A DNA stretch of 64,000 nucleotides from Glaciozyma antarctica PI12 (Eukaryota; Basidiomycota; Microbotryomycetes; Kriegeriales; Camptobasidiaceae): contig KZ627146.1 of NCBI GenBank assembly GCA_002917775.1, forward strand, positions 875,678-939,677, read 5' to 3'. Position numbers and translations under genes: made by a program. Every line of letters begins with the position of its first letter. Positions within the stretch are counted from its first letter, which is position 1. Shown one piece after another: positions 1 through 64,000 of the stretch. The notes beneath the pieces are model-generated. The model was given only the letters and a program-made list of their open reading frames with translations. It ran no database searches and was not told where the DNA came from.

Positions 1-564
1 ACCTGGATCCTCCGCCCCCAGATCGTGCGGCCCCGAGTGGGGGACGTCGATACGCCGCCTATGACGGAGGTGAGCGGGAGCGAAGTGAGTAGCGAGGTTA
101 GCAGCGAGGTGGAGAGTGGGAGCGAGACCGGTTGGGACGAGGTGGGAGCTTGGGAGGAGGAATTGGATGGGACGAGGGAGGAGAGTAGCGAGGGAGGGAC
201 GGACGACGAGGCGAGTTCGGGGGCGGAGGACCTCGCTGCTTCTATCAAGTCGCTGCCTGCTAGGACGGCGACGGTATCGATGGAGGGAGCTTCGACGCCT
301 CGACCTGCGACGGTGGGAGAGTTTGGGACGCCGAGAGCGGGGTGGGCGGTTAGGAATGTGGTGCGCGAGGAGGGGGGGATGAGGACGCCTGTGCCGAGGG
401 GGAGGACGTTGGGAGGGATGGGGGAGAGGGAGAGGGCGTCGAGTGAGGAGAGTTTGGTGAGGCAGAGTCCGAGGGTGGTTGGGATGGTCAAGGTGCGCAA
501 GGGGGAGTGGAAGATGCCGGAGAGGAGCTTCGCCGAGTTCTTGTTCGGGGAGAAGGGAATTTAG
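1..564 (+). CDS. C-terminal part of an unrecognised protein
   Basis: The frame is open from the first base and closes with TAG at 562-564, so the gene starts upstream of the window. The visible ~187 residues are acidic and low in complexity, rich in Ser, Glu and Gly (runs such as SEVSSEVSSEVESGSE), then turn basic before a short hydrophobic end, FAEFLFGEKGI. I see no domain, transmembrane segment or catalytic motif. The tail looks intrinsically disordered. Codon use is strongly GC-rich, as in the neighbouring real genes, and the reading frame is uninterrupted, which supports it as coding. No function can be given. Confidence 0.6.
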   Translation, partial: TWILRPQIVRPRVGDVDTPPMTEVSGSEVSSEVSSEVESGSETGWDEVGAWEEELDGTREESSEGGTDDEASSGAEDLAASIKSLPARTATVSMEGASTPRPATVGEFGTPRAGWAVRNVVREEGGMRTPVPRGRTLGGMGERERASSEESLVRQSPRVVGMVKVRKGEWKMPERSFAEFLFGEKGI

Positions 565-984
565 GATACTAGGCTGTGATCAAAGGGATGCAGCTCTGCT
601 TTGGCTTGGAGTCGTGTCGGAGGACGCAGCGGACGCAGCGAGAGGTGCCTGGTGAAGCTTGGGCTTCGCGTGGCTTTGGCGAGAAGCTCGCGCGCTGAAA
701 GCGCAGAAGGCTAAGCTGGCTTGCGTACTTTGCAAAGGGGAAGCACATAAGCTGTACCAAGCCTCGTTTACGACCTCGAAAGGAGAGAACGGCGCAAGCA
801 AAAGCGCAAAGCGTGTCGACACCCGCCTGTTGTTCCTCGACCGACCTCCTCGCCGGGACTCGACTTGCTCTCAGCTCGTACAGCTCTTCAAACAAGCTCA
901 CAACAGCGTAGCAAGTACGGTGGACTTCAGCGCCATCTCCCGCTCCCTGCTAACAAATCGCGCAGAGCTCCCGTCCTCGCGTGA
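565..984. other. Intergenic region, no convincing gene
   Basis: This stretch lies between the stop of the upstream gene and the MYND-finger gene. Open frames occur on both strands but none resembles a known family. It probably holds the terminator of the first gene and the promoter or first short exon of the next. A possible intron with donor GTACGG near 914 and acceptor CGCAG near 965 would belong to the 5' end of the MYND gene. Confidence 0.35.
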
Positions 985-3154
985 CACGACTCCTTCGTCC
1001 CAACGTCCCAGCCTCTCAACCACTTCACAGCCATAGCCACCATCGGCTCCCCGACTCCCACGACCTCTCCGACCTTCCGTACCAACACTCGTCTCGGGAA
1101 CGCCGCCGCCGAGAACCTCATGCGCGCGTTCCTCTCCTCTCCAACCGCCGTTCTATCGTCCTCCGACAGCCTTACCAACGCGCACGCGCTTTGCGAGGCG
1201 TCCTTTGAGGAGCGTATTCGCGTCAAGGCGCGCATCCTCGCGACCGGAAAGGTGATCAGGAAGGCTCTCGTCGACGGTCAATTCCGAGGGACCGATCTTG
1301 AGGGGGAGTACGAAGCTCTATCGGTCGAGGAGAGGGAGAGCATCGTCCGCGAGGCTCTGAAGGAGCATTTCGAGCACGGAGAAAGGTTAGCCACTGGCTA
1401 CAGCGACAGTCTTCTCCTCGCTCGACTCGACTGCCCCGAGATCACTCTCCGTTCGTTGACGGTCGGCAAGGGAGAAGATCTCGTCGAGCTCGCTCGCCAC
1501 TTCGCGTTGGACGACGACGCTACCGACTACTCGTACGTTCGCAACTCGCAGCTCGAGAAGCTCAAGGGATGGATCACGGACGAGGTCTTCCCAAGGGCTC
1601 GAGGCGTTCGAGCGAACCAGGAGACGGAACTCCTGCACCGGCAAAATTTTATGTGCTCATTTACGTTCCGCGTCGTTAGGCGGGTGGTGAGTAGCCTGCT
1701 CGTTCCTGGTGGTTTGAGCGAGAGGTAATCTGTTGTAATCCCAGAGACTGGCCTGCTAGCACGGGTTGCCAGTTGGGAGCAGGCCTTCCGCGCGATGGAA
1801 CCGGCTGGAATGTACGAGTCGCCCGCCTCGAAAGAGGTGTGCGCAGCTTGCAGGAGCAGTGGTAAGTTACGTTCCGCGTCGCAAGCTTCGACGCGGATAT
1901 TGACGTCGGTTTCGCAGTCCGTGAGCTCCAACTCGCCGCCGAAGACCCGACTATGAGGCTTCTCAATTGCGGAGGCTGCTTGAAGCTGGGAAGGAGGGTT
2001 CTCTATTGCTCCAGGTGCGCTGAATCGGTAGTTGTCCCACGGAAGTCGCTAACCTACCGATTTCCCGCAGCAGTTGTCAGCGCAAGCACTGGGCTCAGCA
2101 CAAAGAGTCCTGCGGCAAGACTCTCTCGTCGAGCGTCCTCATCCCCATCTTCAACCCACCTTCTCCTCAGCCAGCTACCGTGGCTCAGGCTCCCCTCTCC
2201 CCCCTCCTCTCCGCCATCCTCCACATCTCACACTACCAGGGTGACATCTGGAGTATCACCACCTCCAGTGGCAATTCGCTGCACTTGGACGACACCGAGG
2301 AGCCCGCAGCGATCCAGACGAAGAAAGCACGCGACCTCGCTATTGCGTCTCGCCAGCCGAGGGACATCGGGTTTTTTTTCGTTCAGCTTTGCGCGTTTGT
2401 AGGATGCGCAATGGATCAAGCACCACTCGGGTTGGCGGAGGAGAAGGTCATCATCAAGCAGGTATCGAAGGCGTTCGAGATCTCGGAGTCGGAGCTAGTG
2501 CAGGCTCTGCCGCCGGTGATGGACCTCATGAAGGGAAGGGCCGTCTTCCGAGAGGCCAACGAGACCATTTACCAGCTTGGAGGATAGTATTACGCTACTC
2601 CGTACGCTCTCTCTTCTCCTGCTCGATATCCTCACTAACACGAATACATCGCAGCGCCGGCGCCCAGCTCCTCCTCCCCTCCCCCGCTCTTGCGCGCCAA
2701 TGCAGAGCTCTCTCCACTTGCCCCGGCTACAACCTATTCCCTTCCGCGACCTCTTCTTCCCCATTCCCTTTCCTCGCAGCTCAAAATGCCGAGCGCCTGG
2801 GACCGTTCCTCATCGGCTTCGGCCGCGCTTTCGCCGCCGCGATCGCTCAGCCTCGATGTGTTGAATCCCTCGCCTACCTCGTTACACTCCTCTTCGAGTT
2901 TTTTTGTGGGCTCGGCGCTGTTAGAGGGAAGGACCGCTGAGCAGATCGAGACCTTGAGGAAGATGGTTGACGAGGCGTTTGATGGCGGGAAGGAGAAGAG
3001 ATGGAACGTTGGAGCCCGCGATGCCAGGATGCGGCGGGGTCTGAAGCTGTCGAGGGATCAGGCGGGGATGATGGCGGTCGTTCTGGAGCAGCTTGGGGCG
3101 GAGTTTGGTGAGGAGCTGGTGGAGAGGGCCGTTCAGCGCTGCGGGGGTTGGTGA
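985..3154 (+). CDS. MYND zinc-finger protein of unknown function
   Basis: Four exons or more. An N-terminal region (1021-1640) has no recognised domain. The finger is split by two introns (1862-1917 and 2015-2070). Its zinc ligands can be followed in order: VCAAC (about 1840-1855), NCGGC (about 1963-1979), YCSSSC across the second junction, then HWAQHKESC. That is the standard MYND order C-x2-C, C-x2-C, C-x3-C, H-x3-C. MYND fingers normally bind proline-rich partner peptides, so an adaptor role is inferred. After the finger the frame runs through DLAIASRQPRDIGFF to about 2590, where an intron probably begins, and on to about 2900. Beyond that, a frame change at a run of seven T (2899-2905) separates it from a clearly coding-like segment (LLEGRTAEQIETLRKMVDE) that ends at 3154. 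Both the start and the far 3' end are uncertain. Confidence 0.6.
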
Positions 3155-3254
3155 AGCCCCGGAGGGACGAGAGCGGAGGGAAGCGCGGGAGAAGAGGAAG
3201 GGCGTAGCATCTGTAACGGGTTTGCTTGAGTTAGGTTCCTCCTGGTGGCCCAAA

Positions 3255-3830
3255 AAACCGATTAGCAACCTCGCTGCCGAGCCTCGATTTTAACAACCGC
3301 GCTTCCCAAACTCTCCATCTTGTAAAAGCAGTCCTTCCAATGCTTCTGCGCGTATATATAAAGTCAGATCGTAGCTCTGTGAGATCGAAGTCCCATCGCA
3401 GGGCCAGGAGAGCTCACTAAGCTCGCAGCCTCGCTGCCGAGCCTCGACACCATCCAGCGCGCTCCTCGGAACGTCGACTTCTCGTGAAGCAGTCCTTTAG
3501 GGGCTGCGCTACAATCTATAGCGGAACATCAGCCTCGTGAGATTGACATCGCAGCGCAAGGTTGCGAAAGCTCGCGTGATTCGCAACCTCGCTACCGAGC
3601 CTCGACCCCCGCCAGCGCCTCCCCAAACGTCCGCTATCTCGCAAGATTCCTACTATCAATACTGCTGTGCGTAAATTCAAAGCCTAATCAGCAGCTCTGT
3701 GAGATCGGGGTCTCATCGCAAGAGCTCACTTAGTTCGCAACCTCGCTACCGAGCTTCAGCCACTGCCCTCCCCAAACGTCGCCAATCGATGCATCTCGCA
3801 AGTAACTACGCCTTGCGAGGAAACCACGAG
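3255..3830. repeat. Tandem array of an imperfect ~157-bp unit in the 3155-4083 intergenic gap
   Basis: A core close to GCAACCTCGCTACCGAGC recurs at 3265, 3425, 3583 and 3737, spaced 160, 158 and 154 bp. Each unit also carries a CTCTGTGAGATCG- or CTCGTGAGATTG-like segment followed by CATCGCA and an AGCTCRC block about 30-60 bp before the next core. Copies differ by many substitutions and small indels, so the array is not new. There is no open frame across it. It lies between the 3' ends of the convergent MYND and MAS1 genes; the rest of the gap (3155-3254, 3831-4083) shows nothing else. It could be a small satellite or the remnant of a repeated regulatory or RNA element. Confidence 0.75.
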
Positions 3831-4083
3831 ACTCATGAGGGGAGAGAGGGAAGGAGAGCCACGAATGTGAAAGAATGAAGGAGAGCAACTTTGGCCGCCA
3901 GAGCGCCAACTTGGTCTCAGTATCCGCTGCTCGGCATCGGTGCGCCAGAGCTTCGCACCGCACGTCGAAGTCACTTCCGCTCAATCTCTCTCCACCCCGC
4001 TCGCTCGCTCGCCAACGCTCGAAGAATGCTGATACCAAAACGCGCTTGTATTTCCCCCCTCCCTAATCCCCCCATCAAACAAT

Positions 4084-6065
4084 CTACCACAGAAGCGAAG
4101 CCGTTCCCGCGCGCATCCCTGCGAACCCTCATCAGCTTTACCCTCCCTCAACGAAGACGAAAAAGAGGAACGCACGACTGTAGTCCATGACACCCTCGAT
4201 CCTTCCGACTGCCGCGACGGCAATCTGCGTTTCTCATTAGTCTGATAAGATGGAGGGAGGGAGAGAGGGGAACGCACATCCTTGTCCCACAAGTACTTCT
4301 GCGCGACCCTCTGAATCTCAGCGACATTAACGCTATCAACGGCGGCCTCAATCTCGCTCGGCGTCATCCTCTTCCCACTCGTGACAATCTGCCTTCCAAT
4401 ATCTTCCGCCACGGCCGTCGAACCATCGAGTCCGAGGAGAAGGGAAGCCTTGAGTTGAGCCTTGGCTCTCTCGACTTCCGTCTCGGTAGGAGCGGTGCTC
4501 ATCCTCTGCCATTCCTTCATCGTGAAATGGGTAAGGTCATCCAGGTTCATGAGGTTCTCGCTAACGAGGTAGATTCCCCATAGTCCGGTGTCGGAGTAGG
4601 AAGTGGAGAAGCTCATGAACGAGTTGGCGAGGTTGTTGGAGGAGATGATGTGGGAGAGTTTCGAGGAGAGGAGGGACGAGGCGCCGAGGGAACGGTCCCA
4701 GTTGCCGAAGATGGACTGCATGACGAGCATGGGGTAGTAGTCGGGCGAGTTCCATCCAACTCCTTCGACCGCGATCGCAATGTTGGCCGTCGACATCGTG
4801 TCGTCACGAACGCGAACTTCGGAACCGATGAAGGACGTCTTGGGACCGGTGGGAGCGCCAAGAGGGATGGGGTTGGCCGAGACGGGGAGGGAGCCAAAGT
4901 GGGTCGAGGCGAGGTCGACGAGGGAGGCGTGGTCGACTCCTCCGGTACCGACGAGGACCATGCGGTCGGCCGTGTAGTTCGTCTTGATGTAGGACGACAG
5001 GTCGTCGCGCTTGATCGAGAGGATGTTGGCTTTAGGTCCGAGGATCGTGCGGCCGAGGGGTTGTCCTGCGCGCGAGGTGGACGGGGTTAGCTGGGTAGTT
5101 CAAAGTGAGCACGACGAAAAGGACGGAACGCACCCTGGAAAGCGACGGCGTGAAGGTGATCAAAGACGACCTCCTCCATCTGCTTGTCGACCTCCTCCTG
5201 CTCGCGAAGGATCACGTCACGCTCTCGCTCGATCGCCTGAGTCTCCAACTTGCTGCCCTGGAGGATATCGGAAATGATCTCGACGCTCTTGCCGACGTCT
5301 TTGCGGAAGCTCTTGGCGTAGTAGACGGTCTGCTCGCGACTCGTGTAGGCGTTGAGGTGAGCTCCGATGTTCTCGACCTCGAGCTCGAGTTGGTGCTGGC
5401 TCCGCTTGCCGGTTCCCTTGAACGCCATGTGCTCGAGGAAGTGAGCGGTTCCGTTGGTCGCGTCCGTCTCGGCGCGGGAGCCAGCATCGATCCAAACGCC
5501 GACCGTGGCGGTTTGGGCGTGAGGGTGAGCTTCGGTAGCGACGGTGAGGCCGTTGGCAAGGGTGGTGATTTGAGTAAGAGGGGCGGAGACGGCGGTGGCG
5601 AGGGTGCGGAAGGGAGTGGGCTGCGCGACGGGGAGGGAGGAGAGAGAAGGAGGAGGAATCAGCTGGCTGTTCGAGCGGGGTTGGGGGTGCGTCCCAGCTA
5701 CGGTACTCCTACGATCCTGAAGCCCTGTGGCAGTTCCTCCTCCCACCTCTGCCTGGCGTAAGGCCTCAAGGACCGACTCCGCAAAGCGATGCCCCGTCCT
5801 CCCCTCACGCCGACACCTCCCGCTCTGCCTCTGCTTCCTCCCCGCTGCCACTTCCTCCTCCGGTGCCATCCGTCCTTCCGCCTTGATAGTACCCGCAGCC
5901 CACTCTGCATCAGCTCCCTCTCCCAGTTCCCCAGTGCATCTCCCCCCAACTGGAGTTCTCCGATTGGACCGACTCGATCCGTTTGCTGGCTCAAGTTGAG
6001 AGTGTACTCACTGTTCGGAGGGCGTTCCTGCCGATACGGCCTGCTGCAGATCGGGCGGCGAGCAT
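4084..6065 (-). CDS. MAS1: Mitochondrial processing peptidase, beta subunit
   Basis: Catalytic subunit of the matrix peptidase that removes presequences from imported proteins; it pairs with the alpha subunit. Exons (minus): 6065-6012, 5620-5134, 5065-4278, 4224-4176, 4118-4084. Exon 1 encodes a basic presequence starting [18 protein letters not shown]. Exon 2 holds the inverted zinc motif HFLEH (about 5424-5443), with the downstream Glu region [20 protein letters not shown]. Exon 3 carries the rest of the first and most of the second M16 domain; the short last exons give the expected C-terminus after DKDIAVAAVG. Predicted length is about 470 aa, normal for the family. Intron 1 is about 390 nt, far longer than the others (55-70 nt), and the frame of exon 2 stays open well into it. 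No break was seen. Confidence 0.93.
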
Positions 6066-6270
6066 TTTAAGAGGTTGGATGGAGGGGAAGGGCGGAGGTG
6101 AAGTGAGAGGGATCTGAAGTAGGGAGACGAGGGCGCAGAAGGGAAGAGTCGGGTGAGATGTGAAATTCTCGCCTGAATATTTACTTGTGAACCTCGACGC
6201 GCTCAGCCCACTGCTGAGCCCAGCTTCGACTCTCTCTCTCGACTTTGAACTCTCGAGGAATCAGGACAAG

Positions 6271-7519
6271 ATGAAGTGAGTCTCAGCCTGAGCTCAGCCA
6301 GCTCAGCCTCAACTAGGGCGGCAAGCTAAACTCGACTCTGGCGACTGCAGCTTCACCGGCCAGTCTGATCCACTCGACTTGGACAAGGTGAGGCTACCCC
6401 TTTACCCAGCCACGACCACGCCACAGCACTAACCGGCAGTACCGCCAGATCCGCCGTACCTTAATCCGCCTAGAAGATACCATCATCTTCGGTCCGTCCT
6501 CCTCTCTCTCCCCACTTGACCGCGGCTAACACCTCCAACCAGGCCTTATCGAGCGCGCCCAGTTCGCCTACAACCCGCGCATGTACACCAAGGAAGGATT
6601 CTCAGATGTTCTTCACCACGACGGGTTCGAGGGATCGTGGCTCGAGTGGCTGTTGAGGGAGACGGAGATGAGCCATGGTCCGTTTCGTTTCGGCCGTTCA
6701 GTCCGTTCGACGTTAGTGCTGATGATTCTTGCAGCCAAGATTCGTCGATACGATAGGTGGGCCTTCTTAAAAGCTCCTAGCGAGCCACAGCTAACCTCGA
6801 TTGCAGCCCCGACGAACACCCCTTCACGCCCTACTCCCCCCACCCCCACCCCATCCTCCCACCTCTCATCCTTCTCAACTACCCCGCTGTCCCCAACTCC
6901 ATCAACGTCAACAGCACTATCCTAGAATTCTACACCAAGCTCGTCGTGCCAGTCATCACTCGTACCGTCACTGAACAGCTGGGAAAGGAGAACGACGATG
7001 GGAACTACGGGAGCGCAGGGACGAGGGATATCGAATGCCTCCAAGCCATCTCGCGTAGAATCCACTGCGGTCCGTCCCCCTTCCCTCTTCTCCCACTGAG
7101 CTAACGCCGCCCCCAGGAATGTTCGTCTCGGAATCCAAATTCCTCTCATCCCCCACATCCCACATCCCGAACACCCTCCTTCCGAACCCCACCGCCCTCG
7201 AAGCCCTCATCACCAAGCCAGCCGTCGAAGCAGCTCTCCTCCTTCGACTCGCCAAGAAAGCACGTTGGTACGGGATGGAGCTCGATGCGAATGGGGAAGT
7301 GGTACCGGGGGGCGAGGAGAGGCAGAAAGTGGATGTGGGAGAGATTGTTAGGTTGTATAGGGAGAATATCATTCCGTTGACAAAGGAGGTTGAGGTGAGT
7401 TTTGCGTTTGAGGGGCGAGGGAGGAAGGAGCTGATGCGAGTGCGCAGGTCGAATATTTGTTGCACAGGCTCGATGGGATGAATGAGGAGGAGATCAACAG
7501 GCTCGCTGGAGTCGTGTAA
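6271..7519 (+). CDS. ARO7: Chorismate mutase
   Basis: Converts chorismate to prephenate at the branch to Phe and Tyr in the shikimate pathway; cytosolic in yeasts. Eight exons: 6271-6275, 6351-6387, 6440-6491, 6543-6677, 6735-6756, 6807-7069, 7117-7394 and 7448-7519. The first exon is only five bases (ATGAA). Family signatures are clear: RRTLIRLEDTIIFGLIERAQ (N-terminal helix with the active-site Arg), FYTKLVVPVITRTVTEQLG, and the C-terminal LYRENIIPLTKEVEVEYLL with the catalytic Lys/Glu region. About 270 aa, the usual length of the allosteric fungal AroQ enzyme. The Thr-226-type allosteric switch was not checked. It ends 67 bp from the stop of the convergent RNase III gene, so the two 3' UTRs probably overlap. 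Confidence 0.93.
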
Positions 7520-7586
7520 TCATCTTCTTCATCACACTGGCGCATTTCTCTCTGCTACGAAACTTCCAAGAACGCATCTATTCGCA

Positions 7587-10500
7587 CTACCCGCTCTCCC
7601 TCCCATCTCCCCTCCCCACCTCCCTCCCAAACCCCTCCAACCCATCCTCCGAGCCGCTCAAATCCTGCGCGAGATCCACCACCACCACCTCCTCCTGCTT
7701 CGCGAGATTCAACGCTTTCTCCTCCTCCGAGCTCCGCGCGATATCGAACCCTCTTTCGAACGCCAGATCCCCCGCGCCGTACCCACTCATAAGAGCGTGA
7801 AGGATATCAACGTCGTCGAGAACGTCTTCGACGGCGGAGGAGGAGTCCTGCGCATCGAGCGGAGGGTGATGAGGGGAGAAGATTGGTAGTGGGTGGGGGA
7901 GGGGAGGTCGAGGTCGAGGGGGGAGGACTGTCGGAGGGGGAGGTGAGGGCTTCGTCGTTCGGAGGAAAGTCGTGCAAGGTGGAGATGGTCCTGCGAATGA
8001 GTCAGTGCAAGACAGTCGCTTGGAATTTTAGGGGCTTACCCAGAGGTAGCGAGAGCGTCGGCTTGGGGAGGGAGGTGCGAGTCGGGGGTGGTCAGGGCTG
8101 CTAGGATGATTTCGTCGCTCGGGAGAGGGGGGATGGAGGAGGTCACTCCGTGCGGAGTAGAGCTGGATGATGCAGGTTCTACGGTTCTGCGAGAGTGAGT
8201 TAGCGAGAAATCATCGCAGAGAATGCTCTCACTTACCCAGCGACGTCGTTTCCAATAACCACGAACCCTCGCGTAACCACTCTCGCTATCAACTTGCGCA
8301 TCCCCTCCTCTCGCCTCAAAGCCGGGCAATCGATTATGAGTGGGGGATAGCCCGGGAGACGGAACGGAAAGCAGATTCGAAGCGTGTCGCCATTCTCGCG
8401 TAGGGAGAGAAGTTGCGAGAGGCCCTTGGCGCGGAGCGTCTCCTCGAATTCTTCGACGGCGGTATCGAAATCGCTGAATCTCAGCGGGAGATCTTGCGCG
8501 ACGTCAAGTCAGCAAAACGTCAAAAGGTCGAGAGGATAAAGACGTACGGGCGTCAGCAGCTTCGCGTGTGCGCTGACGAGCCTGCGCGCGCGTTGCCCGT
8601 GACTCTGCTGGCGAAACGGCAGTAGCGAGGTTGAGGGAGCATTTTGAAGCGGAGGGGGAGGTGGTGAGGGGAGGGAGAGTCGCTTTGTCGCTTGGGGGAG
8701 GTGAGAGCCAGTCACTAGACGGCGTGGAGCTGGGTGATGCGCAGAGGGTTCTGCGAAGGGTAGGTTAGCGCGAGATTCTCGAAAGGGATCTTCGTGCGTA
8801 CCCGGTAGCCTTGAGAGCGGTGGTTGAGGGAGGAGCAATGGCGGAGGTCGCGAGAGGGGAATCGAGGGAGTCGGGGGTCGTTAGAGCTGCCAGGATGGCT
8901 TCGTCGCTTGGAGGAGGCGAGATAAACGAGGTCGCTTCGTGCGGAGTAGGGCTGGACGATGCAGGTTCGACGGTTCTGCGAGAGCGAGTTAGCGAGAGAT
9001 CGTCGCAAGGAACCCGTCGGCTCACCCAGCATCCTCGCTTCCTAGAACCACGAGCCCTCGCTCAACCGCCATCTCAACCACCTCTCGGATCCCCTGCGCG
9101 CGATTGGAGCATCGTACGCTGTAGGGACCAACGCGAGACAAGCCGTACGGAAAGCACAGCAGCAGGTCGTCCGCCACCTCGCGGACGACAAGAAGATGCG
9201 CAAGGCCGTTCGCCCGCAGCGTCGCTTCGAACTCGTTGACGGCGGTTTCCAGGTTGATGAATCTCAACGAGCGATCTAGGACGATGTTGGAGTCAGCAAT
9301 CGCCTGAGGGTGGGGGGAGGGAGACCTGCAGATGGTGGCTTCTGCGCGCTGGTTCGCATGTCGACGCGATACCGTAACGTTCGCTTGAGAGAGAAACAGA
9401 TTGAAGGAGGAGCTTGGAGGAGGTACGCAGGTGGCGACGGTCGAGGCAGTCGTTTCGTCGCTCGGAAGATGCAGGGAGGAGGGAGGGGAGGCGAGAGGGA
9501 TCGATTCGTCGGCGAGGGTGCTGGCGATGGGACTGAGAGATTCCAAGGTCGAGTCATCGACCGTACTGGGAAGCGATACGGCGTTAGCCAGCCCTCAAGC
9601 GTCCTAACGAACCGTCAAACTCACCTGACCGTCTCGCTTCCGATGACAACGATCTCTCGCTCCACCAACAGGTCCACCAGTTCTCGCATCCCCTTCGCAC
9701 GGTCCGACTCCAAGCACCGAACGACGGGATGAGAAGGATAGCCCGGCAGCGACACGCTGATCGCCAGCCCCTTGTGTGATTCGAACACTTTGAGAAAGCG
9801 ACTGAGACCTTTCTCCTCCAGCGCAGCTCCCAGCCCATTCGCAGCCGCTTCTGCAGTGACGAAAAGCATTGGCAGAACTGTGGGAGGTAGAGGTACTTAG
9901 CGAGCAATTGGGGCGGGGCGCGGAATGGAGACGCACGGGGTTCGATGGTAGCGCGACGTGCCCGCCGACGCCTTTCCGAAGCCGTCCCCTTGTCTTCCGC
10001 TTTAAGAGGCGGCATTGGCTGCGTAGGCGAGGCGAGCTGGGAGGAAGGTGGCGGATCCGAACGCGCGGGAGGAGACGCAGGCTCGGTGGTGGGAGAGGCG
10101 GATGGAGAGGCGGATGGAGAGGCGGATGGAGAGGCGGATGGAAAGGCGGAGGAGGACAGGGTAGTAGAGGTGGAGGTGAGTGCAGGCAGAGTCGCTTCGT
10201 CGCTTGTCTGAAGGCGGGACGAAGTGGTGAGGGCGAGAGGGACCGATTCGGCGGAGATGGAGCTCTTGACTGCCGCCTCCGATCCGGTAGTTCTACAGAT
10301 ATTCGAAACGTTAGAAATCGCCAAAAGCTCCGCCACCCGCTCGCGCACTCACCCAGCAGCTGTGCTTTCGAGAACCACGAACCCTCGCTTGACCGCCATC
10401 TCCAACACCTTCCGCATCCCCTGCGTCCGATCCGAGCATCGCACAGTGTGGGTCGTGACTCGACGCAGAACGTACGGGAAGCAGAGTATCACCTCATTCG

Positions 10501-12352
10501 CCTCCTCGCGGATGTTGAGATACTGCGAAAGGCCCTTCATGAGCAGCTCAGCTTCGAATCCGCTCACGGCCGCATCGAGATCGACGAAGGAAAGCGGAGT
10601 GACTGCATCAGGTACGGAGTTAGCTGAAGCCACATGGGCGAGAAAGTGAGAGTGGACGCACGCCGTTTGAATCTCTGGCGGCTCGATTCCGTGGGCTGCA
10701 CGGAAGCGTCGGGAGGAAGAGCTTCCTTCGCTCGCTCTTCAGCCCTCGCGGAGATTCGAGCTGAGAGGAGGACCTTCTTCGTCGGCACCGCGATGGGCAT
10801 CGGCAGGTGAGGTAGCCAGATCCGGCTCGGCTTGACGAAGGCGCGGGGATTTGGGCTGGGTGATGAAGGTGGTGCTCGAGGTTGCGGAGGTTTCGACGGC
10901 TTCGAAGAGTTGACAAGAGTGGTGAATGCTGACTGAGGGACGGGTGGGGGTGGGGAGAGCTGAGAGAAAGGAGGTGGGATCGAGAGGGAGGGAGATGTCG
11001 GTTGTTCGATGGGTGCGGATGGTGGCGAGGGAGAGCTCGAAGGCATCGTAGAGGGTTGAAGCTTGACTGTAGGGGCAGGCGGGGGGATTGATGGAGTAGG
11101 GTTCGAAGTAGCGGCGGAGCTGAGAGCGAACATCGGTCAGCTCGCCACAAAGGTTCGAGGCGCGAAGGGACGTACGGCTCGATAAAGATGATTCCCTTCT
11201 TGATGCACTTCAAAACGAGAGTGGTACTGAGCATCTGGCCCTTCAGCTTCGTCACTTGAAGCTTCGGCCAGCCTGGAAGCCCGAGGGTGACGGTGTTGCC
11301 CTTCTCAACAACGTGCTTTCGCAGAGGTCCCGTGAGGCCTGCAATCGCAGCTGTCTTCGTTGGGAAGAAGAGAGGAGAGGGCGCTAATCATCATTGAGTT
11401 AGCTTGCACGACAAGGTCCCGAGGGGCGAGGAACGCACGGGAAAGAGGAGCGGGAGGCTCGATCGCCGCGGCCTCGTTCGACGATGGTGAGAGTAGGCGT
11501 GGCGACCTTGACGACGGATCCAAGGCATATTTGAGCGTCCTGGAGTTGTGTAGAGGCGGAAGGGTGTCCATCTGAGGGTAGAGGAGGAGAACCTCGCGGT
11601 AGAAGAGCGGGGCGAGGAAGTCGAGCACGGCCTGCTGTCCCTTCTCCAGCCAGAGCGCTGCGACGAAAGCCTCGAATCTGTCCGCTACGTCCTTGACGTA
11701 GTTCTCTTCACGCCTTGCGCCCTGGGCAACGTGTTGGTCGAAGCCAAACTGGCGGCCGAGGTCGGCAGCAAAAGCGTTCGAGCACAAGCGCTGGTTTCTG
11801 CGAACGGAGGAGAGTCAGTGATCTTCCTGAGGTGAATGCGAACTTCTTCCAGAAGTTCCAAACCTACGTGGTTTCAAGCCACAAAAGCTCGGGCTTGCCG
11901 CTGGGTGACGGGAGCTCTTTTACAGGCGCGAGGACGAAAATGAGCATTCCGGCAGTGGCGTTCAAGATCCTGTCTCCGACCCACTCCAACCGCTCGTGAT
12001 GATACGCCACATGGTACTTTGAGCGCCAGTTGACGAGCTGGTTAGCCTTCCAGTTGCCGAAGACCTCCTCGTAAAGACGAGGATTTCCGAGAGAGGGGAG
12101 GGAGGTTGGGATAGGGAGGCGGATGGCGCGGCGAATTTGGTCGACTTGGGAGAGAGGTTCTGGTAGACTTCGAGGGACAACGGCTAGGCGATAGGGGAGG
12201 TAGTGGGCGAGGACGGGACGCCAGAGCTCACGCTGCTCCTCGAGCTTGGCGGAAGTTGGAAGCCAGCTCCTCCGGGCGGACAGACGGGGCACGCCGTCGT
12301 GCGAGCCCGAGTCCAAGGTCGTCCTCAGCCGTCCAAGAGCGCGCCGGAGCAT
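7587..12352 (-). CDS. RNase III-domain protein with five copies of an unrecognised ~75-aa module (paralogue A)
   Basis: About 1,200 aa over some 15 exons. Exon 1 (12352-11868) begins MLRRALGRLRTT, a basic start that could be a mitochondrial presequence. The RNase III signature HHERLEWVGDRILN and, in exon 2 (11797-~11440), the second motif KDVADRFEAFVAALWLEKG keep the four metal-binding acids (E, D, D, E), so it may cleave double-stranded RNA. No dsRBD, PAZ or helicase is visible. Instead come five modules, each on one exon: 11383-11176, 10602-10353, 9877-9625, 9275-9026 and 8492-8237. Module pattern: L-x-F, a helix with F-E-x2-L-x3-GLS-x2-L, a strand ending in CFP or LPG, then GMRKLV-x2-AV-x-RGFVVI. 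Ser/Pro/Thr-rich linkers separate them; an acidic tail ends at 7587. Linker exon borders are less certain than module exons. It shares architecture with the gene at 25514-29956. Confidence 0.8.
8098..9030. repeat. Direct repeat from a recent module-linker duplication inside paralogue A
   Basis: The segment around 8098-8240 and the one around 8885-9030 are near copies about 789 bp apart. Each has the end of a module exon, a ~50-nt intron and the start of a linker encoding TVEPASSS(S/P)TPH followed by PSDE(I/A)ILAALTTPDS. The intron sequence is also conserved (both end in CTAACTC(A/G)CTCTCGCAG), so the duplication copied exon plus intron rather than spliced RNA, and is younger than the other module copies. 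Confidence 0.75.
10095..10147. repeat. 12-bp tandem repeat encoding Ser-Ala-Ser-Pro units
   Basis: Four copies of GGCGGATGGAGA (the last with one change) lie in the linker between modules 2 and 3 of paralogue A. On the minus strand they encode SASPSASPSASPSASP. Such arrays commonly vary in copy number between strains and lengthen disordered linkers without changing frame. Confidence 0.85.
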
Positions 12353-12799
12353 CGCGTACACGCACACGGGCGGAGAGCAACGGGACCGAAGCAGGACTGA
12401 GAGCAGGACCACGGCACGTCGTCAGAGGCGTTAAAGTTACTTAGGTTCAAAGAGTACGCACGGGTTTCAGCGCCTGTAAGCTGCTTTCCTCTGTCGCTCG
12501 CTCCACTCGTCGCAGTTCGAACGAGAAAGAGGAAGGTCCGCTCCGGGTTTTTTTTTTGCTGCAGGACCTGCGCCTCGAATTAATTTTTGGGGGTCGTCCC
12601 TGCGTTCGTCCGTTCGCGGCTGTCTGGCCCCCTCTGCTTGCTTTCGTTTGGCGGATACTCTCCAGCTTGCTCTCTCGAAGCGCTACGCCGAACGCCGTTT
12701 CCGGGAAGGCGGGCTCACGGAGGCAGAACGAGCGAGGTACGTTCCGCCGTCCGATCCCCTCCTCCTTTGTTCTGACCGACTCTCGTCAACTGCTCGAAG
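12353..12799. promoter_or_regulatory. Divergent region between paralogue A and the one-module gene
   Basis: Head-to-head gap of about 450 bp between two genes of the same family, likely holding both promoters. It has a run of nine T (about 12549-12557). On the plus strand 12556-12837 is open and could be an upstream exon of the one-module gene, because it is in frame with the exon ending near 13131, but a stop lies between them. No specific regulatory site is recognised. Confidence 0.4.
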
Positions 12800-13877
12800 A
12801 TGCGGCTACTCCGATGCTCGAACGTGACGATACGTAACGCCACAAGACGGGCGTCTTCTACGTTCGTGCTGGTACCCTATCCAGCGGGGTCTCCAGGAGG
12901 ACCACACGCTCCCTCCGCTTCCTCGACGCCCTCCTCAAATCTCGCCAAACCACCTTCCACCGTCCCTTACAAACAATCATCCCCGCCGCCTTCTCTCATC
13001 ACTTCAGGAAGCGCAACTTCATTCCAGACGTCCACTGCTCCCGCCGTCCCGAAACCGTCTTCCAAATCGTCGACACTTCCTCCAACCGCGCGAACAGCGC
13101 GAAGACGCAGCTGCGACGGCACACCGCGCTCAAGCGTACGTTCTATCTTGCATTTTATCGCAGAAGAGACTCACCCTGCTTCCGCAATCTAGATCTCCCC
13201 TTTCGCTTTGCGAACATCGAGGCCGCCGCCAAAGGGTTCGAGCCTGCCTTGATTCAGGCAGATCTTTCGCGCCACCTCTTCAGGACTAAATCAAGAGGAA
13301 CCTTCGTGTTGTCGTTCTCTCTTCCGGACTCCCCCATCTATAAGGAGACCGTGGCGCGAAGCGATCGGACCGGAGTTTGGTTGAGGCTCATCAAGTTCGC
13401 CATCGCTCAACGCGTGATTGTTCTGGACAGCGACCCTACAACGTACGTCTGTGCAACATATTGTTTCGGAGTGTGAGCCTGATCCTGCCTTCTATCTCGC
13501 AGCTCGCCCCTCTCTTCGCCCCCTCCCCTCCACACGCCACCGCCGTCTCTCCCTGCCGCCTCTACCTCTCCTACAGCATCCACTACACCATCGCTAGGGT
13601 CAGTTACGGCAGAACCACCTTCCATCTTTCCCAAATCGACGCCTCCGGTCTCTCCAACTTGTACCACTTTTCCTCCCGACGTAATCACAGGTGGGAGCGG
13701 CAGCGACTGTGGTGTGGCAGGTGCGGCTTCGCAGGCTTCGAAGGGACTGTCTTCAGCAGGTGAGCTTCAGCTTTGTCGTGTCGAGATCGCTGCTGAGGCT
13801 TGAGTGCAGCAGGATTGAATCGCGAGGACGCTAGAAGAAGAGTGGAGGAAGGAGCGAGTAAGGCCACCTCGTCATGA
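12800..13877 (+). pseudogene. One-module relative of the RNase III/module genes, probably a fragment
   Basis: Exon 13193-13442 encodes one complete copy of the module: FRFANIEAAAKGFEPALIQ, then DLSRHLF, LSFSLPDSP, and IKFAIAQRVIVLDSD at the end. It starts in phase 1 and ends in phase 2 like the modules of paralogues A and B. A Pro/Ser/Thr-rich tail follows, with a possible last intron near 13760 and a stop at 13875-13877. No RNase III domain is present. The upstream exon is unclear: the frame required by the splice reads HKTGVFYVRAGTLSS and is cut off by a stop at 12835, while another frame is open and Pro/Ser-rich. I treat it as a decayed or truncated family member; a short functional gene with an unseen 5' intron is also possible. 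Confidence 0.5.
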
Positions 13878-13945
13878 GCAGTATCAACCTCGACTTGATC
13901 GCACTGAAAACCTAATCATTACATTCCCCGCTTCTCCCTCTTCTC

Positions 13946-15008
13946 CTACACTGGCGGGTACTTGGTCGGGTCCAGCTTGTACGTCGTCACCCCCTGCTCG
14001 TTCATCAGCTCCGCACACCGCACCTCGAAAGCTCGAAAACGCACCTTCGCCAACACCTTGAGCGCGACCTTGGCCCTCACAAGCGCCGTGAGCGCGTCGT
14101 TCAGTCGGTGGGTCGGGAGGGAAGTCTGCTTGACGAATTCGGGGACTTGTGGAGCGGGATTAGCGAGGGTGGTAGGAGGAAAGGGGAGGACGTACTTGAG
14201 AGACCGGCAGGCTGAGAACGGAGAGTCGTGACGACCGTTTCGGTCTCGCTTCGTTGCGGCTTCGCGTAGCATGTCAGTTTCGTTCGAAGGAGGGGTGAAG
14301 AGCGGTGGGGAGGAGGACGCACCTGCTGTTCACGAAACTTGATGGGCAGCAGTTGAATGATTCCATCCGCAAACGCCATCATCACATCCTTCTTCCTTTT
14401 GGTCATCACGACCTTCCCTCCCCTCCCTCTCCCTCGGCCTGTTGCTCCTCCTCTCACAGCCGGCTTGGCCGTATCGACGAACGACATGAAGGACGACTCG
14501 ACCTCTGCGGTGGTCTTGTTTCCCGCCGTGTGGTTGTCGTCTGAGGAGAGGGAGGCATGTGAGAAGGTGGGGGAGGCGGGAGGGTAGAAGGAGGGCGGAG
14601 GGTGGAGGGCGGCGGAGAGGTCGAAGTTGAGCTTGGTGGGAGCCTGTAGCTGCGTTAGCTGGCGCTCCAACGACTAGAAGCTATCATGCGCACCTCGTCG
14701 AAATCTGCCGTGTAGGTGTTCATCCTCAGCGCATAGAGGTACCCCGCAAACGCCTCGTTGAACCCATCCAACCCCTTGTTGACTCCATCCAGCTGCTCCA
14801 AATTCCCCGCCAGATCACTCATCGCGTCCGCCAGTTCGGCAAAGATGTGGCCTAGGTGATCGAGAGGAGGTTCGGCGGAGGTTGGAGGGCGGGAACGCGA
14901 GTGAGAGAGGGAGAGGGAGCGGAGGGACGAGGCGGAGAGGCGGCGGAGAGGAGTCGTTGGGCGCGACGAGGGGCGAGAGGTTGAAGCTCGGAGGTCGCTG
15001 GTTGACAT
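13946..15008 (-). CDS. DAM1: DASH/Dam1 complex subunit Dam1
   Basis: Component of the outer-kinetochore DASH ring that couples kinetochores to microtubule plus ends in fungi. Exon 1 (15008-14694) has a Ser/Arg-rich N-terminus and then the Dam1 domain: IFAELADAMSDLAGNLEQLD, VNKGLDGFNEAFAGYLYALR and MNTYTADFDE. Intron 14693-14650 is only 44 nt. Later exons encode a basic, disordered C-terminal half ending KYPPV. The predicted protein is about 320 aa, in the normal range for filamentous and basidiomycete Dam1. Ipl1/Aurora-type sites are likely in the Ser/Arg-rich head but were not tested. The family call rests on the conserved helix block in exon 1; the position of the third intron is less certain. 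Confidence 0.88.
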
Positions 15009-15453
15009 GGCGTGTGCTGTGCTGCTGTTTTGCTGGGTCGGCACCTGAAGGAGAAGTGGAGGAAGAAGAGCAGCGCCGGCCCGCCGAAGTCGCGACTTGG
15101 GCGCGCAACAACAGTATAACAGAGTCTCCTCCGCGAGTGTTCGAGCCAAGCCTTGTACGAGAGTACGTACGTGCGATCCAGTAAGTTACAAGGCGAGCAG
15201 GGCACCCACAGAGAGCTGTTCCAGAGACCCGCCAGCGAGCGCTTCTCCCTGCGCGCGCGCGCCTGCCCGCCTGCATCGCTTTCGCTCCTCGAGTTGACGA
15301 GCGCTGCTCTTCCTCCTCCTCCCATCTCGCCAGGACTCCTCGTCGACGCCGACGACATCAGGAACACCGGCACTAGCACAGCAGCAGCAGCACCGCGCCA
15401 CCTTCCTGCCCGTTCCTCTTCTCTCTCCAACACGCTCGCCCCTGTCGAGGACG

Positions 15454-18400
15454 ATGGCCTACCCCAACTACCCTCCTCAAGACGCCTACCCACCTCCCGA
15501 CCCCTATTCCGAACCTCCCTTCTCCCCTCCTCCCGCCCCAGGAGCAGGCTACGCCTCCCCTCCTCCCCGGTGCTCACCCTCGTCGCTCCCAAGCCGGCGG
15601 GCATGTCGGGTTCCAGCTACACGACAACCCCATCAACTCCAACTACCCTCCTCCCCAGCCTTCCTACGGCCACCTTCCTCAAGGTCCCAGCGACTACGCG
15701 TTCGACCAGCAGCAGCGGTACGACCAGCCGTGGAACACGCCTCAACCTCAGCAGCAGTATCCCTACGAACCTCAACCACCGTACGATCCTCAGCAGCAGC
15801 AGGGACACGACCCGTTCAGGGATGATCACGATGAGCCTCAGTTGCCATTGCTGAGTGGGGGAGGGAGGGGGTATGCGGATCAGGGATACGGGCAGCCGGG
15901 GCAGGGGCCTATGGTCGGTGGATTCGCGGCACAGCAGGAGGAGGAGAGCCAGATTCGGTACGGGAGGATTCCGCAGAGGCAACCGAGGAGGTACAAGACG
16001 GTCAAGCGTGAGTCGCGCCTCTTTGCTTGAGCTCGCTGGGGAATGGGAGCTGGACGGAGTCGAGAGCTGGAAATACGAGAGCACGCAGCGGGGAGTGCGG
16101 AAGAGCTGGAGGATAATGGTGGAGATGCTCTCCCTCACCGGGGGTGCTGGAGAGGAAGGAGGAGGCTCGGGGGCGCGTGCAGAGCTGCGTGCTAACCCTC
16201 ATCGTTCTCCAGGCGTCGAGCTCTACCACGGCAACCTTGTACGTTCTTTCTGTCCTGATCGCATCTCCCAGTCCCCAGCTTAACCTCTCTGTGCAGGTCC
16301 TCGACTGCCAAGTTCCTCCGAAGCTCCTCGAGCGATGCCCTCTCAAGACGGATCGCGAGTTCACGCACATGCGGTACACTGCTGCTACCTGCGACGTGCG
16401 TGCTCAACCCTTCTTGGAAAGCAAGCGAGCTGATATCGTACTTCCACACAGCCGGACGACTTCCTCGCCGAACGATACTCGCTCCGCCAGATTCTGTACG
16501 AGACCCCTAGGCGGACGGAGCTGTTCCTTGTGTTGACGATGTACAACGTGCGTTCTTCTCCTCCTTACTTTCCATAGACGCTGACGTGGTGAGCAGGAGG
16601 ACGAGGTACTTTTCTGTCGAACGATGCACGGAGTTATGAGTGAGTTACATTTTGCGAAGCTCGTGCGGAGCCAGCTGACCCGTCTCGCAGAGAACGTCCA
16701 GCACCTTTGCTCCCGCATGCGTTCGAAGACCTGGGGTGCAGATGGGTGGAAGAAGGGTGCGTCTGCTCGTTCATTCCGCAGGACAGCAGCTGAACCTCTT
16801 CACGTTCAGTGGTGGTCTGCATCGTCTCCGACGGCCGAGCAAAGATCAATTCGCGCACGCTCAGTGTCCTCGCTGCGATGGGAGTCTACCAGGACGGAGT
16901 GGCGAAGAATGTCGTTGCAGGAAAACCTGTCACCGCGCATCTCTACGAATATACGACGCAGAGTCCGTTCCTCTCCCCACGCCGCGATGAACCAAATCTG
17001 ACGCTACGAACAGTCTCCATCGACCCCGACCTCAAGTTCAAGTCGGCCGAACGCGGTCTCGTCCCCGTTCAGATCCTCTTCTGCCTCAAGGAGAAGAAGT
17101 GCGTCCTTCCTACTCCCTCTCCTCGCAGGCACTGACTCCGAACAGCGCCAAAAAGATCAACTCGCACCGGTGGTTCTTCAACGCCTTTGGACCGATCCTC
17201 CAGCCGAACGTCTGGTGCGTCTTCCCTCCCCGCGAATGCGAGGTGGTGCTGATGGAGTTGCAGCGTCCTCCTCGATGTCGGGACCCAGCCCGGTCCTACG
17301 TCGATCTACAAGCTGTGGAAGACGTGAGTTCCTGCTCGCTGCGCGTGTCGGAGAGGTCGCTGATGAAAAGCAGGTTCGACCTCAACTCGAAAGTCGAATG
17401 TCCCTGTGGAGAGATCGTGGCCCTCAAGGGGAAGTACTTCTCGAACCTGTACGTTATTTGCCACGGGCGCACAATCGGGAGGAAGCTGACGTGGAGAGGC
17501 GCAGGCTCAACCCGCTCGTGGCGGCGCAAAACTTCGAGTACAAGATTTCGAGTACGTTCCTCTCTTCAAGCAGCTGTTAGATGGCTCCTGACGTTCCGTC
17601 CTGCTGCAGACATCCTCGACAAGCCTCTCGAATCGGTCTTTGGGTACATCACCGTGCTGCCCGGAGCGTTCTCGGCCTGTGAGTCCCTCCTTCTGCAAGA
17701 CCAGGGACGCGAGCTGATGCAGGTAATACAGACCGCTACATTGCACTGCAGAACGACCAGAAGGGCGAGGGACCGCTCAGGGAGTACTTCAAGGGCGAGA
17801 CGCTGCACCACAGCCACGATGCGTAGGTCACTTCCGATATCGGTGGAAGTGGTTGCTGATTCATTTTATCAGCGATCTATGGACCAAGAACATGTATCTC
17901 GCAGTACGTTGACATTCCCGCGAGCAGGAGCATCTCGCTGACATTTGGTGGCGTGGACAGGAGGATCGGATTCTCTGCTGGGAGCTCGTGAGCAAGCGTG
18001 GCTCCGCCTGGCTCCTCCACTACCAGCGCTCCGCCTACGCAGTCACCGTGCGTCTTTCTCACCACCTTTTCGACCCCGCTCACTCGTCTGCAGGACGTTC
18101 CCGACCGCGTGCCCGACCTCATCTCGCAGCGCCGTCGCTGGCTCAACGGCTCCTTCTTCGCGAGCATCCACTCGTCGTACCACTTTGGATACCTGTACCG
18201 CTCGGACCACACGTTCTGGAGGAAGCTATGGCTGCACGTCGAGCTGTTCTATCAGGCGTTCAACATGCTCTTCGCTTGGGTGAGTTCGCTCGCTCCTTTT
18301 TTTTGCCTGTGTTGGGAGCTAATGCGCTTGTACTTTCGCAGTTTGGGCTGGGGAACTATTACATCATCTTCATCATTCTTACTCAGTCGCTGTACGTGTT

Positions 18401-20177
18401 GCCGAAGCGCGAAGGCACCAGGGGACTGACTTTTGTTCGTCGCAGTGCCGACCCTGCCTTCGGCCTCTCCGGTATCTCGTGAGTCCTTGCGAAGATGGTG
18501 CTCAGCTCTCGCTTACCTGTTCTCGGTCGCAGCATCTTCAACACCATCCTCCGGTACTACTACATCGCCCTCCTCAGTGCGTTGTTCAGCCTCATCTCCT
18601 TAAACGACTGACCGACCTGGAGCTTCGCGCAGTCATGTGCTTCCTCCTGGCTCTCGGAAACAGGCCTGCAGGGTGCGTACATCTCCTCAGCGTGCTAGAA
18701 GGGCGGGAAGCTGATTGCGAGATTCAGGTCGGTAACGATGTACACGGTCATCATGGTTTCGTTCGGGCTCATCACGGCGTACATGCTGGTGCGTAGTCCC
18801 GCTCTCTCCAACTCAGAACGAAGGACTGATTGGGTTGGCAGGCTGCGGCTGGGTTCATCACGTACAAGGGCATCATGAACGTCAAGGAAGCGATCGAGGC
18901 GGAGGGCAACAGCTTCTCCGTCTCGGACGTCTTTGCCAACTCAATCTTCCGGTGAGTCGCTTCCTGCGCTTCATTTTTTGAATGGAGCTGAGTGGTGGCA
19001 TCTGCAGAAACATCGTCCTTTCGCTTCTTTCGACGTATGGGCTCTACTTGATCGGGTCGCTTCTGTTTTTCGACGTGAGTCTTCCTTCCGCCCGTACCAT
19101 CCCATCATCCACTTGACTGATGTGACTGTTACCACAGCCGTCGCATATGTTCACGTCGTTCCTGCAATATCTCCTGGTTCGAAGACTCCGGCGACTCAGT
19201 TCGACGCTTGAGACTGACCCTTCCTTTGCAGGTTTCGCCTTCGTACATCAACGTTATCAACACCTACGCCTTCTGGTGAGCTCTTTACGTCTTCCATGCC
19301 TTCCCAGCACAACTAACGACTCGGTGCAGTAACGTCCAGGACGTGAGTACCGCTTTCAGGACTCCTCCTCGCGTTCTCCGCTGACTCCGCTGATCTCCCG
19401 TCCTAGGTCACTTGGGGGTACGTTCAACCGCTTCCTACTGAGAGTAATTCTGTGCTTGCGTTGACGCTGCCGCAGAAAAGAAACCGACCCAAGCAGCAGA
19501 CCGATCTTGGAGTCGCGCCTGTCAAGGATGGCGGAGTCGACGTTGTGGTGCCTACCGACGAGAAGGACATCAACGCGGCTTACGAGGTTCGTGGTTTTTC
19601 CGCTTTGTGCTTCGGATTCGTGCTGATCGTGGAGGGGAACAGGACGCGATGGTCGTGCTGGCGCAGAAGGCGACGAAAGAAGTCAAGGTCGTCGATCCCC
19701 AGACTCGGATGACGGACAGCTACGCCGCGATTCGTACAAATGTGCGTTCGTTCCCTCACCTATCGCTTGGGAAGGTCGACTGACGCTGCATCTCGCCAGG
19801 TCGTGCTGGCATGGACCCTCTCCAACGGCGCTCTCGTCGCCGCGATCGTCTCCACCTCCGCCAGTGCCAATATCACGACGGACGGAGGTTCTGCCAAGGT
19901 CAACGGCTACATGGTGCGTCGCTTTCAGCAGCACATCCTCGCAGGCTATCGCTGATGCTGCTTCGCAGACGTTCCTCCTCTTCTCCGTCGCCGGCCTCGC
20001 TGCCTTCCGATTCATCGGTTGCTTCATTTGTACGTACTTTCCTGTGACTCAAGAGTACGGTGGCTGACTCCTCCTTCTTCAGACACTGTCCTGTGGGCGT
20101 ACGTCGCACTTCCCGCCTGCCTTCTCGCGCTCGGAGCTGACGCTTGCTCCTTCTTTCTTCACAGTTTCCAGAACTGA
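15454..20177 (+). CDS. CHS: Chitin synthase (class I-III type)
   Basis: Plasma-membrane glycosyltransferase that polymerises UDP-GlcNAc into chitin. More than 20 exons. The order of motifs is complete: [64 protein letters not shown] (about 17961) and QRRRWLNG (about 18127-18150, the catalytic signature), then a multi-pass C-terminal membrane region ([30 protein letters not shown]) ending VLWAFQN at 20175. The N-terminal tail is Pro/Tyr/Gln-rich and cytosolic. The ATG at 15454 opens a good Pro/Tyr frame, but the frame shifts by one base near a CCCC run (15565-15568) before the rest of the tail, so either a base is miscalled or the start differs. Exon borders in the catalytic part are consistent with GT-AG rules. 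Confidence 0.92.
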
Positions 20178-20521
20178 TAGCCACGACTTCTTCACGAGCT
20201 TCACGAACCCTTTTCTACGCTTCCTCTTCGCACCATGGACCTTTCCTCAGTCAATTCATTTCGATTTTTGAGCATCATCGCACGGTGCAGAACTTTGACT
20301 TCATTCGCGCTCGGCAGCGCCAATACGATCTCTCGTCCTGTTCTGAGCAGTACCTTCGCAGCGAAGAACGAGCAGAGGAGGAAGGAAGAGACACCTCACC
20401 CTTGCCTCCAGCTCGTCGCCGTCGTCGTCTGTTTTGTCCGACTCGGCCCGTGTCCTCGTCTCAACGTCGACGGCGCTCTCCCTTCTACCCACCACGCTCG
20501 ATGGGACAAGCGTAACCAGGA
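20178..20521. other. Gap between chitin synthase and a small gene, no gene seen
   Basis: About 340 bp on the same strand. Open frames here are Arg/Pro-rich and look like frame shadows. It should contain the chitin synthase polyadenylation region and the promoter of the next gene; no distinct element was recognised. Confidence 0.4.
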
Positions 20522-20913
20522 ATGGTCCAACTCTTCCGCCTTCGATGCGCCAGCCTCCCCCGTGTCTCCCTCGCCAGGCCGGCCCCCCATCGCCCGAGCT
20601 CCACTACCTCCAACTCCTCCTCCGCCTCCCCCAGCACACCTTCCGACACACCCGCCGCAACAGCCTCCTCGGCACAGATGGCCGTCGAAACAGAGCGGAA
20701 GCCCACGCTCGCCGAACGTGACGCCGCCGCGCTCAAGAGGTTCGAGGAGAGGTTTGGAGGACAGGAGGCGACGGCGCTGGGCGTGCTGGAGGATGGCAAG
20801 CCGGAAGGACTGGCGCGCGCAGTGAGGAAGAACATGTTTAGGTGAGCTCGATTTCGATGTTTGAGGGTGGAGCGGAGCTGACGAGCATTGCTAGGGTGAT
20901 TGGGAGCGGGTAA
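20522..20913 (+). CDS. Small unrecognised protein with a probable mitochondrial presequence
   Basis: Two exons, 20522-20841 and 20895-20913, joined across a phase-2 GT-AG intron to give 112 aa. Residues 1-50 (MVQLFRLRCASLPRVSLARP followed by Ser/Thr/Pro) are basic and hydroxylated without acids, which is typical of a matrix-targeting presequence. The C-terminal half is charged and helical: LAERDAAALKRFEERFGG, then KPEGLARAVRKNMFRVIGSG. The tiny last exon keeps the frame and ends cleanly, which argues that the gene is real. I do not recognise the family; small assembly factors of respiratory complexes have similar size and layout, but that is only an analogy. Confidence 0.55.
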
Positions 20914-21262
20914 TCCAGCTGGGTTGCGAGCACGCGTGCTGCTTTGCGCGAGGAGGCGCTCTGCCTGTCGAGTCTGCTTGCTTACAAAAGGTCGATCTGC
21001 TCAAATGGTGGTGGTCTGCGCGGTCTCTCTCTCCCTCTGCCGACCTGCTGGGCACCGCACAAGCCTTTCAAGCGCAACCTCATTGCCCCTACTCCTGCTG
21101 AATCTTACCCTGCTCCGGCTCCAGCTCGCTAAAGTCGTACCTACTCACACAGTCAGCTTTCCAAACCCCAGCTCAAACGCAGACGACTCACACAACGCAC
21201 GCCGGACCCCCCTCATGCCACCTCGTCCCAAACGCCGTCTTCGCATACATCGCATCCCTCGA

Positions 21263-22985
21263 TCACTCTTCCCCGGTGTACTCCTCTCCGCCGAGCGCGA
21301 AGAGAGAATGCTTCGGTTTGCTCCACGCCATCTGAACGATCTCGAGGTTGCCGCTGCTGAGTTCGTAGACTTCGGAGGCGGAGCGAGGGCACCAGGTGCG
21401 AATACACTGCTCCCGCTTGCTGCTCGAGAAGATGGCTGCGACCGAAGTGTTAGCGAGCTCGATACCCGACTCGCCGCAGAAGAACGCACTCGTGATTTCT
21501 CCAATCGCAACAATCTCGCACGCCACTGCCCTCTCAGCCTCAAACAACATCGACCGGCGTAGGCTTCCTAATATCGAACAACCTCACGCAAGACTCCCGC
21601 CGTAACATACAGCCAAGGCTCGTCCTCGCTCATCTTGATATCCTCGACCGGTCCTCCACGCCCAAGGTAGCGATTCGAGATCGCGCCTGTCTCGAGGTCC
21701 AGATCGACGACTTGGTACGAGATGGAGGAGTAGTCGTGCTCGACCTCGGCAGCGAGGAAGTTCGCCTTCGTTCCCGTCTTGCGAGTCCACTTGCCAGGAC
21801 GGAATTTGCCGCCTTCGATCGGGATGATGGCGGGAGGAGCGTGGTTGGAAGTAAGGGGATTCCAGACTGCTAGCTCGCCTTTGCCGGCGCGAACGAGGGT
21901 CGAGTTGATGAGAGCGAGGGGGCCGAGGGAGGGGTAGTGGAGAGTGTGGAGGAGGGAGATGCTGGAGGGAGGTCGGTTCGAGTCGGAGCTGCGGTAGCCG
22001 TTCCAAAAAGTCGCGTCGTCGAAGCTAAAGCGGGACACGTCAGGATCAGGGAAGTGAGGGAGGCGACGAAGGCAGAAAAAACGCACGAGAAAGCTTTGGT
22101 CGTCCAAGCGTCCGAAACGCAGAGGAGCTTCCTCTCCTCGTCGATAATAATACTCCTGAGGTGTCCTTCCAACCCATGGCCGACCTCGCCAAACGCGGGA
22201 ACCTTCGCCTTCGTCCCGTCGAGATTCGTCGTCCTACCGAGGAGCAACCAAGGCTTCTCCCCCCTCCTCAGGATCCCGGTGTAGTAGGCTACGTACTTCC
22301 CACTCGGTTAAATGTCGAGCTTGAGCGGACCATCCAACGTGCTACTCGAGTAGATGGCGCAGCGAGCTTCGCGGAGGGGTTGGAGGACGGGGTGCGAAGG
22401 GTAGAGGTCGACGATAGGGCGGCGAAGAGCAGTCGTCTCAGGCGAGGAATTGGGGAATCGGGAGAGGCGATAAGTGAAGGATGATGGCGCTGTCGAGGGG
22501 TTCCACTGGCGCAACGCCATGATCTCGCCCTTGGGCTCCTCGCTGCCCGCTGGACGGCGAGATGATCAGCTCCGACTCGCTCCTCCGCTGAAAGACGTAC
22601 GGTGGTACATCTCGATCGTGTCGAGAAAGAGGTCCTGCCCTAGTATCGACATCGTGTTGTACTCGCTCCCAGCGGCCTTGACGAGCGGTCTCGACGAGGA
22701 CGACGGCAGCTCATCCGTCGCGACGGGGTCTTGCGCGCCGTGCCCACCCCCGCAGGAGTAGACGTACTCGGTCACACGGTCGAGTAGAGATCCCGCAGCG
22801 CTGACGAGGTCCTTTGAAGCGCCTGGCTGCTCGACGAGGAGGAGGGTGTCGCGGAGGAGAGCGTCGCGTGAGGTCGCTACTGCTTCGTACACTTCCTCCG
22901 AGTCGATCGCTGATTCGTTATCGTCCTGAAGCTGGGAGAAGCGTTCTTCGAGCTCTGCAATGCGGTCGCCTGAGGTGTGATCCAT
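21263..22985 (-). pseudogene. WD-repeat-like gene, broken copy A
   Basis: Starts MDHTSGDRIAELEERFSQLQ (coiled-coil head), followed by a helical region and then WD-like blades: LLLGRTTNLDGTK, IIIDEERKLLCVSD, LVRAGKGELAVWNPLTSN, YQVVDLDLETGAISNRYLG, EDEPWLYVTAG and CIRTWCPR. The gene at 33867-35708 is a paralogue with the same exon order. Compared with that copy, the present one has an in-frame stop before SGKYVAYYTG and small indels after the YVTAG block, so a full-length protein is unlikely. The remaining frames are long and GC-rich, so decay is recent, or some breaks are sequence errors. A scaffold role would be typical for WD proteins, but no specific family is recognised. Confidence 0.6.
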
Positions 22986-23196
22986 GGCGATGCATGAGGA
23001 GCGAAAGGAGAGGTGCGAATTGTTCGCAAGTTCAAACTTTCAAGGGGAGACAGCTGAGGCTCTCCTTGCGCAATCCAACAGCTCCAGAACGACAAAGCCT
23101 GGATCCAAGAAAGAGAAAGAGACACCGAAGAATAGCGGAAACAAAACGACATATAACCTTGCGAAGCGACAACACGACCTCTTCCCCTCATCCCGC

Positions 23197-24813
23197 TCAT
23201 TCGTCCTCGGACCATTCCTGCTCCGCCGCACTTCTCCTCGGCACCGCATCCTCCCAATGATCCTCCCATAGCCTATGGCCCGAATCGACTCTCGTTCCCG
23301 CCTGCTCCGCACCGCCGTACGCCTCCGACAAGCGCGCGAGAAGCGCCTCCCTCGTCTGCAAAAGATGGCGCAGATGATCGACCGCTGCACGGCAGAAAGC
23401 GCATTAGCTCGATCCTCACCCATAAAACGCAAAGACGAGGAACTTACTCTTGCCCAATACGACCGCCTCGCTCTTCGGTCCCGCCCTCCCATCCACCTTC
23501 TCCCCTCCAATCTCAATCCCACCCATCAACGCCCCCTGCCCACTCCCTCTCCTCTTCTTCTCCCCCTTCCCAACCTTCTTCACTCTCTCCTCAAACTCCT
23601 CCACCGCCGCCCTAAGCGCCGGAACGACGCTACAAAGCCCTTCGTAACCCGATCGAATCGCCGCGCGCCGTTTCTGCTCCGAGGCGATGTGGTTCGCCTT
23701 CTTTTGCGCTGTGCTGAGGAGCGCGGGCTTGCTCGTTGAGGTCGAGGGAGCTGGGCGAGGAGGAGGAGGAGGGGGAGCGAGGATTGGGGCGCGGGGGAAG
23801 GAGGGACGAGGGCCTGGGGGGGAGGGAGGAATGTTGGAGGGGGTTAGAGCGGGAGGGGGGTTGTCGGCGGAAGGGATGGAGGGAGGAGGAGGGGGGAGAC
23901 GAGGAGAGGCCTTGGGAGCTTTACGCTTTGTCGCAGTGGGTTTGGGGATCGGGATGGGTGCGGGAATGGGAAGAGGAGCGCGAGAGAGGGGTATGGCGGG
24001 TGCGCTGGTCGACCGGGATGGTTCGTCGGTCCGCGAGTTGGCGCGTTTCGCGAAGCCTGCGCGGAGCTCAGCCTCCCTCATGAGGAGCATCGTGTCCCGC
24101 TCTGCCTCACCGACAGCCAGAGGTGGTCGCTCGTCGAAAGCGCGACTCCGTTTCGGAGGACTCCCGTCGGCCATCTCGTCGTCCCTCCTCCGTCCTTCGG
24201 CGCGACCTTTGCCCTTCCTAGTCGGGTCCACGTCCCCGCGCGAGGCCATCCATTCCGCCAGATCCCGCGTTTGCTGAGCCATGCGCGCCTTCTTCTCTTC
24301 GTCAATCGAGGAGAGGGGTTGAGAGGGGTAGGGAGCCGGAGGTGGTGGTGCGTATGAGGTCGCCGAGGCAGCGGAGTAGGAGGCATAAGCTGGGCGGGCA
24401 GGTGCGAAAGAGGCGGGGTAGGAGGAGGCGGGGTAGGAGGAGGTGGTGATGGGTGCTGGATAGGAGTAGGAGCCGTTGTGCGGAGCTTGGTAGGGGTGAG
24501 GATTGGGAGGGAGGTGCTGGATCGACGAGGTCGAGGGGTAGGCTTGGTAGATTGACGGTGTCGAAGTGGGAGGTGGTCCAGAGTACAGAGCTGGCCTGTA
24601 CGTGTCGTAAGTCGGGTAGAGACTCACTGGCGGCCCTACCCTCTCGCGGGAAAGGTCCATCCCTGGTCCACCGGGAGCTCGGCCACCCCACCCCGCCCCT
24701 CCTGCATCCCTCGAATGACTGCCGTCCAACTCTCCTGGGCTGTGTCCGTCCGAGTTGAAGGAGTCGAGGAACAGATCAAAGCTGCGCGCCTCGCCTTCGG
24801 ATAGGATGTCCAT
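23197..24813 (-). CDS. bHLH transcription factor
   Basis: Two exons, 24813-23448 and 23384-23197, with the intron placed in the loop/helix-2 part of the domain. The N-terminal ~330 residues are disordered (Tyr/Pro/Ser- and Pro-rich). The basic region and helix 1 read KKANHIASEQKRRAAIRSGY, with His, Glu and Arg at the spacing that contacts E-box CACGTG. A loop of about 40 residues, rich in Lys and Gly, is followed by helix 2, KSEAVVLGKTVDHLRHLLQ, and a short acidic C-terminus ending WSEDE. The long loop is like that of fungal bHLH factors of the INO4/Max/SREBP size class, but the exact orthologue cannot be told. The nucleus is the expected location. Confidence 0.85.
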
Positions 24814-25513
24814 CGCAAAGTCCTCGTCGTGGCGTGGAGGTCACGAGGTCGGCCTGAAAAGGGAGTTGGCTGGAAGAGAGTGGTTCGAGTCGACTCCAGA
24901 GTGGGCGGGGGCGAAGGTGCGTGTACCGGGGAGGAAGAAGGATGCTGGTCAACGGGGCAGAGGAGCTCGTCGAGGAGGGGAGAGGGGAAGGTGCGGTGGC
25001 AGCTGAAATCGAGGGACTCCTTGGAATGCGTCGATAGAGCAGCTGAGTACTGGTCCTGCTGGGGGTGTTGGCGCTAGTGTTCCTGGTGAACAGGACGGCT
25101 GGAAGCTGGACAAAGAACAGCGCCACGCCCTCGCTCAGCTCGGAGCAAGCTGACCCGGCGGGCCACTCGGCGCCGTTCTCGCTTCGCACAACAAACTTTC
25201 CTGAGCCGCTCATACTGCTGAAATACACACGTATCGTACAGGCAGGATCGAGACTGGACTTGTGAGCTGCGACTCTGCGCTGAGAGCTGTCAAAAAAGCG
25301 CCGTTCTGCCCGAGGACAGAGAGCTGCCCTCTTCCCATACACACTGCTCGCTGGTCGATACCCGGACTCTTGACGGCGCAGGCCAGTCTTTGGTTGAGCT
25401 ACAACGATCGTGCGTGCTCTTCAGGATCCATGGGGTGGCCCATCTGACGGGTTGGTCCTGCGCACAGTTTTGCTCGGTCTTCGGCTTGATTCTGGCGTAG
25501 ACGAACGAGCACG
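24814..25513. promoter_or_regulatory. Divergent promoter region between the bHLH gene and RNase III paralogue B
   Basis: About 700 bp between two divergently transcribed genes. A minus-strand open frame crosses it (24776-25342), but it runs into the bHLH start in another frame and shows no family resemblance. Promoters and 5' UTRs of both genes are expected here. I see no convincing extra gene. Confidence 0.4.
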
Positions 25514-28500
25514 ATGCTCAAGCGCGCCCTGGGACGCCTTAGAACGACCGTAGGATCTGCTGCAAAGGATGTCGTTGGCCGCCCGTCCGTCCTCTCAGCC
25601 TCCGACTGGCTCCGAAGCTCCTTCGCGGACCAGCGCAAGGTCTGGCGTCCCATCCTCAAGCACTACGTCCCGAACCGCCTTATCGTCGTACCACGCGATA
25701 GTCCGGAGCACCTCTCCCCGATCGAGCAAGTCCGTCGCGCCTGCCACCTAACCATCCCGACCTCTCTCCCCTCCCTCGACAATCCCCGTCTTTTGATCGA
25801 GGTTCTCGGGAACTGGGAAACCGGAACAGGAACAGGGCGTCTAGGCTCGGTGTCGCCCTATCATGCCGCGTACCATCACGAGCGACTCGAGTGGTTCGGC
25901 GATCGAGAGCTGAACCTCGTTGCGGCGAAGGTGCTGTTCGTGATGGGGCCCGTCTTCAGGCTATATACGCCAACCTCTGATCCGCGCCTAGCTTGGCACA
26001 ACTCGGAGTACGCCCGCACCACCTCGTCACCATGTTCCGAGCAGCTAATCTTCCCGTTCGCAGGTACTTCGCCCTCACCAGCAACGCGTTTGGCGCCTCG
26101 CTCGGAAAAGAGTTCGAAGTCGACCGCAATCTCCATCATCCCAGCGAGAAGGATGTCGCGGACCGATTCGAGGCGTTCGTCGGCGCTCTTTGGATTTCGA
26201 AGGGGCATCAGGCGACGCTCGAGTTCCTCGCTCCACTGTTCCACCGCGAAATGCTGGCGAGGACGCCATCTTTCGACAGCCTTCCACCTCTTGATCAGCC
26301 GCTCGTCCAGACAGGGGCTTTCGTCTCAAGCTCTCCGCCGGCACCCTCGCTCGAACCCTCTTCTTCCGAGATCTCAGGTTCGTCTCTCCATAGTGTAGAA
26401 GATGACACGACTGATCGCTGAATATGTTTGCAGGACCGCTCGCCTCTAGTCTTGCGCAACCTCGTCCTTCGCCGTTGACCTCTCCGCCGCCTCAAGTCGC
26501 CACGCCGGGAAGTCGTGCTCCATCGCCAGCTGCGAAAGAGACACCGAAGTCTCCCACCGAGGTCTTCGTTTTTCGTAAGCCGCTTTGCGCCTCGCTCCCG
26601 ATCCTCGCTAACTATCATTCACAGGAACTATTCGACTGTGCTTCCCTACGCTTATTCAAGCCAAAGCCGACTTCCTCACCGAGCTTAGCGCCCAAGGACT
26701 ATCTCAGCACCTCACGCGCAGCGGCAGATCGCTGTCGCTCAGGCTGCCTGGGTATTCAGCAATCATCGTAAGGAAGAAGAATCAAGGCATCACACCAGGC
26801 CTGGTCGGAAAGATCATCGAGGGAGGAATTCGAGCGGGGTTCGTCTCCATCGAGGAGTGAGTTTGCGTCTCTCCTGCTCGCTCGATTGAAGAGGCTGAAC
26901 TTCTCTACTCGCGGAGCAATTCGACTTCATCTACCTCTCAGCCCAGCACACCCTCTACCTCAACCGCGCCCCCGACTCCTCCGGCTTCCGAACCCACCCC
27001 TCCCGAACCTTCCGTCCCTCCAACACCTCCCGCACAAGTCCCTCCTCTCTGTTTCAGAGCTCTCCATTTGGCCTACACCGGGCTCGGTCGTGAACTCTCG
27101 AAACGATCCTTGTCATCATGCCTGAGCGTCGCCAAGGGCGGCGCCCTGTTCCTCGATTTGCCAGGATGGGATCGCATTGAGGTCGACGGGAAGGGAACGC
27201 TAGCGACGCGCAAGCTCGTTGACTTCGCTGTGGAACGGGGGATGGTCGTAATTGGCCAGTGAGCATCTTCATTCGAGGGATCGAGCGGGAGCTGATTCGC
27301 CTTCTCGCGCAGCGGCGTCGCAACGACTTCTTCGGACTCAGCAGACCCAGCTCCCAGCCCTTCTGCGGATCGTTCGAAGTCGCCCCCCGAGCCACGTAAA
27401 AGCGGCGGACAGATCTCGGTTCGCAGCACGTCGGTACCCCCACCTTCGTCCCAACTTTCTCCTCCGCCTCCTCCGAAGTCGCCAATTCGCACATCCTCAG
27501 CCACGTCTTCGCCCTCCCCTCCTCCTCCCTCGCGTGTCACCAACTCTACGCCCGTCACTTCTACGAAGCCGAGCTCGCTCAGCCTACCGCACCTTCCTTC
27601 GCTCGTCAAGTCGTCGCCGGAGACGAGCCTGCGATCATCAGCTAGCGTACCTAAGAAGCCTACTGCGTACGTCGCGCTAGCTTGTGCGCGTAACTCGGGC
27701 TGACTTTGTCGTTGTCGTCTTCAGGGAGAAGCCGAGTGCGAAGTGCGTTTCTGCGTCCTGCCAAGTCGCTGCTCGCTGACTTGGATTCTATGTACGCAGA
27801 CCGACTGCCGGCAAGGACGGAGCAGCATCTGCGAGCGCTTCTTCGAGCAGTTCTTCCAGGCCTGCATCAGCAGCAGGTCTCGCGGCCGGCGTGTCCAAGA
27901 CCCGTGAGCTCTCGCCTCTTTCTTCACAGAGTGTTCCTAACTCAGATCCACGCAGCTTCCTCGTCTTCTCCAACTCCCTCGGTTGCTGCCACTCCTGCTA
28001 CGACGCTTCCCGCCGGCGTCTCAATCGAATTTTACGGAGCCCCGCGCGTACATCGTCCGACCGACCTTTACGGTGAACCCCGTATGTTGTTCACTTCCAC
28101 CGCGTTGCAGGAGCAGCTTCTGACGCCTCTGTGCGATTTAGTCTCCCCTCTCCGTCCTCTCCGCCTGCCTAGTTCGAACGCCGCTGAAGAGCTCGAAGCC
28201 GCTCTCGAAAAGCGCGGCCTCTACGACTGCTTCTTCGCAAGGCTCGGCTCGACCGGAATCTACTCGCAGTCGCTCAAAACGCAGGGCCCCAAGCTCGAGG
28301 TCTGGGGCCAGGCTGCCGATTGGAGAGCTGCTCTTCAGGCGCTCGTGGACACAGCAGTCAGCGAAGGTTACATCGAGCTGGACGACAAGGCGTGCGTTTC
28401 GTTTCTCGTTTGACTTTTGATACGTACGTACTGAGGCCATGCTTGCAGCTTCGCTCTGCCGAGCTTTCTGGGCTCGATCACATCGCTTGACCAGCGGGAG

Positions 28501-29956
28501 ACGCTACCTCGTTCGTCGTCGTCTACGCACTCGAGTGATTCCGAGCTCACCTCGCACCCGCAGCTGGGGTTCTTCACTTTGCGACGATGAGAAAGGCTGT
28601 CAGCGCGCTCCAGACTGCTCTTCTCGGCCCTGGACACCCCGGTTCCAGCGAGTTACTTGCGCCACAGAGCAAACCATTCCTCCGCCTTTCCATCCCCGGC
28701 CACGGTTCAGTTTATCGGTCAGCTCGATCGAATGATCCGCGATCTGTCGCTGCTGCTCTGGCCAGACTCGTGCTCGATTCCGTCGTGCAAGGAGCGATAA
28801 CGTTGGATCCCAGCTTGTTCGTTCGCCATTTCTGCACTCGCGAACCTCTTCGCTGACTCGATTATACGCAGCGATCCCAGGATTGCCTCGGCCGCAGAGG
28901 TGTGCGCGTTCCTCGCTGACGAACGTCAGCGTGTTCGCTCATGTACGCCTCTCGCGCTTCTTTGTGAGCACAATACTCATCAAACACTTTACAGTGCTTC
29001 CTCTCCAACTCCTTGACGACGAGAACATGCCGTTCGCCGACTTCGAAGTCTCCCTCAAAAACGTAGACCTCAACCAGTACTTCCGTCATTCCTGGCACTT
29101 CGAGAACCACCCTACGCGCTCGCTCAGCCTCAGGCTACCATCTGAGCCGTCCATTCGCCTCGCTTTCCAGCGAGGCATGGAAGCGCAAGGAATGCGGGAA
29201 TTCCTACTTCTGGCAGCGGAACAAGGCGTTGTCGCGTTCGGACCGAAGGCGTCAGCTCAGTCCGTCGCCCTAAGATTTCGATTACTGACTGTCGTTGTCA
29301 CGCAGCAACCCTCTCATCACGCCGGTGTTACCTACGCCGACGACTCCTAGCATCGCTTCGCCACTCCGTAAGCCTCTCGCTGGAGCCCGCATTCGCTCTC
29401 CCAGCTGACGCTTCTTCCTCGCGCAGCTCACATCTCGCCACGTCGAAGCGAAATCGCCGAACCTACACCTGGCGATCCTCCCACATCGACGTTCGAACGC
29501 CACATTCCTCCCCCGAACGACGTCGAAGACGCCTCGTCTCCCATCCCCGCCTCCCTTCCCGACCCACCCACCTCCGAAACCGCCTCTCCTCTCCCCGTCA
29601 CCCTCACCGACGCACCCTCAACGCCCTCCCCCGAACCCCTCGCCGGCCTCCCCTCCAACGACTCTCCCGTTCTCGCCGAATCGCCCGAGCATCTGGTCTA
29701 CGAGCCGGTGACGCGAGACGTCGTTGCGGCGTTTGAGCCGACACCCGAATCGACTGGTCGCGCGGTGGAGCCAACTCCCAGCGAGGGGGACTCCTCGGGG
29801 GATCAGGGAGCTCCCTCGAACGAGCGAGCGGCTGAGGAGCTTTCGGGCGTCGTTTCTACCGAGGCGGAGGTGGTGCAGGAGAGCGGAGCTGCTGGTGCGA
29901 GTTTCGTGGAGGGAGGCGGTGAGGAACGAGCAGGGAGCGAGGGAACGAAGATGTAA
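25514..29956 (+). CDS. RNase III-domain protein with five copies of an unrecognised ~75-aa module (paralogue B)
   Basis: About 1,200 aa in roughly 15 exons. It begins MLKRALGRLRTTVG, matching paralogue A. RNase III motifs are HHERLEWFGDRELN (exon 1, 25514-26007) and KDVADRFEAFVGALWISKG (exon 2, 26065-26379); all four catalytic acids are kept. Five modules follow: on exon 26625-26856, on the exon ending 27258, on exon 27954-28391, on exon 28564-~28820 and on exon 28995-29250. Endings such as FVSIEE, MVVIG, YIELDD and VVAFG align with VVIGS of paralogue A. Ser/Pro/Thr-rich linkers lie between modules, and an acidic, Pro-rich tail closes at 29954-29956. Frames join cleanly throughout. The modules have diverged more from one another than those in A. 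No dsRBD, PAZ or helicase is visible. Role unknown; dsRNA processing is inferred. Confidence 0.8.
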
Positions 29957-30134
29957 ATAAATCAGCAACACACCTCATCTACCGTCGCGAGTAGGATATT
30001 CGATGAACCTTCGGAGAGATCCAATTGATGGGCTTTCAACAGGAACGCTCGCTGCCGAATCCAAAGCCGCAGGAAGCAAAGCGACGTCCGAGCGAGATCC
30101 GATCTCCCGTGTCCTTCTCTACGACACATCTTCT

Positions 30135-31399
30135 TCAATAAGATACGTCTACAGCCTCCCCCTCTCGTCCCCAACCCACACCAGCACCCCCCCCAAACCC
30201 CCTCACCGCACCTCCCACCCCCACCTCCAACCCCCTCGCCGCACCTCCCAACACGGCCTTCTCCGCCCTCTCCGCACACCTCTCCATCTCCGTCCCGACG
30301 TCCTCCATCCTCAAACTCCCCATGCTACGACTTACGCATTCCCGTACCCAGTACCGCACTGCCATCGCTGCGGCAGGACGAGAGATGGAGGTGTTGGGTG
30401 CGTCGGAGCCGAAGAGAATTCGGTTCGAGAGGGCGAGGTGGAGGAGGTGGGAGTGGATGGGGAGGGTGGTTTCGAAGTCGAGAGATTGAGGCGGGAGGTC
30501 AAAGTGAACTCGGGAGGGGGAGGAGGGCGGAGAAGGGAGGGGAGGGAGCTCGACGAGAGAGGCGATGACGGGGGTGGTGTCGAGGTGAAGGTTGGGGTGG
30601 AGGCGGGTGAGTGCGAGGGCATGGGAGGTGGAAGGGTGACCGGCGTGTGCTGTGCGAGAGTTAGTAGAGGGAGAAGAGATGGGGAGGGAGGAACGGACCG
30701 AGGATGATGGGAGCAGAGGGGTAGGCGGCGCAGAGGGTTGAGATGTCGTCCAGTTCCGCCGATGCAGTTGTTCCCATGATGGAGGTGCCAGCGTGAATCA
30801 CGACGGGAAGTCGAAGAGCTTCAACGAGCTGCCAGAACCGCCTGCGAGAGGGTCAGCTCCATCTTCAGAATAAGCGGCGAGAGAACGCACTCGAGCCGCA
30901 CGTCCATAACACTGTACTCCCCTACACTACAGTGCAGCTTAGCCACCTTGGCTCCAGCCCTGACTGCAGCCTCCAACACCTCCTCCGCCTTGAGTCCGCC
31001 CGCTCCCCCATCGCCTGGATGAACCGTCAACCCCGGAACCACGCGCATCTTCCCTTCCCCGGCCAGAGTAAGATCTCTTGCCAGCTCCAGCACCGAAGCG
31101 TTCAACGCAAGCGACATGTCAGCTCGATGAGCGTAAGGGAGCGTCCAGATAGCCGGCGGGAGAGAGTGGGGCGCCTTCGGCGATTCGGAGACGAGGATCG
31201 AGAGGAGTTCAGGGCCGTCGATGGGGTAGACGAGGGGGATCGTGTCGGAGGGTACAGAGCAGCAGCTGGTAGGGGTGGCGGAGGCGGACACCATCCCAGA
31301 GGACTCGAAGAAGCCACGGATCTTCTGGGCAAGTCGAGGTGGGAGGACGTGGGTGTGCGAGTCTACCTGGATCTCTGGCGGTGGGGATTGAGGTCTCAT
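30135..31399 (-). CDS. Amidohydrolase-family (amidohydrolase 2-like) metal hydrolase
   Basis: Likely a TIM-barrel metal-dependent hydrolase or decarboxylase. Start at 31399 gives MRPQSPPPEIQVDSHTHVLP; the HxH metal motif comes directly after strand 1. Later motifs fit the family: VAKLHCSVGEYS, LPVVIHAGTS (metal His on strand 5), AHAGHPSTSHALAL, and RILFGSDAPNTSI with the catalytic Asp near the C-terminus. Introns of about 50 nt begin at 30891 (GTGCGT) and near 30703 (GTCCGT). The last exon ends at 30135; its final ~40 residues are Gly-rich and unusual, so the true 3' end may involve one more intron starting at GTAAGT near 30320. Substrate is unknown. It faces the lipase gene, 160 bp away, across a shared promoter. 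Confidence 0.75.
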
Positions 31400-31559
31400 G
31401 TCTAGTCGAGTTGCTGGTACAGGTCTGAGCTGAAACGCCGGGGATCTGGAGGAGGAAGAAGCACAGCCGTCGAAGAGAACACCGACTTGCACGCTCGCTC
31501 CTCTGTTGGTCTCCTCCCACACCTCGCTACAAATTACACACGCAGATAGACTCAAAGTT

Positions 31560-32867
31560 ATGCTCTCTACAACCGCCTGGATCGAAGGACCTGGCGCTCA
31601 GAAGTTCTTTACGAAGAGCTGGACTCCAGATGCGGACGTGCCGTGTAAGGCGCAGGTGGTCTTCGTTCATGGGTGAGTTAGAGCGTTTGCAGGTAGTCCG
31701 GGACGCTTTACTTAGGGGGTGGACCAGGTTCGTCGAACACATCGAGCGCTACGACCACGTCTTCCCCAAGTTCACCGAGGAGGGTATTGCCGTGTTCGCG
31801 TTCGACCAGCGAGGGTGAGTCCTCTCCAGCCCTGTACCCTACGCACAGCTAACAGTGCACGCAGATTCGGCCAAACTGCCGCTCCGGACAAGGCGCACGG
31901 CGTAACGAGCTGGCCGCAAGCCCTCGCCGACATCTCCTTCTTCGTCAACCACGCCTCGACGCTCCGACCTTCCGTCCCCCTCTACCTCTTTGGCCACTCG
32001 ATGGGTGGAGCTCTCTCGATCGCCTTTGCAACCCGCACTCCTCCGTCTCCCGCCCTCGAGAAGCTTAAGGGTATCATCGCGAGCTCGCCGTTGTTGAGGC
32101 AGGCGAAGGGAGTCAAGGCGCCTGCGTTGATAGTGAGGGCTGGAGGATTGCTCGGGAAGCTGTCGTCGACGATGACGCTCAAGGCGGAGGTTAAGCCTCA
32201 GGTGAGTCTGTTCTGAGAGCGAGGGAGGGACGGAGCTGATACAGCGAGCTAGGACGTCTGCCGGGATCCGATCATTCAGCAGGCGTACGCTGTTGACCCG
32301 CTCTGCGTCCCTTTAGGAACGTTCAAGGGAGTCTCGGACATGCTGCTTGGGGTGCGTTGTTGATCTCAGTGCAGGAGGATGAGGTACTGATGTTGGAGAA
32401 CAGGGCGAGGCGCTCATGACCAAGGACTACAAGAACTGGCCCAAGGACTTGCCCTTGCTCGTCGTTCACGGAACTGGAGATTTGGTGCGGCCTATCGCGG
32501 TTGCGAGGAGCTTGGAACTGACGAAGTTCGCTAGGTCACCGACTGCGAAGCGAGCAGGATCTTTGTCGACAAGGTCGCCGGGCTTTCGACTTTCCAAGCG
32601 TTTGAAGGCGAGCTCGTCGTTTTTCTTCAACTGAGAAGCACTGCTGACTGGTCGTTGTGTTGCAGGATTCTACGTACGTTGTTATCGTTTGCCTCCTCTC
32701 CGCTTCGCTGACCGCCTCCTTCGATACAACAGCACGAGATGCACAACGAGGCGAGTATCTTCTCTACACCGGTTTCGAACCAATACTTATGCACCCTTTC
32801 GTAGCCTGGAGAAGACAAGTGGACCGAGATCGCAGCGTTGACGGGGTGGATCAAGAGCAAGATCTGA
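31560..32867 (+). CDS. YJU3: Monoacylglycerol lipase (alpha/beta hydrolase)
   Basis: Releases fatty acid and glycerol from monoacylglycerol, at lipid droplets or membranes in yeasts. Motifs in order: AQVVFVHG (oxyanion loop), FVEHIERYDHVFPKF, AVFAFDQRGFGQT, GHSMGG (nucleophile Ser, near 31995), LLVVHGTGDL with the catalytic Asp, and HEMHNEPGEDKW with the catalytic His. About 310 aa. Most introns are 45-70 nt. The intron that splits HEMHNE from PGEDKW (32751-32804) begins with GC instead of GT; the family motif fixes both borders, so this is a genuine GC-AG intron. A tiny 18-nt exon (32733-32750) lies just before it. Stop at 32865-32867. Confidence 0.88.
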
Positions 32868-33049
32868 GGACGAGGGCATTTGGGTATTTCGTTCCAGCGG
32901 CAAGGGATTTTGTTGTGCTTCCCACTCCGTGCTCCGTTCGTATCCGTTCGAAGGGAGGAAGGAGAGAGGAAGTCCTGGGGGACGGAGCCCGGCCCGCCAA
33001 TTTCTGCCTACCCCGCGTTCTTCCCCTCCTCCCTCTCTCTCTCCTCGTC

Positions 33050-33627
33050 ATGCCGCTATCATTCACCACCAACCCTTTCGTCACGCGCTTGGACGCTCAA
33101 GCCGGCCTCATCTCGCTCGCGATGGCGCCGGAGACGTTTTGGAACGACCTTAGTGCGAAGGAGAAGGCCAATGTGGAAGCCTGGCTCGATGGACTGAACG
33201 CGAAAGACATGCCGGATACAAACTGCAAGTTGGCGAACGACACGGATCCGGATCGCTGCGAGAGCTACCGCCAGAAGGCGCGCGAGTACGCGGTGGCATT
33301 CATCCACATGTCCGACGAAGATGGTGAGCTCTTCTCTTCCTAGCGCTCTGCTGAGCTGATCCAGATGGCCCACCCAGGTCGCTTGTTGTTCGCTCCTTCT
33401 CGCTTCGCACGGGAACTTCGACTCGTTTTCTTCGCAGTGGTTTTGGTCGCTCACTGGTATACCGTTTCGCCATGTCTGCTTTCTGGGGAGCCATCGCTTT
33501 CGCAGATCTCGAACTTCCTGCCCTTCTCAGCTGGGGAGTCGTCAAGGGCCTTCTCCTGAGGAATTTGAGGTATTGGTCGAAGCAAGTTCGTCGCCCCTCG
33601 TTTGCTCTTCTCATTAGCGTTAGCTGA
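33050..33627 (+). pseudogene. Relic of a DUF2264-family gene
   Basis: Two blocks match what is known of DUF2264 proteins. The first reads APETFWNDLSAKEKANVEAW and then LNAKDMPDTN. The second reads DTDPDRCESYRQKAREYA, then after an intron [20 protein letters not shown] and [18 protein letters not shown]. In full-length relatives roughly 70 residues separate MPDTN from the second block; here they are joined directly. The N-terminal ~100 residues and everything after RYWSKQ are also missing. About 170 residues remain of a protein usually of 400-650 aa. The frames that remain are open. It sits between the lipase and the second broken WD-like gene. No function is expected. Confidence 0.65.
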
Positions 33628-33866
33628 AGTTTGTTCAACGAGGACTTCTGTATTGAGCGCTCTGAATCTCGCTCTCAACCCTGCTCGCTTCTATCTACAA
33701 GCTGCTCGCCATGCACCAACTCGGCGACCCTCACCCTACTCAGCTCCGTCCCTGCTTCGGCTCCATCTCGCTAAAGTCGTACCTGAGGAACGGAATGAGC
33801 GCCACTCGCAGAACCCGCCAAGAAGAATCACTCACACGACGGACGACGGATTCTTCAGATGCCACC

Positions 33867-35708
33867 TCAACCCAAACGCCGCTTCGCATGCCTCGCCTCC
33901 TTGGGCCACGCCGGCTCGCCATCGTCCTCCGAATCGCTCCCGTAGTCCCCAGCTCCGTAGTTCCCCGAGTGGTCCTTAATCGAAGACTCTCCGAGCGTGA
34001 AGAGCGACTGCTTCGTCTTGTTCCATACCATCTGCTTCATGTCGAGGTTGCCGGTGCTGAGCTCGTAGACGGAGCTCGAGGAGCTCCGAGGGCACCAGGC
34101 GCGAATATACTGGTCTTGGTAGCTGCTCGAGAAGATGGCTGCGTAAAGAAGGTTCAGCGAGCTTTGGGAGATACGAGGAAGAAGAGAACGCACTGGTGAT
34201 CCCTCCAATCGTCACGAGCTGGCAGGTAAGCGCACTGCTGTGCGAGAACGACATGACCGGCGTCGGCGTCCTTACGTCGGAAAGCCTCACGCACGAATCT
34301 CCCGCCGTCGCAAACAACCACGGCTCGTCCTCCGACGTGCTGATATCCATCACTCCTCCTCCCTGCCCGAGGTAGCGGTTCGCGATCGCGCCCGTCTCGA
34401 GATCCAGATCGAGGACCTAGTAGGAGTGGGGGAAGTCGCCGTGCGAGACGTCCTCCGCTGCGAGAAAGTTGGCCTTCGTTCCGGTCCTTCGAGCCCACTT
34501 GCCGGGAGAGAATTGGCCGCCTTCGATCGGGATGATGGCGGGAGGAGCGTCGTTGGAAGTGAGGGAGTTCCAGACTACGAGCTCGCCGACGCCGGCGCGG
34601 AAGAGGAATGAGTCGATGAGGGCGAGGGGGCCGAGAGAGTGGTAGTTGAGAGAGTGGAGACGGGGAGCCGGGGAGCAAGGCTGGCTTCGTTCCCCAGAAG
34701 GTCTCGTCGTCGAAGCTGCAAAGCAAATGATTAGGTCAGTATCGCAAGCGAAGGAAAGAGGAGGACGGAACGCACGAAAAGGACCTCGTTCGGCGCTCGT
34801 TGGAGAGCCAGAGGAGCTTCCTCTCCTCGTCGATGAGAACGTTCTGGAGGTACCCGTTCAGGCCGCGCTCCACGTTGCGGAAAGTCGGATTCCTCCTCTT
34901 CGTGCCATCATAGTTCGTCGTTCGACCCAGCAGCAGCAACTCGGGCGTCTGTCTCGCGCTCTCAATCCCGGTGTAGTAGGCGACGTACGTCCCACTCGGC
35001 GAGACGTTCATCTTGAGAGGCGCGTCGGCAATGCCTGATGAGCTGACGCTGCAGCGAGCTTCGCGAATGGACTGGAGGGAGGGCGTCGAGGCGTAAGGGT
35101 AGAGCGCGGCGATGGGGAGGCGGAGAGCGGTCGTTTCGGGGGTTGGTGCGGTGAAGCGAGAGAGTTTGGAGGTAAAGGGGGAAGGGTTCGTCTCGGGCGT
35201 TCACTTGCGCGAGTCCATCACCTCTCCCTTGACCTTCGCGGCCTTCAAGTCGCCAGGGTCGGCTGGAGGGAGGCAACATCAGCTCTTGGCCCCGTCTCCT
35301 CCTCCCACCTCAACTCACCGCCGTTTCGAGCTGGGTACTTGCTGAGGATGTAGAAGAAGAAGGCCTGCATGTCTATCGACATGAAGCTGAACTCGCTCCC
35401 GCTGGCCTTGATGGCCTTCTTGGAGGAGAACGAATTCAGCTCCTCCGACGTGACCGGAGCTCTGTCGTCGAAGCCCTCCCTCCTCGTAACGTAGTTGATG
35501 AGCCGGTCAAGAAGAGATCCCACAACGCTGGAAAGCTCCTTGGAGTGACCCTGCTGCTCGGGGAGGAGGAGGATGTCGTGGATGTAGTCGCGTCGCGTGA
35601 GCTCTCGACGGCTTCACGCAGGTCGTCGTCGTCGTCCCTCATCGCCGTGTCGTTGTCCTCCTGAAGCTGGGCGAAGCGCCGTTCGAGCTCTGCAAGGCGA
35701 GCGTCCAT
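33867..35708 (-). pseudogene. WD-repeat-like gene, broken copy B
   Basis: Paralogue of the gene at 21263-22985: it begins MDARLAELERRFAQLQEDND, and repeats the blades SLLDRLINYVTRREG, LLLGRTTNYDGTK, VLIDEERKLLWLSN, SEDEPWLFATAGDSCVRLSD and YIRAWCPRS, ending in an acidic tail. An intron ahead of the IFSSSYQDQYIRAW block is conserved between the copies. Relative to copy A, the frame shifts after the first ~35 residues, and a stop replaces a codon in the segment matching YQVVDLDLETG. The breaks differ from those of copy A, so each copy decayed independently or carries its own sequence errors. No named family is recognised. Confidence 0.6.
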
Positions 35709-35935
35709 AGCGGGCGAGAGTGGGGAGAGGAAGAGGGCCGACTCGAGCCAAATCGCGTCGCGCAGCTCGAGTGCGGATGAGCGCTCGTGGCTGCTTTCTC
35801 TCAAAGTTGTTTCTTTCTGAGGTTCAGGTGCAAGGCTTGGGACGAGAAGAAGCAGAGGATCTCGAGCCAGATTAACGACAGACCAGCGAACTCTCAAACA
35901 CAACAAAAATCATCGTTCCTCCCGCACAGCGCACG

Positions 35936-37710
35936 CTACTTCGGCAGCCTCACGTCCACCGCCTCCTCCTCCTCAATCTCGTCTCCATACTCCGCCAGCG
36001 TCTTCGTCAAATCCAGTTTCTCTGCTCCAGGCATCAGCTTCTTCCCTCGCTCGATTCGGACCTCACTCACCTCCATCAAACTCCATCCACATGGTCGCCA
36101 TCACCTCGTCCGAGACCTTGAACGTCCGACAATACTGCTTTAGCAATGTACTGAGCAAGATCGTCTTCTTGACCGCCAGAGGAAGGACGTCGGTCGCGCT
36201 CCCCCTGACGGTGATCTTGAACAACTTCTCCTCCTTCTTCTCCGGCTCCTCCTCCTCGACGACCTCCTCGACTTTCTCCTCCTCCACAACCTCCTGCTTC
36301 CCCGCATTCGACTTCGCCGCCAGCACTTTCGCCCAAACTTCCTTCGTGTACCCTCGGAAGTCAGCGGAGGGGAAGATCTTGAGCGACTGGGGAGTGCCGA
36401 AGGGGTAGACGCGGCGGTCGTTGTGCGTTAGGACGAGGGAGTCGGCATCGAGGCCTTTTCGATCGGCGAGGGCGGTGTAGAGGTTTGAGAAGGATTCGGT
36501 CTGCGTGGGGTGTCAACGAGGGAGCAGGGAGGGAGGGGGAGGACGTACGATGCCGAGGTCGAAGTCGATCTGCTTCTGGTAGCCTGCTACGGCAGCTTTA
36601 CTCGCTGCGCCCGCGCGTGTTGGGTCGAAAACCATTGAGATGCGGATGTTGACTTTCTCCTCGGTTGCGGGAGCGGCGTGCGAAGTGACGATTTGAATCT
36701 CGTCGTCCTTGGTCGCGTTTCGGATTTGGCGGAGGGCAGGGTCGAGGTGAGCGTCGTCGTCTGAGGAAAGGTGGAAGACAGGGGAGGGGGATCGGACTCG
36801 GCCAAGGTTCTCGCTGCAGCGGGGCGGGGGTAAGCTTGGTGGGGACGGGAGAGGGAGAGGACGTACTGGAGCCCGTACAACGCCTCCTCAATGATATGAG
36901 CCCCAGCAGGAACCGGCGGCGTCAAGCTCCTACTCTTCTCCCTAACGACCCTCGCCTTCTGCTTCCCCTTGCGCTCCCCAAAATCATCCTCACTCTCGCT
37001 CCCACTCGCCTTCTTCTCCACCTCCTCCTCCTCACTCGTACTCTGCCCCCGCACCCGCTTCTTCCGATTCTTTCCCCCGACCGCAAGCTTGGCTGAAGCT
37101 CCGGTGGATCCGCGCGTCCAGGCGGGGAGCTTGAGGGCTTTCGAAGGCTTGGAGTGCGAGTCGGGGTCGGGGGAGGAGGAGCGGGAGGAGGACGAGCTGG
37201 AGCTAAGAATGACGACTCGTACTGGAGCGACTTTAGCTCCTCCTGCGCGTTCCAGTCATTAGCTGTGCGAGCGGGTGCGGGGGGAGGGGAAGGCAGCGTA
37301 CGGGGTTTGCGGAAGGCAGCTTGCTTGGGAGGAGCTTTGGCGAAGAACTCGTTCGCCTCGTCCGACGAGATGTCCACAGCGGCCTTCTTCCTCGCAGGTG
37401 GGGTAGCCCTCCTCACCGCCTTGCCCTTCCCCTTCTCCTCCTTGACGACCTCGTCCACTGCGCTCGTGCTTCGTCCGACTCGGCGCGCCCGGGGCCGGGA
37501 ATTGGGATCAAGGGAGGAGCGAGAGGAGGTGGGGAGTGTGGCGGCTGGAGCAGGGGATTGGGAGGGAACGCGGGGACGGGAGGAGGGGACGGGAGTCGGA
37601 CGCTTGGGAGGTGGAGCGGAGAGGATCTCGAGGTCCGAGGAGGTGTCGGCTGTGCGAGGTTCGTTGGTCAGGGATGCGTCCAGGTGTTAGCAGCAGCCGT
37701 GCTCACCCAT
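35936..37710 (-). CDS. RAD60: Tandem SUMO-like-domain protein (Rad60/Esc2/NIP45 type)
   Basis: Genome-stability factor family that uses SUMO-like domains to bind the SUMO E2 and SUMO pathway proteins. Start at 37710; exon 1 is only ATGG, and the second exon begins ADTSSDLEILSAPPPKRP. A basic, acidic-patch-containing N-terminal half follows (DISSDEANEFF, STSEEEEVEKKASGSESEDD). The first SUMO-like region contains KVNIRISMVFDPTRAGA and LVLTHNDRRVYPFGTPQSL; an acidic linker leads to the second, LFKITVRGSATDVLPLAVKK, QYCRTFKVSDEVMATMWMEF and DGEKLDLTKTLAEYGDEIE, ending VDVRLPK with the stop at 35936-35938. The second domain ends without a GG tail, as expected for a non-conjugated SUMO-like domain. 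Length near 480 aa. Confidence 0.8.
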
Positions 37711-39250
37711 TCTTCTCGGAGAGTGGAGGGAGGAGAGGAGAGACGCGAAGTGAGTCACGACGTGATCAACAAATCCGATTCACGTGGTTCATCACAACAA
37801 CAAAGCTGAAGTTCATCGCTTCTCCTTCTCACTTTTCTCCCTCCTTTTTCTAGGGAAGCAGGCTCATCTGCGGGTGGGATTCGTGTCTTAAATTGAGAGC
37901 AAAACGATCACTTGGGTGCTGAGCCAGAGCCAGGCGTCCAAATCGAAATCTAGGGAGTCGCTGCTTGAGCGAGAGCACGACCGGAGTGCGAGTGCAGCTG
38001 GCTGAGCTGTCCAATCTTCCATTCGCAATTTTGGCGTTGCTGTTTGCTGCAGCTCCACAGGGGATGACTGGTGTCAAACGACGTTGAAGTCGCTCACCGA
38101 CTCGACCCTCCTCCGGCGAGCGAGAGGTCGCTGGTCTTCCAACTCCGAGGCAGTAGTCGATAAGACGCTGTCAAGTCGGTGTCCGGAACGAAAGCGGCGC
38201 AGGGAAATTGCTGGCAGACAGGGGACTGATCGTCGACAGCCAGCCAGGCACTCAATGCGGGGGAGGAACGGTTTGCAGCTGCGATAGCTCAAAGCACAGA
38301 ATCCAGGGCGGTTGAGGCTTCGAGTGCACGTGCGGGACATCTTCGCAAGGAGTACTAAGCGTAGTTGAGGCGTGAAGAGCGCGGAGAACAGCCCACGTTC
38401 GACTCCGTGGGCGTTTCGAGCAGGATGGCGATGAGAGCAGCGAGAGCGAGCAGGGGCCTGACAGCGGAGCAGAGATTAGAGACTCGTGCAGGAGTCCTCG
38501 TCGACGAGGTTACCAGGAGAGTGGTCGAAGGAAGAGAAGCAAACGCCACCCAGCCGAAGCTGACCTTCGACTCGAGGCTGACCTCACCCCTCTCTCTCCC
38601 CTCCCCTCACCTTCAACTCGTCGACACCGGTCTATCAGTTGCAGTATAAGCCTGTTTAGTAGCCAAGCAGCGCTCCGCCCCAGAGCAGCCCTGCCGAACG
38701 TGAGTACCGTGAGTACTAAAGCCCGCGCCGTTCGCGAGGGGAGGCGTCGTGAGCTGACCTCCCTCTCCCATCCTCCTCCTTTCACACACGGGACACCTTT
38801 ACTACGACTAGCACTCCACCCTCTTAGCTGAACACAACCTCTCTCAAATCCGGGCACGCGGTCGTCACGAGTGATCGGGAGCGGCCACTTCTTTCCCTGG
38901 TAAGTGAGCTCCCGCTTCTGGTCGGCGTTCTAGGGTGCACAGGGCTGCAGAGGATAGCCATGGAGCCAAGCCAGCTGATTGCTGAGGGGGAAGCGAACGA
39001 GGAAGGACTCTCAACTGTTGGGTACCTCATGTTATCGCGGCGGCGGCTAGGGAGGAGTGAACAGAGCAGCCCCTCGCCGTACACGCTGTTCAGCTCTGCG
39101 GGTGTACGACGTACCCGTGCAGGATACGCAGCGCTCAGCAGTCCGACGCTGTTGCGGCTCGCGCTTCGACCGTCGTGCAGCATCCGCGAGCCGCTAAGGA
39201 CTTGACGACCTGGAACGACACGCTGACTAGAGCTCTCCATTCCACAGGCG
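37711..39250. other. 1.5-kb divergent gap between RAD60-like and KCS1, no gene supported
   Basis: The genes on either side point outward, so this holds both promoters. Several open frames of 60-95 codons exist on both strands, but none resembles a protein family, and those after 38824 on the minus strand are shadows of KCS1. One site is notable: TGAGTCA at 37751-37757, overlapping the palindrome TCACGACGTGA (37755-37765), about 45 bp upstream of the RAD60-like start. It matches the consensus of Gcn4/AP-1-type bZIP factors, but a chance match is possible. Confidence 0.4.
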
Positions 39251-42200
39251 ATGTCTTCCCCGACCACCACTACGACAGCTCGGGCTCCTCTCTCCCTCTC
39301 CCTCTCCTCCGCCGCCACCTCTCCTCTCACCAACTCTCCTCCCTCCGGCGCAACCGACTTCTCCCCTCCCACCTCCGCATCCTCCTCGACCTCTTCCGCA
39401 CGTCCCGAACCCACTTCCACCGGTTTCCCCAGCACGCCATTCGCTCGCCCAAATGGCCCCAGCACAGGCATGGGCGGAGGGCGGAAAGCAAGCGTCAGTC
39501 TCCAGCTGTTCAAGGAGACGGCGCGAGCAGAGGAGGGAGAGAAGAAGGCTCGCGCAGGGACGCTGGATAGGACATTAAGCGGTGGAGCAGGCCCCTCGAA
39601 GAAGGGCAAGGAGCGCGAACGCTCGACTGGCGACCGCGCCTATTCCTCTCCCGTCCTCTCCGCCGACGCTTTCACCTCGTTCCCACCTCCAGCGAGGTCG
39701 CAAAGATCCCGCCCGGGCTCAGGAACCAATTCTCCGCGTCTGCACTATTCGCCATCGCCTACGAAGCCCTCGAGCGCCGGGACTACCACCTCGACGACCT
39801 TGACGCATGTCCATTCCCCTGCCCCATCAGGCCTCTCGACCTCCCGCCCTCCCTCTCCCCACGCCTTCCAGACCTACCACCGTAGTCCCGTCCCCGACTT
39901 CTCCCTCCCAAACGCAGCCATGGGCGTCCCCTCCCCCCTCTCAGCACTCGACTCCATTGGCCCTCCTGCCATCCCCCTCCCTACCGACGAACAGCCTTCG
40001 CCCTCCGCCTCACCTCCAGTCGTCAAGCTTCTCTTCTCGCCGAAACCGCCCAAGGACGCCGCGAAGAGTAATTCTCCTAGCGCGTTCGTCTTGCCTCCCC
40101 CTGTCGAGGCGGAGGCGGAGTACGAGGGATGCGGGTATACAGACGACGAGTGCTATACCGAGACGGAGAGCGAGAGCGAGCACGACGAGGATTGGGGCGG
40201 GAGCGAGGGGGAGGAGAATGGGGCCGAGGAGCCTTATACGGAGTACGAGGTGGATGTTGAGCCGCTGAGGGAGAAATTGGATGAGCGGGGTGGAGGGACG
40301 GTCAGTATGGGAGATGCGAGGGGGGATGGGTCGTGGGGGAGTCAGTTGGTCGATGAGGAGGGGAGAAGTGCGGTGACGGTTCCGCTTGAGCCGTTTGATC
40401 ATCAGGTCGGTGGGCATAGCCACATCTTTCGCTTCTCGAAGAAGGCGGTTTGCAAGGTGCGTTCTTTCTCTGGTTTCTATTGTGCGCAGGGAGCTGATGA
40501 ATTGGATCACAGCCTCTCGCGAGTCGGGAGAACGAGTTCTACGAAGCCGTCGAACGGTGCTGCCCTCGACTACTCGGCTTCGTCCCTCAGTACCTCGGCG
40601 TCCTCAACGTCACCTACCGTCGAGCCCCCAGCACCTCCCGCTCCTCCTCTCACCCCCGCGACGCCAACCAGCCGCCCACTCCAACGCAGCCCGGCGCTCC
40701 CGCCGAACGACGCATCTTCCGCGAGAAGGCGGGCGACCCAGACGACGAGGATGAGATCCCCGAAGTCGTTCTCGAGCGCAACCGACATATCATCCCCGAT
40801 AGCATGGTCTGGGACGTCGTGCGCGGTCTCAGGCGCAGCGGACGCGGGCGGGACAAGACGCGGAGGAGTCGCGCGAGTGGCGCAGCGTCGACGGATCCGG
40901 AGACGGCGGGAGAGACGAGCGGCGTCTTGTCCTCTCCCGATTTCGCTCCGTCGTCCTTCTCCATCAGCGGCAGCGTCGGAGCCGAGACGACCGCTCTCTC
41001 CTCCGTCCCGAATTTCGCACCCCTTTCCGCCATCCCTCCTACGCCCAATTCCACCCCCGTCGATTCCAGCTTCACCGACTCGCGTTCCCGCGCTTCCCAG
41101 ATCGACAACTCGCTCTTCCCGCGCGTCCCCGCTCGACGATTCTCCCCCGCTCGAGTATGCCCTTCTCCCGCTTTTGGCGTCCCGAATAGCTGGGGCGGGA
41201 AAGCGGGAACGGGCTCCACGACGGTCAACACGAAGTTGTGCGAGCAGGTCCTTCGGGAGGTCTTCAGTTCGCCAAAATTGCGCGAAGGACGGAGGGCGTG
41301 GAAAGGTGGGAGAAGGAGGGATGGGACGGGGACGCCGCTTTCGCGAGCGGGGTCGGAGGAGCCGGGAGAAGGGATGGTGAGGAGACCGATGTTGAGGCAG
41401 ACGCAGAGCGCGATTGGCCTGAGGGATGGGGAGGTGGCGGATAATGAGGCGGACTTGTTGGCGTCGCCGGTGGGGAAGGCGAGGTTGAGGAAGAGCAGTA
41501 TGGGCGACGAGGGAATGTTTAGGATGGACGACGTGCCCGAGCAGAGGAGTCCTGAGGCGAAGGCGGCGAACGGAACGACGGAGGATCGGACGACGGCGTT
41601 CGACCTTCCAGCAGTCGACGCTCCCTCCTCTCTCCCCGACGCTACGCCTTCTGTCGCCACCGCCGACGCTACTCCCGTCGAGACCGCTCCAGCGACTCCT
41701 CTTCCGCCGTCGCGAGTCGAGCAGTTCATCCTGATGGAGGACCTCACGGGGAATCTCAAGTCGCCTTGCGTTCTCGATCTGAAGATGGGGACGAGGCAGT
41801 ACGGGATCATGGCGACGCCGGAGAAGAAGAAGAGCCAGACTAAGAAGTGCTCCAAGACGACGAGCCACGAGTTGGGCGTTAGGATTTGCGGGATGCAGGT
41901 GCGTTCCTTCGCTTCGTCGTCATTTCGCGCGGGTCGCTGATGTACATGAGGCGCAGGTCTACAAGTCGGTCGAATCTCGCTACGTCTTTCAAGACAAGTA
42001 CTTTGGCCGCAAGGTCACCATCGCCGACTTCCCCTCCGTCCTCGCCTTCTTCCTCTCGAACGGCGCCGAAGTCCTCTCATATCATATCCCCCTCATCCTT
42101 CGCCAACTGTACCGCCTCGCCTCGATCATCCACGGCCTAAAGCGCTACCGCTTCTACGCCGCCAGCCTCCTGTTCATCTACGACGGCGACGCTCAAGTCC

Positions 42201-42861
42201 AGGAGACGTACAAGCGTAGCGTCGTCGAGGAACGTTCGCCAGCGGGGCTCGGCGACCTCACCGAAGCGGTCGACGAGGAGGAATCGAGCCCGTCAAGCCT
42301 CTTGCCCTCCTGGAACCCATCCTCTTCTCCCCCCTCCCTCCCTCTTCCCACCCTCTCCACCAGCGCCCCGAAACCCCGCCCTACGCACCTCCACACCCAC
42401 TCGGCCTCTTCCACCCACTCGCACGCTCCTCGACGCCCCAAGATCCCAGGAGCAGTGACGATCCGCCTTATCGACTTTGCGCACTGCACGACGGGAGACG
42501 ACTTCATCCCTCCTACCGCTACCGACCTACTCGATTTCGAAGGCGACGTTTCGCCGGACGGGAAACGTCGAGCGACGTTCCCGCCTACGCATCCTGATCA
42601 ACCTGATTTGGGCTTCTTACTCGGGTTGAAGAGCCTTTGTGCGGCGCTCAAGATGATTTGGGTCGAGGAGAATGGGAAGGAGGGAGTCGGGGAGAGGGAG
42701 GCGGAGCTTAAGGTTCCTGGCGAGGGGGTGTTTGAGGAGATTTTCGGGGTGGGTTTCTCGCGCTGTCGTCGTTGTTGGATGGTGCTGATACGTTTGCTCG
42801 TGCGTAGAAGGGAGCGTTGCAGCAGGGATTGGGAGAGGGACCTAGTCCTGAGGAGGTGTAG
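39251..42861 (+). CDS. KCS1: Inositol hexakisphosphate kinase
   Basis: Makes inositol pyrophosphates (5-IP7) from IP6, a signal in phosphate and stress control. Exons 39251-40456, 40513-41898, 41957-42748 and 42808-42861. The first ~380 residues are Ser/Pro-rich and disordered, ending in an acidic run. The kinase starts at [20 protein letters not shown] and continues [20 protein letters not shown]. After a long disordered insert comes the inositol-binding signature [15 protein letters not shown] (41761-41806, the PxxxDxKxG motif), then [20 protein letters not shown], a second short insert, and the catalytic [13 protein letters not shown] (about 42463-42501). Over 1,100 aa, similar to the long yeast Kcs1. 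Frames are clean. The large insert between the N- and C-lobes is typical of fungal KCS1. Confidence 0.92.
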
Positions 42862-43126
42862 AGTTTGGAGATTTGGTGACGGCGTGAAGACGCCTTTTGT
42901 GATTACTTTGACCTCGTAGCTATATCCTAGTCTTGTCTGCTAGATGTACGCAAGCATCCGATACGACGTTCTCGAAGCGAGAAGCGAACGTGCGAAGCGC
43001 TCTCTCCCAGCGAAGTTCTCGTTCGAACTCGACTAGAGAATCTTGGCCCAGGGCTCCCCTCCCCTCTCTCAGCTCAGCTTGACCTCGTCGACTTCATCTC
43101 TCACCGACTCCCTCCTCAGCTTAATC

Positions 43127-44536
43127 ATGTCGTAAGTACAGCCACTACATTCCTCCTCAGCTGAGCCAGGGTGGCCCCGCTCGAGAGCCACTTCGAAAGC
43201 CCCCGCTACGTCAACCCGCTCACACCTCCCTCTCCTCTCCACAGTGACTTCTCTGAGGCCTGCCCCGTACGCTTCTTCTCCTCCCCGAACGATCTGGACT
43301 ACGACTGACTGGAGGACGAATCGCAGATCTACGCCCCCTTCTTTGGAGCGATGGTACGTTCCCGTTTCTCCGTCTCCGTACCAGCTGCGTGGCCTCTCGT
43401 AGCGCGGGAGGGGGTTCTCAAGCTGGAATGAGGAGGTGTGTGGGGGAAGGCTTGGGGGCGGTATTGATCGATGTACAAGGATGGGAGAGCAGAGGGAGGC
43501 AAGCGCGCCGAGGGATGGTGCTGACCTGGGGCCTACTCCACCACACAGGGCTGCACCGCTGCCATCGTCTTCACCTGTGCGTTCTTCCTTCCTGCTCCTC
43601 CCTTCCCCACCTTGGAAAGCGTCGACGAGCGCTCAAAGACGAACGCCGTAGCTGACCTTCACTCCCCTCCTCGTCATCCCCTATCGCAGGTATCGGCGCC
43701 TCGTACGGAACCTCCAAGTCGGGTGTTGGAATCGCCGCTATGGGTGTCCTCCGCCCTGATCTCATGATGAAGTGCATCATTCCCGTCGTCATGGCTGGTA
43801 TCATTGCCGTGAGTTCTCGTTTCCCTATCATCCCTTGTCCTCTCCTACGACCTTCGTTCGCCCCTCTTCAACACGGCGTCGAGCGAGGCGCTATCCACTC
43901 TTTCTTGCGCCGTCGCCTCTCCGCCAGCCAACCCCCAAGTCGCTCCTCTTCGGAACCGACGCCTGACGCCGAACGACCACGCCCCCTCAATCCCACCTCT
44001 CCCTCCCACCTCTTTATCCTCCAACGCCCTCCCAGAGCCGCCACTAACGCCCTACCCCACAGATCTACGGTCTCGTCGTCTCGGTCCTCATCTCTGGCGA
44101 CCTCAAGTCCCCCATGTCCCTCTACACAGGTTTCATCCAACTAGGCGCCGGTCTCTCAGTCGGTCTCGCCGGACTGAGCGCTGGGTTCGCGATCGGTATC
44201 GTCGGAGACGCAGGCGTGCGAGGCGTGGCGCAACAGAGTCGTGTTTTCGTGAGTTTCGTTCCTGAGGCGGGAGGGGGAGGGAGCTGATGAGCTTGGTGGA
44301 TAGGTTGGCATGATTCTCATTCTCATTTTTGCGGAGGTCCTTGGGCTTTATGGCCTTATTGTTGCGCTCATTCTGAACACTCGTTCGGGCGTTCACCCTC
44401 CCGTACGTCCTTCCCTCTTCCCTCCTCCCTACCTCCCCCCTTCCCTCGCATCCACTCTCCCCTCCCATCTCCCTCTCCCTCTTCCCCCCACCTCACCTCA
44501 AAACCTTACTAATCCACCTCACAAACACAGTGCTAG
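43127..44536 (+). CDS. VMA3: Vacuolar H+-ATPase proteolipid subunit c
   Basis: Forms the rotating membrane ring of the V-ATPase, in vacuole and endosome membranes. Several exons; the first is five bases (ATGTC) and the second encodes DFSEACP. Sequence order: [79 protein letters not shown] and [20 protein letters not shown], i.e. four transmembrane helices with the proton-carrying Glu in FAEVLG. About 162 aa as expected. The last exon encodes just Cys plus stop (44531-44536). An intron of about 250 nt near 43810-44060 is longer than usual. Conservation leaves little doubt; c versus c' subunit is judged from overall sequence and could be revisited. Confidence 0.92.
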
Positions 44537-45444
44537 ACGATCCACTCCCCAATCCCGTCGGCACTTCCCACCGCACGAGAAAGCGCAAGACACTCGCTCG
44601 CTCCCGTACCTCCCCCTCCCCCCTACCCCTATACAATAGTCGTTGCACAATGAATCGATCTTCTCGGGTAGCTTCGCGCTGAGAGCAGGAGCGCTGAGGG
44701 AGGAAGGGTTGGGAGAGTAAATGAGCTTTGTAGCGCAGAGTCGTCTCAGCTCTTGGACTGCGTTCTCCAGATCCTCATTCTTCGAGATCTCTCGCCGTTA
44801 AGCATCGCACCTCTGCTCCCCCCCTCCGAGCTAGGCTTCGATACAGAGAGCCTAAAGCCAATCACGGCACTGAGTCTCGACGTTCGACAGGCGAAGGTGA
44901 GATCGTGCGGGTCGGAGACTCGCACACAGAGGGGAACGAGACTCGCTGAGACACTGTGGCAACGCGGAGAAGCGCTTCACTAGAATGGGAGCGCAGAGGA
45001 GGGGGAGAGTGGCGGAGACCTTGCTTCAGCGTGGTGGTTCTTACGAACGCCGCTGAGGGTGAGCATGCGGGTCGGGAGGTAGATTACACAGCAAGGGATC
45101 GTTTGCGCCAGAGTGGCGGTACGGAGGAGCGGGAGAGCGGGAGAGCGACGACGGATTTGCATAGAGCAGCGGCACTTGCAGTCGGTTCCAGCGGTCGACG
45201 AGCCTCCGTCCTTCCCCAATCCAGCGAGGGCAGAGGAGCCAAAGCAGAGAACGCAGAGAGCACGCGTGCAGGCGCCACGCCCAGCAGCTCTCCTTTAGCA
45301 AAACCTCTCCCGTCCCGGCACCTCGACTCCCCCGACGCCACGCTCCGCACAAACGAACGAAAGAAGTGGCATAGAATTGGCGTTCATAGCTCATCTCCCG
45401 TGCCCCCCTCCTCCTCCACCTCAAGCCATTCCCCGTTCCAATGC
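44537..45444. other. Convergent gap between VMA3 and RPL36, no gene supported
   Basis: About 900 bp between two 3' ends. Frames here (for instance 44956-45534 on plus) overlap the eL36 3' end in antisense or show no family resemblance. It should contain the two polyadenylation regions. I see no repeat or RNA gene. Confidence 0.4.
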
Positions 45445-46143
45445 TTAGGCGGCGTGACGGCGCTGCTCAGCGATGACACCAGTGAGCTCGTCGACCTGCG
45501 TCAAGCTGGTCAGTTCCCAGTCCTTGCGATTTGAAGGGGTCGGGGGAACGCACCTTCCTCTTCGCCCGACGGAGTGTGCCGAGCTGTATGGGGAGAACAG
45601 AGGTCAGCTATCCCGTCCCTCGAGGTACCTCTACCGCTCTTCAACAATCTCCGCTCCAACGCCAATCGATATCTCCACTCACCCTCTTCTTCGTAAGCTT
45701 GCGCGCCTTCTTGTCCTGCAGGAGAGAAAAAATCGTCAGCCCTCCCGTCTCATCTCGCGGTCCCTCCCTCCATCTCGCGGTCCAGCCCTCCCCCCAATCC
45801 CAGGGCAACGTATAGAAACGACAGAACGCACCTTGGAGTTCCTGATGAGCTCCATAACACGCCTCTCGTACGGTGCGAATCCAGCGACCTCACGAACGAT
45901 CGCCTTGACGAACGCGGTGCGGGCCGACGACTTGCCCTTCCTGTTGGAGTGCTTGGCGGGGAGCGCACGGGCGACGGTAGGGTGACCCTTGTTGAGTCCC
46001 CAGGGGAGGTCTGCGCGAGCAGTAGTTCGTTAGCGCCTTGCGTTCGGTTCGGTTTGTGGGCGGTTCGAGGGCGTTGGGGCGGGAGAGTCGAGGGGGCGGA
46101 AGGACGGGCATGAGGACGTACTCGACCTCGCAACAGCAGCCAT
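45445..46143 (-). CDS. RPL36: 60S ribosomal protein eL36
   Basis: Structural protein of the large ribosomal subunit. Exon 1 encodes MAAVARS plus one base; after an intron, the second exon gives [20 protein letters not shown] and [20 protein letters not shown] followed by MELIRNSK. Short exons then encode [21 protein letters not shown] and [16 protein letters not shown] with the stop at 45445-45447. The GFAPYERR block is diagnostic for eL36. About 100 aa. Five exons with introns of 55-100 nt; the 3' acceptor is placed at GACGCAG just before GTCGACGAG because it keeps the frame and the conserved KRK-(V/R)-(D/E)EL junction. Confidence 0.92.
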
Positions 46144-46625
46144 TTGATGAGTCGATGGAGTAAAGAAGCACGAAGGGAAGCAAGAGAGTCGCCTCAGAGG
46201 GAGTTTGCTGTGAGATGGCGAAATTCGAATCCGCGTCCGATTTTCTCAGAGGTCGAAGGGCTCGCTTCCTTTTCTCTTCTTTCCTCTCGTTCGTGTCTCT
46301 CCCTCTCGACCCAAGTCGTAAGTGCGCTCGTAGTACAGCTGATGCGGTCTGCTCGGGTGCGGGAGAAGGAATCGAGGAGGGCGGGGACGGAACCGGCGAG
46401 GGAGGGAGGGGGGAGACCAGGACAGCATTTTTCGTTGGGAGGACGACGAAGGGCTGGTGGGAGGGACGGGGAGGGCACAGGAGGAGCATCCAGGAGAAGG
46501 GAAGGACAGTATCGAAAGGGGGGAGGGCTGGGCGAAATTATTAAGAGGGGCAGGGGAGGAGACGACGACCAGGGACGCACCTCCATGAGACGACGAAGCT
46601 GACACTTTGCCCTGCACAGTCAACG
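46144..46625. promoter_or_regulatory. Shared promoter region of the divergent ribosomal protein genes eL36 and eL6
   Basis: 482 bp separate two ATGs pointing away from each other, both for large-subunit ribosomal proteins. Joint regulation is likely. The region has purine-rich tracts towards the eL6 side (about 46370-46560) and a pyrimidine-rich stretch (about 46255-46310). No named ribosomal-gene box could be fixed by eye. Confidence 0.55.
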
Positions 46626-47409
46626 ATGGCACGCAACACGGACGTCTCCGCCCACATCGGCAAGCTCTCCCGCTCGGCCGTCTTCTCCAAGAAGGGGCTC
46701 TACAAGCGCAAGCACGCCGCCCCCGCTGCGGCCCCTGCTCCCGCCGCTGAGACCAAGACCGTCACCATCGGCGGCAAGGCCAACGGCACCACCCGCGTTG
46801 TCCCCACCACCCCTGCCCCCGCCTACTACCCCTCCGAGGACGTCAAGGCCCCCAAGGCGTCTCGCAAGACTCTCCGCCCCACCAAGCTCCGCTCGACCAT
46901 CACCCCCGGAACCGTCCTCATCCTCCTCGCCGGCCGCTTCCGTGGCAAGCGTGTCGTGTTCCTCAAGCAGCTCGAGGGCAGCGGTCTCCTCCTCGTTACC
47001 GGACCCTTCAAGGTCAACGGTGTCCCCTTGAGGAGGGTCAACCAGGCGTACGTTATCGCTACCTCCACCAAGGTCGATATCGCCTCCCTCTCCGTGCGTT
47101 CATTTTTACGCTGCGCCTAATGTGGCCTTGCAGCTAACTCGTCGCCCCTCGCAGGTTGACGCCAAGTTCAACGACGCCTACTTCTCCAAGGACAAGTCCT
47201 CTTCCCGCAACGGAACCGAGGCCGAGTTCTTCAAGGCTTCCGGCGAGAAGGCCGAGAAGAAGGCGTTCCCCGAGTCCAAGGCGGTGGACCAGAAGACGGT
47301 CGACAAGGAGGTTCTCGCCGCGATCGCGCAGACCCCCAACCTCAACAAGTACCTCGGAGCGACGTTCGGATTGAGCAAGGGCCAGCACCCCCATCTCCTC
47401 AAGTTCTGA
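46626..47409 (+). CDS. RPL6: 60S ribosomal protein eL6
   Basis: Large-subunit ribosomal protein. Exon 1 46626-47093, intron 47094-47154, exon 2 47155-47409. It begins [20 protein letters not shown], with an Ala/Pro-rich basic N-terminus, and contains the KOW-like core [40 protein letters not shown] and [20 protein letters not shown], then an acidic-basic C-terminus ending [15 protein letters not shown]. About 240 aa. All of these blocks are typical of eL6. Codon use is strongly biased towards C-ending codons (GCC, AAG, CTC), as expected for a highly expressed gene. Confidence 0.95.
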
Positions 47410-48251
47410 ACGGGCGTTAGGGGTTTGGAGGAATCGACGGACGGAGCTGTAGGAGGGAACGGGGTGGAGATGGAGAAGATGGCGAGGGAGGAGGAGGGCA
47501 ACCATACCCTTTTCGGAACTCGTTGATCTGGTGATATGCTGCTATGAGACCCATAGGAGCACGCTGTCCGACTTGAGAGAGAGAGAGAGAGAGGAGATTC
47601 GCTGGCGCCCTTGCTTCAGCTGTCGCGCGTCAAGTCGACTTGGGGACGACTCTCTCCCTCCTCCCTTCTCCTCGACTCGTCTTTACCGCACCACCGACAG
47701 CAGCTGCTCAGTCGCCAGCTCCTGCATAGCCCTCTCGTCAGCCGGCGCAGGACCTGGGACACCGCGAACGCCAGACGAGGACGCAACTCCGCTCTCAACC
47801 TGCCTCGACGCCCTTCGTTCGCCAACCCAGGGGGCTCTCGCTCACCTTTTGCGCCAGAACGAGAGGCATCTACTCGCTCAGCTCCTCTACTAGCGGCGCT
47901 CCTCCCTCACTCGACGTCCACCTTCCACCTCTCCGCTTCGAGCTTTCGCGAGGGTCCCCGCGTTCACGTAACTCGACCTCGCCAGCAGATCTCGTCGAGG
48001 TACAGCAGTTGCTGAGTACCGACGCGACTTAGCGAAGTTAGCACCCTCATGTGTGAGTCCATCGCCACCTCGAGGAAGCTTCTGGCTCAGTGAGGACCCG
48101 TGCACCAAGCTTGACACTCCCACCACCTCTCCCCAGCTCGCTGCAAGCCTTAGTTTACACCGACATCACCTCCTCCCCGTCGACAGTGTCTTCGCCGCTC
48201 ATCAAGGTGTGCATCGCTCTCTGAGGAGCGTGCGACCCCTTGAGCTAATCC
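47410..48251. other. Gap between RPL6 and the RdRP gene with a (GA)n microsatellite
   Basis: Contains a GA dinucleotide run at about 47575-47593. Ser/Arg-rich open frames (47611-48015 and others) lack resemblance to known proteins but could include 5' exons of the RdRP gene, because a GTGAGT donor-like site follows an ATG at about 48050. Nothing firm can be annotated. Confidence 0.4.
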
Positions 48252-51200
48252 TTGCCGAACGCAGATGCCACCCGCAAGCTCCTTCAGCCGCCCCTCTGCG
48301 CGACAAGGAAGCACGCAAAGATTTATCAGCACCGCTCGGTCAGAGTCGTCCGCTACCTTGCGAGGACCGCAAGACCCAAGACCTCCCGGACCTCCCATCC
48401 GAGTCGACTCAACGCCACCCCTCCCTCCTCCCCAACCCTCGCCCTCTCCCCTAACCAACGGAGTCTTCCCATACGCGACTTGCCACCTCATCAAGGAGGT
48501 AACCCGGGGATCTCGCGCAGCAACCCTCCTCGTCCTCGTGGACCACCTCCGTTCCGCCACTCTTCGAACGGCTTTGGGAAGCCGCCAAAATCAACCTCCC
48601 TCCCTGCGCCTCGTCATATCGTCCTTCCAGCTCCAGGCCCATACCGAGGACCGCCGAGGAAGGGAAGGAGCGTCGTCGCCATCTCGTTCGGCGTCCTCTG
48701 GCGCGACGGCGTCTTCTCGTCGGAGCTCGAGGTTTCTCTCGAGGACGGGCACATGGAGATCAACAAGAACGGAGCGTACCTCGTGATCACCGGAGACGGC
48801 TTCGGCAACAGCCCAGCTTCTACTTGAGCGATCCGCATCGTCGTCTCCTTCGATTCCATCGAAAGCATCCGCACCGACTCCCCCAGCGCCTTCCTCGACC
48901 TCCTCTACTCGCCGTCCTTCGAGACTTACACCTCCTCTATTCCGGCGAAAATCGAACGGGCGAAGGCGTTCAGCAAAGCGCACCAGGAGCTCGGGGCGTT
49001 CGCCAATCGCCACCTCCGCGTCCAGTTCGCACACTCGCACGAACTCGTCAAGTTCTCGGCAGAGCTACCGACGCTCTCCCTACCTCCAGCGCTCGTACGA
49101 CGAGTCCCAGTCGAACAGCGACGTGTCTACGCCCCGGCGCACCTCTCGCAGCTTCGCGCGTGGTTCTCCTCTATCGACGTTCGACTCGCTTTTCAACTCG
49201 AAGGAGCGCTTCACGAGGGAACGCTCAGCCCTCAGGAGATTATCGCGCTCGAGGACGATCTCGCGGAGATCTACGCAGAACTCCGTGAGGCGAACGAGCC
49301 GGACGCGGGTCGCGTCGTCGAGGCAGTTTTGACGGAGTTGCGAGCGAGGTCGGTCGCCGAGCAGTCCGAACGCAGGATGGACAACTTCCCGACCTACGGC
49401 GCTCTCCCCCAGCCCACTACTCCCAGCTCTTCCCCTCTCGACATCTCCCAGCTCCTCCAGTCCGCCACGGAGACCGTCGTACTCGGTCGCGCTCGCCTCG
49501 AAGTCCCCCGTGACGAGAATTCCATCCTCTGTCGCCACGTCACGATCACTCCGACCTCGATGCACTTCGAAGGGCCGTTCATCGAATCCAGCAACGCGAT
49601 CGTTCGACGCTACCCGGCGGGGCAGGATTACTTCCTGCGGGTCTCGTTCGTCGAGGAGGACACGACGAAGCTCCAGGCCAGCCGCTGGGGCGTCTCGCCC
49701 GATTCCGTGCGCCAACTCGTCCTCCCTCCCCTCCTCAACGGCCTCGACGTGTCGGGTCGCGACTACCAATTCCTCGGGTACTCGCAGTCCTCCCTCAAGA
49801 GCCACTCCGTCTGGCTCGTCGCGCCTTTCGAAGGAGCGGAGGAGGGACCTGGCTTCGAGGGGGCGAGGGACGAGGACGGCGACTTGATCGTTCATCAGTT
49901 GATCTCAGCGGCGGATATTAGGAACTCGTTCGGCAACTTTGAGAACATTGAGGACCAGCCGACGATGTATGGAGCTCGGCTTTCGCAAGGGTTTACGGCG
50001 TCGAAAATCTCGTGCTCGCTTCGCAAGGAGGACATTATCGCTCTCGGGGACATCGAGGAGTTTGACAACCTCGGGGTGGTGAGCTTCTTTATCACCTCAA
50101 GCCTTTTCGGCTTCGCTAATCTGCCTTTGCGCATAGCTCATGGTGAACTTCTCCGACGGTGCGGGGACCATGTCGAAGAAGTCTGCAGCGTCCTTCTTCC
50201 GTCGCTCGCCGCTAATTCTTCGCATCCAGGCTTCGCGATCTCATCTGGGACGGTCTCAGCACCAGCAGAAATCCGAGCGAGCGCAACTCTACTCCTTCGG
50301 ACGTGTACCAGATACGAATTGGCGGATACAAGGGGATCGTTGTGTTCGACCAGTCTTCTTCCGTACGAGTGATTCCGAGCTTTGGTCTTCAATCGCTGAT
50401 TCGTGCTCTCTTCCTGCAGATACCAAGTTCGAATAGGCTTGCGCGAGTCGATGAGGAAGTTCGAAGGGCTGCATGATGATTGGCAAATCTCCTCGCTACC
50501 GAAATCGTCTCGTTCGCTGATTTGGCCATCGCAGGCAATCGCGATTGTGCGCTTCCTTCCTTGCTACTAAGCTTGGAAACCCTAATCGTCTCTCCTCTTC
50601 AGTACGCTCAACATCGCCGAGGACTTCACGCGCCCAGCGAGGCTGTTCATGAATCGATCTTTAATCTCCGCCCTCGACGATCTGGGAGTCCCTACCGCGG
50701 CGTTCCTCACCCTCCTCCACGCAGCCGTCCAGTAGATCGAAGACGCGAGGAAAGACTACACCAACGCGCGCCATCTCCTCGCCCTCTTAAGATCTCGGAA
50801 GGAGTCTGTGGCTCCAACGCCTGGTCGCGGCTCTCGACAACTTCGCAAGCCTTGGAAGCTCTCTCCTTCTAGATGAGCCCTTCCTTCGTCTCTTGATGGG
50901 AGTGTGAGGTTCGTCGAGTGAGTATCTCAGGGACTTGCGCGCTCAGAGCTTCGCTGACGTCGCACTGTCTCCAGTCCTCAAGCGCTTCAAGATGTCGATG
51001 AGGCTCCCACTTCCCAGCTGCTACACTCTCGTCGGCGTTTCAGATCAAGACCGATGGCTCCGGGAAGACGAGGTGTACGCCTGCGTGGCTGAAGACGGAA
51101 AGGCGCCGGTGTGGATTACGGGACGAATCGCCATCACGAGGTCACCGACGCTGGACGCTGGTGATGTGTGAGCATTCTCGCTAGGCTTTGTTTTAATGAA

Positions 51201-53055
51201 CGCTGATTTGTTCTCAGGCGAATCGTTCACGCGGTTGGGAAGCTGCCCGAGTACGAGAACCCGCGATTTAAGAGCCTTCGTAACTGCGTCGTCCTTCCTT
51301 CAGTCGGTGAGCACTTTGTACGACGTTCATGTAGCGTCAACTATTCTGATACGAATGCTTTACAGAGAAGCGTTCGCTTGCTTCGCAGATGGGAGGAGGA
51401 GGTAGGTCGCGAGCGGCAGTTTCGGTCGTAGGTCGTAGGCTGACATTCCACCGCACAGATCTCGACGGAGATCGCTACCAGGTATCTACACGCAATTTCT
51501 CTCAGCCTCCAGCTACTAAAACCTTCTCGCAGCTCATCACTATCGAATCTCTCATCCCGGATCGTCAACAAGAGCCCGGCGCTCACACCTCTCATCCTCC
51601 TCGCCGCCTCGGTCGCCCCTCCACCATCGACGACGTCGCGCACGCGTTCGTAGACTGGATCAACAACGAAACCGTCGGCGTAATCTCCATCACCCACCTC
51701 AAGCTGGCGGACAGTTCACCCCTCCACGGCGCGGATCCCCGAGCGAAAAAGCTCGCAGAGCTCCACTCCCGCGCGGTGGACTACGTCAAGGTTAATGTCG
51801 CGCAGCCTGCTCTCCGTACTCTTGCTGACGATTGGCTTGCCTCGCCTCTCGAATCATTAGACCGGAAACGTCGTCAAGCTCGAGGACATTCCAAAGGTTC
51901 ACGGCAAGCGTCCCGACTTCCTGAAGAATGACGACGAGAGCGCGAAGGACAGTGACTTCTATGAGTCGCAGAGAGCTCTCGGAGTTATCTACCGTGCCGT
52001 CCCAGATCCGAGCATCAGGTTCGGCGAGCAGGACGTCCTCCCCGACGCCAAAGACGATTCGTCGTCTCCGGCTTTCCTAGAGCTGCGACGGGCCGTCGAA
52101 TCGAAGCTCAGTAGCCGCCTCGACTTCCAGCCCCTCGATATTGACGACGATCACGCTCCACCTATCATCGACTACTTCTGCGCCACCCTCCTCCAAATCG
52201 CCACCGTCTTCAACTTCCCTCGTCGTCCGGGCCGTCACCTCTCCGAAGCAGAAGCGTTCCTCGGCACGATCCTCTGCCGCTCGCGTCGGGATAACCAGGG
52301 GAGGAAGCAAGCCGTCTCGTCGCTCATCGAGCAAACCGCGCGACTCGCCGGCACCGTCGAAGCAGCGCTTTACGCCAACCTCTCGCCTCCAGACCGCCTG
52401 CGCATGCTCTGGGCGAGCTGGACGTGCGCGCTCGAATCCGACGAACGGAAGTTCGGCATCAAGTCCTTCCGGTGGATGAGCGCAGCGATGCTCCTCGAGG
52501 CGATGGCGCAGTACGAGCAGCTCGAATCTCCGCCCTCGCCCTCCCGTCCCCCTCCTATCCCTCCCGTCGTCCTGCCGTCCCGTCCTCCTCGTCGGGCCCC
52601 GCCACCGCCACTCAGCCACGCGCCGACGACGACGCAGCTTCCTCGAAAGGTCCCCAAAGCGAAGAAGAAGGCCGACCTCGCGAGCCAAGCGCGGTACTAC
52701 GCTGCAGAAGTGAGTCGTTCTCGTTCCTTTGTTTTCCCGTGTAGGTCAAGCTGACGATACGTTGCAGCGGTGGAGAATCGAAAATTCCGCTCCGGAACCG
52801 CCGAGGACGGGAAACGACGAGGCGACTTCGCAAGCAGGAGGAATTGGCGACGCCTCGCAGTCGCGAACGGTGGGGTCGAGCAGCGAGGAGTCGGTGACGA
52901 CGCGCGGTGGAGGGGCGAGCACGTCGGGCTGGGGGAGTTGGGGGTCGATTGATGGGGATGTTGGGAGCTCGAGCAGGCGGGGACTGGGAGGGAGCGGGTC
53001 GGGGAGGGGAGCGGACAAGGAAGTGGTGGTGAAGGACCCGTGGGAGGGGTGGTGA
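48252..53055 (+). pseudogene. RNAi-type RNA-dependent RNA polymerase (QDE-1/RDR family), interrupted
   Basis: A host RDR, the enzyme that makes double-stranded RNA for silencing. Coding blocks in order: FGVLWRDGVFSSELEVSLED (from about 48690), VVSFDSIESIRTDSPSAFLD, FLRVSFVEEDTTKLQ, GRDYQFLGYSQSSLKSHSVW, DQPTMYGARLSQGFTAS, LMVNFSDGAGTMSKKSAA, DVYQIRIGGYKGIVVFD, NRSLISALDDLGVPTAAF, LVGVSDQDRWLREDEVYAC, TRSPTLDAGDVRIVHAVG, and the catalytic MGGGDLDGDRYQ formed across the intron near 51405-51460. After it come AVDYVKTGNVVKLEDIPKVH and a helical C-terminal domain. The tail is Gly/Ser-rich with GWGSWGS and DPWEGW. About four interruptions occur, mostly in one short central stretch (50.6-50.9 kb) and one near the N-terminus, so a complete polymerase is unlikely unless they are sequence errors. 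The 5' end is uncertain. Confidence 0.75.
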
Positions 53056-53323
53056 GGAGGACAGGTGGCTTGGCTTGATAGGAGAGAGGTTGAAACTGGG
53101 CTTCGTCGGGGCTTGAGGAACGAGCAAAACGGATATGACGCTGGAGAGGAAGCTTGCCAACGGCGACGCTCTCCTAGAACGTGTTGGGCGAGCAGCTGTT
53201 CCTGAGCCCCTCGAGTGCTTAGAGGCGGAAATAATGTATAACAAAGGACGACTGCGAGGTAGGCGGTCAGCTCAGCTCCTCCCTCCTCCAAGAGCTCACT
53301 CACCTAATGCAACATGGCGACAC

Positions 53324-54431
53324 TTACGCCGCCTCGATATCTGCCATCTCAACGTCCTCGCCCACCAGAGCCTCCTTCTCCGTCGTCCGTGCATCCTTTC
53401 CCACCACTTCAGCGGCCGACTGCTCCTCGCCTCCGCCAGCTGTACCCTCCGCTGCGCCCTCCACCGCGCCCTCCATCGCATCCTCTCCCTCTCCAACCGT
53501 AGCTTCCACCGCCTTCTCAAGCTCTACCACCTCCATCTCCACCTCTTCCTCCGCGGCAGGCACCTCCTCCACCTCCTTCGCAGCCGAACCGCGTCCCTTC
53601 CTTCCCTTCTTCCCGCCCCTCGACCTCGCAGGAGTTTTAGGCGCCGGTGTTCCCTTCACGCTTGGTGTTGGCGGAAGGGGTTCGGAGGTCGAGGCGATCG
53701 CAGCGGGCGTAGGGAGGGGAGGGAGAAGGAGTGGCAGAGGTTCGGCAAGGGAGGGGACCTCGTGCATCTTGTGATCCCATTTGCCGGCTTTGATTTCGTC
53801 TATCTCGGAGTACGCGATACTGTTTCCGTTGTTGGCTTGCGATTGGGAGAGGGGGGGAGAGGGCGTACCGGAACTTGATCTGTTCGAGCTCCATGAGCTC
53901 GTGGAGCTCTCCTACGCGCTGAAAGTAGTACTTTCTCGCGACTTTAACTAGCTCTGGAGCTGTGGGAGATACTCAGTACGTTTTGCGAGGCGGAGAGGGG
54001 ACGGCGGGCGAACCATTCACTGCGTAGGGAAGGGAGCTGAGAGAGGGTCAGCTGGGTCTCGACGGAGAGGAAGAGCGACGCACGGATCCAGCTCAAGCTC
54101 CTTCATCAGCGCCGTGTACACCTTGGTACATTTCTGCAGCAGCGCGTCAGCTCCAGGGCCCTCCCATACCTCCAGCCCAACTCACGTCCGCATTGAAGAA
54201 GTTCCTCCCGCGCTCCTTGAGCAACGCATGTCCCTGCAAGAGCTTTGCTACGCCTTTGAAATCCTGGGAGCCGAGTTCGTACGTCGCCTGAGCGACAAGG
54301 AGCTTCTCTGTCACGGAGAGGGAGGAGAGCAGCGCGAGCTCGGCGGGGAGGAGGGAGAAGGGCGAGGCGGCTGAGGTTTCTGAGGCGGGCTCCTCAGAAG
54401 GCGGTGGAGCGGAGGCTGCAGCTGCTGCCAT
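53324..54431 (-). CDS. BRD8/Eaf-like subunit of a NuA4/SWR1-type chromatin complex
   Basis: Start at 54431 gives MAAAAASAPPP; an upstream in-frame ATG at 54476 is possible. The N-terminal SANT-like region reads LSSLSVTEKLLVAQATYELG, SQDFKGVAKLLQGHALLKER, GRNFFNAD, then after an intron KCTKVYTALMKELELDP. A helix follows, VARKYYFQRVGELHELMELE, and the short element EIDEIKAGKWDHKMHEVPS. The order SANT-like block, RVxELxxLI helix, EIxxIKxGxWD is that of BRD8 and yeast relatives in histone acetyltransferase complexes. The C-terminal half is Pro/Ala-rich, with a basic KKGRKGRG patch and a strongly acidic tail ending EMADIEAA. No bromodomain is visible, as in several fungal homologues. About 280 aa. 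Confidence 0.7.
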
Positions 54432-54804
54432 TTCGTGTGGCGCGGCGAGGAAGGAAGGCCGCGTGGAGGAGGTCAAGAGGGGATCTGCTCGTTCGTCCGC
54501 AGGATGCCCACTCTCCGCCTTTCGACCCCATGTACTCTCCGCCGTACAGGCCGTAGTCGTAGCTGAAGACTAGGCAAACGTAGAGCTCGATTACCCAGTC
54601 ACTAGCAGCTCCGCCCCCTCCCCCGGCTCCCCCAACACCCGCCGCAAGTCTCCCTCCAGCTCGCCGCCACGCTGCCAGGCATCGTTAGTCAGCATGCCCA
54701 GGGCGTAGCTGGAGCAGATGCCGAAGGGACGAGAGCTCTCGGTCTTCCTCACAACGAGCGGCCCCAACACCTTCGCCTCGCACTTGTTCCCTCAACCACC
54801 CCGC
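54432..54804. other. Divergent gap between the BRD8-like gene and the nitrilase gene
   Basis: About 370 bp between divergent starts, so a shared promoter region. The frames present are continuations or shadows of the neighbouring genes. No specific element recognised. Confidence 0.4.
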
Positions 54805-56113
54805 ATGCCACGCCCTCTCCGTATCGCCCTCGTCCAGTTCTCCCCTCTCCAACCCTCCCACTCCCCAGCCGCCAGCGCACAAAACCTCGCCAAAGCCCAC
54901 TCCTTCGTCGTCGAAGCCGCCGGAGCAGGGGCAACTCTCGTTATCTTCCCGGAGTACTTTCTCTCGGGTGCGTTCTCCTCGCCTGTCAGCCAGCTGAAGC
55001 TATTACTGATGCACGATTCGCAGGCATCGTCGCGGAGGAGAAGCACTGGGGCCTCGCGCAGCGCGAGCACTCTCCTCAAGCTATCGCAGCTTCCTCGGCC
55101 GAAGCGCCTCACTGGCTCGAGACGTTCCGCCTCCTAGCGATCAAGCACGACGTAGATATCGTTCCTGGAACGATCGTGGAACGCGCGGAGGATCTGGTGG
55201 AGGGGAAGGCGACACTGAGCAATGTGGCGCATTACATTGATCGCAAGGGGAGGGTGCTGGGGAGGTAAGGCTGCGTCTGAAGGTGTGGGAGAGCGGGAGC
55301 TGATGGGTTGGGTGTAGTTACACGAAGAGGAATTTATGGTGGCCAGAGAAGGCGTACCTGACGCAGGAAGATGAAGAACATCAAGTGTTCAACACCGAAT
55401 TCGGGAGGGTCGGTCTCCTGATCTGTGAGTGCGCGTGCTGTGGCGAGCGAGACAGAGCTAACAATTTGCTGTACGTAGGTTGGGATATGGCGTGGCCTGA
55501 GGCATTCCGTGCTCTACAAGTACAAGGCGTTGATCTCGTCATGTACGTTCGCAAGCTCCTCCTCCGGGCCAAACTCTGACCAACCTCCTTCCTCCCCCTC
55601 CCCCTTCCCTTCTCCTCCTCTCCCTATCTCTCCCTTCAGCTGCCCAACTTACTGGACCTCTCTCGACGCCACCCCCGCCGGCCTCGCCCACAACCCCGAC
55701 AGCGAAGTGACCTACCTCGACTCGCTCATCATCACTCGCGCTTTTGAGAACGAATGCTGCGTCGCGTTTGTTAACGTCGGTGGCAAGGACGAGGAGAAGC
55801 TTGTCGAGGGGTGGATTGGAAGGAGTAAGGTCACGCTGCCGTTCAAGGGGGTTGTTGGCGAGGCGGTGAGTCTTTCGCTGGATCCTGCGCGGTGAAGGAG
55901 CTGACTTGAGTTTGGACAGGTTGGTGCGGCGGAACAGATGGTGGTGGTGGACGTTGATCTCTCGATCTTGAAGGTGAGTCTACCCTTCGCTCGCTCGCTG
56001 CTCGTTGTACTGAACGACCCTCGCAGGACGCGAGAGCGGTGTACGGCATTCGACGAGATCTCGTTACGAAGATGAAGGCTGCTGGGGCGTTGCCCGAGGG
56101 AGTCGAGCCCTGA
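54805..56113 (+). CDS. Carbon-nitrogen hydrolase (nitrilase superfamily)
   Basis: Hydrolyses a non-peptide C-N bond with a Glu-Lys-Cys triad. Start at 54805 (MPRPLRIALVQFSPLQP) fits the first strand of the fold. Triad: Glu in ATLVIFPEYFLSG (about 54950), Lys in GSYTKRNLWWPEK (about 55320), and Cys in VGLLICWDMAWPEAFRAL, split by the intron at about 55423-55480. Downstream VICPTYW, SLIITRAFENECCVAFVNVG and IGRSKVTLPFKG complete the family pattern. About 330 aa. At least six introns. The WWPEK and CWDMAWPE variants differ from Nit2 and from beta-ureidopropionase, so the substrate is open. A stop at 56111-56113 follows LPEGVEP. Confidence 0.85.
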
Positions 56114-56758
56114 GACAGCCGAACGTCTTCGCAAGCTCTGCTGCCGTCTCGTTCCGAATTTACAACTCTGCATTCGCAGATCGTTCGTAACTCGCTAGCT
56201 TGGATACCTGCTTCGTACTCTGCGTTATCTCTCGCCGAACGACTTGCCGCCCTCCAATCGCCCCCTTCGTGTTCGGGCAACATCTCCACGCCAGTCGCAC
56301 GACCCTAGACTCCGTAGACTCTAGGCACGTGCCCGTCCCTGCTTTCTCAACGGTGATGGCGATCACGAGACTGCTTCCGATGGATTACGTCGTCTTTCAG
56401 CAGGCGTTGAGCGAGGAGGAAGTCGTCGTTGCGAAGGAGAGGAATGGGAGGAGAGGGGACTCGGAGAAGGAGGAGAGTTGTGCGGAGGCGTCGCAGGAGC
56501 TTGGAATAAACAGCAGAATGTAGCGTATCCTCACACGTAGCAGAATCGGTCGCAGAGAGCAGAGCAGGCGAAGGTTCGTGAGCCCGCTCTCCGGAGGGCA
56601 AGTCGATCGTCCCCCACGTGCTGGCTGGGGCACGCGCAGAACCGACCTGGGGAGACTCTCCTTCTGCCACAACGCGACAACGACCTTGGATCCATCTTAT
56701 CAGTGCTTACCCACCCCTCGCTCCTGCGAACACGCCCCAGTGGACAGCGCCTCCTACG
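56114..56758. other. Gap between the nitrilase gene and PPN1, no gene supported
   Basis: About 645 bp. A plus-strand frame (56200-56523) has a Val/Glu-rich stretch but no family resemblance. Two CACGTG boxes occur (near 56327 and 56612), a motif bound by fungal bHLH factors including phosphate regulators; the second lies about 150 bp upstream of the polyphosphatase start. This is suggestive only. Confidence 0.35.
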
Positions 56759-59114
56759 ATGCGGCTGCTGAAGCTCCTTCCGCTCTTTCCTTCCCTCGCC
56801 AGCTTTGCCGCCGCTTCAATCCACAAGCCACTCACTGGCAAATTCATCCGTACGCACAGTCAGACTGTCTCTCGGTGGAGAGCCGCTGGAGGAGGGAGAG
56901 GAGCTGACTGGTTGGCGCAGACTTTACGGACCTGCATCCAGATCCTTTCTACCTGTATGGAGCGAGCGAGGCGGCGTCCTGTCACTCGGAGAAGCCGGGG
57001 AAGGGCAGCAGGGCGGGTTACTGGGGTACGAGCGTGAGGTGAGTGAAGGGATTTGGGAGGAGGCGGGAGGAAGGCGGTGTGGGGAGGAGCAGCTTTGGCG
57101 GGACTGCGGGGAGCGCAGAGGGAGCTCTTGCTTGGCTGGGGATGACTTGGAGGATACAATCTGCCTTTCTGCAGAGAAGTGAGAGCTGGCGACGCGCTGG
57201 TGTCGCCTGCGCGCCTTCAGCTTACACGCTGAGCTCTCTCGCTAACCCTCCGACTCCACAGCGAGTGCGATGCCCCGCTCACTCTCGTCAACGCGACCTT
57301 CGACTGGCTCTCCGCCAACTTCAAGGGCGAGATCGACTTCGTAGTCTGGACTGGGGACAACGCTCGGCACGATATCGACCTGCGCTTTCCTCGTTCGCTG
57401 CCAGAGATCTATTCGGTGCGGCGTTCTATCTGCGCTCTCCCCAAGCTGAGGCTAATCTCATCCACATCAAGCTTAACCGATATATCGCCGAGCGGATCAA
57501 GCAGACGTTCGGAGATGTGCCAGTCGTGACGAGCATTGGGAACAACGGTGAGCGCGCTGTGCGATGGAGGAGGTGCTGGAGCTGATGCGACGAGCAGATA
57601 TCTACCCTCACAATATCATGTTCGGTGGTCGTGAGCTCTCCTTCTCCACCCATCGCTGAGTCTTACTAACGCGCTCGAAGCCTCCGCAATCACCAGCCAG
57701 TTCCTAAAGTGCGCTCGCCGTTTCCTCCCTGACGTCCCCCCAAAGCTGATCTCTTTTCTACAGGATTTGGCACTCCTTTATCCCCGAAAGCAACCAGCAC
57801 ACCTTCGCGCGAGGCGGCTACTACGCCATCGACGCCATCCCCTCCTCCCTCGTCCTCATCTCCCTCAACACGCTCTACTTTTACGACTCGAACAAGGCAG
57901 TCGACGGATGCCCCGCTTTCGACGAGCTTTCGATGACGGCCGGGATCGATCCGGGGACGGAGGAGCTGTTTTGGCTTGAGCAGCAGCTGGAGATTGCGAG
58001 GAGTCGGGGAGCGCAGGTCTGGTTGACGGGACACGTTCCTCCGACGAGGGCGAATTGGTACGAAGGGTGCTATGCCCGGTACGGGGAGTTGATGCTCGCT
58101 TATCACGATACGATCGTCGGGTGTGTTTTCTCTCCTTTCGCTTCTGCAGTTGGATTCGGCCTGACGAGCCGTCGCAGGAACCTCTTTGGCCACATGAACG
58201 TCGATCATTTCGCCTTCGTCGACGCCGCCGACCTCTTCTCCCCGTCGACTCTCAGAACTCCGCCGTTCCACGTCTCGAAGATCGCTGGGGACTTGCGCGA
58301 AGGGTACGAGAGTCTCGAGAAGGAGGCCAATTTGAGTGACTACTCGACCGTTAACGTCAGCCCGAGCGTTATACCGACGTACCTCCCCGCCGTGAGGGTA
58401 TGGGAGTACAACGCGACTCGAGATGACTGGCGGCAGGACGCCGATGGCGCAGTCGGGTGGGGCGACGACTTTGCTTCGAACGCCGGCGACGAAGCGGAGG
58501 ACGACGAAGCAGCGGACGACGACCACCTCCCCTCCGACCTCTCCTCCCGCTCCACCTTCCTCTCACTCCTCCCCGCCTCGCTCCAGCCCATCTTCTCCCC
58601 CTCCCTCCGCCGGCGCAAAAAGCATCGCAAGCACCGCAAATCTCCTCCCCGCCTCCCACGCCACTTCTCCCCCTCCTCTCCCGCCTGCACGAATCGCTTT
58701 CGCACGCCACTGGGGTACACACAGTACTTTCTCGAGCTCGACAAGGCGAACCTGAATTCGGGGTACGGACCCGGGAAGGACGGGGAGACGTTGCTGGAGG
58801 AGCGAGGGGAGAAGGGGGTGCGTCCGACGCCGGAATGGAGCGTCGAGTATGTGACGGGGACGGCGGAGAGTGTTGCGAGGAAGGTGCTGCGAGGAGAGGC
58901 GGTGGGGATGCCGGAGGTGGTTAGGAGGGTCGCGCTGGAGGGGGAGGGCAGCGTGGTGAGCGCGTTGAGGGAGGCGGGAGTAGTGCCGTATGAGATGAGA
59001 GATCTTACGGTCGGGAGTTGGATCGAGCTGGGACGGGCGTTGGTAAAGAGTGACAAGGCGTGGCAGGCGTTTAAGCGGAGGATGTTTGTGAGTTCGGGGG
59101 AGGAAGAGGATTAG
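56759..59114 (+). CDS. PPN1: Endopolyphosphatase (Ppn1-like metallophosphatase)
   Basis: Vacuolar enzyme that cuts long polyphosphate chains. The N-terminus, MRLLKLLPLFPSLASFAAAS, is a signal anchor. Calcineurin-type metal motifs: DLHPDPFY, GEIDFVVWTGDNARHD (about 57320-57380), TSIGNNDIYPHN across an intron at ~57548, VWLTGHVPPTRANWYEGCY (about 58018-58080) and GHMNVDHFAF (about 58187). YGELMLAYHDTIVG just before the last is typical of Ppn1. A long insert rich in Asp and Ser, then a basic patch (KKHRKHRK), precedes the C-terminal region FRTPLGYTQYFLELDKANLN. About 590 aa with seven or more introns. Stop at 59112-59114. Polyphosphate handling fits with KCS1 elsewhere in the window, but they are not a cluster. 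Confidence 0.88.
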
Positions 59115-59288
59115 GATAGACTGTAGGCTTTGCATTGTATCGCATCTGTACGCTGGCCCTGCAGGCGTTGCGATGAGGAGCTGCTGGAGAAGAAAGGGAG
59201 AAAGCTAATCTATGCGACGCTGGGGCCCACTCGGAGGTGGCCGCTCCGACGGCGCCACTGTTTCTCTCCTACTACTCACGCGCGCAAG

Positions 59289-61814
59289 ATGGGAAGGATG
59301 ACGAACCGCAAGACGCAGAAGGCGCCTCCTTCGCCGAAGGAGGAGCCTCAGCTCGACGTCGCTCTCGTCCTGGCGGCGGTCCAGGGCACTGATACGGATG
59401 GCGAAGCAGCTCGCGTCGTAGCCAGGATGGCAGGGATTCCAGGTGTGCTTACCCCTCTCCTTGGGCGGCCGGTCCCTCACCCGCCACGGTTCAGTATTCG
59501 CTGCCCTCCGCCGCGCGAAGCCGGAGTTCGGAGTGACCATTTGTCGAGATGCTCATGCCGTACGTCTTCTGCCGGGAGCTTTACGAGGGTTACTACTGAT
59601 GCGGAGCTCGTAGGAATTCGACTACTGCGTGGCGACGTTCAAGCAGCTCTGGGACACCGGCTTGAGCGAGCGGCTTCAGCGAGCGGTCTGCACTCTTGTG
59701 GGGAAGCTGGTGGCGGACCGGGCTCTGCGAGCGAAGTACGTGAAATCTGGTACGCTGCGATGAATTATCTTCCTTGTGAACGAGGACGCTGATGCGGAGC
59801 GCAGGATTCGTTGACCTCCTTTGCGCGTCGCTGGACAACGTCGATGTCGCTCGTTTGCCTCGAGGCCCTCGTGGAGCTCATCGACTTGTCTACCAACACG
59901 ACTGAAGAAGAGAACCTCTCCATCGTCAAAGTACACGGCGTCCAGTTCGTTCGTCTTGCCGAGCCGCTGAACGACGACGATCCGCGCTTCTCCCTCCTCG
60001 CTCGGATCATCGCCTGCATTTCCAAGGACAGCACTTCACAGGTGGCTTCTTTCCACACCACCTGCAGACTTTTAGCTGACTTGGTAATCCCAGTACGTTT
60101 CTGCTTCTGCCACGCTCAAGATCCTCTCTCGCGGTTGCGTCAACAAGTACCTCTTTCTCCACCTCTTCACTCGCCGTTCGCTAAACGTTGGCGCCTCACA
60201 ACCGGGATCAGACTGCTTGAGTAAGCTTCTCCTCGGTTTCTTCCTCACGACATCTGCTGAACAGAGACGCAGGTACTCACTAAGGCACACCCCCGACCCC
60301 TGTGCGAGCAGATGCAGCTGCCCTCCGGATCCTTCACTTGTGCGCGCGTATGACAAGGTCAGAGGGGCTATCCGAGCCCTTCAGAGGACGGAGTCTTTTC
60401 AGCAAGTGCGTTCTTTCCGCTCCATCGTTGACTTCGCTCTCACTGACGAACGGGCGGCAGTTCGGGCTCGATCTCGTCGCGGTGCTGGAGAACTGCACTG
60501 CGTTTCGTGCGTCGGTCTCCTTCTTCTTTGCGGTGATGTTTACTGATCGCTGTCGGCGTCCTCAGGGGCGTTTGGCGTCACTTCTCAGCGGGTCAAGAAC
60601 CCCCTTCACGGCAAGACGACCTGGAGGACGACAATCGCAGAGAACGGAATATACGAACCAGTTCAGAGCGCGATCAAGACGCTGCGCAAGGTCGACTCGA
60701 AGTCGACAGCCGCCGCTATCCTCGAGATCAAGCTACTCGCAGCCGCCGGCAAAGGTCGCGAGGAGGAGATTCGAAAGCTTGCGGAGAATCACGTACTCGT
60801 CGACGACTCTTCGGCACTTCTCTTCTACTACCTTGCTCGCGCTTGCAGCGACGTCGACGACCACGCGATGGCTCTCTCCTGGGCACGGAAGGTTCGTTGT
60901 CGACGGCGGGGTTCGCGTATCTCGCTGATGGCTCTTGCACAGGGCCTCGAACGCAAGCTCACTCCTCACCTCGAGCGCGCACTCCTTCGACTCGCGCTAG
61001 AGTCATCGTTCGCCGCCATCCGCATCAAGTTCGGGGAGTTCTTATTACCCTCATTCCAAACCATTCTACTCGTCCTCGCCTACGCCCAATGCCTCTCGAG
61101 CGATGCGAACCGCCTCGTCAACATCTCCCCCCTCTCCGAACACCACCTCCCTGACGTCCTCGCCTACTCCCTCCTCTTCCAACGCATCCTCGACGGCTCC
61201 TCCCTCTCTCCCTCGCTCAAGGAGCTCGATCACGTCTCGCAGAAATGGCGCGACATGAACGTCGAGATATGCGGGCTTACGCAGTCGATTATTGGTCTCG
61301 TGTGGGAGCATTACGAGCGCGCTGCGAGCGAGTGGGATGCGAGTTTCGGAGCGTTCAAGGAGGAGACGTGCTATGCGATGCCGGGCACGAAGGGGGAGGT
61401 ACCTGGGGAGGATATGGGGAGGGAAAGATGACGCAGTTGCGGTGACTGTACCGTCCCGCTTTTGCGCCCCCTCGAGATGACGACTCGGTTCGACGGCGAG
61501 GTCACGGTGTTGTGAGCACGCCCCTTTTTTTTTCGGCAGCGAGGTGCTGACGGGCTTTTGACCTTGCAGGTACTGTTGCGATTTCTGTGGGAATGCGAGT
61601 GCCAATCTGCGGACGTGCGGGGCGTGCAAGACGGCGCGGTTCTGCGACGCTCGGTGCGTCTTCTTTCGCACTTTGAGACCTCTCGCAGCGAATCTGACTG
61701 ATGCAACGTCGCAGCTGCCAGAAGAAGGGGTGGTCGGCTCACAAGTTGAAGTGCGAGAAGGGAATGGCTATCAGGAAGGAGGTGATGGAGGGCATGGCGG
61801 CGTCGAGGAAGTGA
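59289..61814 (+). CDS. Protein with a C-terminal MYND zinc finger
   Basis: About 600 aa over ten or so exons. The N-terminal and middle parts are helical with no recognised domain: VALVLAAVQGTDTDGEAARV, CVATFKQLWDTGLSERLQRA, CLEALVELIDLSTNTTEEEN, TTWRTTIAENGIYEP and STAAAILEIKLLAAAGKGRE. They resemble a tetratricopeptide-like or armadillo-like scaffold but are not called as such. The finger is at the very end: YCCDFCGNASANLRTCGACK, RFCDARCQKKGWSAHKLKC, with all eight Zn ligands; introns split it near 61516-61568 and 61655-61714. An intron of about 38 nt just upstream (from GTACCTG near 61397) is the shortest that keeps the frame and is tentative. Unlike the MYND gene at 1-3 kb, the finger here is C-terminal. 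An adaptor role is inferred. Confidence 0.7.
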
Positions 61815-61999
61815 TGGGACGAGGGTCGGTCGCTTGTTTAGTTCCCGCCGTCGATCTTCTTCGCTCCCTCTGCTCCCTCTCTCGCTCCGTATTCATCACG
61901 AGAGTCGAAAGCGCAATGCTCTCGCTCGCTGCTCGCCAACCCTCCGCGAGCAAAGTCTATATACAGCTCGTTTCATTTCGTTTCGCGTCCCCCCTCCTA

Positions 62000-63923
62000 T
62001 TACGCCGCTACAATCGACTGGGGGTTGCTAAGCACGTTCTCGGGGTCCCAAACCCCCTTAAGCTGACTCAAGCGCTCGTACTGCGTTCCCCAATACAAGT
62101 CGCGCACCTCGAACGGCAAGAGCGTCGGGTCGACTGCTTTCGCTCATCAGCGACCTCCTTCAGCCGCAAGCGGGAGACGCACCATAATTCGCATAAGCGC
62201 CTTCAAGCGTGTTAGAGTCCCAAATATCACGCATGGGCTTAACGAGCGCAGCGCGCATTCTTTCGCAGCTTATCAGCGAGGCCCGCAAGAAGGAGGGAGG
62301 AGGACGTACCCGTTCACGAACCGGATCCCAGCGGCGGGGAATTCGTCCTCGAGGTTCCTGGTGTTAGAGTACATCTGGAAGAGCAGGAGCTTGTCGCGGT
62401 GAGCGAAGGAGGAGGCGGAGAGGGGGACGGCATTGATGGCGGAATTGGAGCCGCCGAAGAGGTCGACTGTGTGCGGGGGTTAGTGAGGAAGGGGAGTGCG
62501 GGGGAGGGAACGTACTTTTGACGAACCAGTTGGTCGTGGTAGGGGTCGTGAAGAGGTATTCGAAGAAATCGACCATCGAGTCGTTCGTGAGCAGGTGGTC
62601 CGAGGGCGTGAGGAGCGATTTAGCGAAGAAGTTGTCGGGCTATACGCGGTCGGATCAGCTGCTACGTCCCCTAGAACGGAAGGAAGAACACACCCTTCCC
62701 ATCCCACTGACGTTCCACGCCTCCTTGCCACCGAGCGAATCGAGCCATCCTCCCTCGGTAACGAGGACATCCGGGTCCTCAGGAAGCTCGCTGACGAGCG
62801 ACTTGATAGTCTTCGCCATCGCAGCTTTGCCACCAATATACGTCCCAGTGACCGATACTCCCCCGAACGAGCTGACGATCATCGAGAGACTGAGTTTGGA
62901 GGGTGCGGTTTGGCCGAAGGATTGAACGGCGGAGAGGATGGCGCCGCAGATGGGGGAGGTGAGCTCGAAGGAGGGGTAGGTGTAGGAGAAGGTGGTGAGG
63001 AGCTTGGGGAGGGGAGAGGTGCGGAGCGTGTAGTAGGTGATGATGCCGAAAGAAGGAGCGGCACCGCGGAGAGCCTGCGAAGGTCGTCAGAACGTCTCGG
63101 TGAGTAGGATTAGGAAAGTGAGAGGAAGGAACGTACCCAGAAGAGGTCAGGGTTGGAGGAGGAAGTTAGGTTCTTGATAATGGTCCCGTTGGCGAGAACG
63201 ACGTCCATGGCAGTAACGCGGTCGACGGTAAGTCCCCAGGCCCTACTCGCGAGTCCGAAGCCGCCGTACGCCGTCTGTCCTCCAATACTGACGTGAGGAC
63301 TGCAAAGAGAGCGTCAGCATTCGAGCTAAGGAGGGCGGGGAGAAAACGCACGAGACGCTGTGAGGGAGTGCCCGACCCTTTCCAGCGAGCTTGAGGGCGA
63401 TACGCCCCAGTCGATTTCCTGCGCCGATCACGGTGGTGCCATCGCCGAAGACTGAGATCTGCAATTGCGAGCTGGGGTTAGATCGCAGGCCGAGGAGAGG
63501 GCGCAAAGAAGGACGCACTTTCGTGAACGCAGCGAGGTCGACGACGAGAGCTCCTGAGATCCCTCCGAGGCCAAAAGAGGCTATGCTTCACCTTCAGCTC
63601 CTTCATCTCCCTCCCAGAGCCAGCGTAAGAGCACCGAAAAACGCACCATACGAATGACCACCACCACCGGCGCTAACCGGCACGCCTTCCGCCGACGCGC
63701 ACACGACCGCCGCTGCGACCTGGCGATTGCTGTTGGGGTAAACGACTGCGAGAGGGAAAGGGTGAACGCGAGTGTTGAAGGGGGAAGTCGAGTTGTCATA
63801 GCTGGTCGAGGAGGAGGTGATGGGGGTTAGCGAGGCGGATTTGAGGCAGGCGAGGAGAGCAGGGTTGGCTGGGAGGGGGGAGGCGGCGGCTAGCAGGGGG
63901 AGCAGCAGCAGGGGGAGAAGCAT
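62000..63923 (-). CDS. Secreted FAD-linked oxidase (berberine-bridge-enzyme type)
   Basis: Flavin oxidase of the PCMH/BBE family, usually acting on sugars or small aromatic alcohols outside the cell. The start at 63923 gives a signal peptide, MLLPLLLLPLLAAASPLPAN. FAD-binding motifs: YPNSNRQVAAAVVCASAEG, VSAGGGGHSYGASFGLGG (the His in GGHSY is the usual covalent FAD site), VFGDGTTVIGAGNRLGRIAL and SVSPHVSIGGQTAYGGFGL. After RGAAPSFGIITYYTLRTSP come the substrate domain and the C-terminal BBE element YWGTQYERLSQLKGVWDPEN, then VLSNPQSIVAA, with the stop at 62000-62002. About 500 aa, nine or so introns. The second FAD-linking Cys found in bicovalent enzymes was not located with certainty. Confidence 0.87.
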
Positions 63924-64000
63924 CTTGAGGTCTCGAGGTGGCTGGTAGAAGAAGAAAAAGGATCACATCGAACCGAAAACAAACGCGTTCGCTGTCCCGA

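Follow-up and report, generated by a model that had tools for sequence, protein, structure and literature searches.

Two fungal RNase III paralogues with a predicted array of five unrecognised modules and no recognisable dsRBD

The 64 kb stretch of the Glaciozyma antarctica genome analysed here (the window) contains two paralogous spliced genes, A and B, on opposite strands (Table 1). Each encodes an RNase III domain followed by five copies of a module 70-85 aa long, and an eleventh copy lies in another gene, C, beside A. The gene models of A and B were built by joining exons by hand at GT..AG introns of 49-70 nt, and a CTRAB branch-site motif is present in 23 of the 26 introns, compared with 5.8% of 5,000 random 55-mers drawn from the same exons. 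The three introns without the motif are all in B (26857-26916, 28511-28563 directly 5' of module b4, and 28943-28994), and the motif is present in all introns between the RNase III exons and the exon of the first module (55 nt in A; 56 and 50 nt in B). In 7 of 28 exons, mainly those encoding linkers, codon-usage scores do not favour the frame chosen. A preliminary description of this DNA had placed two paralogues of about 1,200 aa at 7587-12352 (-) and 25514-29956 (+); the paralogy and the size of B (1,222 aa) stand, but A is closer to 1,290 aa, with an uncertain 3' end: the in-frame model stop is at 7807, and position 7587 is in a different frame, the junction needed to reach it not being placed. 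In gene C no RNase III domain is seen by eye; its 5' end is uncertain, and it probably ends near 13803, as read from the sequence.

Table 1. Coordinates of genes A and B, their RNase III domains and the eleven module copies (window positions; E values of modules are from the leave-one-out test)
Feature	Position	Strand	Evidence and remarks
Gene A, RNase III and five modules	12352-7807	-	13 exons; 1,290 aa in model; 3' end maybe 7587
A exons 1-2, N-terminus and RNase III domain (aa ~85-235)	11439-12352	-	Pfam PF00636, NCBIfam, PDB, catalytic residues; intron 11867-11798 inside
Module a1 exon (module aa 283-351)	11176-11383	-	E=3.2e-4; pI 10.3, basic; phase 1/2 introns
Module a2 exon (aa 505-587)	10353-10602	-	E=4e-21
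Module a3 exon (aa 707-789)	9625-9877	-	E=3.5e-19
Module a4 (aa 887-970)	9026-9276	-	E=1.2e-18; shares exon 9565-9026 with the linker before it
Module a5 exon (aa 1097-1181)	8237-8492	-	E=8.2e-19; AlphaFold2 model 1
Module c, single copy in gene C	13195-13442	+	E=2e-11; frame scores
Gene B, RNase III and five modules	25514-29956	+	15 exons; 1,222 aa
B exons 1-2, N-terminus and RNase III domain	25514-26377	+	Pfam (under cut-off), NCBIfam, catalytic residues; 54% identity to A; intron 26008-26063 inside
Module b1 exon (aa 318-394)	26625-26856	+	E=2.4e-10; pI 10.2, basic
Module b2 (aa 435-508)	27038-27258	+	E=5.4e-12; AlphaFold2 model 2
Module b3 (aa 730-812)	28144-28391	+	E=1.5e-5
Module b4 exon (aa 834-916)	28564-28816	+	E=0.85, weakest copy; phase 1/2 exon like other copies; upstream intron without branch motif
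Module b5 exon (aa 942-1026)	28995-29250	+	E=7.8e-7

A Pfam scan of the N-terminal pieces of the two proteins gives matches to PF00636 (E=3.8e-6 in A and 5e-4 in B), of which that of A alone exceeds the gathering cut-off, and the full-length proteins give E=2.5e-5 and E=0.015 respectively. Gene A also has an NCBIfam RNaseIII match (E=9.3e-10) that falls under the cut-off of the model. The best PDB RNase III matches of a profile of A and B are to Drosha (E=2.7e-8), both of whose RNase III domains align to the single one of the query, and hhalign comparison with bacterial RNase III gives E=5.1e-8. All five metal-binding or catalytic acids of the Escherichia coli enzyme (E38, E41, D45, D114 and E117) are identical in both proteins, aligning with E120, E123, D127, D201 and E204 in A and with E123, E126, D130, D198 and E201 in B; together with the PF00636 and PDB matches, this bears out the earlier claim of one N-terminal RNase III domain with all metal-binding acids in each protein. 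The N-terminal regions are 54% identical over 240 codons, with dN 0.43 and dS 1.45 (NG86), indicating that the region is under constraint. In full-length A and B, Pfam finds no second RNase III domain, helicase, PAZ or DUF283 at E<=1. With the catalytic domain and its acids present, A and B belong to the RNase III superfamily, and the best reading of their sequences is that they are predicted to be catalytically competent and class-1-like.

The module copies were compared by a leave-one-out test, in which a profile of the ten other copies was run against the 1,447 six-frame ORFs of the window, with 1,000 shuffles per copy. Ten of the eleven copies are recovered (E 4e-21 to 3.2e-4), and for none of the ten does any of the 1,000 shuffles score as high. 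The remaining copy, b4 (E=0.85), ranks top among ORFs without another module, and 3 of its 1,000 shuffles reach its score; the five copies per protein and eleven in all reported previously are thus recovered with b4 as a marginal member. The linkers consist of 57-60% Pro, Ser, Thr and Ala, compared with 24-29% in the modules. Repeat units in gene A are 77% identical over the 235 nt that comprise module end, intron and linker, and 71% identical over the 241 nt of the module body, and constraint on a2-a5 is moderate (dN/dS about 0.4-0.7). Taken together the A modules are near neutral (12.4% K+R, 11.6% D+E), and net charge is zero or negative in six of the eleven copies. The first modules, a1 and b1, are basic and 6 of the 8 later ones are neutral or acidic, but b2, b4 and also c are basic, so charge does not mark out the first position.

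Searches of the module against domain libraries (Pfam, NCBIfam, PHROGs and PDB sequences), part of the check proposed with the preliminary description, yielded no significant match. A PDB sequence match to shikimate/quinate dehydrogenase (E=0.037) is absent among the fold matches listed and was taken as chance, as was a Pfam ARMC9_LisH match in a5 (E=0.0087 and 16.7 bits against a cut-off of 27.3 in full-length A; E=0.057 for the lone module), which covers 21 residues in one of the eleven copies. AlphaFold2 models of two copies, made with 11-row alignments of window sequence, are confident (pLDDT 89.3 and 94.7) and agree on the fold. The order alpha-beta-beta-beta-alpha-beta and the dsRBD-like outline suggested earlier survive in part: an alpha-beta-beta-beta-alpha core is present in both models, but an additional N-terminal strand makes the order beta-alpha-beta-beta-beta-alpha-beta. 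Fold searches with these models give nothing at E<=0.001, with TM <0.5 among the 50 best rows of each search, and no known nucleic-acid-binding domain as a confident fold match. Weak fold matches include the ribosome-entry chains 5mmj_y, 7m4z_v and 5x8r_y, which we take to be HPF-type factors; an HPF/YfiA fold was rejected, as hhalign against 31 HPF rows scores 10.1, with shuffles at a mean of 9.0 and a maximum of 14.3 (n=60).

The models raise the possibility that the modules are genuine dsRBDs whose sequences have diverged too far to be recognised, which would make A and B class 1 enzymes with five such domains, an extreme form of the R3B2 or RTL2 layout discussed below; we regard this as unlikely, if worth serious consideration. 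Besides sharing the predicted core of the dsRBD fold, the modules occupy the usual place of a dsRBD, after the catalytic domain. HicA has a dsRBD-like fold, and weak Foldseek matches include a HicA-like protein (TM 0.47, rank 14) and an RNase III (TM 0.43, rank 31) in BFVD and DCL4 in the PDB (TM 0.39, rank 2), the matched part of the target not being given in any of these. Against this, the module has an extra strand at each end, and neither sequence nor profile similarity to dsRBDs is detected: hhalign of the module profile against 29 bacterial dsRBD rows scores 10.9, within column-shuffled controls (mean 9.2, maximum 12.8, n=60), and a Pfam search of the full-length proteins gives no dsRBD match at E<=1, in keeping with the earlier remark that the module lacks a dsRBD sequence signature. 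The best reading is that the module is either new or a dsRBD diverged beyond recognition; having no match in the searched libraries, it may represent a novel type of RNA-binding or partner-binding element.

The preliminary description considered the arrangement to be unlike that of known RNase III proteins, and the layout is indeed found in none of the RNase III types compared. A and B resemble the class 1 enzymes (bacterial RNase III and yeast Rnt1) in having a single catalytic domain whose five key residues match those of E. coli, and in their NCBIfam and PDB matches (the latter including the yeast Rnt1 entries 4oog and 5t16). Class 1 enzymes have a dsRBD C-terminal of the catalytic domain, whereas none is recognisable in A or B (Pfam, E<=1), which have five modules on long linkers and a length of about 1,200-1,290 aa, compared with 226 in E. 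coli. Although the top-scoring PDB domains belong to Drosha, Drosha has two RNase III domains plus a dsRBD, and Dicer has two, usually with helicase, PAZ and DUF283; A and B have one, with no helicase, PAZ or dsRBD match. No mitoribosomal RNase III-like chain of the mL44/mL57 type is found among the 19 and 13 PDB sequences matched at E<=10. Mucor R3B2 is likewise fungal, combining a single RNase III domain with multiple accessory domains, but these are two dsRBDs and its signature motif is altered (PMC4395119), whereas in A and B the acids are canonical and no dsRBD is recognisable. Arabidopsis RTL2 shares the single RNase III domain, canonical signature and a repeated accessory domain, but the repeated part is described as two dsRBDs rather than five unrecognised modules (PMC4395119). 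Searches of open-licence PMC papers brought up no description of RNase III proteins with this architecture. Relatives are absent from IMG/VR (for B exon 1, a5 or b2) and from GTDB genomes (for the A and B RNase III profile); as these collections are viral and prokaryotic, the result carries no information on fungi.

A dsRBD is a common means by which RNase III enzymes hold RNA. We propose, with confidence that is evenly balanced, that A and B are paralogous class-1-like RNase III enzymes in which the dsRBD has been replaced by a tethered, multivalent array of five modules. They would cleave double-stranded RNA through the usual metal-dependent reaction and, as each has a single catalytic domain, are expected to work as dimers. 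The array, with its predicted module fold and long, probably disordered Pro/Ser/Thr/Ala-rich tethers, would stand in the place of the C-terminal dsRBD and make the enzyme multivalent. The strongly basic first module beside the catalytic domain would take over the gripping of RNA, and most of the later ones would bind partner proteins or set substrate choice. Growth of the array would have occurred through duplication of exon units, each made up of a linker and a module exon flanked by phase-1 and phase-2 introns. Several observations count against the proposal: overall, the charge of the modules is close to neutral, unlike that of typical RNA-binding domains; b2, b4 and c are basic as well as a1 and b1; constraint on a2-a5 is only moderate; the fold searches give no confident match to a known nucleic-acid-binding domain; and codon usage does not favour the frame in the seven exons noted above. 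Somewhat more tentatively, the module may be a small undescribed domain that binds RNA or partners, took the place of the dsRBD in a fungal RNase III lineage and multiplied by exon duplication, giving a new RNase III class with a multivalent substrate-recruiting array, for which the stand-alone relative in gene C would be an accessory factor.

A and B might instead be non-canonical nucleases of a Dicer-like or R3B2-like type with a role in RNA silencing, which seems improbable to us. An RNAi-type RdRP gene is present in the window, three ORF pieces matching PF05183 at profile positions 1-153, 320-399 and 423-538, so silencing probably exists here, and R3B2, also with a single RNase III domain, works with RdRPs (PMC4395119). 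However, the RdRP gene is ~18 kb from B with other genes between, and the domain content of A and B is not that of a Dicer. Moreover, in Microbotryum lychnidis-dioicae, which is in the same class as the red yeasts, a Dicer is described that carries helicase, dsRNA-binding and RNase III domains (PMC4469406), so A and B need not be Dicer.

A mitochondrial role, either as an RNase III acting on mitochondrial RNA or as mitoribosomal kin of mL44/mL57, we consider more doubtful still. The N-termini are Arg- and Ser/Thr-rich and acid-poor (7 K+R and 2 D+E in the first 30 residues of A, 6 and 1 in B, and 5 and 0 in the gene C frame tried), and A and B share 11 of their first 12 residues. The amphipathic moment is not beyond that of shuffles, 28% (A), 21% (B) and 14% (C) of which are as high, and an amphipathic N-terminus was set aside as proof of mitochondrial import; codon usage also gives no preference to the frame of the N-terminus used for C. 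The catalytic acids, lost in mL44, are retained in A and B, and the PDB matches include no mitoribosomal chain. Finally, it is very improbable that the arrangement is a gene-model artefact, with RNase III and modules in separate adjacent genes: the joins were all made by hand from sequence alone, but two diverged paralogues, encoded on opposite strands, share the domain order, the introns at the joins are short and have branch sites, the reading frames remain open and the phases recur.

If our proposal of a dsRBD replaced by a module array is true, A and B would represent an RNase III with intact catalysis and a five-fold array instead of a recognisable dsRBD, an enzyme re-tooled for a different kind of substrate recognition. 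At about 70-85 residues, and with a fold that is predicted confidently, the module is a separate domain suited to expression, and the two paralogues in one fungus are available for testing its role.

Gene A, on the minus strand, and its plus-strand paralogue gene B are real, intact-looking RNase III genes that bear a repeated module unknown to the searched libraries. Their N-terminal pieces match PF00636 with E-values of 3.8e-6 (gene A) and 5e-4 (gene B), and the full-length proteins with 2.5e-5 and 0.015, the curated cut-off being passed only by the gene A N-terminal piece; NCBIfam RNaseIII gives 9.3e-10 and 2.5e-8, both short of the model's equivalog cut-off. At E<=10 an A+B profile matches 19 sequences in the PDB, every one named as an RNase III enzyme and none of them a mitoribosomal chain, including 6v5b ('Ribonuclease 3', presumably Drosha; 2.7e-8), 9asm ('Drosha'; 3.8e-8), 7dey ('RNase III'; 4.6e-6), 5t16 and 4oog (8e-4 and 9e-4; both of which we take to be yeast Rnt1) and one Dicer-like 3 (0.019). 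Alignment to RNase III of E. coli and 30 bacterial relatives reveals the full set of five acids in both proteins, and the metal-binding acids noted in the preliminary description are kept. The two N-terminal regions share 54% identity, with dN 0.43 and dS 1.45 over 240 codons.

The gene models were assembled by manually joining open frames via GT..AG introns of 49-70 nt, giving 1,290 aa from 13 exons for gene A and 1,222 aa from 15 exons for gene B; the earlier figure of about 1,200 aa suits gene B but not gene A. A CTRAB branch-site motif is present in 23 of the 26 introns (12/12 in gene A and 11/14 in gene B) versus 5.8% of 5,000 random 55-mers drawn from exons, and one of the three introns lacking it directly precedes module b4. 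Codon usage, trained on six other ORF stretches in the window, ranks the used frame above its two forward-strand alternatives for 21 of the 28 exons (gene A 10/13, gene B 11/15); for the a3 and a5 exons the used frame scored slightly below a reverse-strand frame. Because the used frame is not preferred in certain linker exons and in the final exon of gene A (seven exons in all), the reading of the linkers, and above all of the gene A C-terminus, is less secure than that of the domain exons. This last exon stops at 7807 in the model, and the previously proposed end, 7587, is in another frame. The source of the window is eukaryotic, and a fungus would fit its content: introns are short, and ribosomal protein eL6 and part of a chitin synthase are encoded. 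The red yeast origin assumed in the preliminary description is plausible.

There are eleven module copies, five in gene A (a1-a5), five in gene B (b1-b5), in agreement with the preliminary count for each paralogue, and one in the adjacent gene C. When each was searched for with a profile of the other ten among 1,447 six-frame window ORFs of at least 25 aa, ten of the eleven were recovered at E-values of 4e-21 to 3.2e-4 (0/1,000 shuffles as high); b4 is the weakest (E=0.85; 3/1,000 shuffles as high), ranking top of the ORFs without another module. Introns directly flanking modules in the models are phase 1 upstream and phase 2 downstream, including those at b4. The profile of the A-type modules (a2-a5 and c) matches that of the B-type ones (a1 and b1-b5) with an E-value of 1.3e-17, both profiles having been taken out of a single shared alignment. 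Inside gene A, two repeats, one 235 nt long (77%) and the other 241 nt (71%), show that its array grew via duplicated exon, intron and linker units.

The module has no significant match in Pfam, NCBIfam, PHROGs or PDB sequences and is, as first described, unrecognised; the best sub-threshold match is to ARMC9_LisH (21 residues of a5, E=0.0087, under its cut-off), and the remaining lowest E-values (0.037-0.038) are isolated matches. AlphaFold2 predicts the order strand-helix-three strands-helix-strand for both a5 and b2 (pLDDT 89.3 and 94.7). Foldseek searches with these models gave no match at E<=0.001 among the best 50 listed per search, the best E-values being 0.075 (a5, PDB), 0.19 (b2, PDB) and 0.044 (b2, BFVD); weak BFVD rows among the matches listed include an RNase III (TM 0.43) and a HicA-like protein (TM 0.47). 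Module scores against a bacterial dsRBD (double-stranded RNA-binding domain) profile (10.9) and an HPF profile (10.1) fall inside their column-shuffled ranges (maxima of 12.8 and 14.3 among 60 shuffled controls each). The proposed likeness to a dsRBD outline without its signature stands as to the missing signature, no similarity by sequence or profile having been detected, and the predicted core order is that of a dsRBD; a dsRBD origin is possible by fold, with no backing from sequence.

Linkers are 57-60% P/S/T/A, versus 24-29% in modules. The modules adjoining the catalytic domain are basic (pI 10.3 for a1, 10.2 for b1), as are b2, b4 and c, and the remaining six are neutral or acidic. A short motif around PSDEAxLxALTT occurs six times in the gene A linkers (0.06 occurrences expected, 0/5,000 shuffles) and is absent from those of gene B; it may serve for linear-motif binding or have arisen as a side product of linker duplication. 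One gene A linker contains a 12-nt tandem repeat giving SPSA repeats in the protein, whose length possibly differs among strains. The N-termini have a presequence-like (mitochondrial) composition, and their amphipathic moment is not significant.

Features in and around the two RNase III genes (window positions unless marked aa)
Feature	Position	Strand	Remarks
Module c	13195-13442	+	gene C, single copy
Gene C	12800-13803, approximate	+	head-to-head with gene A; one module
RNAi-type RNA-dependent RNA polymerase (RdRP) gene	48244-52751, approximate	+	three ORF pieces vs PF05183
ORF with DLDGD motif	51350-51928		in RdRP gene; by eye
PSDEAxLxALTT-like motif	aa 616, 824, 992, 1047, 1203, 1240		gene A linkers
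12-nt tandem repeat	10064-10175		gene A linker
ORF of alike pair	21571-22233	-	DDATFWNGYR
ORF of alike pair	34157-34735	-	DDETFWGTKP

Gene C has by eye no RNase III domain, and because its 5' part loses frame in the model it may have an exon not yet placed or be a degenerate gene. The RdRP gene lies ~18 kb past gene B, and its pieces cover PF05183 profile positions 1-153, 320-399 and 423-538. Two further ORFs with zero Pfam matches have a short stretch that looks alike by eye, which suggests another local duplicate pair.

Microbotryum lychnidis-dioicae has a Dicer that combines RNase III with helicase and dsRNA-binding domains (PMC4469406), and transcription of genes named Dicer and Drosha is reported in Rhodotorula frigidialcoholis (PMC8692454); that this 'Drosha' is an orthologue of gene A or gene B is a guess. 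The nearest layouts described are R3B2 and RTL2, which have two dsRBDs apiece in place of a module array (PMC4395119). A study that surveyed 1,592 fungal proteomes groups Dicers by domain loss and, in the parts consulted, describes no RNase III with a module array (PMC12663654). We infer the compartment and taxonomic spread of the gene A and gene B proteins, as well as the role of the array. Most likely these proteins cleave RNA as RNase III enzymes ordinarily do, and what is new is the module array.
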